DNA from: Bacteroidia bacterium
GTDB taxonomy: Bacteria; Bacteroidota; Bacteroidia; SpSt-205
Assembly (NCBI GenBank): GCA_025054525.1
Contig: JANWZJ010000003.1
Coordinates: 35,072-82,521 of the forward strand
Length of the DNA stretch: 47,450 nucleotides
Direction of reading: 5' to 3'
The notes under the pieces were generated by a model that ran no database searches, was not told where the DNA came from, and saw nothing but the letters and a program-made list of their open reading frames with translations. A program made the position numbers and the translations under genes. Of the stretch, positions 1 to 47,450 are shown piece by piece. The stretch's first letter is position 1. Each line of letters starts with the position of its first letter.

Positions 1-77
1 GTGCAGACGCCGATCGCCATGTCGGCCCCCCCGTCGCGGGGGGGCGGGCCCCCCCCCTTGGGCGGCCCCCCCGCCCC
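1..77. other. Extremely G/C-homopolymeric contig end
   Basis: These bases lie just downstream of the thyA stop and consist almost only of runs of C and G (runs of 7-9), unlike anything else in the window. They contain a perfect 8-bp stem, CCCCCCCG-TCG-CGGGGGGG, so a terminator for the thyA operon is possible. The extreme composition at the very edge of the contig also fits a sequencing or assembly artefact such as poly-G read ends. No gene is seen here. Confidence 0.5.
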
Positions 78-890
78 TCACACCGCTACGGGTGCAGGTA
101 TCGCCGGATGATGCTGATACCCCACCAGCCTCACATCTTCATGCCCGAACGCATCCAGCTCATACTTATATGGCGCAAGCTCAATCCGAGGCAAAGGATA
201 GGGTTTTCGGCTCAGCTGCAAGCGGGCTTGTTCTTCATGATTACGGTATAAATGTACATCTCCCAGCGCGAAAATCACCCGATGGGGGGTATAGTCAGCA
301 CACTGGGCTACTATATGTAGGAGCAGCGCATACGAGGCTACATTGAAGGGTAGGCCCAAAAAAGCATCCGCACTACGCTGATACACTTGAATAGAGAGTC
401 GTCGGGTATCGGGTTCGGCATAGAACTGAAAGAGCACATGACAAGGAGGGAGCCGCATTTCGTGGAGTAGGGCTACATTCCATGCAGAGACGAGCATCCG
501 GCGGCTGTAGGGGTTTTCTCGGAGGGTACGTACCACGGCGGCGAGTTGGTCATAGGCTTGGCCTTGATAGCCAGGCCAGCGGCGCCACTGATACCCGTAA
601 ATCGGACCTAAGTTCCCCTGTTCATCTGCCCATTCATCCCATATGGTAACTCCGTGCGCATGGAGATACTTTAGACTCGTATCGCCCCGCAAAAACCAGA
701 AAAGCTCGTAGAGCACGGATTTGAAGTGCACCTTTTTGGTAGTGAGAAGGGGGAAACCTTCTTCCAGGGATACATCTAACTGCACACCAAATAAACCCCG
801 CGTACCCGTACCTGTACGATCCATTCGTATAGGCGCCTCTAAAAGGCGCTGTAGAAGGTGCAGATAGCTTTCTTCGTAGCGACTTGACAT
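78..890 (-). CDS. thyA: Thymidylate synthase
   Basis: ThyA methylates dUMP to dTMP with 5,10-methylenetetrahydrofolate in the cytoplasm. The 270-residue length fits the family (about 264 in E. coli). The N-terminal RTGTGT phosphate-binding loop is at about residues 25-30. The catalytic cysteine is C150 in LPPCHVLFQFY. The QRSADAFLGLPFN block and GDVHLYRNH near the C-terminus are intact, and the protein ends in the usual APVAV. The start is the ATG at 890. It is the last gene of a minus-strand serS-glyS-thyA run, 46 bp after glyS. A loose promoter-like TAAAGTTTG lies 25 nt before the ATG (916-924), so it may also have its own promoter. The stop codon lies only 77 bp from the contig edge, but the gene is complete. 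Confidence 0.97.
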   Translation of the reverse strand: MSSRYEESYLHLLQRLLEAPIRMDRTGTGTRGLFGVQLDVSLEEGFPLLTTKKVHFKSVLYELFWFLRGDTSLKYLHAHGVTIWDEWADEQGNLGPIYGYQWRRWPGYQGQAYDQLAAVVRTLRENPYSRRMLVSAWNVALLHEMRLPPCHVLFQFYAEPDTRRLSIQVYQRSADAFLGLPFNVASYALLLHIVAQCADYTPHRVIFALGDVHLYRNHEEQARLQLSRKPYPLPRIELAPYKYELDAFGHEDVRLVGYQHHPAIPAPVAV

Positions 891-936
891 GTCTGCAGAG
901 TTAGAAAAAAGGCTTCAAACTTTATACGCATTTTAC

Positions 937-2469
937 TCACAGGGTACGCAACCACTGGGCAATATCCAGGCGCTCTTGTAGATAAGGACGCACCTGGTGC
1001 ATGGGCAGGCGAATCTGAGCAAGGCTGTCTCTATCTCGTACCGTTACTGTTTCATCTTCTAAGGTCTGCCCATCTACGGTAATAGCAAAAGGCGTACCCT
1101 TAGCGTCATAGCGACGATAGCGTCGTCCAATAGAGTCCTTCTCTTCATAGGCAGTGGGGAAATGGTAGCGCAGTTCTTCGTAGAGCAGGCGGGCTTTTTG
1201 TACAAACTCCTCTTTACGCACTAAGGGGAAAACAGCTACTTGAATAGGTGCCAAAAGTGGGTGGAGCTTGAGGATGGTACGCAGCTCTTGCCCCCCTTCG
1301 GCTGTGGGCGCCATTTCTTCGGTATAACCCTGCGAAAGGTGCGCCAGCACCACTCTGTCCAGCCCTACCGAAGTCTCTATCACATACGGCACGTAGCTTT
1401 GTCCTAAAGTCTCATCGTAGTATTCCAGTTTCTTCCCGCTATATAGAGCATGGCGAGACAGGTCATAGTCTGTTCGGGAATGAATACCTTCTAGTTCTTT
1501 GAAGCCGAAAGAAAACGCAAACTCTATATCAGTAGCCGCTTTTGCATAGTGCGCAAGGTGTTCGTGGTCTTTGAAGCGCAGGTTAGCGGGATGCAGTCCT
1601 AAATGTTCATGCCAGCGACGCCGATGGTGCTTCCAGTATTCGTACCATTCTCCTTCACTGCCCGGACGGACGAAAAACTGCATCTCCATCTGCTCAAACT
1701 CCCGCATGCGAAATGTAAACTGCCGAGCGATGATTTCATTTCGGAAGGCTTTACCTATCTGAGCTATACCAAAGGGAACTTTGAGGCGCGCGGTCTTAAG
1801 TACAAGTGGGAAATCTACGAAAATCCCTTGGGCAGTTTCTGGACGCAGATAAATATCTTGTGCCTCATCCGCTAAAGCACCCAATTGCGTTGTAAACATG
1901 AGGTGGAACTGCCGTACTGCCGTCCATTCCGTAGAACCGCTTTCAGGACAGGGAACTTTTTCTTCTACCAGTAAGCGGGAAAGGGCTTCCCAATCTTTCT
2001 GAGCCATGGCGGTATTGAGTTGAGAGCGGAGGCGCTGGGCGCGTTGGTAATCCCCATGCCGCACCAACGCCTCCTCTAAAGGTATAATGCTTTCCTTTTT
2101 ACGGAGTTTTTTCTCTGTCTCTCTGCGGGCTCTCTCCTCTAACTGCTGGGCATAATCTTCTATCAGCGTATCTACTCGGTATCGCTTTTTAGAGACCTTA
2201 TTATCTACGAGGGGGTCGTGGAAGGCTTCTACATGCCCCGAGGCTTCCCACACCCGAGGATGCATGAGAATAGCGCTATCCAAGCCTACGATATTCTCAT
2301 GAAGCTGGGTCATGGCACGCCACCAGAGGTCTGCGATTCTCCGCTTGAGCTCTGCCCCTAAGGGGCCGTAGTCATAGATACCGCCCACCCCCTCATATAT
2401 TTCACTACTAGGGAAAATAAACCCTTGCTCTTTCGCGAAGGAAGCCAACCGACTCAGCTCTACCTTCAT
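937..2469 (-). CDS. glyS: Glycyl-tRNA synthetase, alpha2 (dimeric) type
   Basis: This class II aminoacyl-tRNA synthetase charges tRNA-Gly. At 510 residues it matches the dimeric alpha2 form rather than the alpha2-beta2 form. Visible motifs are GGIYDYGPLG near the N-terminus, motif 2 (FRNEI followed by FRMREFEQME), motif 3 (ETSVGLDR) and a C-terminal anticodon-binding domain starting near LAPIQVAVFPL. Family members often have a CPxCG zinc-ribbon sequence before an FNLMF block. Here that region reads CPESG and FHLMF, so the ribbon looks degenerate. The ATG overlaps the serS stop (ATGA), so the two synthetases are translationally coupled. Confidence 0.96.
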   Translation of the reverse strand: MKVELSRLASFAKEQGFIFPSSEIYEGVGGIYDYGPLGAELKRRIADLWWRAMTQLHENIVGLDSAILMHPRVWEASGHVEAFHDPLVDNKVSKKRYRVDTLIEDYAQQLEERARRETEKKLRKKESIIPLEEALVRHGDYQRAQRLRSQLNTAMAQKDWEALSRLLVEEKVPCPESGSTEWTAVRQFHLMFTTQLGALADEAQDIYLRPETAQGIFVDFPLVLKTARLKVPFGIAQIGKAFRNEIIARQFTFRMREFEQMEMQFFVRPGSEGEWYEYWKHHRRRWHEHLGLHPANLRFKDHEHLAHYAKAATDIEFAFSFGFKELEGIHSRTDYDLSRHALYSGKKLEYYDETLGQSYVPYVIETSVGLDRVVLAHLSQGYTEEMAPTAEGGQELRTILKLHPLLAPIQVAVFPLVRKEEFVQKARLLYEELRYHFPTAYEEKDSIGRRYRRYDAKGTPFAITVDGQTLEDETVTVRDRDSLAQIRLPMHQVRPYLQERLDIAQWLRTL

Positions 2470-3734
2470 AAATAAGCCTTTTGGAGGTAGGGCTGAAGTA
2501 CAGCAGGCACGCGTATTCTGCCATCGGGCATTTGATGGGTCTCCAGTAGCGCCGCCACTATCCGCGGTAGCGCTAAAGCACTTCCATTCAAGGTATGTAC
2601 TAACTCTGTAGATTTTCCTTTGCGGTAGCGCAGTTTCATACGATACGACTGAAAGGTCTCAAAGTTGCTCACGGAGCTCACCTCTAACCAGCGCTGTTGA
2701 GCAGGGCTCCAGGCTTCTACATCGTAGGTCTTTGCCGAAGCAAAACTCATATCTCCCCCACATAAAAGCACCGTGCGATATGCCAGCTCCAGCTTATCTA
2801 CAAGCCCCTGAACGTATTCTCGCATCGCCTCTAGCACCTCATAGGAGCGTTCTGGCTGTACGATTTGTACAATCTCCACTTTATCAAACTGATGCAACCG
2901 ATTAAGCCCGCGCACGTCTTTGCCATAGGAGCCGGCTTCTCGCCGAAAACAAGGAGAATACCCGCACAGCTTGATAGGGAGTTGAGCTTCCTCTAATATT
3001 TCATCACGATAATAGTTAGTAAGGGGGACTTCAGCGGTCGGAATGAGATAAAGCTCATCTAACGGAACATAGTACATCTGTGCATCCTTATCAGGAAGTT
3101 GCCCCGTACCGAAGGCTGTATCGGTATTGACGAGGAAGGGGGGCTCCATTTCCAGGTAGCCAGCTTTTTCTGCTTCATCTAAGAAAAATTGGATGAGGGC
3201 GCGCTGGAGCTTAGCGCCATCGCCTACATAGAAAGGGAAGCCTGAACCACTCACTTTTGCACCCCGAGCGAAGTCAATCAGGCCTCTTTTTTCGGCGATT
3301 TCCCAGTGAGGTAGGCGCCCTTCTGCAGAAAGAAGAGGACGTTCGCTCTGGAAAACCACTACATTTTCTGCTGCGGAGCGCCCTTCGGGTACAGAGTCAT
3401 GAGGGGGATTCGGCAAGCGAATCAGTACTTCTTCCAGCTTAGCTTCCACTTCTTGCAGTTGCTTCTCAAGCTGCTGAATACTATCCTTGAGCGCTTGGGT
3501 CTGCTGACGAAGGGTATCAGCGCGCAAGGAGTCTTTTTCTTTTAGCGCTTGTCCAATCTGACGGGAGAGATCATTAAGAGAAGCGCGCTGATTTTGCAGG
3601 GTAGTTTGGAGCGAGCGCCTTTCAGTATCATAAGCAATAGCTTGTTCGACCAACGGAGCAGGGTCTATATCTTTCTTGGCAAGGGCTTTGATGATTTGGT
3701 CTGTCTGGGTGCGCAAACGCTGGATTTCAATCAT
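2466..3734 (-). CDS. serS: Seryl-tRNA synthetase
   Basis: SerS charges tRNA-Ser and tRNA-Sec. The first roughly 105 residues form the long coiled-coil arm that binds the tRNA variable loop. The class II core follows, with motif 2 FRREAGSYGKDVRG and a motif 3 region around NGSALALPR. The SVSNFETFQSYR block is typical of the family. The ORF track begins at a TTG at 3743, but the ATG at 3734 gives MIEIQRLR, which matches the usual SerS N-terminus. It also sits 6 nt after a TATCTTTG promoter box that covers the TTG. It is followed by glyS with a 4-nt overlap. Confidence 0.96.
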   Translation of the reverse strand: MIEIQRLRTQTDQIIKALAKKDIDPAPLVEQAIAYDTERRSLQTTLQNQRASLNDLSRQIGQALKEKDSLRADTLRQQTQALKDSIQQLEKQLQEVEAKLEEVLIRLPNPPHDSVPEGRSAAENVVVFQSERPLLSAEGRLPHWEIAEKRGLIDFARGAKVSGSGFPFYVGDGAKLQRALIQFFLDEAEKAGYLEMEPPFLVNTDTAFGTGQLPDKDAQMYYVPLDELYLIPTAEVPLTNYYRDEILEEAQLPIKLCGYSPCFRREAGSYGKDVRGLNRLHQFDKVEIVQIVQPERSYEVLEAMREYVQGLVDKLELAYRTVLLCGGDMSFASAKTYDVEAWSPAQQRWLEVSSVSNFETFQSYRMKLRYRKGKSTELVHTLNGSALALPRIVAALLETHQMPDGRIRVPAVLQPYLQKAYL

Positions 3735-3740
3735 GCCGCG

Positions 3741-3748
3741 CAAAGATA
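3741..3748 (-). promoter_or_regulatory. TAnnTTTG promoter box of serS
   Basis: The minus strand reads TATCTTTG, an exact match to the Bacteroidota -7 element, 6 nt before the serS ATG. It lies in the 20-bp gap after thiE, so serS probably starts its own transcript with almost no leader. Confidence 0.7.
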
Positions 3749-3754
3749 GAAGCC

Positions 3755-4387
3755 TTAGGCAGAGGAAAGGAGCGCCATGAGCTCGCGCCCCACTTGAACA
3801 GGGTCATCCGCCGCACAAAAAGCTGAGAGCACCGCTACCCCATGGAGTTTGGGAATAGCCTCAAAGAGCTGCTTAGCTCTTTCCAGGGTAATTCCCCCAA
3901 TCGCTATCACAGGATGAGTTATCGCTTCTACGAATGCTCTTAGTCCTTCTATCCCCAGGGGTGGATAGCCAGAGTCCTTGGAGTAAGTCTCAAACACAGG
4001 TCCTACGCCGACATAGGCTAAGGGCAGTTTGCGGATGGCTTCATACCGCTTGAGGGTATGCACCGTAGCTCCAATAAGCGCAAAGGCGGGCAAATGCTTG
4101 AGAGCTTCTTGGACAGGCATGTCAAACTCTCCCAAATGCACCCCTGTTGCCCCCACCTCTGCCGCTAAATCTACATGGTCGTTGATAATAATCTGTGTAT
4201 GATGCTTGCGAGCTAATGCAATAATTGCGCGCAGTTCTTCTAAATCCCTCTCTCGCTGAAAGTTCTTCTGACGATATTGGAGAGTAGGGATACCAGCTTG
4301 TATAGCCATTTGGGCGAGCTGGAGATGCGAATAGCGCTGCTGAAGGCTGGTATCCATAATAACATGAATACGACCCACCCGAAGCAT
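3755..4387 (-). CDS. thiE: Thiamine-phosphate synthase
   Basis: ThiE joins hydroxymethylpyrimidine diphosphate and thiazole phosphate to thiamine phosphate. The TIM-barrel markers are present in order: LQYRQKN (pyrimidine pocket), INDHVDLA, GVHLGEFD, GATVHT, GVGPVFETYSKDSG (phosphate and thiazole loop) and IAIGGIT. Length (210 residues) is normal. Two family positions differ slightly: LGQxD is LGEFD and GxSxH is GATVH. The start is ATG 4387, 3 nt after the CBS gene stop. It ends a five-gene run with the redoxin, pabA, hydrolase and CBS genes. The thiazole-branch genes thiS and thiO are 25 kb away in this window. Confidence 0.93.
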   Translation of the reverse strand: MLRVGRIHVIMDTSLQQRYSHLQLAQMAIQAGIPTLQYRQKNFQRERDLEELRAIIALARKHHTQIIINDHVDLAAEVGATGVHLGEFDMPVQEALKHLPAFALIGATVHTLKRYEAIRKLPLAYVGVGPVFETYSKDSGYPPLGIEGLRAFVEAITHPVIAIGGITLERAKQLFEAIPKLHGVAVLSAFCAADDPVQVGRELMALLSSA

Positions 4388-4390
4388 ACC

Positions 4391-5080
4391 TCAAAGACTA
4401 AGGTAGCGCAATAGCGCTTGAAGTTGGTCGCGTGCGTTTTTCTCCATGAGGAGGTCCCCATGCAGCGCCGCAATCCGATACCCCTTCCGCTCTAAAAGTT
4501 CTATGCTGCGTGCTAAGTATATGCTATTAACCTTGAGGACAATGTAAGTCTTCTGGAGGTCTTCTTCATGACGCAGAAGGTAAGCTGATAGAATCCGAAT
4601 CTCATCACTCTCTAAAATAGAGGCTATTTCTACCAGACTATAATCTCGGAGATAAGCCTCTAAAATCAGAACAGCGCCCGGCTCTTGCACTGCGCCGAGA
4701 TGGCTCCACCAGCGAACTAATGCATCGGTAGTGATGAGTCCCTGATAAAGTCCTTCTTCATCTGCAACGGCTACTTCGGGGGTTTTGTAGTTTTCCATGT
4801 GCTGGAGCGCATCATAAACGGTAGCATAAGTTGGCAGCGGTGGGATAGAGTGCCATTTTATGTCTAACAGCGAGGTCTCGGGAGACTTACGAGCGAGTTG
4901 GCGCTTAGAAAAAAGCCCTACATATTTTCCTTCCTGTGACACTATGGGCAGATGATATAGACGGGGGAAACGATGAAAGAGCTGGCGAGCTTGCGCAGCC
5001 GTAGCAGTTTCGGGCAAAAAGACCTTGCGATACCGCAAGAGATGATTAAGACTCAGACTAGGTCGGTTCATTATAGACAT
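4391..5080 (-). CDS. CBS-domain protein
   Basis: The first roughly 120 residues contain two CBS-type repeats (FHRFPRLYHLPIV...GKYVGLFSKRQL and ATVYDALQHMENYKTPEVAV...LYQGLITTDAL). Such modules usually sense adenosine nucleotides. The remaining part (about 130-229) resembles an ACT-like fold, with an IRILSAYLLRHEEDLQ...VLKVNS pattern. It has no catalytic domain, so it is likely a regulatory protein of unknown target. The start ATG lies 23 bp inside the end of the alpha/beta hydrolase gene. A near-consensus AATTTTTG lies 4 nt before that ATG and could be an internal promoter. Family proteins of this kind are common in Bacteroidota; the role is not known to me. Confidence 0.85.
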   Translation of the reverse strand: MSIMNRPSLSLNHLLRYRKVFLPETATAAQARQLFHRFPRLYHLPIVSQEGKYVGLFSKRQLARKSPETSLLDIKWHSIPPLPTYATVYDALQHMENYKTPEVAVADEEGLYQGLITTDALVRWWSHLGAVQEPGAVLILEAYLRDYSLVEIASILESDEIRILSAYLLRHEEDLQKTYIVLKVNSIYLARSIELLERKGYRIAALHGDLLMEKNARDQLQALLRYLSL

Positions 5081-5873
5081 ATCGCAAAAATTGGATTAGT
5101 AGGTTATGAAATTGTTCAGGCTGTTCCATCATGGGAGCATGACCACAGGCATCTATGAAGTGAAGCTGGGCTTGGGGAAGGAGGCGATAGAAGAGGTATG
5201 CGGCAGAGACGGGTGTAATCGTGTCGTTGAGCCCCCAGATGAGACATACGGGGACTTGAATCTCTTTGAGCCAAGGCCCTACAAACTCCCGCTGGGCATC
5301 GCGAGCGATTTTGAGAATCCGGAGGGCCTTCGCGTTATCGTTGACTAAGTTATAGACTTCGTCTATGAGTTCGGGGGTAGCATGTCGGGGATCATAGAAG
5401 GTGTAGCGTACTTTTTCGGCTACATACTCTCGGCTACTGCGGCGTGGGAAGGAACTACCCATAGTATCTTCAAACAGACCAGAGCTGCCCGTAAGCACTA
5501 AAGCTCGTACGGCTTGGGGATACTGCCGCGCTATCCGAAGGGCGAGGTGCCCTCCCAAAGAGTTGCCTATCCAGACAGCAGGGGGCAGCTTTTCTCCCTC
5601 GTAAAAGTGCCATAGATACTCTGTAAGCCCTACTAAGGAGGGAGGCACGGCAGAAACTTCATGAACAGGCAAAAAAGGCACATAAACGCTATAGGATTGT
5701 CCCAGGGCGTGGAGGGAATACTCCCAGTTGCTCAATGCCCCGAAAAGCCCATGTACTAAAATAACGGGAGGACCCTCTACCTTCCCACCCCAAGCATATG
5801 CATAAGTAGGGCGTTTCTCGGTTTTCCACTGAAGAATCGTCGTGGGCGTAAAGGTCAAGGAGGAAGGGCTCAT
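5058..5873 (-). CDS. Alpha/beta-fold hydrolase
   Basis: This is a cytoplasmic serine hydrolase of the alpha/beta superfamily, 271 residues with no signal peptide. The oxyanion segment is LVHGLFGALSNW at about 39-50. The nucleophile elbow is GNSLGG with Ser105, the acid is Asp217 in IWGLNDTITP, and the base is His245 in DACGHAPMMEQPE. The catalytic triad is therefore complete. The substrate cannot be told from sequence; C-C hydrolases, MenH-like enzymes and esterases share this layout. The start ATG at 5873 follows the pabA stop by 6 nt, and its 3' end overlaps the CBS gene. Confidence 0.92.
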   Translation of the reverse strand: MSPSSLTFTPTTILQWKTEKRPTYAYAWGGKVEGPPVILVHGLFGALSNWEYSLHALGQSYSVYVPFLPVHEVSAVPPSLVGLTEYLWHFYEGEKLPPAVWIGNSLGGHLALRIARQYPQAVRALVLTGSSGLFEDTMGSSFPRRSSREYVAEKVRYTFYDPRHATPELIDEVYNLVNDNAKALRILKIARDAQREFVGPWLKEIQVPVCLIWGLNDTITPVSAAYLFYRLLPQAQLHFIDACGHAPMMEQPEQFHNLLIQFLRYVYNEPT

Positions 5874-5879
5874 ACTCAG

Positions 5880-6494
5880 CTAAACATTATTAGGGACATT
5901 CTTAGCCGAGAGAGAAGTAAGCAGCCCGACCCACCGGGCGAGAATTTCCCTACCATGGGGACTGAGAATAGAGTCAGGATGGAACTGAAGCCCCCAGATA
6001 GGATATTCCCGGTGCCGAATCGCCATGCAGTGTCCCTCCTGATCTTGGGCTGTTATTTCCAGGACTTCGGGTACATAACTGGCATGCAAAGCATGATATA
6101 GACCGACTGGCAAAGGAGAAGGCAACCCTTCAAAAAGCTCTTCTCCATTATGGGAAATAGGGCGTTGAATACCGAATAAAGGCCTCTTCATAGGCTCTAC
6201 CTGCCCTCCAAAGCCATGGACAATGTACTGATGTCCCAGACAGATTCCCAGGATAGGTAAGTTTAGCGCAGGCGGGAACAAAGGAGGCAGTATCTCACCC
6301 AGAAGAGACGGATGGCCAGGGCCAGGACCGATAATAACCCCAGCCCACGGATAATGATATAACTCCCCTGGCATTAGATCAGTAGCTTGCCGTACCGAAA
6401 CCTGAATACCAGTCTGCACCAATAAGCTAACGATGTTGTAGGTGAAAGAGTCATAGTTATCTATGAGAAGCACATGAAGCGAAGGCTCCTTCAT
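5880..6494 (-). CDS. pabA: Anthranilate/para-aminobenzoate synthase glutamine amidotransferase component
   Basis: This class I glutamine amidotransferase (PabA/TrpG family) supplies ammonia from glutamine to a chorismate-using partner. IDNYDSFTYN at the N-terminus, the GPGPGHP loop, the nucleophile elbow GICLGHQ (Cys85) and FHPDSILSPHG (His172) are visible. The third triad residue is normally Glu (FHPES); here it is Asp174, an uncommon conservative change. No component I (pabB or trpE) lies in the window, so PabA versus TrpG cannot be decided. The presence of folP nearby makes a folate role plausible. The start ATG overlaps the upstream redoxin stop. Confidence 0.9.
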   Translation of the reverse strand: MKEPSLHVLLIDNYDSFTYNIVSLLVQTGIQVSVRQATDLMPGELYHYPWAGVIIGPGPGHPSLLGEILPPLFPPALNLPILGICLGHQYIVHGFGGQVEPMKRPLFGIQRPISHNGEELFEGLPSPLPVGLYHALHASYVPEVLEITAQDQEGHCMAIRHREYPIWGLQFHPDSILSPHGREILARWVGLLTSLSAKNVPNNV

Positions 6495-6958
6495 AGGTAT
6501 TGCAGAATAGTGGCTACTGGTGCTTCTTCTCGGAGAACCTTCTTGAGTTTGCCGCGAGCGTCGTATACGTATATAGTAGGAGCAACGCTATAGCCGAAGA
6601 AGTGATCAAACTTGAAATCTTTATCCCGCAGCACATAGGTAGAAGGGACGCCCTTGAGATACTTTTCTCGGAAGTTCTGTAAGGCTTCTACAGCTTCTGT
6701 AGATACCCACATGAGCTGAATCCCCTTCAGCGAAGCACTCTCTTTCTGAAAGAAAGAGGCTTGTTTTTGACAGTGGTCGCAGTGCGGATCAAAGAATACC
6801 ACAATAATGCCTCGTTCTGGCTTGGGTAGGTCCTTGTCGGTGAAAGATTTACCATCTAAGGTATAAAAAAGAAATTTGGGGAACTCTTGAGCGGGTGGAT
6901 ATTTTTCGGGCTGCGCCAAGAGCGTCAGCGGAAGGATAGCCCATGCCAACCTTTTCAT
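6491..6958 (-). CDS. Secreted thioredoxin-like (TlpA/redoxin) protein
   Basis: A short signal peptide (MKRLAWAILPLTLLAQ) precedes a redoxin domain of about 135 residues. The redox motif is CDHC (Cys60, Cys63) after VVFFDPH. The cis-proline loop is SVAPTIYV near residue 130. It is therefore likely a periplasmic or envelope thiol-disulfide protein or a peroxiredoxin-like reductase. It heads the pabA-hydrolase-CBS-thiE run and overlaps pabA by 4 nt. The ATG at 6958 is 7 nt after a TATCTTTG box. The partner reductase is not in the window. Confidence 0.9.
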   Translation of the reverse strand: MKRLAWAILPLTLLAQPEKYPPAQEFPKFLFYTLDGKSFTDKDLPKPERGIIVVFFDPHCDHCQKQASFFQKESASLKGIQLMWVSTEAVEALQNFREKYLKGVPSTYVLRDKDFKFDHFFGYSVAPTIYVYDARGKLKKVLREEAPVATILQYL

Positions 6959-6965
6959 ACTAAGC

Positions 6966-6973
6966 CAAAGATA
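6966..6973 (-). promoter_or_regulatory. TAnnTTTG promoter box of the redoxin operon
   Basis: The minus strand reads TATCTTTG, 7 nt before the redoxin ATG. It faces the transporter promoter box, which starts 17 bp to the right on the other strand. Confidence 0.7.
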
Positions 6974-6990
6974 GCAAAAATCTTGCCTAC

Positions 6991-6998
6991 TACATTTG
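6991..6998 (+). promoter_or_regulatory. TAnnTTTG promoter box of the NSS transporter
   Basis: The plus strand reads TACATTTG, 5 nt before the GTG at 7004. The box supports this GTG over the ATG at 6887 in the ORF track, which lies inside the divergent redoxin gene. Confidence 0.7.
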
Positions 6999-7003
6999 TA
7001 GCG

Positions 7004-8491
7004 GTGGAGCGCTGGAGTAGCCGATTAGGGGCGCTTATGGCTCTGATTGGAGGCGCCGTAGGTCTGGGAAACTTTCTACGCTTCCCCTTTCAGGCAGCAA
7101 AATGGGGCGGAGGAGCTTTTCTTATCCTCTACCTAATTGCTCTACTGATTGTAGGACTGCCCATGGTCTGGATAGAGATGGCTCTGGGGCAAGCCGGGGG
7201 CAAACAGGGGTATCAAAGCGCACCCGCCCTCCTGCACAGCACCGCAGGAAAAAGGGGCTGGCTTATCGGACTTATGGGGGTGTATGTGAGTTTGGGAGTA
7301 GCGGCATATTATGCCTATTTGACAGGATGGACGCTGGGTTATGCCTATCATGCCCTCGTAGGCACTTTCAAGGATATGCGCTTAGAAGAAGTGCGCTCTT
7401 TTTTCCCTGCATTTCTCAAAGAAGAAGCGGTTTATGCATGGATAGGCGTCTGGGGGCTCACCGCTATCGTTCTGCGCCAAGGGCTGCGCGCCGGCTTAGA
7501 GAAAGTGAATCTCTGGGGCATGCCTTTGCTTTTCCTGCTGGGCGTAGGTATAGCCATAGGAGCGATAGCCTTGGGGGCTACAGGGGTATGCGACACCTGC
7601 GATAGCCATAAGGGTATCGCTTACCTTTACCTACCTCGCTGGGAAGCACTGAGTCAGCCTGCTGTCTGGCTTGCAGCCGCCGGACAGGTATTTTTCTCTA
7701 TAGGAGTAGGCTTCGCCATGTATCCAGTGTATGCCGCCTCCACTACGAACCTATCCGTAGTGCGAGAGGGTACGCTGACCGTAGCCGCTAACACCTTCGC
7801 CGAGGTCGTGTTAGGCGGGCTTATCATAGTGCCGATTACGACGGCATTCCTAGGGCTGCCTTATGTGAAGGAGCAAGCAGGCTTTGGATTAGGATTCGCT
7901 GTAATGCCTTATGTATTAGGGCAGTGGGGTGGAAATATCCTCATTTTCGCATGGTATCTCCTTTTATTTCTTGCGGCTTTTAGTTCGCACTTGGCGATGG
8001 GATGGGTAGCCATGACCTGGTTAGCAGAAACCTTAGGCGGTACCCCCCAGCGCTGGACATGGCTCTTCATAGGCATAGGGCTGCTGATGGGCTTGCCCAT
8101 CGTAATAGATGCAGGAGGAGACCTATTGAACTTATATGACTATTGGGTGGGAACCCTTTTCCTCGTACTCGCTGCTTTGGGGCATTGGTGGGTCTTCGTC
8201 AGCTACGCTCCACACACTCTCAAGCTGCCATCTTTTCTTCAAATAGTCCTACGCCGAATAACCCCCATTTTTCTCATCCTGCTGCTAATTGGGAGCTTTT
8301 TCCAGCCCGAGGGAGGCGACTGGATACGAGCTTGGAAACACCTGCTGCAGGAAGGCTCCTGGTTATGGGCTGAGGACGCCTTACCCATCTGGTTCGCCCG
8401 AAAAGCCTTCGCTACCCCCCTACATGCAGTAGGATGGTTTATGTTGCTGGGTAGTGCTGTGCTACTTCTATTTTTGCGCAAGCGTGAGTGA
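7004..8491 (+). CDS. Neurotransmitter:sodium symporter (NSS/SNF) family transporter
   Basis: This is an inner-membrane sodium-coupled transporter of the LeuT fold, likely for an amino acid or amine. With the GTG start at 7004 the protein is 495 residues and begins MERWSSRLG, which matches the family's N-terminus (xRWxSRxG). TM1 carries GGAVGLGNFLRFPF, the unwound sodium/substrate segment. TM6 is in AAAGQVFFSIGVGFAMY. About 11-12 hydrophobic segments can be seen. The upstream 39 codons in the ORF track overlap the divergent redoxin gene and look non-coding. It forms a plus-strand run with the TPR protein (8-nt overlap) and purN. The substrate is not predictable here. Confidence 0.93.
   Translation: MERWSSRLGALMALIGGAVGLGNFLRFPFQAAKWGGGAFLILYLIALLIVGLPMVWIEMALGQAGGKQGYQSAPALLHSTAGKRGWLIGLMGVYVSLGVAAYYAYLTGWTLGYAYHALVGTFKDMRLEEVRSFFPAFLKEEAVYAWIGVWGLTAIVLRQGLRAGLEKVNLWGMPLLFLLGVGIAIGAIALGATGVCDTCDSHKGIAYLYLPRWEALSQPAVWLAAAGQVFFSIGVGFAMYPVYAASTTNLSVVREGTLTVAANTFAEVVLGGLIIVPITTAFLGLPYVKEQAGFGLGFAVMPYVLGQWGGNILIFAWYLLLFLAAFSSHLAMGWVAMTWLAETLGGTPQRWTWLFIGIGLLMGLPIVIDAGGDLLNLYDYWVGTLFLVLAALGHWWVFVSYAPHTLKLPSFLQIVLRRITPIFLILLLIGSFFQPEGGDWIRAWKHLLQEGSWLWAEDALPIWFARKAFATPLHAVGWFMLLGSAVLLLFLRKRE
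8469..8476 (+). promoter_or_regulatory. Internal TAnnTTTG promoter box for the TPR gene
   Basis: TATTTTTG lies inside the last codons of the transporter gene, 7 nt before the TPR gene's GTG. A TTG at 8444-8446, 22 nt upstream, fits the -33 element. The TPR gene may thus be transcribed separately from the transporter. Confidence 0.6.
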
Positions 8492-11303
8492 AATACGCTG
8501 GGACTGGCAGGGCTTCTGGAAACCGCTTCCAAGCCGGGAGAAAAAGCTATTTCTCATACCCTTAGTATTCCTAATAGGGGGGACTATATGGGCAGCAACA
8601 GGCTGGTGGTCCCGTTATGATTTTAGCGAAGCCCTCGTACCTCTCTTCTTTGAAGAAGAGCAGATACACAAAGTAGCTGAGGCATCTATTCGGCATCGCA
8701 CTTATGTCGTAGAACTTCCACTGCGCCGAGTGTATGAGATGCGAGTGGCGGACTTGCTCATTCCACCCTCATGGGCTATCGTAGCGGGATGGGTACTCAG
8801 CGTCATAGGATGGGGCGCTCTACTGGCTGGAACCACACGCATGCAAGGGCTATTCTCATATCTGGTGGCTTTTGCGTGGGCAGCCTGGGTTCATATAGGC
8901 GGCACTCCTGAAGCTTGGGCTGGAACCAATCCCCTCTATATCGTATCGCTGGGATTAGCCCTAAGTGCGCTTCTCCCTACCTATGCTGTGCAAGCGGGAT
9001 GGTGGCGCCTCTCATTAGGATGGAGCTGCCTCATATTTAGCCTATTGGTGGGCATAGTTTTAGGACTGCCCGCCTCATGGAAAGGGCGCGTCGTGCTACA
9101 CGATAGCCTAACTTTTCCAGGAATGCTCACCCTCGCTCTCAGTGGAATAGCCGGCTTACAAGCCCCTATAGCCATAACAGCCATCGGAGTATATCTACTC
9201 TCCCGACGCAAGGCTCGTCTTTTTAGTTATCTCGGGCTTGTTCTGGGACTTGCTGGTATAGCTGTTTTTCTCTGGATAGGCCCTGAAGAAGCCACTTTCA
9301 CAGTAGCCATAGCCTTGCTGCTAATCGCCGTCCTTCTGAGCCTCATAGGACTTCAGCCTTTCTATCCCCTCTGGGCAGAAAACTTTCGCCAGCCCAGTGG
9401 CTTCTTTTGGGCATGGACAGGACTTTCGCTTATTACGGTAGGCGGATTAGGGTATCACGCATGGAATCACCAAGACCTCTTCATCTATCGCGTGGCAAAC
9501 TTGCTGCGGGGTATGGGGATGGGGGGCATGGTCGGAATAGGAATCTATCTAATAGCCAACTTCTGGGTCGTATTGCGTAGAGGATTGATGAGCTATTGGG
9601 ATTTAGCTCGTAGTACGCGCTTTCCCTTGGCAGGAGTATATTTTATCAGTATAGCTACCTTCATAGGATGGGAATCCCACCATAACTGGCCCACAGCTCG
9701 GTTTCCAGCACGCCTGCATGCGATTCTGCGTCCTGAGTCGGCTTTAGTAGCAGGGGATTGGGAAATTGCACAAAAACTCTATGAAGAAGCGCTAATTTTT
9801 TTGCCCTACGAAGCAAAAGCCAACTATAACCTCGCTCGCTTAGAAGCGCAGAAGACAGAAGAGGCCCAAAATGCCAGCGAGCGCTATCAACGCGCTATCT
9901 TGAGTAAGCCTTTTCTGCCCGCCGCTATTCAAGGAGCCTTAGTATGGATGGCATTAGATAGGCCCGTTTTAGCTATACAGAGCCTCCAGCACTATATCCG
10001 TCGCTTTGGCAGCCATCCCGAAGCCGCCAATCTCTTAGCCTTCTTATTCCAAAAAATAGGCGTTTTAGACTCAGCCGTGTTCTACTGGAAAGAAGCTATA
10101 CGCGCTGCCCCTAAAGAAACCCGATACGCCCTGCATTTAGCTCTCCTTTATGCTACGCAAGGGCAAGCCGCCTGGGCAACAAAAATCGTATTTAGCCTAA
10201 AAAAACCCGATAACCCCTCTCTCAGTACAGAAGAGAATATAGCGTATCTCTGGTGGATACGGGCATTAGATAGTTTGCCCTTTCCTGTGCGTCGTGGCTG
10301 GAATGTCCAGTGGCTTGGGCAAACGCAGGATACTACCCTCCTATCAGGCATACTCAGACTCTTGCACCGCAATCGCAGTGGAGAAGCCGCCCTTTCTCTG
10401 GAAGCCTTGGCTCAACAGCAGCCTGATTTAGCTCCATTCGTGGCTCGTCTCGTAGGCATAGCACTCCTCCGAGATGGTCTCGTCCGCCGAGCCGCCGACC
10501 TCTTCTCTCTTGATACAACAGCATATAATAGACTCTATGCCTGTTATGCCTTAGCAGAAAGCGGCTGCATAGATACTGCCCTTGCCTTACTCAGCTATCT
10601 AAGCGTATATCATCCTGAAATTAAGCCCTTAGCAGAAAAAGAAACCGCTCTGCTTCTCGCAGCCAAAGGCTATCTCCCAAAATCTCCCGTTCAGTGGAAT
10701 GACGACGACTACCTAAGAGTAGGGTATTATGCCTTTGCGCAGGGGAACCTCCCAGCTTTAGTGGCGGCTTTATATCCTTGGATAGAGAAAGGAGCGAAAT
10801 ACGATGAGCCCTATGAGTTAGCCGCTCGCCTTATCCTACGCAAAGGCGACACACTTGTTGCGTATGAAAATATCCAAGCTGGCCGCAAGCAAGTACCCAA
10901 CTCCCTTCATCTTTCTCTGCTGGAGGGCGAGATTCTTCACAGTCAGGGCAAAACCTCGGAAGCCCAGCGCTTAGTCGACTCCCTTCTGAGGCATCTCCGC
11001 ACCCGGGAAGACTCGTTATTATGGTTTTCGCTCAAGCTCCGCTTACAAAAGGATAAGAGCTTAGCTGATGCTATACTCAAGCACTTCCCTAATCACAGCG
11101 AGGCTCAAGTAGTAGTTGCGGATTCTCTTATGGATAAGGGCTTATGGTCGCAAGCGCATGAGTTCCTCTCTCAAGCCATCGCTGTCAATCCTTACGATAG
11201 TGTTCTGTGGCGTGCGTATGCCCGAGTTTATGAGGGCATGGGCATGAGCAAAGAAGCGGCTTATGCTCGGATGCAACCCGTCGTATGCCCCAGTGCGCCA
11301 TAG
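8484..11303 (+). CDS. Large polytopic membrane protein with C-terminal TPR repeats
   Basis: The protein has 939 residues when started at the GTG that overlaps the transporter stop (GTGAGTGA). This start is 7 nt after a TATTTTTG box. Residues of about 20-400 contain many hydrophobic segments (roughly 10), and the rest is a TPR/helical-repeat region. Readable repeats include AGDWEIAQKLYEEALIFLPYEAKAN and GVLDSAVFYWKEAIRAAPKE, ending with AHEFLSQAIAVNPYDSVLW. There is no catalytic motif. The layout recalls membrane TPR proteins common in Bacteroidota whose function is unknown to me. Overlaps on both sides suggest co-expression with the transporter and purN. Confidence 0.85.
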   Translation: MSEIRWDWQGFWKPLPSREKKLFLIPLVFLIGGTIWAATGWWSRYDFSEALVPLFFEEEQIHKVAEASIRHRTYVVELPLRRVYEMRVADLLIPPSWAIVAGWVLSVIGWGALLAGTTRMQGLFSYLVAFAWAAWVHIGGTPEAWAGTNPLYIVSLGLALSALLPTYAVQAGWWRLSLGWSCLIFSLLVGIVLGLPASWKGRVVLHDSLTFPGMLTLALSGIAGLQAPIAITAIGVYLLSRRKARLFSYLGLVLGLAGIAVFLWIGPEEATFTVAIALLLIAVLLSLIGLQPFYPLWAENFRQPSGFFWAWTGLSLITVGGLGYHAWNHQDLFIYRVANLLRGMGMGGMVGIGIYLIANFWVVLRRGLMSYWDLARSTRFPLAGVYFISIATFIGWESHHNWPTARFPARLHAILRPESALVAGDWEIAQKLYEEALIFLPYEAKANYNLARLEAQKTEEAQNASERYQRAILSKPFLPAAIQGALVWMALDRPVLAIQSLQHYIRRFGSHPEAANLLAFLFQKIGVLDSAVFYWKEAIRAAPKETRYALHLALLYATQGQAAWATKIVFSLKKPDNPSLSTEENIAYLWWIRALDSLPFPVRRGWNVQWLGQTQDTTLLSGILRLLHRNRSGEAALSLEALAQQQPDLAPFVARLVGIALLRDGLVRRAADLFSLDTTAYNRLYACYALAESGCIDTALALLSYLSVYHPEIKPLAEKETALLLAAKGYLPKSPVQWNDDDYLRVGYYAFAQGNLPALVAALYPWIEKGAKYDEPYELAARLILRKGDTLVAYENIQAGRKQVPNSLHLSLLEGEILHSQGKTSEAQRLVDSLLRHLRTREDSLLWFSLKLRLQKDKSLADAILKHFPNHSEAQVVVADSLMDKGLWSQAHEFLSQAIAVNPYDSVLWRAYARVYEGMGMSKEAAYARMQPVVCPSAP

Positions 11304-11848
11304 CTTTCTCAGGGCGAGGACGCTTAGCCCGTGCGGTAGCCCTCTACCTACAGCATCGGAACGTCCCCCTCATAGGTCTCATAAACCGCAAGCACGCCCA
11401 TACAACCGCTCTCACGGATTTAGGCATTCCTGTATATTCCGTAAGTCCGACGACATGGATAGAAGTCTGTCAAGCGCAAGAAGTAGCTTTCATCGTATTG
11501 GCAGGGTTTTTATCCCTCGTGCCTGAAGAAGTAGTGCGGAAATACCCCAGACGAATCGTGAATAGTCATCCTACCCTTCTTCCAGCTTTTGGGGGAAAGG
11601 GGATGTATGGAGTCCATGCACATAGAGCCGTATTATCCTCTGGGGCGCAAGAAAGCGGCTTCACGATTCACGAGGTGAATGAACGATACGATGAGGGTAC
11701 TATTCTTTACCAGTTGCGCTTACCTATAACTGGCGTGACAGCTGAACAGTTGGAGGCGTTTATTCAGGCGGTGGAACGAGAAGTATATCCGCCTATCGTA
11801 TGGAGGCTTTGGCAGGAAAGGGTAATCCAAGCCACCGCCAGCCTATGA
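11285..11848 (+). CDS. purN: Phosphoribosylglycinamide formyltransferase
   Basis: PurN transfers a formyl group from 10-formyltetrahydrofolate to GAR, the third step of purine synthesis. The catalytic region is clear: NSHPTLLPAFGGKGMYG, then GFTIHEVNERYDEG carrying the catalytic Asp. At 187 residues the length is normal. The N-terminal GAR-phosphate loop, usually SGxGSN, reads SGRGRL here, so the conserved GSN is lost. The start ATG lies 19 nt inside the end of the TPR gene. The 3' end overlaps the convergent PHP gene by 56 bp. Confidence 0.93.
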   Translation: MPQCAIAFSGRGRLARAVALYLQHRNVPLIGLINRKHAHTTALTDLGIPVYSVSPTTWIEVCQAQEVAFIVLAGFLSLVPEEVVRKYPRRIVNSHPTLLPAFGGKGMYGVHAHRAVLSSGAQESGFTIHEVNERYDEGTILYQLRLPITGVTAEQLEAFIQAVEREVYPPIVWRLWQERVIQATASL

Positions 11849-12932
11849 TTCCTATCACCAGCACTACCACTAAGTATAGCAGCGTAGTTCCGTGAGGGAA
11901 AGTACTCGGAGGAATGTTGCGTCGCCGAGGCTCCCCTCGCACTAAAGGCGTAGCGTACATCTCCACCTGAGGGGTAATTGCTTCTATACGCAAGTAAGTA
12001 TCCTCTGGCTGAACAGTGTATTCTATGGTAGCGGATTGATAGACTTCTTTTCGGAGGCTGCCTTGCTGTCCTCGCAGACGCAGGGTATCGGCAGGAAGGG
12101 TAAGCCGTACCCTTAGGGTGTCTCCTTTGAGTATTACTTGCGCCAGCTTCGGATACAGCTGGGTGACCGGAAAAGCTGTGCGGTTTTTATAGCCTACGGT
12201 TTTACCAGCAAGAATAGCCTGCTGCAGGCTATCCAGGGAAGCATTAGGCGGGCATAGAAGCTCGGTCCATCGGCTCATGATTTCGTGAGGATTGTAGGCA
12301 TCATGTAGATTATCATGGGCTAAAATAGGGGCAAAATGCCCAGAAGAAAGCGCACTATCCCATTCTGCTACAGAGTCGCCATAGCGGTTGAGCACTTCTA
12401 TGGCATCATAACCGCCCAGTTTCGCCAGCTCCTCTCCCCTATAACTCCCAAGAAAGCGCGGATGCGCTATTACAAGCAGTTTTGTATAAGGGCGCAGTTT
12501 AGATAAAATCCACTGCTTATCCTGAATACCCTGCCAGAAAGGTACATCCATCCATATCACCTTCTCGCTCCCGAAACATAACTGATGGACTTTACCAACA
12601 TTCCAGCCATGTTCATAGAGCGGTATAGGGCTAAGGGGATTGATGCTTTGATAGTCGGATATGCCTATCCAGGTATAGCCTAAGCTATCATACACTCTAC
12701 GAATCACAGGGGCTTCCTGATAGCCGTTAGTGAGCCCTTTCCAAGCGCGGGAATGAATATGGAAGTTTGCCAGGTACCATATGAGTGTATCCCCAATAAA
12801 GGGATTATACCAAGAGGTTCCATGGAAGGGGTGAGGCTGCTCAAAATCATAGTGGGGTACTGCCAAGTATGGACTTAAAAGAATCGCCCCTAATAGCAGC
12901 AGACCTCCGCCTAATCTTTTATACCAGGGCAC
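11793..12932 (-). CDS. Membrane-anchored PHP-superfamily phosphoesterase
   Basis: An N-terminal hydrophobic segment (about 8-25) and a C-terminal one (about 345-368) flank an extracytoplasmic domain. Metal-ligand motifs of the PHP fold can be seen: NFHIHS, GISDYQSIN, IAHPRF and AHDNLHDA. The domain after about residue 250 looks beta-rich. It is likely a metal-dependent phosphoesterase acting in the periplasm; the substrate is unknown. The start is GTG 12932, 14 nt inside the upstream aminotransferase gene, in a TetR-aminotransferase-PHP run. Its last 56 bp overlap purN on the other strand. Confidence 0.85.
   Translation of the reverse strand: MPWYKRLGGGLLLLGAILLSPYLAVPHYDFEQPHPFHGTSWYNPFIGDTLIWYLANFHIHSRAWKGLTNGYQEAPVIRRVYDSLGYTWIGISDYQSINPLSPIPLYEHGWNVGKVHQLCFGSEKVIWMDVPFWQGIQDKQWILSKLRPYTKLLVIAHPRFLGSYRGEELAKLGGYDAIEVLNRYGDSVAEWDSALSSGHFAPILAHDNLHDAYNPHEIMSRWTELLCPPNASLDSLQQAILAGKTVGYKNRTAFPVTQLYPKLAQVILKGDTLRVRLTLPADTLRLRGQQGSLRKEVYQSATIEYTVQPEDTYLRIEAITPQVEMYATPLVRGEPRRRNIPPSTFPHGTTLLYLVVVLVIGIIGWRWLGLPFPAKASIR
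12214..12232. repeat. Perfect inverted repeat inside the PHP gene
   Basis: ATAGCCTGC-T-GCAGGCTAT is a perfect 9-bp palindrome around one base, within the coding sequence for the QQAILAG region. No regulatory role can be assigned; it may be chance or a hairpin in the mRNA. Confidence 0.5.
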
Positions 12933-14118
12933 GCAGGGCTTGAGTCAACTGAGGGAGTCCTTGTCGGATTTCAGAGAGGGCTACCGCATAACTGATACGA
13001 ATATGCTTATCCGAGCCGAAGCCCTCCCCCGATACGACCGCAACCCCTTGTTCTAAGAGGTAGTTTGTAACATCTTCGGCCTTTTGCATAGTGGCGCCGT
13101 GTGGGGCATGCTTGCCCAAGAAGGCACTCACATCCAAGAAAAAATAAAATGCGCCTTCTGGTAAGTAAGGCTGACTCTCAGGGAGATGGCTGCACAAGTA
13201 TTCGTATATCCAATTCCTACGCTCTTGAAAGGCTCGTATCACGGGAGCGAGTAGCACTTGCGAATCCATGTTAAGACCCGCAATAGCCGCTTTTTGGGCG
13301 ATCACATTAGCACCTGCGGTAGTTTGTCCTTGGACCTTCGTAGCGGCGTCCGCTATAGGTTTCGGAGCAATCAAGTAGCCCAACCTCCACCCAGGCATCG
13401 CAAAGGCCTTAGAGAAGCCATTACATATGATAGTTCGGTGAAAAAGTGAGGGGATTTGGGCAGGGGAGACATGCGTACTCCCGTAGCGAATCAGCTCATA
13501 AATCTCATCCGAGAGAACCCATATTTGTGGATGTTTCTCTAAGACCCTCGCCAGTTCCTGCAGTTCTTGGGCTGTGTAAGCCGTACCAGTAGGATTGGAG
13601 GGAGAGCAAAGAATAAGTACTTTGGTGCGAGAAGTAATTGCTTTCTCTAAGGCATCTGGGGTGAGTTTATAGTTTGTTGAGACTGTGGTAGGAATGATTA
13701 CTGCTTTCCCTTCCGCCAGTTGAACGAGGGGAAGGTAAGATACCCAGTAGGGAGCCGGGATGATTACTTCTTCGCCTGGCTCTAAAATAGAGAGAAGGGC
13801 ATTATAGATAGCTTGCTTGGAGCCGTTGGAGACCACGACTTGTGGGGCTGTGTAGGGGAGACCGTAGTTTTTATGATAATAAGCGGCGATGGCTTCCCGC
13901 AGCGGAAGCAAGCCCGAGACAGGCGGATAGGGGGCGTGCCCTTCACGGATGGTGGCGATTGCTACTTCTTGGAGAGGCTCAGGCACAGGAAAGTCAGGCT
14001 CTCCTAAAAGGAGCGATATGATTTTTCGGCCTGCGGCTTTGAGTTCGCGGACGCGCTGCGCCATTCCCAGCGTTTGGGCTTCTTGGAGCGCAGCGATGCG
14101 TTTCGCTACAGCGCTCAA
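12919..14118 (-). CDS. Class I/II pyridoxal-phosphate aminotransferase (aspartate aminotransferase type)
   Basis: This cytoplasmic PLP enzyme of 399 residues has the subgroup-Ib AspC pattern. Motifs are VVSNGSKQAIYN (phosphate-side helix), APYWVSY, CSPSNPTG with Asn175, LSDEIYE with Asp204, the PLP lysine Lys237 in GFSKAFAMPGWRLGY, and ISYAVA near the end. Aspartate or prephenate transamination is most likely. The start is TTG 14118, whose bases overlap the TetR stop (TTGA). No better in-frame ATG exists nearby, and the AKRIAALQEAQTL start region fits the family. It is co-transcribed with the TetR and PHP genes. Confidence 0.94.
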   Translation of the reverse strand: MSAVAKRIAALQEAQTLGMAQRVRELKAAGRKIISLLLGEPDFPVPEPLQEVAIATIREGHAPYPPVSGLLPLREAIAAYYHKNYGLPYTAPQVVVSNGSKQAIYNALLSILEPGEEVIIPAPYWVSYLPLVQLAEGKAVIIPTTVSTNYKLTPDALEKAITSRTKVLILCSPSNPTGTAYTAQELQELARVLEKHPQIWVLSDEIYELIRYGSTHVSPAQIPSLFHRTIICNGFSKAFAMPGWRLGYLIAPKPIADAATKVQGQTTAGANVIAQKAAIAGLNMDSQVLLAPVIRAFQERRNWIYEYLCSHLPESQPYLPEGAFYFFLDVSAFLGKHAPHGATMQKAEDVTNYLLEQGVAVVSGEGFGSDKHIRISYAVALSEIRQGLPQLTQALRALV

Positions 14119-14768
14119 CTCAGTATCGTAATACGAGGCAGCTTGAAGCGGCTCAGGGTAAAGCGCAGGGCCTCATACGCACTGTCCAATACATTTTGGC
14201 CCATAAGTTCTAATGGCACTCGCATGTAAGTCTCTATCGCCTTCTCCGTGTCTTCAAAGTTAGGAGACTCATCATTGAGCCAAAACTGAATAAGCCCCCA
14301 GTGAATTCCCCACAGTACATCCAGATATAAATTTTCTAAATGACGAGACTGAATCTCATCCGCAATCACCCCCTCTTGAATGACTTCCGCAATATGCGTG
14401 CGGAATTTTCGCTGATAGCTTCGCAGCAGGGTAAATTGGGTATAGGTCTTTCGGATGAAGGTTCTATCCTTGACCACATTCTCAAAGAATGTGAAAAAGT
14501 AAGCCAGAATCTTCTCGCGAGCGGTGTAAGAGTTGTAGGTCTCGGAAGATTTTAGGGCTGAGATAACTTCGTCTGCGTAACTACTCCAGATTTTGCGCCC
14601 AATCGCATCCAGAGAGGCGAAGTGCTTGTAAAAGTCTGCTTCGGAGATGTCCAAGGCTTTGCAGAAGCTATAGACATTCATTTTGGCGATTTTATCTTCC
14701 ACGACGAGCTGCTTGTATAGCTCTTGAATACGAGTTTCTAAGGGAAGCTCCTTACTACGACTTGCCAT
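14115..14768 (-). CDS. TetR-like transcriptional regulator
   Basis: The N-terminal helix-turn-helix is visible at about residues 29-55 (MNVYSFCKALDISEADFYKHFASLDAI), with the FYKHF recognition helix typical of TetR proteins. The C-terminal helical ligand domain of about 150 residues is divergent. The ATG at 14768 is 4 nt after a TACCTTTG box. It heads the run with the aminotransferase and PHP genes, so it may regulate itself or them, but no palindromic operator is seen in the 32-bp divergent gap. The inducer is unknown. Confidence 0.85.
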   Translation of the reverse strand: MASRSKELPLETRIQELYKQLVVEDKIAKMNVYSFCKALDISEADFYKHFASLDAIGRKIWSSYADEVISALKSSETYNSYTAREKILAYFFTFFENVVKDRTFIRKTYTQFTLLRSYQRKFRTHIAEVIQEGVIADEIQSRHLENLYLDVLWGIHWGLIQFWLNDESPNFEDTEKAIETYMRVPLELMGQNVLDSAYEALRFTLSRFKLPRITILS

Positions 14769-14772
14769 AAGG

Positions 14773-14780
14773 CAAAGGTA
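14773..14780 (-). promoter_or_regulatory. TAnnTTTG promoter box of the tetR operon
   Basis: The minus strand reads TACCTTTG, 4 nt before the TetR ATG. It is only 5 bp from the opposing box at 14786. Confidence 0.7.
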
Positions 14781-14785
14781 CGCAT

Positions 14786-14793
14786 TATTTTTG
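14786..14793 (+). promoter_or_regulatory. TAnnTTTG promoter box of the BadF-type kinase operon
   Basis: The plus strand reads TATTTTTG, 7 nt before the ATG at 14801. A TTG at 14762-14764 lies 21 nt upstream, matching the -33 element spacing. This -33 element overlaps the divergent tetR start codon. Confidence 0.75.
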
Positions 14794-14800
14794 TAGAGAG

Positions 14801-15679
14801 ATGCGCAGAGTATGGGTTGTAGATGCAGGCGCTACTAAGACCGAATGGGTATCTTGGCGCGAAGAGCTGGGGGATGAGGCTTATTCGTTCCGCAGCGATG
14901 GTATCAATCCCGAGGTAGAAGGCTGGGAACAAGTCAGAAAAAATCTCCAGAAATACGCCTACCAGCTCTTAGAAGAGCAGGATTTTCCTGCTCCTACGGA
15001 GATTTATTTTTACGGGCCTGCGCTCCATGCACCCGCCAGTCGCCAGCAAATGGAACAGCTTCTACGAGAGATTTTCAAGATTCCCCCCCAACGCAAAGTA
15101 GAGGCATATCATGACCTTCTGGGGGCTGCCCGCTCCGCTTGGAGAAGAAAACCAGGTGTGGTAGCTATTTTAGGTACAGGCTCTAACTGTGCGCTCTGGG
15201 ATGGAGAAAATATCCAAGCCCAGCGCGGAGGGCATGGCTATCTCTTAGGAGATGAGGGCGGGGGAGCTGACTTGGGAAAGCATTTCTTGAGCGCGCTGCT
15301 CCACGATGAAGTAGAAGAAGATTTAGTTCGTCTTTTTTTCAAAGAAAATCCTTTTCCAGAAGCAGTAGATGCCCTAACACTGCGCCGCATGGCTTATGCC
15401 AGTCTGCGTCCTTCGGCGTTTTTGGGCAAGTTTGCTGCCTTTCTGGCTCATCATCAGAGACATCCATGGGTTCAGGCCTTAGTGCGAGAACGGTTTCGGC
15501 TATTCGCCCGTCGCACATGGAAGCACTGGAAGACCGATTACCCCATACGATACGTGGGAGGGGTGGCGAATGCATTCAGCTCTATTTTGGAGGAGGTTAC
15601 CCGAGAAGAAGGGGGGCAGTGGGGCGGCGTAGTAGAAAATGTAGCGGAAGGACTGCTTCGGTATCATTTGCGTGGGTGA
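14801..15679 (+). CDS. BadF/BadG-type ATPase, probable N-acetylglucosamine kinase
   Basis: This is an ASKHA-fold sugar kinase, 292 residues. The phosphate-1 loop is VVDAGATKTEW at the N-terminus. ILGTGSNCALWDG and GGHGYLLGDEGGGADLG mark the core, and YVGGVANAF forms the adenosine motif. In Bacteroidota this family is usually annotated as N-acetylglucosamine kinase, which would fit cell-wall sugar recycling; the sugar is inferred. The ATG is 7 nt after a promoter box. It heads a run with the NlpC/P60 gene (8-nt overlap), an HNH nuclease and an amidohydrolase. Confidence 0.88.
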   Translation: MRRVWVVDAGATKTEWVSWREELGDEAYSFRSDGINPEVEGWEQVRKNLQKYAYQLLEEQDFPAPTEIYFYGPALHAPASRQQMEQLLREIFKIPPQRKVEAYHDLLGAARSAWRRKPGVVAILGTGSNCALWDGENIQAQRGGHGYLLGDEGGGADLGKHFLSALLHDEVEEDLVRLFFKENPFPEAVDALTLRRMAYASLRPSAFLGKFAAFLAHHQRHPWVQALVRERFRLFARRTWKHWKTDYPIRYVGGVANAFSSILEEVTREEGGQWGGVVENVAEGLLRYHLRG

Positions 15680-16421
15680 GTGGGTCTGGATTCCTGCGCA
15701 GGCAGTAGTACCCTTACGAGCAGAACCTACCCACCGCAGCGAAATGGTCTCTACCCTGCTCTGGGGAGAACCGCAGCAGATTTTACTACAGGAGCGTGAT
15801 TGGCTTCAAGTGCGCGGATGGATAGATGGATATGTAGGATGGGTGCCGACAGGCGCACTCATGCCAGCATATCTTCCTGAAAGAGAATGGGGTATTGTAT
15901 TTCGGCGGGAAGCCCCTCTCTATCATGAAGAGCAGAAGTGGGGATGGGTGCCCTGTGGCTCTCTCGTGCCTACCGGCGGTTATTGGCACACCGCACAAGG
16001 CCGATTCTGGGTGCCCTCAGGCTATTGGCGCCCCTGGCGCAAACGCTCCCTCCAACCCCTCCTAAGGAAATGGCAAGGGCTTTTTCACCGAACGCCCTAT
16101 CTCTGGGGCGGGAAATCCCCCCATGGTATAGACTGTTCAGGACTGACTCAGCTCTTTTACCGTCTGGCAGGAAAAATCCTCCCACGCAATGCCTATCAGC
16201 AAGCCGATTTCACTCTACCTACGACTCATCCCCAACCCGGAGATTTAGTCTTCTTCACCCCAGGGGATGCTCGTATCACTCACGTAGGCTTATGGCTAAA
16301 CGATGGTTATCTTCTGCATGCTACGCCTGCCGCCGGGGTTCAGGTGCAAAAAGTAGATTCTCTCTTTACGCATGTTCTCCACAGCATACGGACATTCTTT
16401 CACGAAGATTTCGTTATTTAG
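15672..16421 (+). CDS. NlpC/P60 peptidase with N-terminal SH3-like domains
   Basis: Residues 1-115 form bacterial SH3-like repeats (AVVPLRAEPTHRSEM, DGYVGWVPTGALM, then a second copy around WGWVPCGSLVPTG). The peptidase domain covers about 137-248. The catalytic Cys155 is in GIDCSGLTQ, with His204 in RITHVGLWL and a possible third polar residue His216. Such enzymes cut gamma-D-Glu-diamino acid bonds in wall peptides. No signal peptide is visible, so it may act on imported muropeptides in the cytoplasm, as YkfC-like enzymes do. That fits the adjacent GlcNAc-kinase-like gene. The start GTG overlaps the kinase stop. Confidence 0.9.
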   Translation: MGEWVWIPAQAVVPLRAEPTHRSEMVSTLLWGEPQQILLQERDWLQVRGWIDGYVGWVPTGALMPAYLPEREWGIVFRREAPLYHEEQKWGWVPCGSLVPTGGYWHTAQGRFWVPSGYWRPWRKRSLQPLLRKWQGLFHRTPYLWGGKSPHGIDCSGLTQLFYRLAGKILPRNAYQQADFTLPTTHPQPGDLVFFTPGDARITHVGLWLNDGYLLHATPAAGVQVQKVDSLFTHVLHSIRTFFHEDFVI

Positions 16422-16434
16422 CCAAAACGACGCC

Positions 16435-16938
16435 GTGGCCGTTCTGGTGCTGAACTACGACTACCAGCCGGTGCATATCACGACCTGGAAAAGAGCTTTC
16501 ACCCTTCTTTACCTTCGCAAGGCAGAACTGGTAGAAGCACGAGCAGGACGAGTACTGCGCACGGTACGGAAAGAGTATCCTTGGCCCAGTATCATTCGGC
16601 TACTTCGGTATGTGCCCGCTCCCTATAAGCAAGTCCCCCTCAATCGCCAGAACATTTTCCGTCGGGATGGATTTCGGTGTGTGTACTGCGGTTCTCCTCA
16701 TAATCTCACCGTGGACCATGTCATACCCCGCAGCCAAGGGGGAACCGATAGCTGGGAAAACTTAGTAACTGCTTGTGGGTCGTGCAATCATCGCAAGGGC
16801 AATCGTACGCCAGAGCAGGCTGGTATGGCTCTGCGATATAAACCGCGGCGTCCCCATTATTTGCTTTTCTGGCTACGCGGCGCAGAGGAAATAGAAAGTT
16901 CATGGCGCCCGTATCTCATGTTAGAGCCCACGCGATAG
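16435..16938 (+). CDS. HNH endonuclease
   Basis: This small nuclease belongs to the common HNH family found as single genes in many bacteria. With GTG 16435 the protein is 167 residues and starts MAVLVLNYDYQPVH, the usual family start. The ATG at 16372 would add 21 residues that overlap the NlpC gene. The HNH core is FRRDGFRCVYCG, then LTVDHVIPRSQGG, then ENLVTACGSCNHRKGNR, with two CxxC zinc pairs. It carries no restriction or intein context. It sits 13 bp after the NlpC gene and overlaps the amidohydrolase start by 37 bp. Confidence 0.88.
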   Translation: MAVLVLNYDYQPVHITTWKRAFTLLYLRKAELVEARAGRVLRTVRKEYPWPSIIRLLRYVPAPYKQVPLNRQNIFRRDGFRCVYCGSPHNLTVDHVIPRSQGGTDSWENLVTACGSCNHRKGNRTPEQAGMALRYKPRRPHYLLFWLRGAEEIESSWRPYLMLEPTR

Positions 16939-18032
16939 TGCCTCCCTCCGGGGATTTCCGCCCCGACTGGTTGTACTATAAAGGACGGTTATGGTACCGC
17001 CCCGCTGTGCGCTTGCATGAAGGACAGGTAGTTTATTTTTCACCTGAGCCTCACCCCCAAGCCATGCCCATCGCCGGCTTACTTTCTCCTGCGTGGATCA
17101 ACGCTCATACCCACTTAGAGCTCTCCCATCTCTCCCATCAAATACCGCAAGGACGAGGAATGATAGACTTTATTCAGCGGATGGGTCCTCGGCGTGGGAA
17201 TGCAGCAGCTTCTGTGATATACTCCGCCCTTCAAGAAGCCTGCATAGAAGGCACTTGCGCCTTCGTATCGCATCAAAACCATCCGCTTCTGGAAGAAGCC
17301 ATTCCAGCGTATGCTGTAGTTCAGCCGCTTCGGGAGTTCTATGGACTGCGGCGCAGGGGAGCACGCCAGCAGTACCGAAAACTATCACGGCAACCGACTG
17401 CATTCACCCCCCATAGTCTGTATGCGCTTGCGCGTCCCCTACTGCGAAAAGCAGCCCGGCCTACCCAGTTCCCTCGCAGCCTTCATTTTATGGAGAGCAT
17501 AGAGGAGCGATTATGGCTGACCGAGAAAAAAGGCCCTTTTCGCACATTTCTTCAGCAGTTTGACAAAAAACCGCCAAGGCTTCGCTGGCTCTACTGGATA
17601 GCACGCCTCTACCGCAAAGCCCCCGCCCTCTGGCTCGTTCATAGTGCCGAGCTCTCGCCCCTCTGGATAGAAAAACTGCTTCACCGATTTCAGCGGCTCT
17701 ATTTCGTATTATGTCCGGTCTCTAACTATTACCTCTTCCGCCGTATGCCACCTCTCTCCCTGTGGGAGAAATACCCTCATCGGTTTCTCGTAGGAACCGA
17801 TAGTTTAGCAAGTAGTTTTTCGCTTTCCCTTTGGAAGTCCGTACAGAGTCTGTACGCCGCAGGTCTCTCCTGGGCAACTATACTGCGTGCCGTCGTAGAT
17901 ACACCCCGTCAGTGGATTCGTCCCAAGGGGCTGTGGGTGCAAGTCGCCCCCCTTTCCCCAGAGGGACATATACTACCCTATACCAAAGCCCGACTTTTTT
18001 GCTCAGAAACTAATCCGATAGATAAGCGATAA
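16902..18032 (+). CDS. Amidohydrolase-superfamily metal-dependent deaminase/hydrolase
   Basis: This TIM-barrel amidohydrolase has 376 residues. The first metal site is NAHTHLELSHL. LVHSAELS and GTDSLASSFSLSLW give the later His and the conserved Asp. The pattern is closest to the SAH/chlorohydrolase-like deaminases (the GTDSLAS motif), but HFMESIEERLW and the middle part are divergent. The substrate is therefore open. The start ATG lies in the HNH gene's 3' end. The gene ends in a 30-bp convergent overlap with an outer-membrane protein gene. Confidence 0.82.
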   Translation: MAPVSHVRAHAIVPPSGDFRPDWLYYKGRLWYRPAVRLHEGQVVYFSPEPHPQAMPIAGLLSPAWINAHTHLELSHLSHQIPQGRGMIDFIQRMGPRRGNAAASVIYSALQEACIEGTCAFVSHQNHPLLEEAIPAYAVVQPLREFYGLRRRGARQQYRKLSRQPTAFTPHSLYALARPLLRKAARPTQFPRSLHFMESIEERLWLTEKKGPFRTFLQQFDKKPPRLRWLYWIARLYRKAPALWLVHSAELSPLWIEKLLHRFQRLYFVLCPVSNYYLFRRMPPLSLWEKYPHRFLVGTDSLASSFSLSLWKSVQSLYAAGLSWATILRAVVDTPRQWIRPKGLWVQVAPLSPEGHILPYTKARLFCSETNPIDKR

Positions 18033-18647
18033 TCCAAATACCCGAAAGTCTAAGGGTACTGGGTCTATTTGTCCCATAACCTCGGTATTGCGTCGGCTGG
18101 GGATTGGGTCAAAATATATCCTCAGGGTTGTCGGACTGACTCGCCTTAAGTTGAAGGTAAGTTCAGCAAACACAGTGGGGTTAATAAAGCTTTGGCGGAG
18201 TTTACCTATGTAGTTACCCGATAAAGCAGCATAAGTAAGCTGAAAGGACGTAAAGCGCAAGCCAGCTCCAGCTCCTATCCCCAGTCGCTGCAGATTATAG
18301 GCTGTGGCGCCGGCTCCTATACGAACATATCCATACACGGGCACATGAATCATCCAGTTTCCTCCGTATCGTCCGAGAAACTGAAAAGCACCCGTGATTT
18401 GTGCGCCTGGACCCGCTGCTATGACTTCATTTTCCGTGCGGAAATAAGTGTAGTTTGTCCCTAGCGTAAGCCCCCAAAAATCAGCAGGATAAGTGAAAAG
18501 AGGCGTATTCATGAAACGAATGTCTATGAAGCTTAGGTCAGCCCCGAAGAAAGGATTAAGCTTGCTCCAAAGAGATTCTTGTGGTTCGTTTTTTTGAGCG
18601 AAGATGAGCAGTGGTAGTAGTGCTAAAGCGATTTTAGCAGTATTCAT
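18003..18647 (-). CDS. Putative outer-membrane beta-barrel protein
   Basis: A signal peptide (MNTAKIALALLPLLIFAQ) is followed by about 195 residues with alternating polar/aromatic strands (WGLTLGTNYTYF, GAQITGAFQFLG, VYGYVRIGAGATAY, GAGAGLRFTSFQLTYAAL). It ends in YRISF, a terminal Phe as in barrels inserted by BamA. No family name is recognised. The ATG at 18647 is preferred to the TTG three bases earlier. It overlaps the upstream bacilliredoxin gene by 14 nt, so the two are likely co-translated. Confidence 0.75.
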   Translation of the reverse strand: MNTAKIALALLPLLIFAQKNEPQESLWSKLNPFFGADLSFIDIRFMNTPLFTYPADFWGLTLGTNYTYFRTENEVIAAGPGAQITGAFQFLGRYGGNWMIHVPVYGYVRIGAGATAYNLQRLGIGAGAGLRFTSFQLTYAALSGNYIGKLRQSFINPTVFAELTFNLRRVSPTTLRIYFDPIPSRRNTEVMGQIDPVPLDFRVFGLSLIYRISF

Positions 18648-19056
18648 CAAACAGCAAGCTAAGGACCTGCGCTATGGCTTGAGGATTGCGTCCTTCTATT
18701 TCATGGCGGGGTATAAAGTAGAGAAGTCTGTCTCCTTTCCAGAGGGCTATACTGGGAGAGGAGGGGGGATGGGGGGCTAAGTATTCGCGTAGCTTAGCTG
18801 TGGCTTCCTTGTCCACCCCAGCAAATACACTGTAAAAGCGATTCGGCTTACGAGAGTGGCGCATAGCCAAGCCTACCGCAGGGCGGGCTGAAGCCGCAGA
18901 GCAACCACATACCGAATTAATCAAGAAGAGTGCGCTTTCCCCTGTTGCTTTGAGCTCACTGATGACCTGTTCTACCTGCTGAGAGGAACACAACTCCACA
19001 ATCCCTAAATCCTGCGTCTCTTTCCGAATAGGCTCTACTACATAAGCCGGGTACAT
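18634..19056 (-). CDS. BrxA/BrxB family bacilliredoxin
   Basis: This small cytoplasmic protein of 140 residues belongs to the YphP/YqiW family. The diagnostic motif SVCGCSA carries Cys50 and Cys52, followed by ARPAVGLAMRH. Family members reduce protein-bacillithiol mixed disulfides in Firmicutes. In Bacteroidota the family is widespread and is thought to act in thiol redox control, which is inference here. The ATG at 19056 sits 5 nt after a TACCTTTG box. It precedes the outer-membrane protein gene with a 14-nt overlap. Confidence 0.9.
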   Translation of the reverse strand: MYPAYVVEPIRKETQDLGIVELCSSQQVEQVISELKATGESALFLINSVCGCSAASARPAVGLAMRHSRKPNRFYSVFAGVDKEATAKLREYLAPHPPSSPSIALWKGDRLLYFIPRHEIEGRNPQAIAQVLSLLFDEYC

Positions 19057-19061
19057 ATGCT

Positions 19062-19069
19062 CAAAGGTA
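19062..19069 (-). promoter_or_regulatory. TAnnTTTG promoter box of the bacilliredoxin gene
   Basis: The minus strand reads TACCTTTG, 5 nt before the ATG at 19056, in the 21-bp gap after the upstream hypothetical gene. Confidence 0.7.
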
Positions 19070-19077
19070 ACAAAAAT

Positions 19078-19878
19078 CTAGGGCAGCTTGTCGGGAAAGG
19101 CTATGGGTTCTGGGGCTAAATGAAGAGGCAGCGGAAGGTTATCCCTTTTTTCCCGAAGGAGTTGCAGCCAGCTCTGGGCCTCTTGCAGTTCAGCAGGATA
19201 GTAATCTTGAATTCGCACTACATATGCATACGCAGGGGCTTCATGAAGAGCGACTTCTACTCGCTGGCGAATGAAAGAAGGTAGCTTAGCCAGAGAAGAT
19301 TCGCCCACTTTCTCATCGTAGAAGGGATTATCCCGATTTTGGACGAGAAGCGCTAAGGACTGGTATTGAATGCTCCCCCCTCTGTAATAATGAGCTGTCA
19401 GACTAAGTCCTGTGATACGACCGTTGAGGGGGAAATGATAAACGCTCCAAGGAACCGCAATTGTTTCAGCCCAGGCATGATTATAGTGCCAGAGCGTATC
19501 CCCAGGGGTCTGGGGGCGTTCTGCTAAGGGTATGATGATTTCTATGAGTTTGTGTGGTATGCGTCCGGCTCGCCAGGTGCGCGGACCTTGAGTTATCGTC
19601 AAGTAGCGTCGTCTCCAGCGCAGGGAGGGAGGTTCCGATACCAGCGTAAGCGTATCACCACCTACCGTGAACCGCCACCACCACAAGGAGTCCCTTGAAC
19701 ATATCTCTACTAAAACGGGATTTTTCCGCATAAAGGGCTTGATGGGAAGAGGATCAGCCTGAGGTGCAGACCGTAAGGAAAGCCGAGATAATCCCCGAAG
19801 GGTACGAGGGGTGCTATGCCAAACTGTATCCTGATAAATAAGGGAGGCACACTGTAGCCAGACTAATAATACCTGCAT
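19078..19878 (-). CDS. Secreted protein of unknown function
   Basis: I do not recognise this 266-residue protein. A hydrophobic start (MQVLLVWLQCASLIY) suggests export. The body is rich in W, Y and R with beta-type patterns, such as LWWWRFTVGGDTLTLV and GRITGLSLTAHYYRGGSIQY. The end is proline-rich. It follows the PorE-like gene by 57 bp with no promoter box in the gap, so it is likely in the same transcript. A role in the cell envelope is guessed from position only. Confidence 0.7.
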   Translation of the reverse strand: MQVLLVWLQCASLIYQDTVWHSTPRTLRGLSRLSLRSAPQADPLPIKPFMRKNPVLVEICSRDSLWWWRFTVGGDTLTLVSEPPSLRWRRRYLTITQGPRTWRAGRIPHKLIEIIIPLAERPQTPGDTLWHYNHAWAETIAVPWSVYHFPLNGRITGLSLTAHYYRGGSIQYQSLALLVQNRDNPFYDEKVGESSLAKLPSFIRQRVEVALHEAPAYAYVVRIQDYYPAELQEAQSWLQLLREKRDNLPLPLHLAPEPIAFPDKLP

Positions 19879-19935
19879 GCGAGGCTAAGTATGTCTCCCG
19901 GATTGCTCAGCGTTGATTGGGTCTGAATAGTGCAA

Positions 19936-21807
19936 CTATGGAGTCTGATTTTCGCCCGAAAGGGGTTTGAACTCTACTCGCCGATTCAAGAAGCGATTGT
20001 AGGGTGTGTCATTCGGTTTCCAGGGCATCTCTTCGCCGTAACCGCGGGCACGCATGCGATGAGGAGGCACCCCTTTCTCTACAAGATGTTTGAAGATAGT
20101 ATTAGCTCTACGCTCCGAGAGCCCTTGATTATATGCTACGGAGCCGATACTATCGGTATGTCCTCCAACTTCTATAATGATATTCGGATACCGTTGCATA
20201 ATCTGTAGTACAGTGTCTATAGCAGCTCGGAAATCTTGACGGAGATACGACTTATCAAAGTCAAAATGAATACGCGGCCAGTTGAGAGAGTATAAGTCTT
20301 CTATGCGTACCATGGCCACCTGCTGGATAAAGTCTCCTGTATCAGGTATTTGTACCAAACTGAGGTACTGAGCATAACCGGGTGCAGTAGCATGGAGAAA
20401 GTAGGTACCTGCTTGGGGCTTCGGGTAGAGGGAGTCAGAAACGCCCCTTAGAACCTGCATGCCTTCAGGTTGCTCATAAGGACGCAAAATCACCTGAATC
20501 CCCACAGGGGCTCCCGTACGAAGGTCATATCCCTTGGCTTGGAAACTAAAAGCGCGCGGAGCAGGAGGCGGTGGGGGCGGTGGTGTCTCCCTCACAATCA
20601 AAAACAAGTCCATTCTACCTTGCGAGCCCAACCTGTCCGAAGAGATATAGATTGAATCAGGAGAACTCATGAAGAGATAAGTATCATGCGCAGGACTATT
20701 GAAGGGACGAGGTAAGCGGATGGGTTTCCCCCACTTTCCGTCAGGCTGGCGTATTGAAAGGTACAGGTCATAGCCTCCCAAGGAAGTAGGGCCGTCATGG
20801 GCGAAAAATAGACTATCTCCCACGATAAACGGGGCATCTTCATCATAGGGGGTATTGAGTTCTTCGATGTTCTGAGGCTCGCTCCACTTGCCATTTGGCA
20901 AGCGGTAGGTCATCCAAAGGTCTTCTTTACCCTTCGTGCCCTTCCGGTCCGAGGAAAAGATAATACGACCCGTCTTAGGGTCATAACTCATCGCATCTTC
21001 GCTACCTTTTTTACTATTCGGGAAAGCACCCCAGAAAACAGGGGACTTCCATCCCGTTCCCGCAGGATAGGCAATATAAAAGTCGCCCCGCCTTTTTGCT
21101 GAACGATAAACAATCATCGTGTCCCCATAAAATCCTGCCACGCCTTCGTGCCATTTGGGATAGAAACCTATATGCTTAGGTTCTTCTTGTTCGTTCGCTC
21201 TCTTGTAATAGAGAGCCTCATAGGGAAGAAGGTCTTCCGGGTCTCGTCCTCTCTCCGAGTTTCGCCTCGTAATAAAGTAAATCACCCCCTTGTGAATGAA
21301 AAGCGAATATTCATGGGAAGGGGTATTCAGTTCGGATAAGTTATGCACCACCCAGCGAAAGGTAGAGGGAGTAGCGTCCGGGGTATTGTTCATAAGCTGA
21401 CGGGCGTAGCTGAGATACAAATCCACCATCTCAAGCGATTCGGGCATGAAGAGGCGACGATGAGCTTCCCTTAGCAGCGTAAGGGCTGGTTCAGGGTTTT
21501 CATGATATATAAGAAGTCTTCCGTATTCCACGAGAAAGTTGGGTTCTACCTCTTGGGGTTTGAGCTGAGAGAAGGCTTTTTGGTAAAGCGTATACGCCCT
21601 CTCTTTATCGCCGAGCTGGTAGTAGCTACTGGCATAATAGAGCAGATGGTCTGCAGGAAGGGTTTCAAGTTGGGAAGCGGAGGCAGTCTGAGTCAGTTCC
21701 TCATAGTTGCCTTGATAATATAGCCGCGCTAACTTCCGCTTGGAAGTTTGCGCCCAGAGCAGACAGCTCAGTCCCAACGAAAAGAGAATGAGGGCGCTTC
21801 TTCTCAT
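19936..21807 (-). CDS. PorE-like OmpA-family protein with TPR, PD40 propeller and regulatory-like domain
   Basis: This 623-residue exported protein (signal MRRSALILFSLGLSCLLWAQ) has four parts. TPRs span about 25-130. A PD40/WD40-like propeller spans about 150-410 (IIFSSDRKGTKGKEDLWM, IYISSDRLGSQGRMDLFL). After a run of prolines comes a carboxypeptidase-regulatory-like fold at about 420-500. A C-terminal OmpA peptidoglycan-binding domain includes IHFDFDKSYLR and GHTDSIGSVAYNQGLSERRA. The order matches the T9SS component PorE, but the usual lipobox cysteine is missing. The window also encodes a T9SS substrate. The start is ATG 21807, 6 nt after a TACTTTTG box. Confidence 0.88.
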   Translation of the reverse strand: MRRSALILFSLGLSCLLWAQTSKRKLARLYYQGNYEELTQTASASQLETLPADHLLYYASSYYQLGDKERAYTLYQKAFSQLKPQEVEPNFLVEYGRLLIYHENPEPALTLLREAHRRLFMPESLEMVDLYLSYARQLMNNTPDATPSTFRWVVHNLSELNTPSHEYSLFIHKGVIYFITRRNSERGRDPEDLLPYEALYYKRANEQEEPKHIGFYPKWHEGVAGFYGDTMIVYRSAKRRGDFYIAYPAGTGWKSPVFWGAFPNSKKGSEDAMSYDPKTGRIIFSSDRKGTKGKEDLWMTYRLPNGKWSEPQNIEELNTPYDEDAPFIVGDSLFFAHDGPTSLGGYDLYLSIRQPDGKWGKPIRLPRPFNSPAHDTYLFMSSPDSIYISSDRLGSQGRMDLFLIVRETPPPPPPPAPRAFSFQAKGYDLRTGAPVGIQVILRPYEQPEGMQVLRGVSDSLYPKPQAGTYFLHATAPGYAQYLSLVQIPDTGDFIQQVAMVRIEDLYSLNWPRIHFDFDKSYLRQDFRAAIDTVLQIMQRYPNIIIEVGGHTDSIGSVAYNQGLSERRANTIFKHLVEKGVPPHRMRARGYGEEMPWKPNDTPYNRFLNRRVEFKPLSGENQTP

Positions 21808-21813
21808 ATCATG

Positions 21814-21821
21814 CAAAAGTA
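21814..21821 (-). promoter_or_regulatory. TAnnTTTG promoter box of the PorE-like gene
   Basis: The minus strand reads TACTTTTG, 6 nt before the ATG at 21807. It favours this ATG over the TTG at 21825 in the ORF track. Confidence 0.7.
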
Positions 21822-21855
21822 GCAAGAGTTATGAGAATGAGAATAGCATAGCTGA

Positions 21856-22740
21856 TTACCATTCTCGTCGGTCTGATCCCCATGCCAGCCGGTCACGCAG
21901 AGTCTCAAAGTAGCCCTTAGGAGATGCGCGAACTACTTTGAGCGCAGTTTGAGCTTTGCGGAGGGCAACCGCCGTAGTATCGGGCACCGCCGTCGTTTTA
22001 CCATCCAGCGCTATTTGGATTTGTCCTGTGTGAGAACGAAAAGTCAAACTCAATACCCCACTATCTGGAATCACCAGCGTCCGTATCGTAAGGGAGTGCG
22101 GCGCAATCGGTGTGAGCAAAAAATTTGCACACTGGGGCGTAAGAATCGGGCCTCCACAAGCCAGAGAATAAGCCGTAGACCCCGTAGGCGTCGCTACGAT
22201 TAGACCATCCGCCCAGTAGGTATTGATAAGTTCGCCATTCAAATATACATCTATGAGAATCATCTCCACAGTCAGGCTCTTGGAAAAAGTAACTTCGTTT
22301 AGAGCGAATCCCTCTTCTGGTTGGAAAATAGGCGGTTCTGTCGTGATTTGAAGCAGGCTACGCTCATCCAGCGTATATCGCCGATGAAGCACACTTTCGG
22401 TGAGGGGAATGAGTTTTTCTTGAGGCACTTCGGTCAGGAATCCTAACCTTCCCGCATGAATGCCCACAAGCGGAATACCAATAGGAGCTACGACCCGCGC
22501 TGCGTCCAGAAAAGCGCCATCCCCCCCTATGACAAATGCCACATCGGCTTGTTCTATCTCTCTACGAGCGCGGAATGTGATAAACTCCCAGCTTCCCCCT
22601 ACCACCTTACTCCACGCTTCGGCAAACTGCTCTTCTACTAAAAGGCTGACCCCCTGATTGTCCAGAAAGTCCTTCCATGCGTTGAGGATGGAGCGATCTA
22701 TTCTGTGGGTCCAGCGACCAAATAAAGCCAGTTGCTTCAT
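21856..22740 (-). CDS. nadK: NAD kinase
   Basis: NadK phosphorylates NAD to NADP. The GGDG motif is in FVIGGDGAFLDAAR, followed by GIHAGRLGFLTEV. The second hallmark is IVATPTGSTAYSLACGGPI. The protein has 294 residues when started at ATG 22740, which overlaps the preceding stop as ATGA. The GTG 12 bases earlier in the ORF track lies inside the upstream gene. It is the last gene of the enoyl-CoA hydratase, PyrR-like, DUF2851, secreted protein run. Confidence 0.95.
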   Translation of the reverse strand: MKQLALFGRWTHRIDRSILNAWKDFLDNQGVSLLVEEQFAEAWSKVVGGSWEFITFRARREIEQADVAFVIGGDGAFLDAARVVAPIGIPLVGIHAGRLGFLTEVPQEKLIPLTESVLHRRYTLDERSLLQITTEPPIFQPEEGFALNEVTFSKSLTVEMILIDVYLNGELINTYWADGLIVATPTGSTAYSLACGGPILTPQCANFLLTPIAPHSLTIRTLVIPDSGVLSLTFRSHTGQIQIALDGKTTAVPDTTAVALRKAQTALKVVRASPKGYFETLRDRLAWGSDRREW

Positions 22741-23213
22741 CGGCGCCCCCACTCTCGGAACGCATCCTCCTCCAACTGCCGTTGAAGGAGAAGGCTCTCT
22801 AAACGAATCTCTGTATTGCGGGTAAGAATGTTTTGGTCGTAGATAAGGTAAGCTCTATTTCCCATCCAACGATAACGCGGGGCATATCCCTCTTGCTTTC
22901 CCTCTCCGAAAAACGTACGCAAGAGAACAAGAGCGGCTTGACTTGCCTCTTCCCCTTCTATTTTGATTTGAATTGTATGAAGCCGCCCTCGGTAGAAGGC
23001 ATACTTTACTTCTTTGAGGGGGACACCTTCCCAGCTCGTGTCTCGGGGGCTGCGATACCACTGCTTACGCTGAAAAGTACCCAAAGGCACAAGCCCTACA
23101 AATCCAGCAAAGGGAGATTCCAGCGTTCTCCCCAACAGTCCATATATCGTATCTATGGGCGCTTGTGCCCGAAGAAAGCTACTCAGACAAATGAGTACCG
23201 CTATGCGGCTCAC
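22737..23213 (-). CDS. Small secreted protein of unknown function
   Basis: This 158-residue product has a signal peptide (MSRIAVLICLSSFLRAQA). The rest shows KEVKYAFYRGRLHTIQIKIEG, RYRWMGNRAYLIYDQN and RLESLLLQRQLEE, a pattern I have seen in small Bacteroidota secreted proteins without a named function. The start is GTG 23213, 35 nt inside the DUF2851 gene. It is translationally coupled to nadK by a 4-nt overlap. Confidence 0.75.
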   Translation of the reverse strand: MSRIAVLICLSSFLRAQAPIDTIYGLLGRTLESPFAGFVGLVPLGTFQRKQWYRSPRDTSWEGVPLKEVKYAFYRGRLHTIQIKIEGEEASQAALVLLRTFFGEGKQEGYAPRYRWMGNRAYLIYDQNILTRNTEIRLESLLLQRQLEEDAFREWGRR

Positions 23214-24441
23214 TTCGGCGAAGATAGTTTCCTACCGCACAAGAAAGACAGGACTGACTCTGACAGGCAATGCGATAAAGCTGTATTTGGCCTTGGGTCT
23301 GCCAAGCATTTCGGCCAGGATACGCATAACGGGCATACAAGCGGGTGTAACGATTATTTTCAGGGGGTAACTGCTGAAACTGTGCTATTTGGGCAACGGC
23401 CGCTTCCAACTGCCCCGTATGCCGCAGATAATGAATAGAAAAGGGCAGGAGGGCATTGATGAAGATATTTTGATGCAGAAGGGGAGGAAAGCGGGTCAGA
23501 GGACGAACGGCGGGTTTTTGCCAGGCGATATGACGCTGCCAATAAGGACTGGGTAGTGGCAAGTTTTGCGGAGGCTTCTCTAAGAGATGGATTGGATTAG
23601 GGAACTGCTCCAGTAGCGCAGCTAGTAAGCTCCACCGCACCCATGCGGTAGCCGGCGGACGGAAGGGACGCCACGAAAGCGAAAGGGACTGCCAGCTATG
23701 TTTTCGGCGAAGGTATTGCCAAGTGCTCAGAAGTTCTTGTTCGTAGGGCGCTGCAGGCGGCCCCACCCCTTCTAAAAGCCCTGATAAGCCAAAAAGCGTT
23801 GCTTCTTTTTCTAAGAGCGAATTCGTATAGCGGGTGAGATAGGTCCACGGCAGATACTCTGCTACTTGTTGGAAGAGAGACCCCTGGGGAGCGCCCATAG
23901 CATAAGCTAAGGCTATCCAGAAGGCTTGCATTAGTTCATTTTCACTGCGGTAGATATGGAGGCGAGCTTTGAGGCGCTGCTCGCCCCAAAAATCATAGAC
24001 TTCCTGCCATACTTCTTGCGGCACTTCCCGGGCCAAGCCGGCACAGGGGAAAGGTAGTCCAGAAAAGCGGGCTTGAAAAGAAGGAGGAATACCTGCGCTT
24101 TTGAGCGGAAGGATAGGAATGGCACGCCCCTGCCAATCTAAAGTACGATGGGTGGGTTCGGCTTCCCAGACCACATGTAGAATCACGGAAGCATACTTAG
24201 GGTTTTCATGATGGCGGTGGGCATACCACTCCGAGGGGATGCGGTCTATTTCTACACTACCAGCCCATCGCACACCTTCTATCCGAATGATAGCTCCACT
24301 AAAGTCTGGGCCTGCCGATTGTGGCGTGCCAGGGTGCAGTACTTCTACCCGCTGCCCACAGACGGTATGTAGCGATGCTGAGTCAAAAAGCTTCCGGCTC
24401 CATAAGTAATGCAGAAATACTTCTGGCACTAATGCAGCCAC
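23179..24441 (-). CDS. DUF2851 family protein
   Basis: This 420-residue protein belongs to DUF2851, which is nearly restricted to Bacteroidota. The family pattern is clear in the first 90 residues: EVFLHYLWSRKLFD, SAGPDFSGAII, WAGSVEI and HRHHENPKYASVILHVVW. The conserved His/Asp/Asn pattern hints at a metal or nucleic-acid site, but no function is established as far as I know. The start is GTG 24441, inside the end of the PyrR-like gene. The C-terminal CQSQSCLSCAVG cluster holds three cysteines. Confidence 0.88.
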   Translation of the reverse strand: MAALVPEVFLHYLWSRKLFDSASLHTVCGQRVEVLHPGTPQSAGPDFSGAIIRIEGVRWAGSVEIDRIPSEWYAHRHHENPKYASVILHVVWEAEPTHRTLDWQGRAIPILPLKSAGIPPSFQARFSGLPFPCAGLAREVPQEVWQEVYDFWGEQRLKARLHIYRSENELMQAFWIALAYAMGAPQGSLFQQVAEYLPWTYLTRYTNSLLEKEATLFGLSGLLEGVGPPAAPYEQELLSTWQYLRRKHSWQSLSLSWRPFRPPATAWVRWSLLAALLEQFPNPIHLLEKPPQNLPLPSPYWQRHIAWQKPAVRPLTRFPPLLHQNIFINALLPFSIHYLRHTGQLEAAVAQIAQFQQLPPENNRYTRLYARYAYPGRNAWQTQGQIQLYRIACQSQSCLSCAVGNYLRRSEPHSGTHLSE

Positions 24442-24881
24442 ACTTCCCAGCTTCCATTGCGAGGACGCACTTCAACAAACTGCTGTAAGGTAGTAGCCAG
24501 TTGCACCCCTACATAATCTGGACTAATCGGATAGCGCCGATGCCCCCTATCCACTAAGACGAGTACTTCTACTTGGGCAGGGATAGTGTCTCCTGCCAAA
24601 CGGAGGAGTTTGCGCAGAAGGGTTTGCCCTGTATAGAGTACATCGTCTATAAGCAGGATCGGCTGCGCAGAAAGAAAGGACTCATCGTGGCGATAGAGAT
24701 AGGGCTGAGCTCCTTCTCGTTCCAGAAGCCCAGCGATGCGCTGGGCAATGGGGGTACCTCTTTCGCTGACGCTCACCAGCAGCGGGAGAGCCTCACCAAA
24801 ATGCCGTTCTAAAATCTCCAAGCTCATCCGATACAAGACGCGCTCTACAGCCTCAGGGCCTAAAACGCAGCGCCCTACCAT
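24429..24881 (-). CDS. PyrR-like phosphoribosyltransferase-fold protein
   Basis: The PRPP loop ILLIDDVLYTGQT (about residues 73-85) and VLVDRGHRRYPISPDYVG are the two signatures of PyrR (uracil phosphoribosyltransferase/pyrimidine attenuator). The length is short (150 residues versus about 180), and the N-terminal part is trimmed. No attenuator or pyrimidine gene is adjacent, so an RNA-binding role is not supported. A salvage enzyme or a PRTase-fold regulator is possible. It overlaps enoyl-CoA hydratase by 7 nt and DUF2851 by 13 nt. Confidence 0.85.
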   Translation of the reverse strand: MVGRCVLGPEAVERVLYRMSLEILERHFGEALPLLVSVSERGTPIAQRIAGLLEREGAQPYLYRHDESFLSAQPILLIDDVLYTGQTLLRKLLRLAGDTIPAQVEVLVLVDRGHRRYPISPDYVGVQLATTLQQFVEVRPRNGSWEVWLH

Positions 24882-25669
24882 TCTATCTTTTGCTTACTGA
24901 GAAAGGCTTGGATACCGCGACGGAAGTCTTCCGTAGCCCGCGCGTGTGCATTCATCTTCGCCGCAAACTGTAGCCCAGTCTCCAAGGGCATATCCTGAAT
25001 GTCTGCAATCAGCTTGCGCGTAAATTCCAAAGAAGTGGGTGAGTTTTGCTTAGCGATTTTGACAGCTAACTCATGAACGAAGTTGGCTATTTGCTCAGGT
25101 GATACTAAATAATGAAAGAGCCCTATCGCATGGGCTTTTTCTGCGGAGAAAGGCTCTGCTGTGATAAGCAGTTGTCTGGCCCAGGCTTCTCCTATGCGCC
25201 GCAGTAAGAAATAGCTGACCATCGCAGGGAGAAAACCGACTTTGGCTTCGGGATAGCTGATGGAGGCGTTGGGGGTCGCTACTGCCAGATCACATACTGT
25301 CACTAAACCCGCTCCCCCAGCGAGCGCAGGTCCTTCCACTTGTGCAATAAGTGGCTTGGGGTAGCGGTACATCATCATATAAAGCTCCATGAGATTGAGG
25401 GAGTCCGTAAGATTTTCTTGGAAAGTGTAGTCTTGGAGCTTTTGAAGGTATTCAATATCAGCCCCAGAACAGAACACAGTTCCTTTGGCGCGAAGTACAA
25501 TTATGCGCACCGAGGGGTCTTGTTGCCACTGAGAGAGGGCTTGTTTGAGCTGGGTTACCATTGCGTAGCTCAGGGCATTTCGGCGCTCAGGACGATTGAG
25601 GGTAATATAGCCTACACGCTCTCTAATCTCCGTCTCTACGACTATGGGAAGGGTAGCTTCCTCCGTCAT
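24875..25669 (-). CDS. Enoyl-CoA hydratase/isomerase family protein
   Basis: This crotonase-fold enzyme has 264 residues. GYITLNRPERRNALS opens the fold. The oxyanion-hole segments are FCSGADIEYL and AGGAGLVTVCDLAVA. A glutamate is kept in SYPEAKVGFLPA, but the first hydratase glutamate (usually in GGGLE) is Gly here, so hydratase activity may be altered. It could act as a methylglutaconyl-CoA hydratase or an isomerase. The ATG at 25669 is 4 nt after a TATGTTTG box, making it the head of a five-gene run ending in nadK. Confidence 0.9.
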   Translation of the reverse strand: MTEEATLPIVVETEIRERVGYITLNRPERRNALSYAMVTQLKQALSQWQQDPSVRIIVLRAKGTVFCSGADIEYLQKLQDYTFQENLTDSLNLMELYMMMYRYPKPLIAQVEGPALAGGAGLVTVCDLAVATPNASISYPEAKVGFLPAMVSYFLLRRIGEAWARQLLITAEPFSAEKAHAIGLFHYLVSPEQIANFVHELAVKIAKQNSPTSLEFTRKLIADIQDMPLETGLQFAAKMNAHARATEDFRRGIQAFLSKQKIEW

Positions 25670-25673
25670 GCCA

Positions 25674-25681
25674 CAAACATA
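25674..25681 (-). promoter_or_regulatory. TAnnTTTG promoter box of the enoyl-CoA hydratase operon
   Basis: The minus strand reads TATGTTTG, 4 nt before the ATG at 25669, in the 23-bp gap after the DUF4296-like gene. Confidence 0.7.
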
Positions 25682-25692
25682 CCACTTTTGAC

Positions 25693-26007
25693 CTATGGGG
25701 GACTACCGTGATAGAGGGTATGTTCCAGCAGTTTTTGCCACGCCTCCGGATAGCGGGCATAATACGCTCGCGCTAACTCCCACTGGACAGAATCTATTTG
25801 ATATTTCTTTAGCGCAAGGTAAGCTACTCCCCGCCGAATGCTATCCAGCTGGTCTAAAGCAAAAGGTCCTCCCATTATACGCGCCTCCTGCTGATAGATT
25901 TCCCAGAGGATACGAGCAGTGGTATCAGGAGAAATAGGGGGAGGGGGAAGCCGAGAAGCCTTACACGCTATCAGAAAGAGCAGTATAAGCCCGAATCTCC
26001 TCCACAT
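25693..26007 (-). CDS. DUF4296-like small lipoprotein
   Basis: This 104-residue protein has a lipoprotein signal: [15 protein letters not shown] with a lipobox LIAC. The body fits the Bacteroidota DUF4296 pattern (an ILWEIYQQEA helix, then LKKYQIDSVQWELARAYYARYPEAW). The ATG at 26007 gives a clean signal peptide; the ATG 12 bases upstream adds MTAS. It overlaps the end of the GH3 gene by 47 bp. The function is unknown. Confidence 0.75.
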   Translation of the reverse strand: MWRRFGLILLFLIACKASRLPPPPISPDTTARILWEIYQQEARIMGGPFALDQLDSIRRGVAYLALKKYQIDSVQWELARAYYARYPEAWQKLLEHTLYHGSPP

Positions 26008-27493
26008 ACTGGCGGTCATTAGAGAGACGAGGTACTTTATTTTGCCCGCCGAGTTTGCCTTTGCTTTTGAGCCAGCGGTAAAAGGTCCCTTCAGGTAGCA
26101 TCACTATCTGAGGGGGGGTAAGGGCAAGGTCGGCTTCTCGCTTGGCGTCGTAATCGGAGTTGAGCTGGCGCAGCGTATGATCCAGCACATCCTTGAACCG
26201 TTCTATGTCATCGGGCGGACGAATAAACTCAATAAGCCATTCATGAGCGCCTCGGCTTCTTGCATGGAGGTAAATAGGCGCTACTGTGTAATCCCGCACC
26301 CGAGCGCCCGTGGCTTCACAAGCAGCTTTAAGGGCTGCTTCGGCTTGTTCTATCATCACTTCTTCTCCGAAGGCGTTGATGTAATGGCGTGTGCGCCCCA
26401 AGATGCGAATTCGGTAGGGGTTTATGCTCGTAAATCGCACAGTATCCCCAATCAAGTACCGCCATAGTCCGCCTACTGTTGTGATTACCATGGCATACCC
26501 TACACCTACCCGGACTTCTTCTAAAGGTACGGCTTCCCAGCGGCCTGCCTCCCAGTGCTCTAATGGAATAAACTCATAGAAAACGCCATGATCCGTAAGT
26601 AGGAGCATGTCCTTCGTAGCAGAAGTGTCCTGAAAGGCGAAAAAACCCTCTGAAGCGTTGTAAATCTCCAGATATCGTACCCGAGGAGTGGGGAAATATT
26701 GACGGAAAGTAGCTTCGTAGGGCGTGAAGCTGACCGCCCCATGAAAGAACACTTCAAATCGGGGAAAGACTCCCAGCATGTTCGTAGCTCCTGTACGCCG
26801 CAGCAGCGCATCAAAGAGAAGAACAGTCCAAGTAGGTACCCCTGCTAATCCTACGATACTTTCCCGCTGGGCAAGGAGCGCTTCTGTCATGCGAGGCAGT
26901 TTTTCTTCCCACTTGGGCAGGAGGGCTATTTCCAGAGAAGGGGCCCGAAAGAACCGATAAAAGGAAGGCATATTTGCCAGCAGTACTGCGCTTAGGTCGC
27001 CACACCGAGCTTGCGGCCCCATCGGACCAATCGCATGCGAGCCCCCTATACTGATAATCTTCCCTTCCAAAAGCTGCGTATCCTCCCGATACAGCGTCAG
27101 ATAGGTAGCAAACATGTCCCGAGCCGCTCGGAAGTGATTGTATCGCAGACTATCAGCAGGAATGGGAATGTACTTACTGCGGTCGTTGGTAGTGCCGGAG
27201 GATTTGGCAAACCAGCGAACGCTACCTGGATAAAGCACGTCCGGCTCTCCTCGGAGCATGCGTTCTATCCATGGATAAAGGACTTCATAAGGTTGGACGG
27301 GTACCCTCTGCCTAAAAGTTTCGTAAGTAAGATTAGCCGTTATGCCTAACTTTTTCCCGAAGGCAGTTCCCGCCCCCTTGCGAACCAGATACTTCAGCCA
27401 ATAGCGCTGGCCTTCTAAGGGATGCATTTGTACTCGCCTTATGCGCTGGTACGGTATGCGCATAGCCGCGTACAGCGGTGCCAGCAGCTTCAT
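25961..27493 (-). CDS. GH3 auxin-responsive-promoter family acyl-acid-amido synthetase
   Basis: GH3 enzymes adenylate a carboxylic acid and join it to an amino acid. The ATP-binding motif [15 protein letters not shown] is at about residues 91-105, and [12 protein letters not shown] supplies the acid-binding loop. The C-terminal half has IGDTVRF and [15 protein letters not shown], as in adenylating enzymes. The 510-residue length is typical of the Bacteroidota family, whose substrate is not known. It sits between lptB (ATGA overlap) and the DUF4296-like gene. Confidence 0.93.
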
Positions 27494-28218
27494 GGCACGA
27501 GCTGAAACTTCTCTCCTAAATATACACGACGCACTTGGGGATCAGCAGCCAGCTCTTGCGCCGTGCCTTCCTTTAGAATCTTGCCCTCATATAGAAGATA
27601 AGCCCTTTGAGTAATGCGCAGCGTTTCATGAACATTATGGTCCGTAATGAGAATACCTATGCCTTTCTCAGCTAACTTAGCGATAATCTGCTGAATCTCC
27701 TCTACTGCGATCGGGTCCACACCAGCAAAAGGTTCATCCAGTAGGAGATAGCGGGGTTCTATGGCGAGTGCGCGAGCGATTTCGGTTCGGCGGCGCTCTC
27801 CGCCCGAGAGCTGCTGTCCCAAAGAATGTCGTACGTGCTGCAGCCCAAACTCCGAGAGAAGCTGTTCTATTCTTTCAGCACGGGCTTTGGAGGAAAGATT
27901 AGAGCGCATTTCCAGAACCGTGCGCAGATTATCTTCTACGCTCATGCGACGAAAGACCGAGGCTTCCTGCGGCAAATATCCAATCCCTCGCTGAGCCCGG
28001 CGATACATGGGGAGGGAAGTGATACGCTCTTCGCCTAAGTAAATCTCCCCCTCATCTGGGCGAATAAATCCCACTATCATATAAAAGGTCGTGGTCTTGC
28101 CGGCGCCGTTGGGCCCGAGGAGCCCTACGATTTCACCGGGCTCTAAGTGCAAGGACACTTGCTGGACTACTTGGCGCTTCCCATACACTTTGACCAGTCC
28201 TTCCGCCCGCAGCCGCAC
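27490..28218 (-). CDS. lptB: LPS export ABC transporter ATP-binding protein
   Basis: LptB powers the LptFG complex that extracts LPS from the inner membrane. Walker A is GPNGAGKT (35-42), the signature is LSGGE (137-141), and Walker B is [12 protein letters not shown]. The Q-loop neighbourhood [12 protein letters not shown] is the LptB-specific form. The 242-residue length is normal. The start is GTG 28218, 4 nt after a TACATTTG box. It is followed by GH3 and the DUF4296-like gene. The other Lpt genes are not in the window. Confidence 0.95.
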
Positions 28219-28222
28219 TAAG

Positions 28223-28230
28223 CAAATGTA
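28223..28230 (-). promoter_or_regulatory. TAnnTTTG promoter box of lptB
   Basis: The minus strand reads TACATTTG, 4 nt before the lptB GTG. It lies 9 bp from the opposing epimerase box. Confidence 0.7.
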
Positions 28231-28239
28231 CCAACTTCT

Positions 28240-28247
28240 TACCTTTG
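28240..28247 (+). promoter_or_regulatory. TAnnTTTG promoter box of the epimerase operon
   Basis: The plus strand reads TACCTTTG, 3 nt before the ATG at 28251. It rules out the TTG at 28245 in the ORF track, which is part of the box. Confidence 0.7.
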
Positions 28248-28250
28248 AGT

Positions 28251-29279
28251 ATGTGGTGTGTTACGGGGGCCACGGGATTTTTGGGATATAGCTTTCTGCG
28301 GGAGTGGGAGCGAAGAGGTAGGCCGTTTCCTCTGCGCGCCTTAGTGCGCGACGTGAATCATCCAGTCCTCCGCCCCTACCAAGGTAAGCTGGAAATCATC
28401 CAAGGCTCCTTACAAGATAAGGAAGTACTTCATGCTTTTTGTGAGGGAGCTGAAGGCGTGCTGCATATGGCAGCGGCGATTAGTTTTCTGCCTCGTACTC
28501 GCCCTTGGATGCATAAGGTAAATGTAGAGGGCACCCGTCATCTCGTCAACGCCGCGCTGGAAACCAAAGTGCAAAAGTTTATCTATATTAGTTCTATTGC
28601 TGCATTAGGGCGTCCTGCCTCCCCCCAAGAGCCTATCCGTGAAGACACCATCTGGCAAGATTCCCCCTATAACACGCATTACGGCTACACTAAATACCTT
28701 GGCGAGAAAGAAGTCTGGCGCGGGCATGAAGAAGGCCTCTCCGTACTGATTTTCAATCCCGGTATCATCCTCGGGCCTTATATCTCATGGGATAAAGGCT
28801 CGCCTGCTTTTTTCCGCATGGTATGGAAAGGGCTTCTGGCTTATCCCGTGGGAACAAACGGATTCGTCGGCGTAGAGGATGTGGTCAAAGCGATATTTAC
28901 GGGCATAGCGGCTTACCCAGAAGGATGGAATCAACGATATGTACTGGTAGCCGAGAACTGGAAGTACAAACGACTTTTTGAGGAGATAGCCCAGGTGCTC
29001 CATAAGAAGCCACCACGTTTTCCTGTACCCCCTCAAGTAGCGGTTGGCGTCGGCATGGCTATGGAGTATATAGGTAGTCTTTTTGGGCTACCTGCTGCGG
29101 CTACTCGGGAAACCGCCCGCACTTCCAGCGCGCACTTCCTCTATGACGGCAGTCGTATCACGCACGCATGGCCCGCTTTTCAATACACCCCTTTGCCAAA
29201 GGTCATTCAAGAAACAGGGAAAATGTTCTTAGAACATTATGCAGGTCAAGCTAAACGGCGAGCCTATCAGCCTGCCTGA
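28251..29279 (+). CDS. NAD(P)-dependent epimerase/reductase (extended SDR)
   Basis: This extended short-chain dehydrogenase has 342 residues. The dinucleotide loop is [13 protein letters not shown] at the N-terminus. The catalytic set is ISSIAALG (Ser) with [10 protein letters not shown] (Tyr, Lys). [13 protein letters not shown] follows the family pattern of dihydroflavonol-4-reductase-like enzymes. The substrate is unknown. The ATG at 28251 is 3 nt after a promoter box. Its last 41 bp overlap thiS, so the three genes epimerase, thiS and thiO form one run. Confidence 0.9.
29222..29238. repeat. Perfect 17-bp inverted repeat abutting the thiS start
   Basis: AATGTTCT-T-AGAACATT is a perfect 8-bp palindrome around one base. 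It ends exactly where the thiS ATG begins, inside the last codons of the epimerase gene. It could be an operator or a small hairpin that affects thiS translation; neither is proven. Confidence 0.5.
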
Positions 29280-29445
29280 AGGAATCACGGTGATTCAGCT
29301 CTTAGAGAGGCTGCAAATAGATGCTCATAAGGTGGGGGTAGCTGTGGCTGTAAATCGCCATGTGATTCCCAGACGAGAGTGGCAGCAAGTTCGGCTGCAG
29401 CCTGGCGACCAAATAGAACTTGTATATGCACGACAAGGCGGCTGA
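29239..29445 (+). CDS. thiS: Sulfur carrier protein ThiS
   Basis: ThiS carries sulfur as a C-terminal thiocarboxylate for thiazole synthesis. The 68-residue ubiquitin-like sequence starts [15 protein letters not shown] and ends in GG, the essential terminus. The VAVAVNRHVIPRREW block is typical. It lies inside the end of the epimerase gene at its 5' end and overlaps thiO at its 3' end. The partners thiG and thiF are not visible in the window. Confidence 0.93.
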   Translation: MQVKLNGEPISLPEGITVIQLLERLQIDAHKVGVAVAVNRHVIPRREWQQVRLQPGDQIELVYARQGG

Positions 29446-30532
29446 GTTTATCGTAGTAGGGGCGGGGGCAGCGGGGCTGGGCATCGCTTGGCATCTCGCC
29501 GATAAAGGCAAGAAAGTCATTCTTCTGGAAGCGAAAGAGCCAGGAGGCGGGGCGATGACTGCCTCTGCCGGTATGCTATCCCCCGCTTACGAAGCAGAAT
29601 ATGAAGAGCTTCCCCTGCTTCGGGCGATGTTAGAGAGCCGCCAACGATACCCCGAATGGATCGCTTACTTAGGAGATGTGGGGTATGAAGATTCAGGCAC
29701 TTATGAGTTAGCGCTCACGCCCGAGGATGTGCCCTATGTACGCCGCCGCTACGAGTTTGAACGGCAGCAAGGGTTAGAAGTAGAATGGATGGAGGGCACG
29801 GAACTGCGAAAACGCTTGCCTCATCTCTCCACCCGCATCCCCGCGGGAACTTATGCACCCCAAGATGGCCACGTCATTCCCGAAATGCTCAAAGCCCGAC
29901 TGATAGAGGCTTTTCTTTCCACAGGTGGCATCCTTTACGCTCAAACGCCTGTCCTGCGCATAGAGCATCGCCCACCTGGGTTTATTTTACATACCCCTTA
30001 TACTATTTATCAGGCAGAGACAGTGATTGTGTGCGTAGGGGTTCCGCTGGAAGGCTTAGAGCTCCCTTTTCGTGTATATCCTGTCCGGGGGCAGATGGTG
30101 TCCGTAGAAAATCCAGCTTTTGGATGGCTACCCGCTCCCGTCCGCTACTACAATCGCATGATGGGATACGGCTATGCCGTACCTAAAAAGACCTATATCA
30201 TCTTGGGCGGTACCACCGAAGAAAAAGGAGCAGACCCCTCGCTTACCTTGGGTGGAGTGATGGATATTTTGCGCAGAGCTTATTATGTCTTTCCTGACTT
30301 GTATGAAGTGCGAATAGTGCGTATGTGGGCAGGTCTGCGCCCCGCTACCGCTTCACGCACGCCTTTTTTAGCTCATGAGCCAGGCACCCGCCTCTTTTTC
30401 GTAAATGGGCTCTATCGGAATGGTATCCTTCTTCTCCCGCTTATTGCAGAAGGCGTAACCCAGTGGGTGTTAGAAGGGAATCTGCCCCCCTCCCTGCAGC
30501 CCTTCTATCAAGACCGCAGCCTTCTGCGATAG
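29426..30532 (+). CDS. thiO: Glycine oxidase ThiO (FAD-dependent)
   Basis: ThiO oxidises glycine to iminoglycine, used with ThiS-thiocarboxylate to build the thiazole ring in aerobes. The FAD motif FIVVGAGAAGLGIAWHLADKG is at the N-terminus. MTASAGMLSPAYEAE, VYPVRGQM, the IILGGTTEEKG block and MWAGLRPATASRTPFL match the ThiO/DAO family. The protein has 368 residues with the ATG at 29426 (a TTG two codons earlier is possible). It overlaps thiS by 20 bp and the convergent DUF4349 gene by 25 bp. Confidence 0.92.
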   Translation: MHDKAAEFIVVGAGAAGLGIAWHLADKGKKVILLEAKEPGGGAMTASAGMLSPAYEAEYEELPLLRAMLESRQRYPEWIAYLGDVGYEDSGTYELALTPEDVPYVRRRYEFERQQGLEVEWMEGTELRKRLPHLSTRIPAGTYAPQDGHVIPEMLKARLIEAFLSTGGILYAQTPVLRIEHRPPGFILHTPYTIYQAETVIVCVGVPLEGLELPFRVYPVRGQMVSVENPAFGWLPAPVRYYNRMMGYGYAVPKKTYIILGGTTEEKGADPSLTLGGVMDILRRAYYVFPDLYEVRIVRMWAGLRPATASRTPFLAHEPGTRLFFVNGLYRNGILLLPLIAEGVTQWVLEGNLPPSLQPFYQDRSLLR

Positions 30533-31233
30533 AACCGCATTCCTACTATCAGCAAGAATATAAGCAGCCATAACCACCACAGATAAGCGACCAGAAACGT
30601 GAAATAAATAAAGCCGTTCCAGCCTTCTTTGAAGCTGCGCGTAAGCTGTGCTAAGTAAGAGCCACCCTCTCTATACTCCACATACTCAGCGTTACGTAAG
30701 GTAAGTTCAAGCTCTACTACCTTAGACAAACTGTCAGACCTCTGCTTCTCTACGAGTAGCTCCTGTCGCTCGCTTAGTGCTTGTTGTAGGGCTTTCTCCA
30801 CTTCTACGATTTCGGAGACAGTGCGCGCCTGCCGAAGCAGTACTTGAAACCGAATTATCACAGAGTCCTTGAGAGCTAACTTTCTCTCTATTTCACTTTG
30901 CCCCTGACTAATATCCGTGAGGCTGGTGCGCTCATCAAGCACCTCCCCCAAGCCCCGCAGTCGTACGATAAAGCCTTCATATGCCGCACGAGGCACGAGA
31001 AACTTGAAGAAGGCATATTCTGCCTCTTGCTTTTCCCGCTGGAGTAGCCCCGCTCCTATGGCACGAGCCCAGCTTTCTACGGAGTCTAAACTTCGCTCCC
31101 AATCATCCACGATAAGTGTGAATGAAGCATTCAGCCTTTGCGTAGGAGAAGAGGGGGAAGCGGTTGTTCCACTCACCCCTCCCCCACCGCAAGCGGTGAC
31201 AAATGCTACTATCGCCCCTATGCTCCATCGCAT
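30508..31233 (-). CDS. DUF4349 domain lipoprotein
   Basis: A lipoprotein signal with lipobox VTAC (MRWSIGAIVAFVTAC) precedes a low-complexity G/S/T/P segment. A DUF4349 domain follows, with the SLDSVESWARAIGAGLL start, a coiled-coil of about 60 residues (QARTVSEIVEVEKALQQALSERQ), and a C-terminal transmembrane helix followed by RFYRRRLRS. The function is unknown; members are often linked to envelope stress. The ATG at 31233 is 4 nt after a TACCTTTG box. It is divergent from rpsU and convergent with thiO. Confidence 0.87.
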   Translation of the reverse strand: MRWSIGAIVAFVTACGGGGVSGTTASPSSPTQRLNASFTLIVDDWERSLDSVESWARAIGAGLLQREKQEAEYAFFKFLVPRAAYEGFIVRLRGLGEVLDERTSLTDISQGQSEIERKLALKDSVIIRFQVLLRQARTVSEIVEVEKALQQALSERQELLVEKQRSDSLSKVVELELTLRNAEYVEYREGGSYLAQLTRSFKEGWNGFIYFTFLVAYLWWLWLLIFLLIVGMRFYRRRLRS

Positions 31234-31237
31234 TTCT

Positions 31238-31245
31238 CAAAGGTA
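31238..31245 (-). promoter_or_regulatory. TAnnTTTG promoter box of the DUF4349 gene
   Basis: The minus strand reads TACCTTTG, 4 nt before the ATG at 31233. Confidence 0.7.
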
Positions 31246-31255
31246 GCGTAATGCG

Positions 31256-31263
31256 TAATTTTG
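31256..31263 (+). promoter_or_regulatory. TAnnTTTG promoter box of rpsU
   Basis: The plus strand reads TAATTTTG, 5 nt before the ATG at 31269. It confirms that ATG over the upstream start in the ORF track. Confidence 0.7.
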
Positions 31264-31268
31264 CGACC

Positions 31269-31466
31269 ATGATTATTATACAGCCGCAAGAAGGGGAGAA
31301 CCTGGAGAAAATGCTGCGACGCTACAAGCGAAAGTTTGATAGGTTAGGAATTGCGCGCGAAGTACGGGAACGCATGCACTATATTCCCAAATCTGTACAA
31401 AAACGGGAACAAATAAAACGGGCAGCATACCGCCAGCGCATGCAGCAGCTCGCCCAGCAAGGCTAA
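31269..31466 (+). CDS. rpsU: 30S ribosomal protein S21
   Basis: S21 is a small ribosomal subunit protein near the anti-Shine-Dalgarno region of 16S rRNA. The 65-residue product from ATG 31269 starts MIIIQPQEGENLEKMLRRYKRKFDRLG, matching the family. The ORF-track extension to 31203 has no family match and overlaps the divergent lipoprotein gene. It is followed directly by tsaD (no gap), so the two share a transcript. The ATG has no visible Shine-Dalgarno sequence and only 5 nt between it and the promoter box. Confidence 0.95.
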   Translation: MIIIQPQEGENLEKMLRRYKRKFDRLGIAREVRERMHYIPKSVQKREQIKRAAYRQRMQQLAQQG

Positions 31467-32438
31467 GTGCTTCTTGCTATAGAAACCTCCTGTGATGATA
31501 CAGCTGTCTGTCTATACGACGGGCAGCGCATCATATCTCATGTCCTTTATCGTCAAACGATACATGCCTCGTATGGAGGTGTGATTCCAGAGTGGGCTTC
31601 TCGGGAACATGAAGTCCGGCTACCCCAAGCTGTACTCCAAGCCCTGCAGGAAGCTCAAGTAAGCTGGGACGACCTACAAGTAATCGCCGCCGCCCAAGGC
31701 CCTGGACTGTTGGGCTCCCTTATGGTAGGCCATACCTTCGCCCGGGCTATCGCCGCAGCCCGTCAACTTCCTTTTATCGGTGTGCATCATCTGGAAGCCC
31801 ACGTGGCATCGTTGGAACTCAGCGGAGAACCCTTGTACTATCCCTTCGTAGCATTAGTGGCAACAGGAGGACATACTCATCTTTTTCGGGTCATAGACCC
31901 TCTACGCATGGAACTGATAGGGAAAACCCAAGACGACGCCGTGGGGGAAGCCTTGGATAAAGTAGCGGCATGGATAGGCTTACCTTACCCCGGAGGGCCT
32001 GCGATTGAGGCGTTAGCCCAGCAAGGAAATCCCCAAGCATTTGCTTTCCCTCAGCCCCGCACAGACAAACCTTATGATTTCAGCTTCAGTGGGCTTAAGA
32101 CGGCTTTCCTCTACACCTATCAGCGCAATCCCTCTGTCTCTCTCCCAGACCTATGCGCCAGTTGGCAAGAGGCGGTATTCACTTACTTAGTGGAGAAGCT
32201 CCTACAAGCAGCTCGTGCGTATCATATGGCGCGTATAGCCCTTGTAGGAGGGGTGGCTGCTAATAAACTCCTGCGCCAAAAACTCACAAAGCAAGCCGAA
32301 GAAGAGGGCTTGCAGGTATATTTAGCGCCTTTAGCTTACTGTATGGATAATGCCGCTATGATAGCCGTAGCCGCATGGCACAAGTATCTAAGCGGTCAAT
32401 ACACCTCCCTCCATACTGCACCCTTCGCACGAGGGTAA
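31467..32438 (+). CDS. tsaD: tRNA N6-threonylcarbamoyladenosine transferase subunit TsaD
   Basis: TsaD, with TsaB and TsaE, installs t6A37 on ANN-decoding tRNAs. It is a 323-residue ASKHA-fold metalloprotein. AIETSCDDTAV begins the fold, the metal ligands His108 and His112 sit in HHLEAH (usually HxEGH), and VATGGHTHLF, DDAVGEALDKVA, FSFSGLKTAF and LVGGVAANKLLR follow. The start GTG immediately follows the rpsU stop. It ends 29 bp from the convergent hypothetical gene. Confidence 0.96.
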   Translation: MLLAIETSCDDTAVCLYDGQRIISHVLYRQTIHASYGGVIPEWASREHEVRLPQAVLQALQEAQVSWDDLQVIAAAQGPGLLGSLMVGHTFARAIAAARQLPFIGVHHLEAHVASLELSGEPLYYPFVALVATGGHTHLFRVIDPLRMELIGKTQDDAVGEALDKVAAWIGLPYPGGPAIEALAQQGNPQAFAFPQPRTDKPYDFSFSGLKTAFLYTYQRNPSVSLPDLCASWQEAVFTYLVEKLLQAARAYHMARIALVGGVAANKLLRQKLTKQAEEEGLQVYLAPLAYCMDNAAMIAVAAWHKYLSGQYTSLHTAPFARG

Positions 32439-32467
32439 AGCATAGTAGAAAACATAGAGCGGTGCTT

Positions 32468-32776
32468 TCACCGCATTACCACGAACGCTCCCCAGTGTGT
32501 GGGGATGTAGCCATTTCCGCTGAAACGCCTCAGAGGAGGAGATACGGGTATCCAAACTGCATTTCCCGCTAACGTTTCGCTTGATAATAGGGGCACATGC
32601 ATCTGGACTCCCAAATAGGGCTCACTGTGCATCTGTAAAAAGTGGTCGTGATAGGCTTCTGTTTTTGCTTGCTGGTAATACTTACCTACCAGCTCCTCCA
32701 CAGAACGGTAGGGAAGCAGAAACTGTATAGCTTCTGAGAAGGTCATGGGCTTGCCAGTTTGCGCAGAATAGCCCAT
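32468..32776 (-). CDS. Hypothetical protein, last gene of the cdaA-SDR run
   Basis: I do not recognise this 102-residue protein. It begins MGYSAQTGKPM and contains a helical stretch (SVEELVGKYYQQAKTEAYHDHFLQMH) and a mixed C-terminal part (WIPVSPPLRRFSGN). It has no signal peptide, cysteine or obvious motif. It starts 11 bp after the SDR stop, suggesting it is the end of the methyltransferase-Nudix-folP-cdaA-SDR run. Its reality rests on position and ORF only. Confidence 0.6.
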   Translation of the reverse strand: MGYSAQTGKPMTFSEAIQFLLPYRSVEELVGKYYQQAKTEAYHDHFLQMHSEPYLGVQMHVPLLSSETLAGNAVWIPVSPPLRRFSGNGYIPTHWGAFVVMR

Positions 32777-32787
32777 GCCAGCTCATC

Positions 32788-33471
32788 CTATATATCTCCC
32801 TGCATGGGACGGAGAATGAGCTCCTCTACGACAGCGGTAGAAGGGAGATGGGCTAAGGTCCATACGATTTCGGCAACGGCTTCGGGCGGGATAAACCGCT
32901 CTGGGGGATAGGGTGAGCCCCTCCAGCTATCTGTCCAAGTGGCACCTACAAGAAGTGCCGAAACCGCTATACCATACTGCTTGAGCTGGAAGCGGAGGTT
33001 GCGAGAAAAAGCTAAGAGACCTGCCTTAGCCACGGCGTAGGAACCGCCCCCCGGATAAGCCCCTAACGCAGCGATAGAAGAGATATTCACAATCAAGCCT
33101 CTATTCTGAGCGATAAAGAGTGGAAGGACTCCCTTGGTCAGGTAGTAAGCCGCGCTGAGATGCACACCGAGCATTTCCTCATATACTTCATCGGGCTCTT
33201 GGAAAAGGTTCCCTGGTCGGAATAGCCCTGCATTATTGACTAAGATAGAGAGCTTCCCGTAGGTATGTTGGATATAGGCGGCGAAGCGATACGCTTCCTC
33301 TTTGTGCCTTAGGTCGTGAAGCTGAATATCCCAGCCAGCGTGCCGCTCTCGTACTCGCTGGATATTATCGGGATTTGTGGCGCACCCCACGATTTTGTAC
33401 CGTTCGGAAAGGCGACAAGCAATAGCATACCCAATACCCCGCGTACAGCCCGTGATAACGGCAATTTCCAT
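32788..33471 (-). CDS. Short-chain dehydrogenase/reductase
   Basis: This classical SDR has 227 residues. The cofactor loop is ITGCTRGIGYAIA, and NNAG is present in ILVNNAGLF. The catalytic triad is NISSIAALG (Ser), then SYAVAKAG (Tyr, Lys). The residues after the second strand do not settle NAD versus NADP. The start ATG shares one base with the cdaA stop (TAATG). The substrate is unknown. Confidence 0.9.
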   Translation of the reverse strand: MEIAVITGCTRGIGYAIACRLSERYKIVGCATNPDNIQRVRERHAGWDIQLHDLRHKEEAYRFAAYIQHTYGKLSILVNNAGLFRPGNLFQEPDEVYEEMLGVHLSAAYYLTKGVLPLFIAQNRGLIVNISSIAALGAYPGGGSYAVAKAGLLAFSRNLRFQLKQYGIAVSALLVGATWTDSWRGSPYPPERFIPPEAVAEIVWTLAHLPSTAVVEELILRPMQGDI

Positions 33472-34238
33472 TAGCGTAGGTAAAATTTGATAATCTCTTG
33501 TTTGATGCTGGGGAGGTTGAAGCGTTCCAGCTTGTTTTCCCGTTCGGCGATGGAAATAAGGCCTGTCTCTTCAGAGACCACCAAGATGAAGGCATCCGTC
33601 TGCTGGGCAGTGGCGATAGCGGAACGGTGCCGCTGTCCATAGTTGCGCGGCAGGTCAGAAGCATCAGTAGTTGGCAACACACAGCGTGCCGCAATAATTT
33701 TATCGCCCCGAATCACAACAGCCCCATCATGCAAGGGGCTTTTCTTCTCAAAAATCATCAGTAGTAATCGCCCCTCTACGGGCATCTGGACAGGAATTCC
33801 GCTTTGTATAATCCGAGTAAGCTCCTGATTCCCTTCAATCACGATAAGGGCTCCAAGCTGATGATGCACTAGGGCATTCAGTCCTGAGACAATTTCCTCG
33901 GCAATTTTTTCTACTTCGGCTTCGCTCAATAACTGCTTGCGGAAGAGGGATAGACTGGGTAGCCCCTGCAGAAATCGGCGAATATCAGACGACAGGACAA
34001 ATGCAATCAATACTCCCAGCCACAGAAGGGCATTTTTGAGGAAGTAGGCAGAACTATTGAGCTCTACTAAGTGTAATATCCCCTGGCTCACCAGGACCGC
34101 TACAAAGAGAAGAGCCAACCCAAGAAGGTTAAGGCGGTAGAACCAGCGCAACATCGCATAGAGTAGAAGGCTTAGCAGCAATATATCTATAAGGTCTTGC
34201 AGCGTGAAGGGTATCAGACCGAGGCGAAAGAGTTCCAT
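33471..34238 (-). CDS. cdaA: Diadenylate cyclase CdaA (c-di-AMP synthase)
   Basis: CdaA makes c-di-AMP from two ATP at the inner face of the membrane. Three transmembrane helices span about residues 15-85, then a coiled linker leads to the DAC domain. The active-site motifs are SPLHDGAVVI (D171-G-A) and GQRHRSA (R203-H-R). The common GTRHRAA has Gln for Thr here, and the following GIS-type loop reads ATA. Neighbouring folP is a conserved arrangement in Bacteroidota. The gene overlaps folP by 25 bp and SDR by one base. Confidence 0.94.
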   Translation of the reverse strand: MELFRLGLIPFTLQDLIDILLLSLLLYAMLRWFYRLNLLGLALLFVAVLVSQGILHLVELNSSAYFLKNALLWLGVLIAFVLSSDIRRFLQGLPSLSLFRKQLLSEAEVEKIAEEIVSGLNALVHHQLGALIVIEGNQELTRIIQSGIPVQMPVEGRLLLMIFEKKSPLHDGAVVIRGDKIIAARCVLPTTDASDLPRNYGQRHRSAIATAQQTDAFILVVSEETGLISIAERENKLERFNLPSIKQEIIKFYLR

Positions 34239-35065
34239 ACTTGGAAAAGCTGGATGACTTGGCGAGCAGCAGCTACATCATGCACTCGTAGAACGCATAC
34301 CCCTTTGCGTAAGGCTTCCCAGTGTAAAGCACTGGCAGCAAAGAGCACCTTCTTGGGCTCGGTGTGTAGGAGCCGCCAGAGCATGGATTTACGCGATATG
34401 CCTATAAGTAAAGGATATCCCAACTGCCTGAATAAAGATAATGCCCGAAAAAGTGCATAGTTATGTTCGGGTTTCTTGCCAAAGCCGAAGCCGGGATCTA
34501 TGAGGATTTCGTCTATACCGATGGCACGCAGGGCTTGTAGTTTATCTACGAAATACTGCCACACTTCCTGCACCACATTTTCGTAATGGGGATTGATTTG
34601 CATAGTCTGGGGAGTACCTTGGATATGCATAAGTACGTAGGGTACTCGGTAATGAGCTACCACTTTCCAGAGAAGCGGGTCAAAAGCCCCTCCTGATATG
34701 TCGTTGATGAGATCAGCTCCTTCTTCTAAGGCAAGCCGAGCCACCTCCCCGCGAAAGGTATCTACGCTAATGGGAACGTCAGGGAATGCCTTGCGTATGA
34801 GCCGCAGTGCGGGAAGGAGGCGACGAATCTCTTCTTCTAATGGCACCTCGGGAGCGCCAGGGCGAGTGGAGACCGCACCAATATCCAAAATATCTGCCCC
34901 TTCCACAACAAGCTGTTCCGCCCGAGCGAGAGCATCCTCGGGGGCAAAGGCTTCCCCTCCATCAGAAAATGAGTCTGGCGTAACGTTAATAATCCCCATT
35001 AGTCTGGGGGGGGAAAGAGGAAAAATTTTATCTCGGAGTCGTAGGGAGAATTTCTCGCAGAACAT
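34214..35065 (-). CDS. folP: Dihydropteroate synthase
   Basis: FolP joins dihydropterin diphosphate and para-aminobenzoate in folate synthesis. Motifs in order are MGIINVTPDSFSDGG, DIGAVSTRPGA (usually DIGGESTRPGA), INDISGG, VLMHIQGTPQTMQ, LIDPGFGFGK, GISRKSML and RVHDVAA. The 283-residue length is normal. The ATG at 35065 is preferred to a TTG two codons upstream. It starts 38 nt inside the Nudix gene and overlaps cdaA. Confidence 0.95.
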   Translation of the reverse strand: MFCEKFSLRLRDKIFPLSPPRLMGIINVTPDSFSDGGEAFAPEDALARAEQLVVEGADILDIGAVSTRPGAPEVPLEEEIRRLLPALRLIRKAFPDVPISVDTFRGEVARLALEEGADLINDISGGAFDPLLWKVVAHYRVPYVLMHIQGTPQTMQINPHYENVVQEVWQYFVDKLQALRAIGIDEILIDPGFGFGKKPEHNYALFRALSLFRQLGYPLLIGISRKSMLWRLLHTEPKKVLFAASALHWEALRKGVCVLRVHDVAAARQVIQLFQVWNSFASV

Positions 35066-35705
35066 GTTCAATCACTTCCCGTATAGTGCCATAGGAGTAT
35101 GGGTAGAGGAATGGGACTTCGGCTGGAGCTACCCAGCGGTAATCTTGGATACCCTCTTCGGTTTGAAGGGTAAGGGCAGGCTTATGCAGAGGACAACGGA
35201 AAAGATACCAGCTTACCTCCTTAAGGAAAGCTTGTTCTCCTTCTTGATAGATATGATAGGTGCGCATGAGAAACCGCTCTGCCTGGGGGCAGTGAATACC
35301 TGTCTCTTCTGCCAGTTCTCGTTTCGCCGTTTCCTCCAAAGGCTCATCTTGTTCGCATTTGCCTTTGGGGAGGTCCCAGCGCTTTCTTCGCCAGATAAAG
35401 AGCAGATTATTTTCCTTATCCAGTACCACCGCCCCCCCAGCCTCTAATATAGCGTAAGTACGGCGATATTCTTCCCAGAACTGGAGTAGGGCTGCCTCAG
35501 AAGGGAAGTAGAGAGTGGTAGCGTGCGGCCGGGGAGAAGCCCCGCCTTTGAGATGAAGCGTGCGCACCCGATCTATGGTATTCGGTAGATAGAGAAGGCG
35601 CTTGGGATACTCTTGCGAGAAATTCAAAGTCGTGGGAATACCCCTAATCGTAGGGAAGGATACAGCCAGCTCTAAGCAAAACTCATAGTGATAAATGCGT
35701 AGCAC
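35028..35705 (-). CDS. Nudix hydrolase
   Basis: This 225-residue protein has a perfect Nudix box GKCEQDEPLEETAKRELAEE (GX5EX7REUXEEXGU) at about 115-137, placed in a C-terminal domain after a family-specific N-terminal part of about 85 residues. It hydrolyses a nucleoside diphosphate linked to another moiety; the substrate is not known. A link to folate (dihydroneopterin triphosphate) is suggested only by folP being next. The start is GTG 35705, two bases from the methyltransferase stop. Confidence 0.9.
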   Translation of the reverse strand: MLRIYHYEFCLELAVSFPTIRGIPTTLNFSQEYPKRLLYLPNTIDRVRTLHLKGGASPRPHATTLYFPSEAALLQFWEEYRRTYAILEAGGAVVLDKENNLLFIWRRKRWDLPKGKCEQDEPLEETAKRELAEETGIHCPQAERFLMRTYHIYQEGEQAFLKEVSWYLFRCPLHKPALTLQTEEGIQDYRWVAPAEVPFLYPYSYGTIREVIEHVLREILPTTPR

Positions 35706-35707
35706 TG

Positions 35708-36415
35708 TTAGGATGCAGGTTTCTGGGCCAGGAGAATGAGCCGAGGGCTATCTGCCGCAGAGAAAGGGACTCCTGTATAACCTCCCCAAGTTTCCTGAAG
35801 CTGTAAGCCAGCACGCTCTATCATTTGAGAAAGGTCTCCTTCGGTGAGTTTGAGTACGCGCTCGTGAAAAACCTCCTGACTACCATCCGAATGCCGAACC
35901 GTAACTTTTTTGTGGAGTGCGAAACTGTCTTGGGTGCGTTCTACAACGATGATGCTGTCATTGTAGGGAATCTCCTCGTAGGGGTGAGGGTTAGCTTTTT
36001 GGATGTTAAGGTAGTCTATGACGAGCCAGCCCATAGGTTCGAGCCAACTGGCCAGCAGGGCGACTTCGCGTTTGGCTTCATCCCAGCGCTGCGCATACAA
36101 TCCTAAACTCGTGAAGAAGCTACCGATGAGGTGGTACTTATGGGGCGGGTGCCAACTGCGTAAATCTCCAAAGAAGAAGTTAGTGCCCTCTGGTAGATTG
36201 GGATTACTTACCGCGGCGTCTATGGCATCTACTTGGAAGCCCCGCCGAAGCAAAGCCCGAGTGTATCTTCCTTCCCCACATCCCGCATCCAGCACATGGG
36301 CGCCCATAGGTAGCGATATTCGGTTTAGCAAAACTTCTACAAATTGTTCTGCTTCAGCATCCCCCCTATGCGCATAGAGGAAGCGATAGTAAGGGCTTGC
36401 GAACCATGTCCCCAT
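35708..36415 (-). CDS. Class I SAM-dependent methyltransferase
   Basis: The SAM motif I is HVLDAGCGEGRYTRALL (about residues 39-55), followed by FQVDAIDAA and FFFGDLRSW. LVIDYLNIQKANPH is motif IV-like. The 235-residue length is typical for small-molecule methyltransferases. The substrate is unknown. The ATG at 36415 is 5 nt after a TATTTTTG box, and the gene heads the Nudix-folP-cdaA-SDR run. It is divergent from the DUF5686 gene across 23 bp. Confidence 0.9.
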   Translation of the reverse strand: MGTWFASPYYRFLYAHRGDAEAEQFVEVLLNRISLPMGAHVLDAGCGEGRYTRALLRRGFQVDAIDAAVSNPNLPEGTNFFFGDLRSWHPPHKYHLIGSFFTSLGLYAQRWDEAKREVALLASWLEPMGWLVIDYLNIQKANPHPYEEIPYNDSIIVVERTQDSFALHKKVTVRHSDGSQEVFHERVLKLTEGDLSQMIERAGLQLQETWGGYTGVPFSAADSPRLILLAQKPAS

Positions 36416-36420
36416 CCTTA

Positions 36421-36428
36421 CAAAAATA
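36421..36428 (-). promoter_or_regulatory. TAnnTTTG promoter box of the methyltransferase operon
   Basis: The minus strand reads TATTTTTG, 5 nt before the ATG at 36415. The divergent DUF5686 gene has no comparable box before its ATG. Confidence 0.7.
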
Positions 36429-36438
36429 AGGAATCGCG

Positions 36439-38703
36439 ATGAGGTACCTGAGGTTGAGGCTACTTTTAGCTGGACTTTTTTCCCTGAGCCGAGCCCAACT
36501 CCATGTGTCGGGCTATGTAAAAGATACCACAGAAGGATGGCTGCCTTTCGTGCAAGTGCGCAACCTTCGCACTGGGGAGGGTACGCTCACGGACTGGCAA
36601 GGATTTTTTCGCTTGGCAGCCCAGAGGGACGATACATTAGAGCTACGATGCTTAGGGTATGCGCCCCTGCGAATAACAGCAGACCAATTACCCGACACCC
36701 TCATATTATATCCTCAACCCGTAGAGATAGTTCCAGTAGTGATTTATCCAACGGAGGCGTTTGTATATCGACTTATCTGGCGGCTCATCACAGAGGGTCG
36801 GCGTTGGAATCCACTCTTGCGAAGCCATCAGTACCTTAGCTATAACAAGCTCCTGATGGATACGCCCGACAGTAGTATGCCTTACGGATTTATCTGGGAG
36901 ACAGAGACGGAAAAAACTTTTTACTCCCCTACTCGCCAGCGAGAGACCCTGCGAAGTCAACGCATCGCAGGCAACCTACCCGTGAAGTTTTTTTTCTCTC
37001 CGACCACTTTCCAGCCGCTAAACCTATACTCATCATGGCTGGAAGTAGGGGAATGGCGCTTTGCCAGTCCAGTGGGCGAAGCAGCTCCGGACTATTACCA
37101 CTTTGAAGTGTTAGATACGAGCTGGCAAGGAAAAGATACTATATGGCATATCGCCTTCTATCCCCGACAAGGGCGCGAAGCATGGGCGCTCAAAGGACAC
37201 CTAAGCTGTAGTTTCCCCGATGCTGCCTTGATTGACTTCCAAGGGACAATCAGTAGAGCCGAAACAGAAGAAGCCTTCCTTCAAATTACCTCCTATCGCT
37301 TTGCCCAGCAGATGAGAAAAATAGGGGACACACTATGGTTCCCTGAACGGTTCCAAGCGGAGATAGGTCTGCGCGCAGGCCAAGGAGAAGGCGCTATACC
37401 ACTAACCTTGCGCTTGCAGTCCCATATTCGGGAAGTGAGAATACCTCCCACGAGCGTCATTCCCTCCGGCAGCGAGCTTTACCTGCCTCCGTATATTCCC
37501 ACTCTGCCTGATTCTGCACGCATTATACCACTGAGCCCCACAGAAACCCTGTCTTATCAAAAGTTAGATAGTCTATTCCGTCGCACGAAAGTGGCTATGG
37601 TATGGAGGGGATTATTTGACCTGCCTCTCTTACTAAACGGCCGATGGGAGTGGGGGTATCTCCGATGGATTCTACGACCGCTGCTGCTCTACCACGAAGC
37701 GGAAGGATGGCGTCCTCAGTTAGGTCTGGAAAATAGCGATAAGGTCAGTGCTTTTTTTCGGGTGCGGGTGTGGGTAGGATACGGCACTTATCGAGGGGCA
37801 GGATGGTTAGGCACACCATGGCGCTGGGGAGCCGAAGCCGAAGTCGGCGCGCGCATGCGCATACGCCTCTCCCTATACGATGATGTACGAGAAACTACCC
37901 TGCCTCGCCTCTTAGATGAGGTTCCTTCGGATGTAGCTGGGGAGTGTCGCCCCTACGAAAACCCCTCGCGCAGTTTTGCATTCAGCCAGAGTCAAATGCT
38001 GCGAGAAAAAGCCATGCAGCTCCAACTACGCTTGCCAATAGCTTCAGGGCTCTGGTTCTGGAGTGAATTAGCTCACATAGAACGAAAAACAATAGAAAAT
38101 TCATGGCGGGGTTTAGTACTCAAAGGAGATTGGGAGTATGCGCCATATGTAGCTGCCCTGCGCAGTGGAAGCCTGTTATGGCGAGCAGAGCCTTCACCCC
38201 CTCGTTTGCGTCTCCAAATAGGCGCTCTTTATGCTGAACAGCTCCTGCCTTGGATACAAATGGATTTCTGGCATCGCTGGCGATGGCAGCATTATGCCTC
38301 GTTTTCCCTGCGAATAGGCGGTATTTGGAGTTTCTCGGATTTGCCAGCGATTTGGCGATACACCCTACGCGCGCTCAGCCCTAATCCCATAGGAATGCCC
38401 GAAGCCCTCGCCGCCCATCCTTACTGGATACAAATCCATAGGGCAGCCTACCTATTTTATGAATGGAGCATTCCGAATACTCGGTTCCCTTCTCCTAAAT
38501 GGACTCCCATAGTCGCTTTTCACCTCCAAGGGTATAGTGGCATAGGATGGCTTTACCCTGAAGCCGGCGTTTCAGTGCGGAACTGGATGCCTCAGAAGGC
38601 TGCACGTATTTTACCTGGTCTGGCATGGATACGCTTCGGTGTATATACCTCACTACATAAACCAGGGCAGCCTATGTTTGTACGGCTAATGGGTAGTTTG
38701 TAA
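36439..38703 (+). CDS. DUF5686 outer-membrane protein with carboxypeptidase-regulatory-like domain
   Basis: The signal peptide (MRYLRLRLLLAGLFSLSRAQ) is followed by a carboxypeptidase D regulatory-like plug domain (VSGYVKDTTEGWLPFVQVRN, TDWQGFFRLA). A DUF5686 domain with SYNKLLMDTPDS comes next, and then a long beta-rich C-terminal barrel to residue 754. Such proteins are typical Bacteroidota outer-membrane proteins of unknown function. The start ATG 36439 is supported by the signal peptide, though no promoter box is seen before it. It is followed 18 bp later by gmk. Confidence 0.88.
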   Translation: MRYLRLRLLLAGLFSLSRAQLHVSGYVKDTTEGWLPFVQVRNLRTGEGTLTDWQGFFRLAAQRDDTLELRCLGYAPLRITADQLPDTLILYPQPVEIVPVVIYPTEAFVYRLIWRLITEGRRWNPLLRSHQYLSYNKLLMDTPDSSMPYGFIWETETEKTFYSPTRQRETLRSQRIAGNLPVKFFFSPTTFQPLNLYSSWLEVGEWRFASPVGEAAPDYYHFEVLDTSWQGKDTIWHIAFYPRQGREAWALKGHLSCSFPDAALIDFQGTISRAETEEAFLQITSYRFAQQMRKIGDTLWFPERFQAEIGLRAGQGEGAIPLTLRLQSHIREVRIPPTSVIPSGSELYLPPYIPTLPDSARIIPLSPTETLSYQKLDSLFRRTKVAMVWRGLFDLPLLLNGRWEWGYLRWILRPLLLYHEAEGWRPQLGLENSDKVSAFFRVRVWVGYGTYRGAGWLGTPWRWGAEAEVGARMRIRLSLYDDVRETTLPRLLDEVPSDVAGECRPYENPSRSFAFSQSQMLREKAMQLQLRLPIASGLWFWSELAHIERKTIENSWRGLVLKGDWEYAPYVAALRSGSLLWRAEPSPPRLRLQIGALYAEQLLPWIQMDFWHRWRWQHYASFSLRIGGIWSFSDLPAIWRYTLRALSPNPIGMPEALAAHPYWIQIHRAAYLFYEWSIPNTRFPSPKWTPIVAFHLQGYSGIGWLYPEAGVSVRNWMPQKAARILPGLAWIRFGVYTSLHKPGQPMFVRLMGSL

Positions 38704-38708
38704 TCCCT

Positions 38709-38716
38709 TACCTTCG
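38709..38716 (+). promoter_or_regulatory. Near-consensus promoter box of gmk
   Basis: TACCTTCG (one base off TAnnTTTG) lies 5 nt before the gmk GTG, in the 18-bp gap after DUF5686. Confidence 0.45.
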
Positions 38717-38721
38717 TAGAA

Positions 38722-39279
38722 GTGAAAGCCGTACTTCTCACAGGCCCCAGCGGTTCTGGTAAAACTACTCTGGCTCAAAAGCTCGTTGAGAACTTTCCTT
38801 CGGTTACTTTTTCCATCTCAGCTACTACACGCCCGCCCCGTTCGCAAGAGGTTCATGGGCGCGACTATTACTTCTTGTCCGAAGCCGATTTTGATGCAGA
38901 GATAGCCCGAGGCGGTTTCGTAGAATGGGAGAGGCTCTTCTCAGGCTATAGATATGGCACACTGCGCAGTGAAATAGAACGCATCCAAAGCACAGGACAA
39001 ATACCTCTTTTTGTCAAAGATGTACGGGGCACGCTCTCCCTCAAAACCTCATTAGGAGAGGGAGCAATCTCGGTTTTTCTGCTACCCCCTTCCTTAGAAG
39101 AGCTTCGGAGCAGACTAATCAAAAGAGGCATGCTTGCGGGTGCTGATCTGGAGGAACGCATCCAGCGCGCTCATGCAGAGTTATGCGTGCTCCCTCGCTT
39201 TGACTTTATCTTGTACAACGAGAATCTGGAGAAAGCCTTTGAGAGGCTTGTGCTCACTTTATCTCCTTATCTATCATGA
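38722..39279 (+). CDS. gmk: Guanylate kinase
   Basis: Gmk phosphorylates GMP to GDP. The P-loop is GPSGSGKT (8-15). SISATTRPPRSQEVHGRDYYF is the GMP-binding signature, and FVEWERLFSGYRYGT is also conserved. The 185-residue length is normal. The start is GTG 38722. It overlaps nadD as ATGA, so gmk-nadD-pssA is one coupled run. Confidence 0.95.
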   Translation: MKAVLLTGPSGSGKTTLAQKLVENFPSVTFSISATTRPPRSQEVHGRDYYFLSEADFDAEIARGGFVEWERLFSGYRYGTLRSEIERIQSTGQIPLFVKDVRGTLSLKTSLGEGAISVFLLPPSLEELRSRLIKRGMLAGADLEERIQRAHAELCVLPRFDFILYNENLEKAFERLVLTLSPYLS

Positions 39280-39854
39280 CGATAGGGATTTTCCCCGGTT
39301 CTTTCAATCCCATTCATATGGGGCATCTGATTCTTCTACGCTACTGGCTCAATCATACCGACCTCGCTCAAATATGGCTGGTAGTTTCGCCTCATAATCC
39401 CTTCAAGGCAGCCCATGAACTTGCACCGTTTGAGCATAGGTTAGCGATGGTAAGACTGTCCGTAGCAGGAGAGAGTCGCCTCCTTGCCAGTGATGCAGAA
39501 GCCCATCTACCCAAACCTTCTTACACAATACAGCTTTTGAAGTATCTGCGCAGGGAATATCCTACATGGAACTGGGCACTCTTGTTAGGAGCGGATGCAG
39601 CTTGTAGTCTGCCCTCTTGGCGCGAGGGGAAGCGCATTTTAGAGGAATGGACTATCTGGGTATACCCTCGCCGAAATACTAACCCCTCAGACCTCCCCAA
39701 AGGCAACTATTTACGGTTCTTTGAGGAAGCACCCCTGATAGAAATCTCTGCCACACAGGTGCGCCAATATCTTGCCTCTGGATTGTCTATACGATACCTC
39801 GTGCTACCAGAAGTAGAGAACTATCTCCACACTTATGCCCTCTATCGGACTTAG
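39276..39854 (+). CDS. nadD: Nicotinate-nucleotide adenylyltransferase
   Basis: NadD makes nicotinate adenine dinucleotide from NaMN and ATP. The nucleotidyltransferase motif is GIFPGSFNPIHMGHL at the N-terminus, and the C-terminal ISATQVRQYL is the ISxTxIR motif. The 192-residue length is usual. It overlaps gmk by 4 bases and pssA by 20 bases. Together with nadK in this window it supplies the NAD(P) branch. Confidence 0.95.
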   Translation: MTIGIFPGSFNPIHMGHLILLRYWLNHTDLAQIWLVVSPHNPFKAAHELAPFEHRLAMVRLSVAGESRLLASDAEAHLPKPSYTIQLLKYLRREYPTWNWALLLGADAACSLPSWREGKRILEEWTIWVYPRRNTNPSDLPKGNYLRFFEEAPLIEISATQVRQYLASGLSIRYLVLPEVENYLHTYALYRT

Positions 39855-40545
39855 GTGGCTGCCCAACCTATTCACTTTGACTAATCTACTATTAGGATTA
39901 ATTGCGATTGCATTAGCGTATGAACGGGCATGGAATTGGATGGGACTGGCTATAGGTCTGGCTCTGCTGTGTGACTGGATAGACGGACTTTTGGCGAGAC
40001 TCCTCAGAGCAGAAGGACCTATCGGTAAGGAGTTAGATACTTTGGCAGACTTAGTAACTTTTGGTGGTGTGCCTGCCTTCGCCCTCTACAACTATGTGCG
40101 CCCCTTAGTGAAAAGCTTACCTTATGGTGAAGAATTGCGTTTCTGGATGGTAGTTGTACCCTTTGGGCTGCCGCTTCTGGCTGCATGGCGTCTGGCACGC
40201 TATAATGTGCAAGGTATGGAGAATCCCTTGTTTTTCACGGGTCTTCCGACCCCCGCCCAGGGAGTTTTCTGGATAGGCTGGCTTCTAAGCGAACCCAAAG
40301 GTCTTTGGCTTCATCCTGTGGTGTGGATAATCCTGACTCTCACTGTAGGGGGGCTTATGGTGAGTCGCATACCTTGCTTAGCTCTCAAAACACCGCGAGC
40401 TCTACCATGGCTGGCGGCTCTTATCGTGATGGCTGTGCCTGTGTTAGGCTTGCCTCCCGATTGGCGCATGCCTGCTCTACTGCTAATATATGTGCTCGGT
40501 AGTCAAGTAGTTGTCCTTCTAACCAAAGATAATACCCGATCTTGA
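39835..40545 (+). CDS. pssA: CDP-alcohol phosphatidyltransferase, probable phosphatidylserine synthase
   Basis: This inner-membrane enzyme of 236 residues has about seven hydrophobic segments. The CDP-alcohol motif DG-x2-AR-x8-G-x3-D-x3-D is exact: DGLLAR, then GKELDTLAD. The N-terminus LRWLPNLFTLTNLLLGL fits type II PssA of Bacteroidota. PssA makes phosphatidylserine from CDP-diacylglycerol; another headgroup cannot be excluded. The start ATG lies 20 bp inside nadD, and the gene ends 45 bp from the convergent phosphatase gene. Confidence 0.9.
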   Translation: MPSIGLRWLPNLFTLTNLLLGLIAIALAYERAWNWMGLAIGLALLCDWIDGLLARLLRAEGPIGKELDTLADLVTFGGVPAFALYNYVRPLVKSLPYGEELRFWMVVVPFGLPLLAAWRLARYNVQGMENPLFFTGLPTPAQGVFWIGWLLSEPKGLWLHPVVWIILTLTVGGLMVSRIPCLALKTPRALPWLAALIVMAVPVLGLPPDWRMPALLLIYVLGSQVVVLLTKDNTRS

Positions 40546-40590
40546 GAAATCCTTGACTCTTAGCCCAAGCGGTTGCAGGAAGTAGATTAC

Positions 40591-42696
40591 TTACGCCTGA
40601 GCTCTTGAAGAGATATTCTTCACTCCTGCAATAACCGAGGCTATGGGTAGAATACAAAAAGTAAGATCATCATTCGCTGGGGCATCTTTTCGCCAGTTAT
40701 GGGCTTCCTGCTGGACTCTCTGCATCTGCTTGTCATAGGGGAGGGAGGTAGTTTCTGGAGATTGGAGGAGCCGACGCAGGTTTCGCACGCCCCACCTTTT
40801 GCCTGTGGGATTGAGAATATCGGTCAGCCCATCTGAAAATAGATAAAGCACAGTTTGAGGTTCTAAGGGCGTTTGGTAGGCGGGGAAAACATGGTCAGGT
40901 GGTGTGCCGCTTTCTATGCCAATGGGACCACCGTCCAACTCAGACCAGCCTTGCACAGGATGATATATCCAGATAGGGCGACCAGCCAAGGCATATTCTA
41001 CTCGCTTCTCCTGCATGTCTATTATCACCAGAACTAATTCGGCTCCTTCTCTGAGGGGTAGGCCAGAGAGGGCAGGGTCTTGTTCCCGTCTGAGGAAAGT
41101 GCGGAAACTCCGAGAGAGGCGATATAAGATTTGGTCGGCCTGACTGCGGGGACTCTGCAAAAAGAAGCTGCGAATCTCCGTGATAAAGATACCAGTAAGA
41201 ATAGCCCCTGGCACACCATGCCCCGTACAATCTCCCAAGGCCACAAGAAGACGCTGACTATCTGCATCCCATACCACCTCGTAGAAATCCCCACCAATTT
41301 CCTGCATAGGCTGATACCAGAGCTTGGCTTCGGGAAAAAGCCTTTCCAGCGGAGGTAACATAGCATGCTGAAGCCGGCGGGCGGCTCCATGGGACTCATG
41401 CAGGTTAGCCAGGGTCTCAGAGAGAACATGAGATACTCGGACTAATTCTTCATTTTGACGGAGGAGGGCTTGGGCTTGCTGTTCTATCTTCTCTGTCTGG
41501 GCAGCAATAATCTCCCGAAAGTTTCTCTCTTCCGTAGCCATACGACGCGCAGAATAAGCAATATATCCCACAGCGATAAGCAATAGCCCTCCCAAACTTG
41601 CCCCAGTAAGGTAGAGCCAGTTTTCCTGTTGGCGGCGCCGCTTGATGCTACGCAGTTCTGCTTCGCGCGCTTCTAAACCCGAAAGCACGCGTATTTGCTC
41701 TAAACGGGTGCCTTGCGCCTGACGGATTTGGGCTTCTGCTTGTTCCAAGAGTTTCTGATGCAGACGAATAGCCTCAGCAAAATCCTTACGGGAAAGGGCC
41801 ATCCGTATTTGGATTTGAAAAGCTTCTCTTTTCAGCTCATAGGGCAGATTAGCATACAGAGGCTGGCTCAAAAGCCGGTAGGCAGAGGCAATATCTCCTT
41901 TTTGAAAGAAAATTCCAGCCAACCCTAACACTGCTTGACCCAAAGTGAGACTATCATGGGCTTGGGTTGCTTGCTCTATCGCAGTCTCGTATAAACGCTG
42001 AGCCTGGCTGAACTTCTTCTGCTCTGCATATAGGGAGGCTAAGTTTGCCACAGTAGCCATATATACCCGCAAGGGTGGCTCTAAAAGAATATGCGGCTTT
42101 ATATTCAGGCTTTGCTGAGCTAATCTATAGGCTTTTTCGGCATAGGTGAAGGCTTGGCTGAGATTCTCATACACTTCCGCAGTGAATACCGCAAGCTGAT
42201 TATAGGTGAGGGCTTGAAGCAGGGGATGACCTGTTCTCTCACTCCATTCAACGGCTTGGGCTGAGAAAGCAGCTGCTTTCAGTGGTTCGCGTGCTGCATG
42301 CAGGGCTGCCAATCTCAAATAAGCACAGGCTTGGAGGAATGGATATCCTTGTGCCTCTCTTATGAGCCGCTCATAGATTAGGAAAGCAGAATCTTGCCTG
42401 CCTAGCTTGTAATAAGTCTGAGCCAGTAGCTGTAGGACATAATAGCGTAAGGTATCCTGGGGGGTCGTGCGATGTAGGGCTTCATAAAGAAGGCGGGGAG
42501 CCCCTTCTTCTAACCCTCCTTTCATCCATGCATAAGCTAAGAGGACATAAGCCTGAATTTCTGCTTCACGAGACTGAGCCCGTAGAAGCTCTTGATAGGA
42601 ACACTCCCCTAAACAGGTGGGATTTAGCTTACACTGTTCGCAGGGAGAAGCAGCCCACCCTACAAGCCCAAACCCCAATAGGAATCCTCTCTTCAT
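40591..42696 (-). CDS. SpoIIE/PP2C-type serine phosphatase with extracytoplasmic TPR domain
   Basis: A signal-like segment (MKRGFLLGFGLVGWAAS) precedes a short Cys cluster (CEQCKLNPTCLGEC). Then come TPRs to about residue 330, one transmembrane helix (NWLYLTGASLGGLLLIAVGYIAY), a coiled coil and a C-terminal PP2C phosphatase domain (about 430-690). Metal-site motifs are GGDFYE, LGDCTGHGVPGA, SDGLTD and NDDLT. It is likely a membrane receptor phosphatase of a partner-switching pathway, but no anti-sigma or STAS gene is nearby. The ATG at 42696 is 5 nt after AATCTTTG. Confidence 0.9.
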   Translation of the reverse strand: MKRGFLLGFGLVGWAASPCEQCKLNPTCLGECSYQELLRAQSREAEIQAYVLLAYAWMKGGLEEGAPRLLYEALHRTTPQDTLRYYVLQLLAQTYYKLGRQDSAFLIYERLIREAQGYPFLQACAYLRLAALHAAREPLKAAAFSAQAVEWSERTGHPLLQALTYNQLAVFTAEVYENLSQAFTYAEKAYRLAQQSLNIKPHILLEPPLRVYMATVANLASLYAEQKKFSQAQRLYETAIEQATQAHDSLTLGQAVLGLAGIFFQKGDIASAYRLLSQPLYANLPYELKREAFQIQIRMALSRKDFAEAIRLHQKLLEQAEAQIRQAQGTRLEQIRVLSGLEAREAELRSIKRRRQQENWLYLTGASLGGLLLIAVGYIAYSARRMATEERNFREIIAAQTEKIEQQAQALLRQNEELVRVSHVLSETLANLHESHGAARRLQHAMLPPLERLFPEAKLWYQPMQEIGGDFYEVVWDADSQRLLVALGDCTGHGVPGAILTGIFITEIRSFFLQSPRSQADQILYRLSRSFRTFLRREQDPALSGLPLREGAELVLVIIDMQEKRVEYALAGRPIWIYHPVQGWSELDGGPIGIESGTPPDHVFPAYQTPLEPQTVLYLFSDGLTDILNPTGKRWGVRNLRRLLQSPETTSLPYDKQMQRVQQEAHNWRKDAPANDDLTFCILPIASVIAGVKNISSRAQA

Positions 42697-42701
42697 AGCG
42701 C

Positions 42702-42709
42702 CAAAGATT
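42702..42709 (-). promoter_or_regulatory. Near-consensus promoter box of the SpoIIE-type phosphatase
   Basis: The minus strand reads AATCTTTG, one base off TAnnTTTG, 5 nt before the ATG at 42696. Confidence 0.45.
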
Positions 42710-42767
42710 CAAAAAACTCTATGAGACGGCTTGCTGCTACAGCGAAGTAGAAGTTTTTATCAAAGAG

Positions 42768-42802
42768 AAAGGGGGGGATAGGTTTTTCCTAACCCCCCCT
42801 TT
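42768..42802 (-). terminator. Intrinsic terminator of the metalloprotease gene
   Basis: AAAGGGGGGG-A-TAGG, loop TTTTT, CCTA-A-CCCCCCCTTT forms a 14-bp stem with one A:A mismatch, starting 17 bp past the metalloprotease stop. On the minus strand it is followed by a T-rich tail (TTTCTCTTTG). The stem is symmetric. The 123-bp gap between the two genes holds only this hairpin and the phosphatase promoter. Confidence 0.8.
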
Positions 42803-42819
42803 ATCGCTTGATTTGCTTT

Positions 42820-45800
42820 TCAAGGCAGGTGCAGAACTTTCTGGTGGCTCAGAACTTGGCCTGCATTATCTCTCCAGACGAGAAGATAGAGCCCTACAGG
42901 TAAATCAGCGGTATTCAGCATGTAAGTGCCTGCAGTGAAGCTACCGGATACTTGATACACTATGCTACCTGTGATAGTTTGAAGTTCTAGGCCGCCGAAG
43001 TCGCGCTCGGCGCGGAAGGTGAGAGTCTCACGGAAAGGGGTCTCCGTGAAGAAGCCTTCCGCCATGGCGGATTTCATGGTAGTTACCGAACTTAGGTCCC
43101 CCACCGCAAAGCCTGAGAAAGAGGAGAAGGTCCCCCGAATCCAGCTCCCCCCTCCATAAGTGCCAACAGCTCGGATAGGGCTCATCGCGAAAGTAGGGGA
43201 GGGAGCCATAGCTTCACTCGTTATGCTTCCCGCTGTTTTTACAACCGAGGGATGCGTATCCCACGTTCTACCCGTGGCAGTTTGATACCCCGTTACTTCG
43301 TCGTTGGTATAATAGAGCGTGATGGCATAGGGGCCTGTAACGCTGCGAGTGGAGGTGATAAGATAGGTCTTCTGCGTGACGTGGGCTGAAGTAGGATGCC
43401 CAGGACGCAAAGCCACAGCGCCAGTACCCGTGCGGTCTATCTGAACATCTAAGCAGCCAAAATCCGTAGCGCTTTGATTGACGAGGGAGAGAATCAGGTT
43501 ATGATTGCTTGGAGAGTATGCGTAGAGCGAATCTTCTGGGCCCGGATATACTCGGGTGGAAGCGGTATTAGTTTCTATGGCGGGGGTTTTGCGTCCATAT
43601 AGGGCGATATTATCAATAGCAATAGGGGGCTGAACGCCTGCTCGGTTAGCGGAGTTGTCCCAGCGCCAAACAAGATAGAGTTGCGGTTGATTTTCTGCGC
43701 CAGAGGGAAGGGGTACCGTAACCCTCACAACTCTATCTGGCTTACCCGCCAGCATGAAAGTTCGTGGAAAGTTAGACCCAGGACAGAGAAACGCGCCCCA
43801 TCCACATCCCGCAGCCGGAAGAATAGGTGTGTATGCCGCAGCAGGAGTGCTTGAAGGAGGGGCAGTGGTAGTGTAGAAGACTCTCCCAAAGTCTCTGAGA
43901 CTACCACCATTGTCGTACTGCCCTCCCACCCGTACATCAAAGGAAAGGATGAGATTAGTGTAACCTTGAGTGTTGATAGCCCGTGAAGCCAAAGCGAATC
44001 TACTAGTGGAGCTGGTATCATATCGGTAAGGAGGGGGCGTAGCCGACGGGTCGCGGCTAATATAGAAGGAGTGCCCCGTAGGAAGCCCTGCATTCCCCCT
44101 CACCCAGCGATTCGCTCCAGTAGAGTTAGATATGGCATATGTAGTAAATCCTCCATCTCCTCCCTCAAAGTCTTCATAGAAGATCAGTACCTCAGGAGGG
44201 AAAAGGTCATTATCGCTAATCCAGAGCTTGTAGGGATTTTTATCCGCTGCCACGGTAGCGGGACCGTTCGCTATAGAAAGGCTGAGGAGAGCCAAGCGAG
44301 TATTTTCAATCGCTTGGTCATCGTAGACCCGAATGCGGGCATTTACTGGGCTTGTAGAGCCAGCGGGGAAGGTTAAGGTAGGGGTAAGAATGGAGAAATC
44401 TACGCCCTCTCTAGCAGAACTGCCTGGACCCACCTGTACATTTACCTGAACAGCTGCGGAAGGGGCAGCCGAAATCCGCACAGGCACCTCTATATCTCGG
44501 TATCGGCGGCAGTCTCCACTCAAGAGAGGCCAGCTGAGCTCTTCGCGTATGATTTGCCCCGAGTCCGCCCAGAATACCATAGGCTGGTGGCCTACTCGTA
44601 CATTATCTATCCATATGCAGTTGCCCCTACCATTACGGCTTACGAACCGAATGCGAATCTTCTGCCCTCGGTAAGCATCTAAGGAAATATTTCGGCTCTG
44701 CCATTGAGTGTCTGCAGTGGGAATACAACGAGGAGGTAGGCCGGTTACGGTCGTCAGACTATCCGCTGAGCGCAGCCGAGTAAGATTCGTCCAGGTTATC
44801 CCACAATCGGTAGATACCTGTATGTCCAGCGTGTCATCTCGGATGGCGCCTCGCCGCCAGTAAGCCAAGTCAAACGTCAAAGCCACCCCAGCCGGCGCAT
44901 TCGTTAGGTCAATCAGCGGAGAGTGAATCGCATCTCTTCTCCCTGCGGTGGGGTCACTATATAGATTTATGTACATTGCCATCGTAGGGGCACCGCTACT
45001 ACCTATACAGCCACTGGTGCGCCAAGTGTAGCAGTCATTATCGGGATTGACCACTCGCCATAAACCCGGCGGAATACCTTGGTCTCCCCATCCGAATTCA
45101 AAATCTTGATAGAGAGGGTAGAATCCATTATGCACGAGGAACTGGGTGGAAGTTGTATCCTCTGAGCGGTCACCATCTCCTGGCACATCCGTACAAGCTG
45201 TGAAGGTATAGGTGCCGGGCGTCGTAAAGTTAATGCCCGTAAGGTTAAAGGTTACCTGATTTCCAGGGTTGAGAGTCCCTGTCCAAGTCTGAGTTTGCCA
45301 AGGCCCATTGTTGATTCGGTATTTGACGGGAATGCTATTAAGGGAAGTAGTACCGTTGTTGCGCAAAACCACGGGTATATTATAGGTGCCAGAGCAAAGG
45401 TCTTGGGGAATAGGTAGGTCTATCAGGGCCGCATCGGTAGTGGTAGGAGGAATAAGCGCAGGCGAGGTGAGTAAGCTACGACGGCGAGGGGCATACTCTA
45501 AGGTAATCCGCATGCGCAGCGCCTGCTCAAGGGTGAAAATGTTGAAGCATGGGTCATCAGAGTAGTCCATATAGTTTTCTACCATGCGGCGAACCCCAGG
45601 TTCGCAGGAAGGAGCTCCGAGGGAACATCCATATAGCTGGTCAGCACAGTTAGGAGTATCGTTACAATAATCATCAGGGGCACATTCCCCAGCAGTAGAA
45701 TTATCTCCCCATGTGTGCCGCAGGCCAAGCCAGTGTCCTACTTCATGAGTGGCCGTGCGTCCTAATACATATGGCTGTGCAAGCCCTGTAGAGCCCTTTA

Positions 45801-46506
45801 GAACTGATCCAAAAGCACTAGGCAGCACAACAACTCCATCAGTATTAGCATCCTGAGTGCAAAGGGGACCGTCCCCCGGCATTCCTAACAACCCCGTAAG
45901 ATCAGGAAACTGTGCATATCCCAGAATACCCCCACTCATCTGCACGACCCATATATTGAAGTAGCGCTCGGGGTCCCACTGAGTAGCGGGCTTGATGGAG
46001 GCTTGGATGGTGGGGGTATTATACGGAGGGGGACTAGTCAAGCCGGATATACTATTCCAAGCCACACGGTTGATACCATCCGTGGGATTGCCATTTGGAT
46101 CCCTCTTAGCTAAAACAAACTCTATGCGAGTATCGGCTCCTCGGGGGTCATCATTCCAACCAGGCGTCCCTAGCTTGCGCCGAAAATCTTCATTCAAAAC
46201 CTCAATCTGGTGAAGGATATTAGCGGTAGGAATATTATCTCCCGAACCTACTGCCCCACCGCTATGAATTACATGAACTACCACAGGAATCCTGTACACA
46301 CCACCGATAGTGCGAGAGGCTTCGTACAGGGCTTTGGCTCGGTCTACCTTCTGACGCATCAAGGGCTCATAGTCGTCCATGGAGGGCCAATCCGGATATT
46401 GCGCCCGCATTAGGCTATCTACCTCCATCGTGGCACAACGGATGAAGCGCTGCGATTGCGCCCAGACAAGCCCTACGGTCAGAATCGTAAGGAATGTAGT
46501 CCGCAT
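42820..46506 (-). CDS. T9SS-exported pappalysin-type (M43) metalloprotease
   Basis: This 1228-residue secreted protease carries a signal peptide (MRTTFLTILTVGLVWAQ). A zinc-metalloprotease domain has HEVGHWLGLRH (His254, Glu255, His258, His264) and a Met-turn NYMDYSDDPC (about 311-320). CARDB-like, MAM-like and Calx-beta-like domains (AREGVDFSILTPTLTF) follow, then a second MAM-like part from about residue 770. The C-terminal approximately 75 residues, with TETPFRETLTF and LPVGLYLLVWRDNAGQVL, match a T9SS type A sorting signal. Start ATG 46506 is 4 nt after a near-consensus box. It ends at a strong terminator. Confidence 0.92.
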   Translation of the reverse strand: MRTTFLTILTVGLVWAQSQRFIRCATMEVDSLMRAQYPDWPSMDDYEPLMRQKVDRAKALYEASRTIGGVYRIPVVVHVIHSGGAVGSGDNIPTANILHQIEVLNEDFRRKLGTPGWNDDPRGADTRIEFVLAKRDPNGNPTDGINRVAWNSISGLTSPPPYNTPTIQASIKPATQWDPERYFNIWVVQMSGGILGYAQFPDLTGLLGMPGDGPLCTQDANTDGVVVLPSAFGSVLKGSTGLAQPYVLGRTATHEVGHWLGLRHTWGDNSTAGECAPDDYCNDTPNCADQLYGCSLGAPSCEPGVRRMVENYMDYSDDPCFNIFTLEQALRMRITLEYAPRRRSLLTSPALIPPTTTDAALIDLPIPQDLCSGTYNIPVVLRNNGTTSLNSIPVKYRINNGPWQTQTWTGTLNPGNQVTFNLTGINFTTPGTYTFTACTDVPGDGDRSEDTTSTQFLVHNGFYPLYQDFEFGWGDQGIPPGLWRVVNPDNDCYTWRTSGCIGSSGAPTMAMYINLYSDPTAGRRDAIHSPLIDLTNAPAGVALTFDLAYWRRGAIRDDTLDIQVSTDCGITWTNLTRLRSADSLTTVTGLPPRCIPTADTQWQSRNISLDAYRGQKIRIRFVSRNGRGNCIWIDNVRVGHQPMVFWADSGQIIREELSWPLLSGDCRRYRDIEVPVRISAAPSAAVQVNVQVGPGSSAREGVDFSILTPTLTFPAGSTSPVNARIRVYDDQAIENTRLALLSLSIANGPATVAADKNPYKLWISDNDLFPPEVLIFYEDFEGGDGGFTTYAISNSTGANRWVRGNAGLPTGHSFYISRDPSATPPPYRYDTSSTSRFALASRAINTQGYTNLILSFDVRVGGQYDNGGSLRDFGRVFYTTTAPPSSTPAAAYTPILPAAGCGWGAFLCPGSNFPRTFMLAGKPDRVVRVTVPLPSGAENQPQLYLVWRWDNSANRAGVQPPIAIDNIALYGRKTPAIETNTASTRVYPGPEDSLYAYSPSNHNLILSLVNQSATDFGCLDVQIDRTGTGAVALRPGHPTSAHVTQKTYLITSTRSVTGPYAITLYYTNDEVTGYQTATGRTWDTHPSVVKTAGSITSEAMAPSPTFAMSPIRAVGTYGGGSWIRGTFSSFSGFAVGDLSSVTTMKSAMAEGFFTETPFRETLTFRAERDFGGLELQTITGSIVYQVSGSFTAGTYMLNTADLPVGLYLLVWRDNAGQVLSHQKVLHLP

Positions 46507-46510
46507 ACTA

Positions 46511-46518
46511 CAATATTA
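46511..46518 (-). promoter_or_regulatory. Near-consensus promoter box of the metalloprotease gene
   Basis: The minus strand reads TAATATTG (one base off), 4 nt before the ATG. A TTTG at 46539-46542 lies 20 nt upstream, matching the -33 element spacing. Confidence 0.6.
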
Positions 46519-46554
46519 GGGTGTATAGCCTACTATTCCAAATCTAACCCAAGG

Positions 46555-47450
46555 TTAGTATCGCCACCAGCGATATAACCCGAGCTTTCGTCGGAGAGGA
46601 GCCGTACGATAAATCCAGGACTGCCACTGAAGTTGAAGCCAGAAGCGATACAAGGCTCCCCATCCCCGTGATAAGATTTTACCGTCTTTGTCTATGTAGT
46701 AGGGCACTGCCGAGCGCCCTAATAGATGCCCATTATCCATGTAGGAAAAGTTCCTATGAACATCCGCTTGGAAGAGACTCATGAATTTTCCATACACCTC
46801 ATCAACCTTAGCAGGATTCTTCTCTTTGAGGTAGTCCATATAGTGGGTACTGGTTTCCTCTATAGGATGAAAAGTCAATACGAAGCCAGTCGCATCTATC
46901 ACAGGTATAAGCCGCAGACCCAGCTCACACATAAGCCAGTTATCCCAGAAAAACCTGCCCACTGCAAGGGGGGGAATAGCCCTATACAGTCCTTTAGGGA
47001 AAACAAACAAGTCCGCCCCTCGGGATGTAGGTAGCCTTTTTACTCTTTTGAGAGCCTCTTGCTCAAAACCTTCTTGTATCCTTAGGTTACTTAGATCGGC
47101 TAAGTAGGGCGAGGAGACAAGAAGAAAGCGTTTCCATCGCTTCTGAACTATCTGTATGGCCCGAGGGAGTATAGGAGAGATAACTATATCTGCGTTTACG
47201 TAAGCTATGATATCATATCGAGCTGCTTGTTCCCCCCGCTTAAATATATCACTTATAAGGGGTAGGCCTGAAGGTCTGCGCGCTACGTCAGGAATAAACT
47301 CTACCCCATATTGACGACATACCTCTTCTACCCCCTCCTCTTCCCCTATGTAGATAATCTGAGGGCGCGGTCGCATAAACAACCAGCTCTCAAGCGCTAA
47401 AATCTGCTGCTGGGTGATATTTGGGTCAGTAAAAGGTTTGGGGGTAGAGA
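46555..47450 (-). CDS. Glycosyltransferase-like protein, 5' end beyond the window
   Basis: The ORF track starts at a TTG at 47382, but the frame stays open to the window edge with sensible sequence (PKPFTDPNITQQQILALESWLFMRP). This is the usual start region of a bacterial/plant glycosyltransferase-like family. The gene is therefore truncated by the contig end, with at least 298 residues visible. A nucleotide-sugar-like part shows AYVNADIVISPIL (a DxD-like site) and RGADLFVFPKGLY, with FFWDNWLMCELG later. The acceptor and donor are unknown. It ends 48 bp before the metalloprotease start. Confidence 0.8.
   Translation of the reverse strand, partial: STPKPFTDPNITQQQILALESWLFMRPRPQIIYIGEEEGVEEVCRQYGVEFIPDVARRPSGLPLISDIFKRGEQAARYDIIAYVNADIVISPILPRAIQIVQKRWKRFLLVSSPYLADLSNLRIQEGFEQEALKRVKRLPTSRGADLFVFPKGLYRAIPPLAVGRFFWDNWLMCELGLRLIPVIDATGFVLTFHPIEETSTHYMDYLKEKNPAKVDEVYGKFMSLFQADVHRNFSYMDNGHLLGRSAVPYYIDKDGKILSRGWGALYRFWLQLQWQSWIYRTAPLRRKLGLYRWWRY

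Follow-up and report, generated by a model that had tools for sequence, protein, structure and literature searches.

Promoter boxes abutting start codons point to leaderless transcription as the main mode in an uncultured family of Bacteroidota

Start-adjacent boxes in the window and in its genome

We analysed a 47,450-nt stretch of Bacteroidia DNA (the window) that carries, among other genes, serS, rpsU, gmk, an lptB-like ABC ATPase gene, a TetR gene and genes for an NSS (NSS/SNF) transporter and a PorE-like protein. Fourteen of its genes are preceded, 3–7 nt before the start codon, by an exact copy of the octamer TAnnTTTG (Table 1). All of these boxes, which the original prediction had listed, are present, and the genes behind them were identified by Pfam. 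Three of the fourteen (NSS, TPR and lptB) start with GTG. When starts were called blind to the motif, from coding potential alone, 10 of the 48 genes in the window still had a start-adjacent box.

Table 1. Start-adjacent TAnnTTTG boxes and near matches in the window, with the genes that follow them.
Box	Position	Strand	nt before start	Gene, start codon (coordinates)	Remarks
Exact, TATCTTTG	3741–3748	-	6	serS, ATG (2466–3734)	Pfam; conserved in 11/11 host-family members
Exact, TATCTTTG	6966–6973	-	7	redoxin, ATG (6491–6958)	Pfam
Exact, TACATTTG	6991–6998	+	5	NSS (NSS/SNF) transporter, GTG (7004–8491)	Pfam
Exact, TATTTTTG	8469–8476	+	7	TPR gene, GTG (8484–11303)	inside 3' end of NSS gene; weakest of the 14
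Exact, TACCTTTG	14773–14780	-	4	TetR, ATG (14115–14768)	Pfam
Exact, TATTTTTG	14786–14793	+	7	BadF-like, ATG (14801–15679)	5 bp from back-to-back TetR box
Exact, TACCTTTG	19062–19069	-	5	bacilliredoxin, ATG (18634–19056)	Pfam
Exact, TACTTTTG	21814–21821	-	6	PorE-like (TPR + OmpA), ATG (19936–21807)	G006 ortholog also boxed
Exact, TATGTTTG	25674–25681	-	4	enoyl-CoA hydratase, ATG (24875–25669)	Pfam
Exact, TACATTTG	28223–28230	-	4	lptB-like ABC ATPase, GTG (27490–28218)	G006 ortholog also boxed
Exact, TACCTTTG	28240–28247	+	3	epimerase, ATG (28251–29279)	9 bp from back-to-back lptB box
Exact, TACCTTTG	31238–31245	-	4	DUF4349, ATG (30508–31233)	Pfam
Exact, TAATTTTG	31256–31263	+	5	rpsU, ATG (31269–31466)	10 bp from back-to-back DUF4349 box; exact start-adjacent box in 10/11 host-family rpsU
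Exact, TATTTTTG	36421–36428	-	5	methyltransferase, ATG (35708–36415)	Pfam
One mismatch, TACCTTCG	38709–38716	+	5	gmk, GTG (38722)	exact box also 41 nt upstream (38673–38680)
One mismatch, AATCTTTG	42702–42709	-	5	SpoIIE-type, ATG (42696)	
One mismatch, TAATATTG	46511–46518	-	4	M43 protease, ATG (46506)	exact box also 32 nt upstream (46539–46546)

The placement of the octamer had been called far from random, and it is, but the octamer itself is not over-represented: exact copies number 21 in the window, against 22.6 in shuffled versions. With the count at the level of chance, placement alone is the signal, and it is a strong one, since 14 of the 21 copies are start-adjacent where about 0.05 would be expected at the window's own box density (Poisson P ~1e-29). 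The three predicted one-mismatch boxes, 4–5 nt before the starts of gmk, the SpoIIE-type gene and the M43 protease gene, also exist, but those of gmk and the protease are ambiguous because each gene has an exact box further upstream and may be leadered; exact-consensus upstream promoters of this kind may add leaders to some genes.

The window belongs to the genome of an uncultured bacterium (G000; 1.80 Mb, 92% complete), whose family, here termed the host family, was sampled through 12 genomes in two genera. A whole-genome scan for start-adjacent TAnnTTTG, proposed with the original prediction as its check, was strongly positive: TAnnTTTG-N(4-6)-ATG occurs 273 times in the window's own genome as against 20 times for the reversed pattern, with a similar excess in 11 relatives. 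We then called gene starts without the motif in 437 kb of G000 (window included) and in 400 kb from G006, whose genome is complete (a relative; 837 kb in total, two species), and measured the distance from box to start, which peaks sharply at 4 nt and next at 5 nt.

The boxes mark the heads of transcription units. In G000, 29 of 78 divergent genes have an exact box at 3–7 nt, compared with 5 of 161 genes lying ≤10 nt after their predecessor (P 9e-12); the corresponding counts in G006 are 32 of 92 divergent genes and 3 of 109 tightly packed internal genes. Under a looser score, which allows one weaker base and corrects starts in frame, the share of divergent genes with a start-adjacent box above the distance-shifted control was 61% in G000, 60% in G006 and 54% in a third genome, G011 (n=18 genes). 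For the two species sampled best, the resulting figure of ~60% boxed unit heads is a lower bound. In the remaining ~40% of divergent heads no box can be recognised next to the start; a few percent are boxed at a leadered distance. Across 50 ortholog pairs of G000 and G006, box presence agrees beyond chance (P 0.0025).

Four divergent gene pairs in the window have boxes back to back, with spacers of 17, 5, 9 and 10 bp (6966–6998, 14773–14793, 28223–28247 and 31238–31263, respectively), and six such pairs, 5–34 bp apart, were found in the 437-kb sample. In the four window pairs the region upstream of each promoter runs into the opposite promoter and its gene, so the two should interfere with each other.

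The box as a promoter element

An exact box also lies 5–12 nt before the mature tRNA in 14 of 15 unit-leading tRNA genes from three host-family genomes. The fixed distance to the start codon could be read as the mark of a translation signal, a lineage-specific ribosome-binding motif with no promoter function, but such a signal has no place before non-coding tRNA genes, and it should not be nearly absent from operon-internal genes, which need translation too. The fine structure of the box is moreover identical to that of mapped Bacteroidota promoters. The tRNA genes in particular rule against a translation signal, which we consider very unlikely; the box is a promoter.

The sigma-ABfr promoter of Bacteroidota has a -7 element, TAnnTTTG, since revised to TAHHTTTG, placed 4–5 nt from the transcription start (Baez et al. 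2019, PMC6847099). Among 150 host-family boxes G occupies the two free positions in only 11% and 5%, in agreement with TAHHTTTG, and the bases outside our selection match those of boxes in leadered relatives, with G disfavoured at the free positions, a C behind the box and an A six bases ahead of it. The octamer, the avoidance of G and the non-coding targets thus all uphold the proposed identity with the Bacteroidota -7 element. The weakness originally noted for the -33 element (TTTG/TTG) is also borne out, in that no TTG enrichment was detectable upstream of host-family boxes. In leadered relatives, and in F. johnsoniae too (PMC6847099), this element can scarcely be made out, so it provides no firm criterion for a sigma-ABfr promoter.

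The commonest gap between box and start codon is 4 nt (69 of 150 boxes) which, combined with the published spacing from element to start, predicts that transcription begins on the A of AUG. In 80 cases +1 is predicted to lie upstream of AUG, and 55 of these have a purine there. From these distances the transcription start is expected on, or 1–3 nt before, the start codon.

In the host and sister families the tRNA box lies 5–12 nt before the mature tRNA, compared with at least 22 nt in other Bacteroidota, with few tRNAs sampled; a box so close to the mature tRNA implies that the 5' leaders of tRNA precursors are also very short. The RNase P RNA gene was tried as a second non-coding control and proved uninformative, as it appears to follow an upstream coding gene directly in most host-family members, with no box between them. 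In one member a box stands 5 nt upstream of it.

Comparison across the Bacteroidota

As a control set, 80 named Bacteroidota loci, found via their serS, were run through the same script. Their boxes lie at 15–35 nt; a box at 3–7 nt precedes just 3% of unit heads (7–9% of divergent genes under the looser score). These distances reproduce the leaders measured in the phylum, with a median of 32 nt and 3.7% leaderless transcripts in Bacteroides thetaiotaomicron (PMC7366714), a median of 24 nt and 5.5% leaderless in Flavobacterium psychrophilum (PMC9723704), and, among F. johnsoniae transcripts for which a promoter is probable, 87% with leaders of >10 nt, hence at most 13% leaderless (PMC6847099). 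The control thus validates the method, and the host family differs from it. A leader of tens of nucleotides with an A-rich upstream region was found in the named loci and, by the same test, not in the host family. The published transcriptomes might encourage the view that the window is an over-read sample of an ordinary small leaderless minority (3.7–5.5%), as in Bacteroides or Flavobacterium. However, ~60% of host-family divergent genes are boxed against 7–9% in the named set with the same script, and whole-genome counts already contradict this view, which we regard as extremely improbable. The original description of leaderless transcription as a rule is therefore right for the host family, where in the two species sampled best it applies to ~60% of the genes that surely head a unit, and wrong for the phylum (3–9%); it missed that start-adjacent boxes are specific to a lineage.

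All 12 host-family genomes have an excess of 39–56 start-adjacent sites per Mb per spacing, compared with a median of 8.6 in 48 others, and among 396 genomes from across the phylum none approaches the host family except those of one distant genus. The order of the host family comprises two families in the genome collection. In a serS tree the host family groups with G012, which alone represents the sister family, on a deep branch of the Bacteroidia. The sister family is intermediate, a half-way state: 19 of 94 heads are boxed at 3–7 nt and 17 at 18–37 nt. The distant genus (G051, G449 and G450), alone in its order here, has 49–58 excess sites per Mb per spacing. In G051, whose sampled contigs have 34% GC, the gap peaks at 4–5 nt over a background of leadered boxes, and intergenic gaps are wide (median 189).

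These figures bear on whether promoters abut start codons merely because intergenic space has been compressed, with many mRNAs still leadered from promoters inside upstream genes. The host family is indeed compact, its median divergent gap being 44–61 nt in the two best-sampled species versus 171 in named loci. Compaction alone, however, would let the gap vary instead of peaking at 4, and in the host family hardly more boxes than background lie at leadered distances. The G051 genus has its peak despite wide gaps, so it looks like an independent case and no by-product of compaction. We consider the compaction account unlikely.

Two genes were followed across relatives. A box stands 5–7 nt before the serS ATG in 11 of 11 host-family members and 5 nt before it in the sister family, as against 1 of 78 named loci. 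For rpsU an exact box lies 4–7 nt before ATG in 10 of the 11 host-family genomes with a match, and the eleventh has a near match. In most relatives beyond the family the box stands tens of nucleotides upstream of the start, with an A-rich leader between; three relatives have an SD-like AAGGAG and a few have no box. Both genes speak to the concern that start codons were mis-assigned and that true starts lie further downstream, behind ordinary leaders. Some called starts did need moving to meet the box. Nevertheless, rpsU N-termini align from the box-adjacent codon with those of relatives having 13–35 nt leaders, serS starts at the box-adjacent codon in all host-family members, and the gap peak is present with motif-blind starts. 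Wholesale mis-assignment is accordingly most doubtful.

The proteomes of G000, G006 and G011 have an IVYWREL fraction of 0.43–0.45 versus 0.39 in named Bacteroidota, and their tRNA GC content is 0.61–0.64 versus 0.55, which suggests that the host family, with its small genomes, is thermophilic or warm-living.

Proposed mechanism and relation to known systems

Our preferred reading, to which we give a probability of about 0.85, is that the boxes are sigma-ABfr -7 elements abutting start codons, that the mRNAs are leaderless with later cistrons coupled to the first, and that leaders were lost by deletion. RNA polymerase with the primary sigma factor (sigma-ABfr) would start on the A of AUG or 1–3 nt before it, giving a leader of ~0–3 nt. 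With the promoter abutting the start codon the message would be leaderless, and for most transcript-heading genes in the host family the mRNA probably begins at the start codon itself. The ribosome would then initiate at the 5'-terminal AUG or GUG of the first cistron. Over half of co-directional pairs overlap or lie ≤10 nt apart, and this close packing suggests that later cistrons are reached by translational coupling. The host family may have arisen by deletion of the ~10–30 nt leader kept in its relatives, alongside genome compaction, with the sister family standing half-way. That the whole order has been losing RNA 5' leaders of all sorts, its mRNAs having become leaderless and its tRNA precursors having given up most of their 5' extension, with the sister family part of the way and the second, unrelated genus alike for mRNAs, is a broader proposition whose chances we judge to be even.

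The sequences around the starts are in keeping with initiation of this kind. SD-like words before unit heads occur at 0–1.6%, not above control, and host-family rpsU has none. Boxed starts are ATG in 85–94% and GTG in 6–15%, with no TTG; internal genes have ATG in 83% (two best-sampled species). Two candidate adaptations of the ribosome to leaderless mRNA were rejected: bS1 is missing from a single genome only, which is 66% complete, and the tyrosine of bS21 that hides the anti-SD, Tyr54, is present. In both respects the host family is like its leadered relatives, and no sign of a ribosome adapted to leaderless mRNA was seen. A covariance search of 14 assemblies (G000–G012 and G051), including the one-contig G006, returned no match for the 16S rRNA gene, which is probably masked. 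The N-terminus of host-family bS21 (gene 31269–31466), PQEGENLEKMLRRYK, differs from that of relatives. SD-based autoregulation of bS21 has been described in many Bacteroidota (PMC9976891), and loss of the rpsU leader implies that it has been lost here.

If the proposition on the whole order is true, a natural experiment would be at hand on an SD-ignoring ribosome becoming dependent on leaderless initiation. For Bacteroidota ribosomes, whose anti-SD is hidden, the choice of starts is an open question. The transcriptomes of the three members cited above speak against leaderless mRNA as the solution. The switch to it can be tested by comparison now that there is a family which appears to rely chiefly on it, a sister family converted by half and a second case that looks independent. 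In practice, the TAnnTTTG box can serve gene finders as a start signal on host-family genomes.

Leaderless genes are common in Actinobacteria, Deinococcus-Thermus and archaea. Leaderless initiation is thus already known elsewhere in bacteria; as the main mode in Bacteroidota it is unreported as far as we found, a search of freely accessible papers having yielded no account of a Bacteroidota lineage of this kind. Leaderless mRNA or bS1 was suggested for Bacteroidetes from base composition (Nakagawa et al., PMC5397173), and a gene-finder study assigned the FCB group to AT-rich non-canonical RBSs (PMC9581028). Zheng et al. 2011 reported leaderless genes in one of 37 Bacteroidetes/Chlorobi genomes (2.4%) and thought high hidden fractions unlikely, having searched only for Pribnow-like boxes (PMC3160421).

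The host family resembles the leaderless class of Actinobacteria and Deinococcus-Thermus in having a promoter element directly before the start of unit-leading genes and no SD (PMC3160421). It differs in that the element is TAnnTTTG and is used by another sigma factor, which a search for Pribnow boxes would miss; such surveys have thus overlooked a leaderless group. Its octamer, the avoidance of G at the free positions, the weak or absent -33 element and the predicted 4–5 nt to the transcription start are those of the sigma-ABfr promoter, whereas its distance of 3–7 nt to the start codon departs from the ~15–35 nt usual for such promoters. F. johnsoniae tunes its starts by an A at -3 (reported among PMC6847099, PMC9723704 and PMC7366714); unlike it, the host family has no A enrichment at -3 of its starts. 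Flavobacterium and Bacteroides share with it the phylum, the promoter and the absence of SD use (PMC6847099, PMC9723704, PMC7366714), but their median leaders are 24–32 nt, against a predicted ~0–3 nt in the host family.
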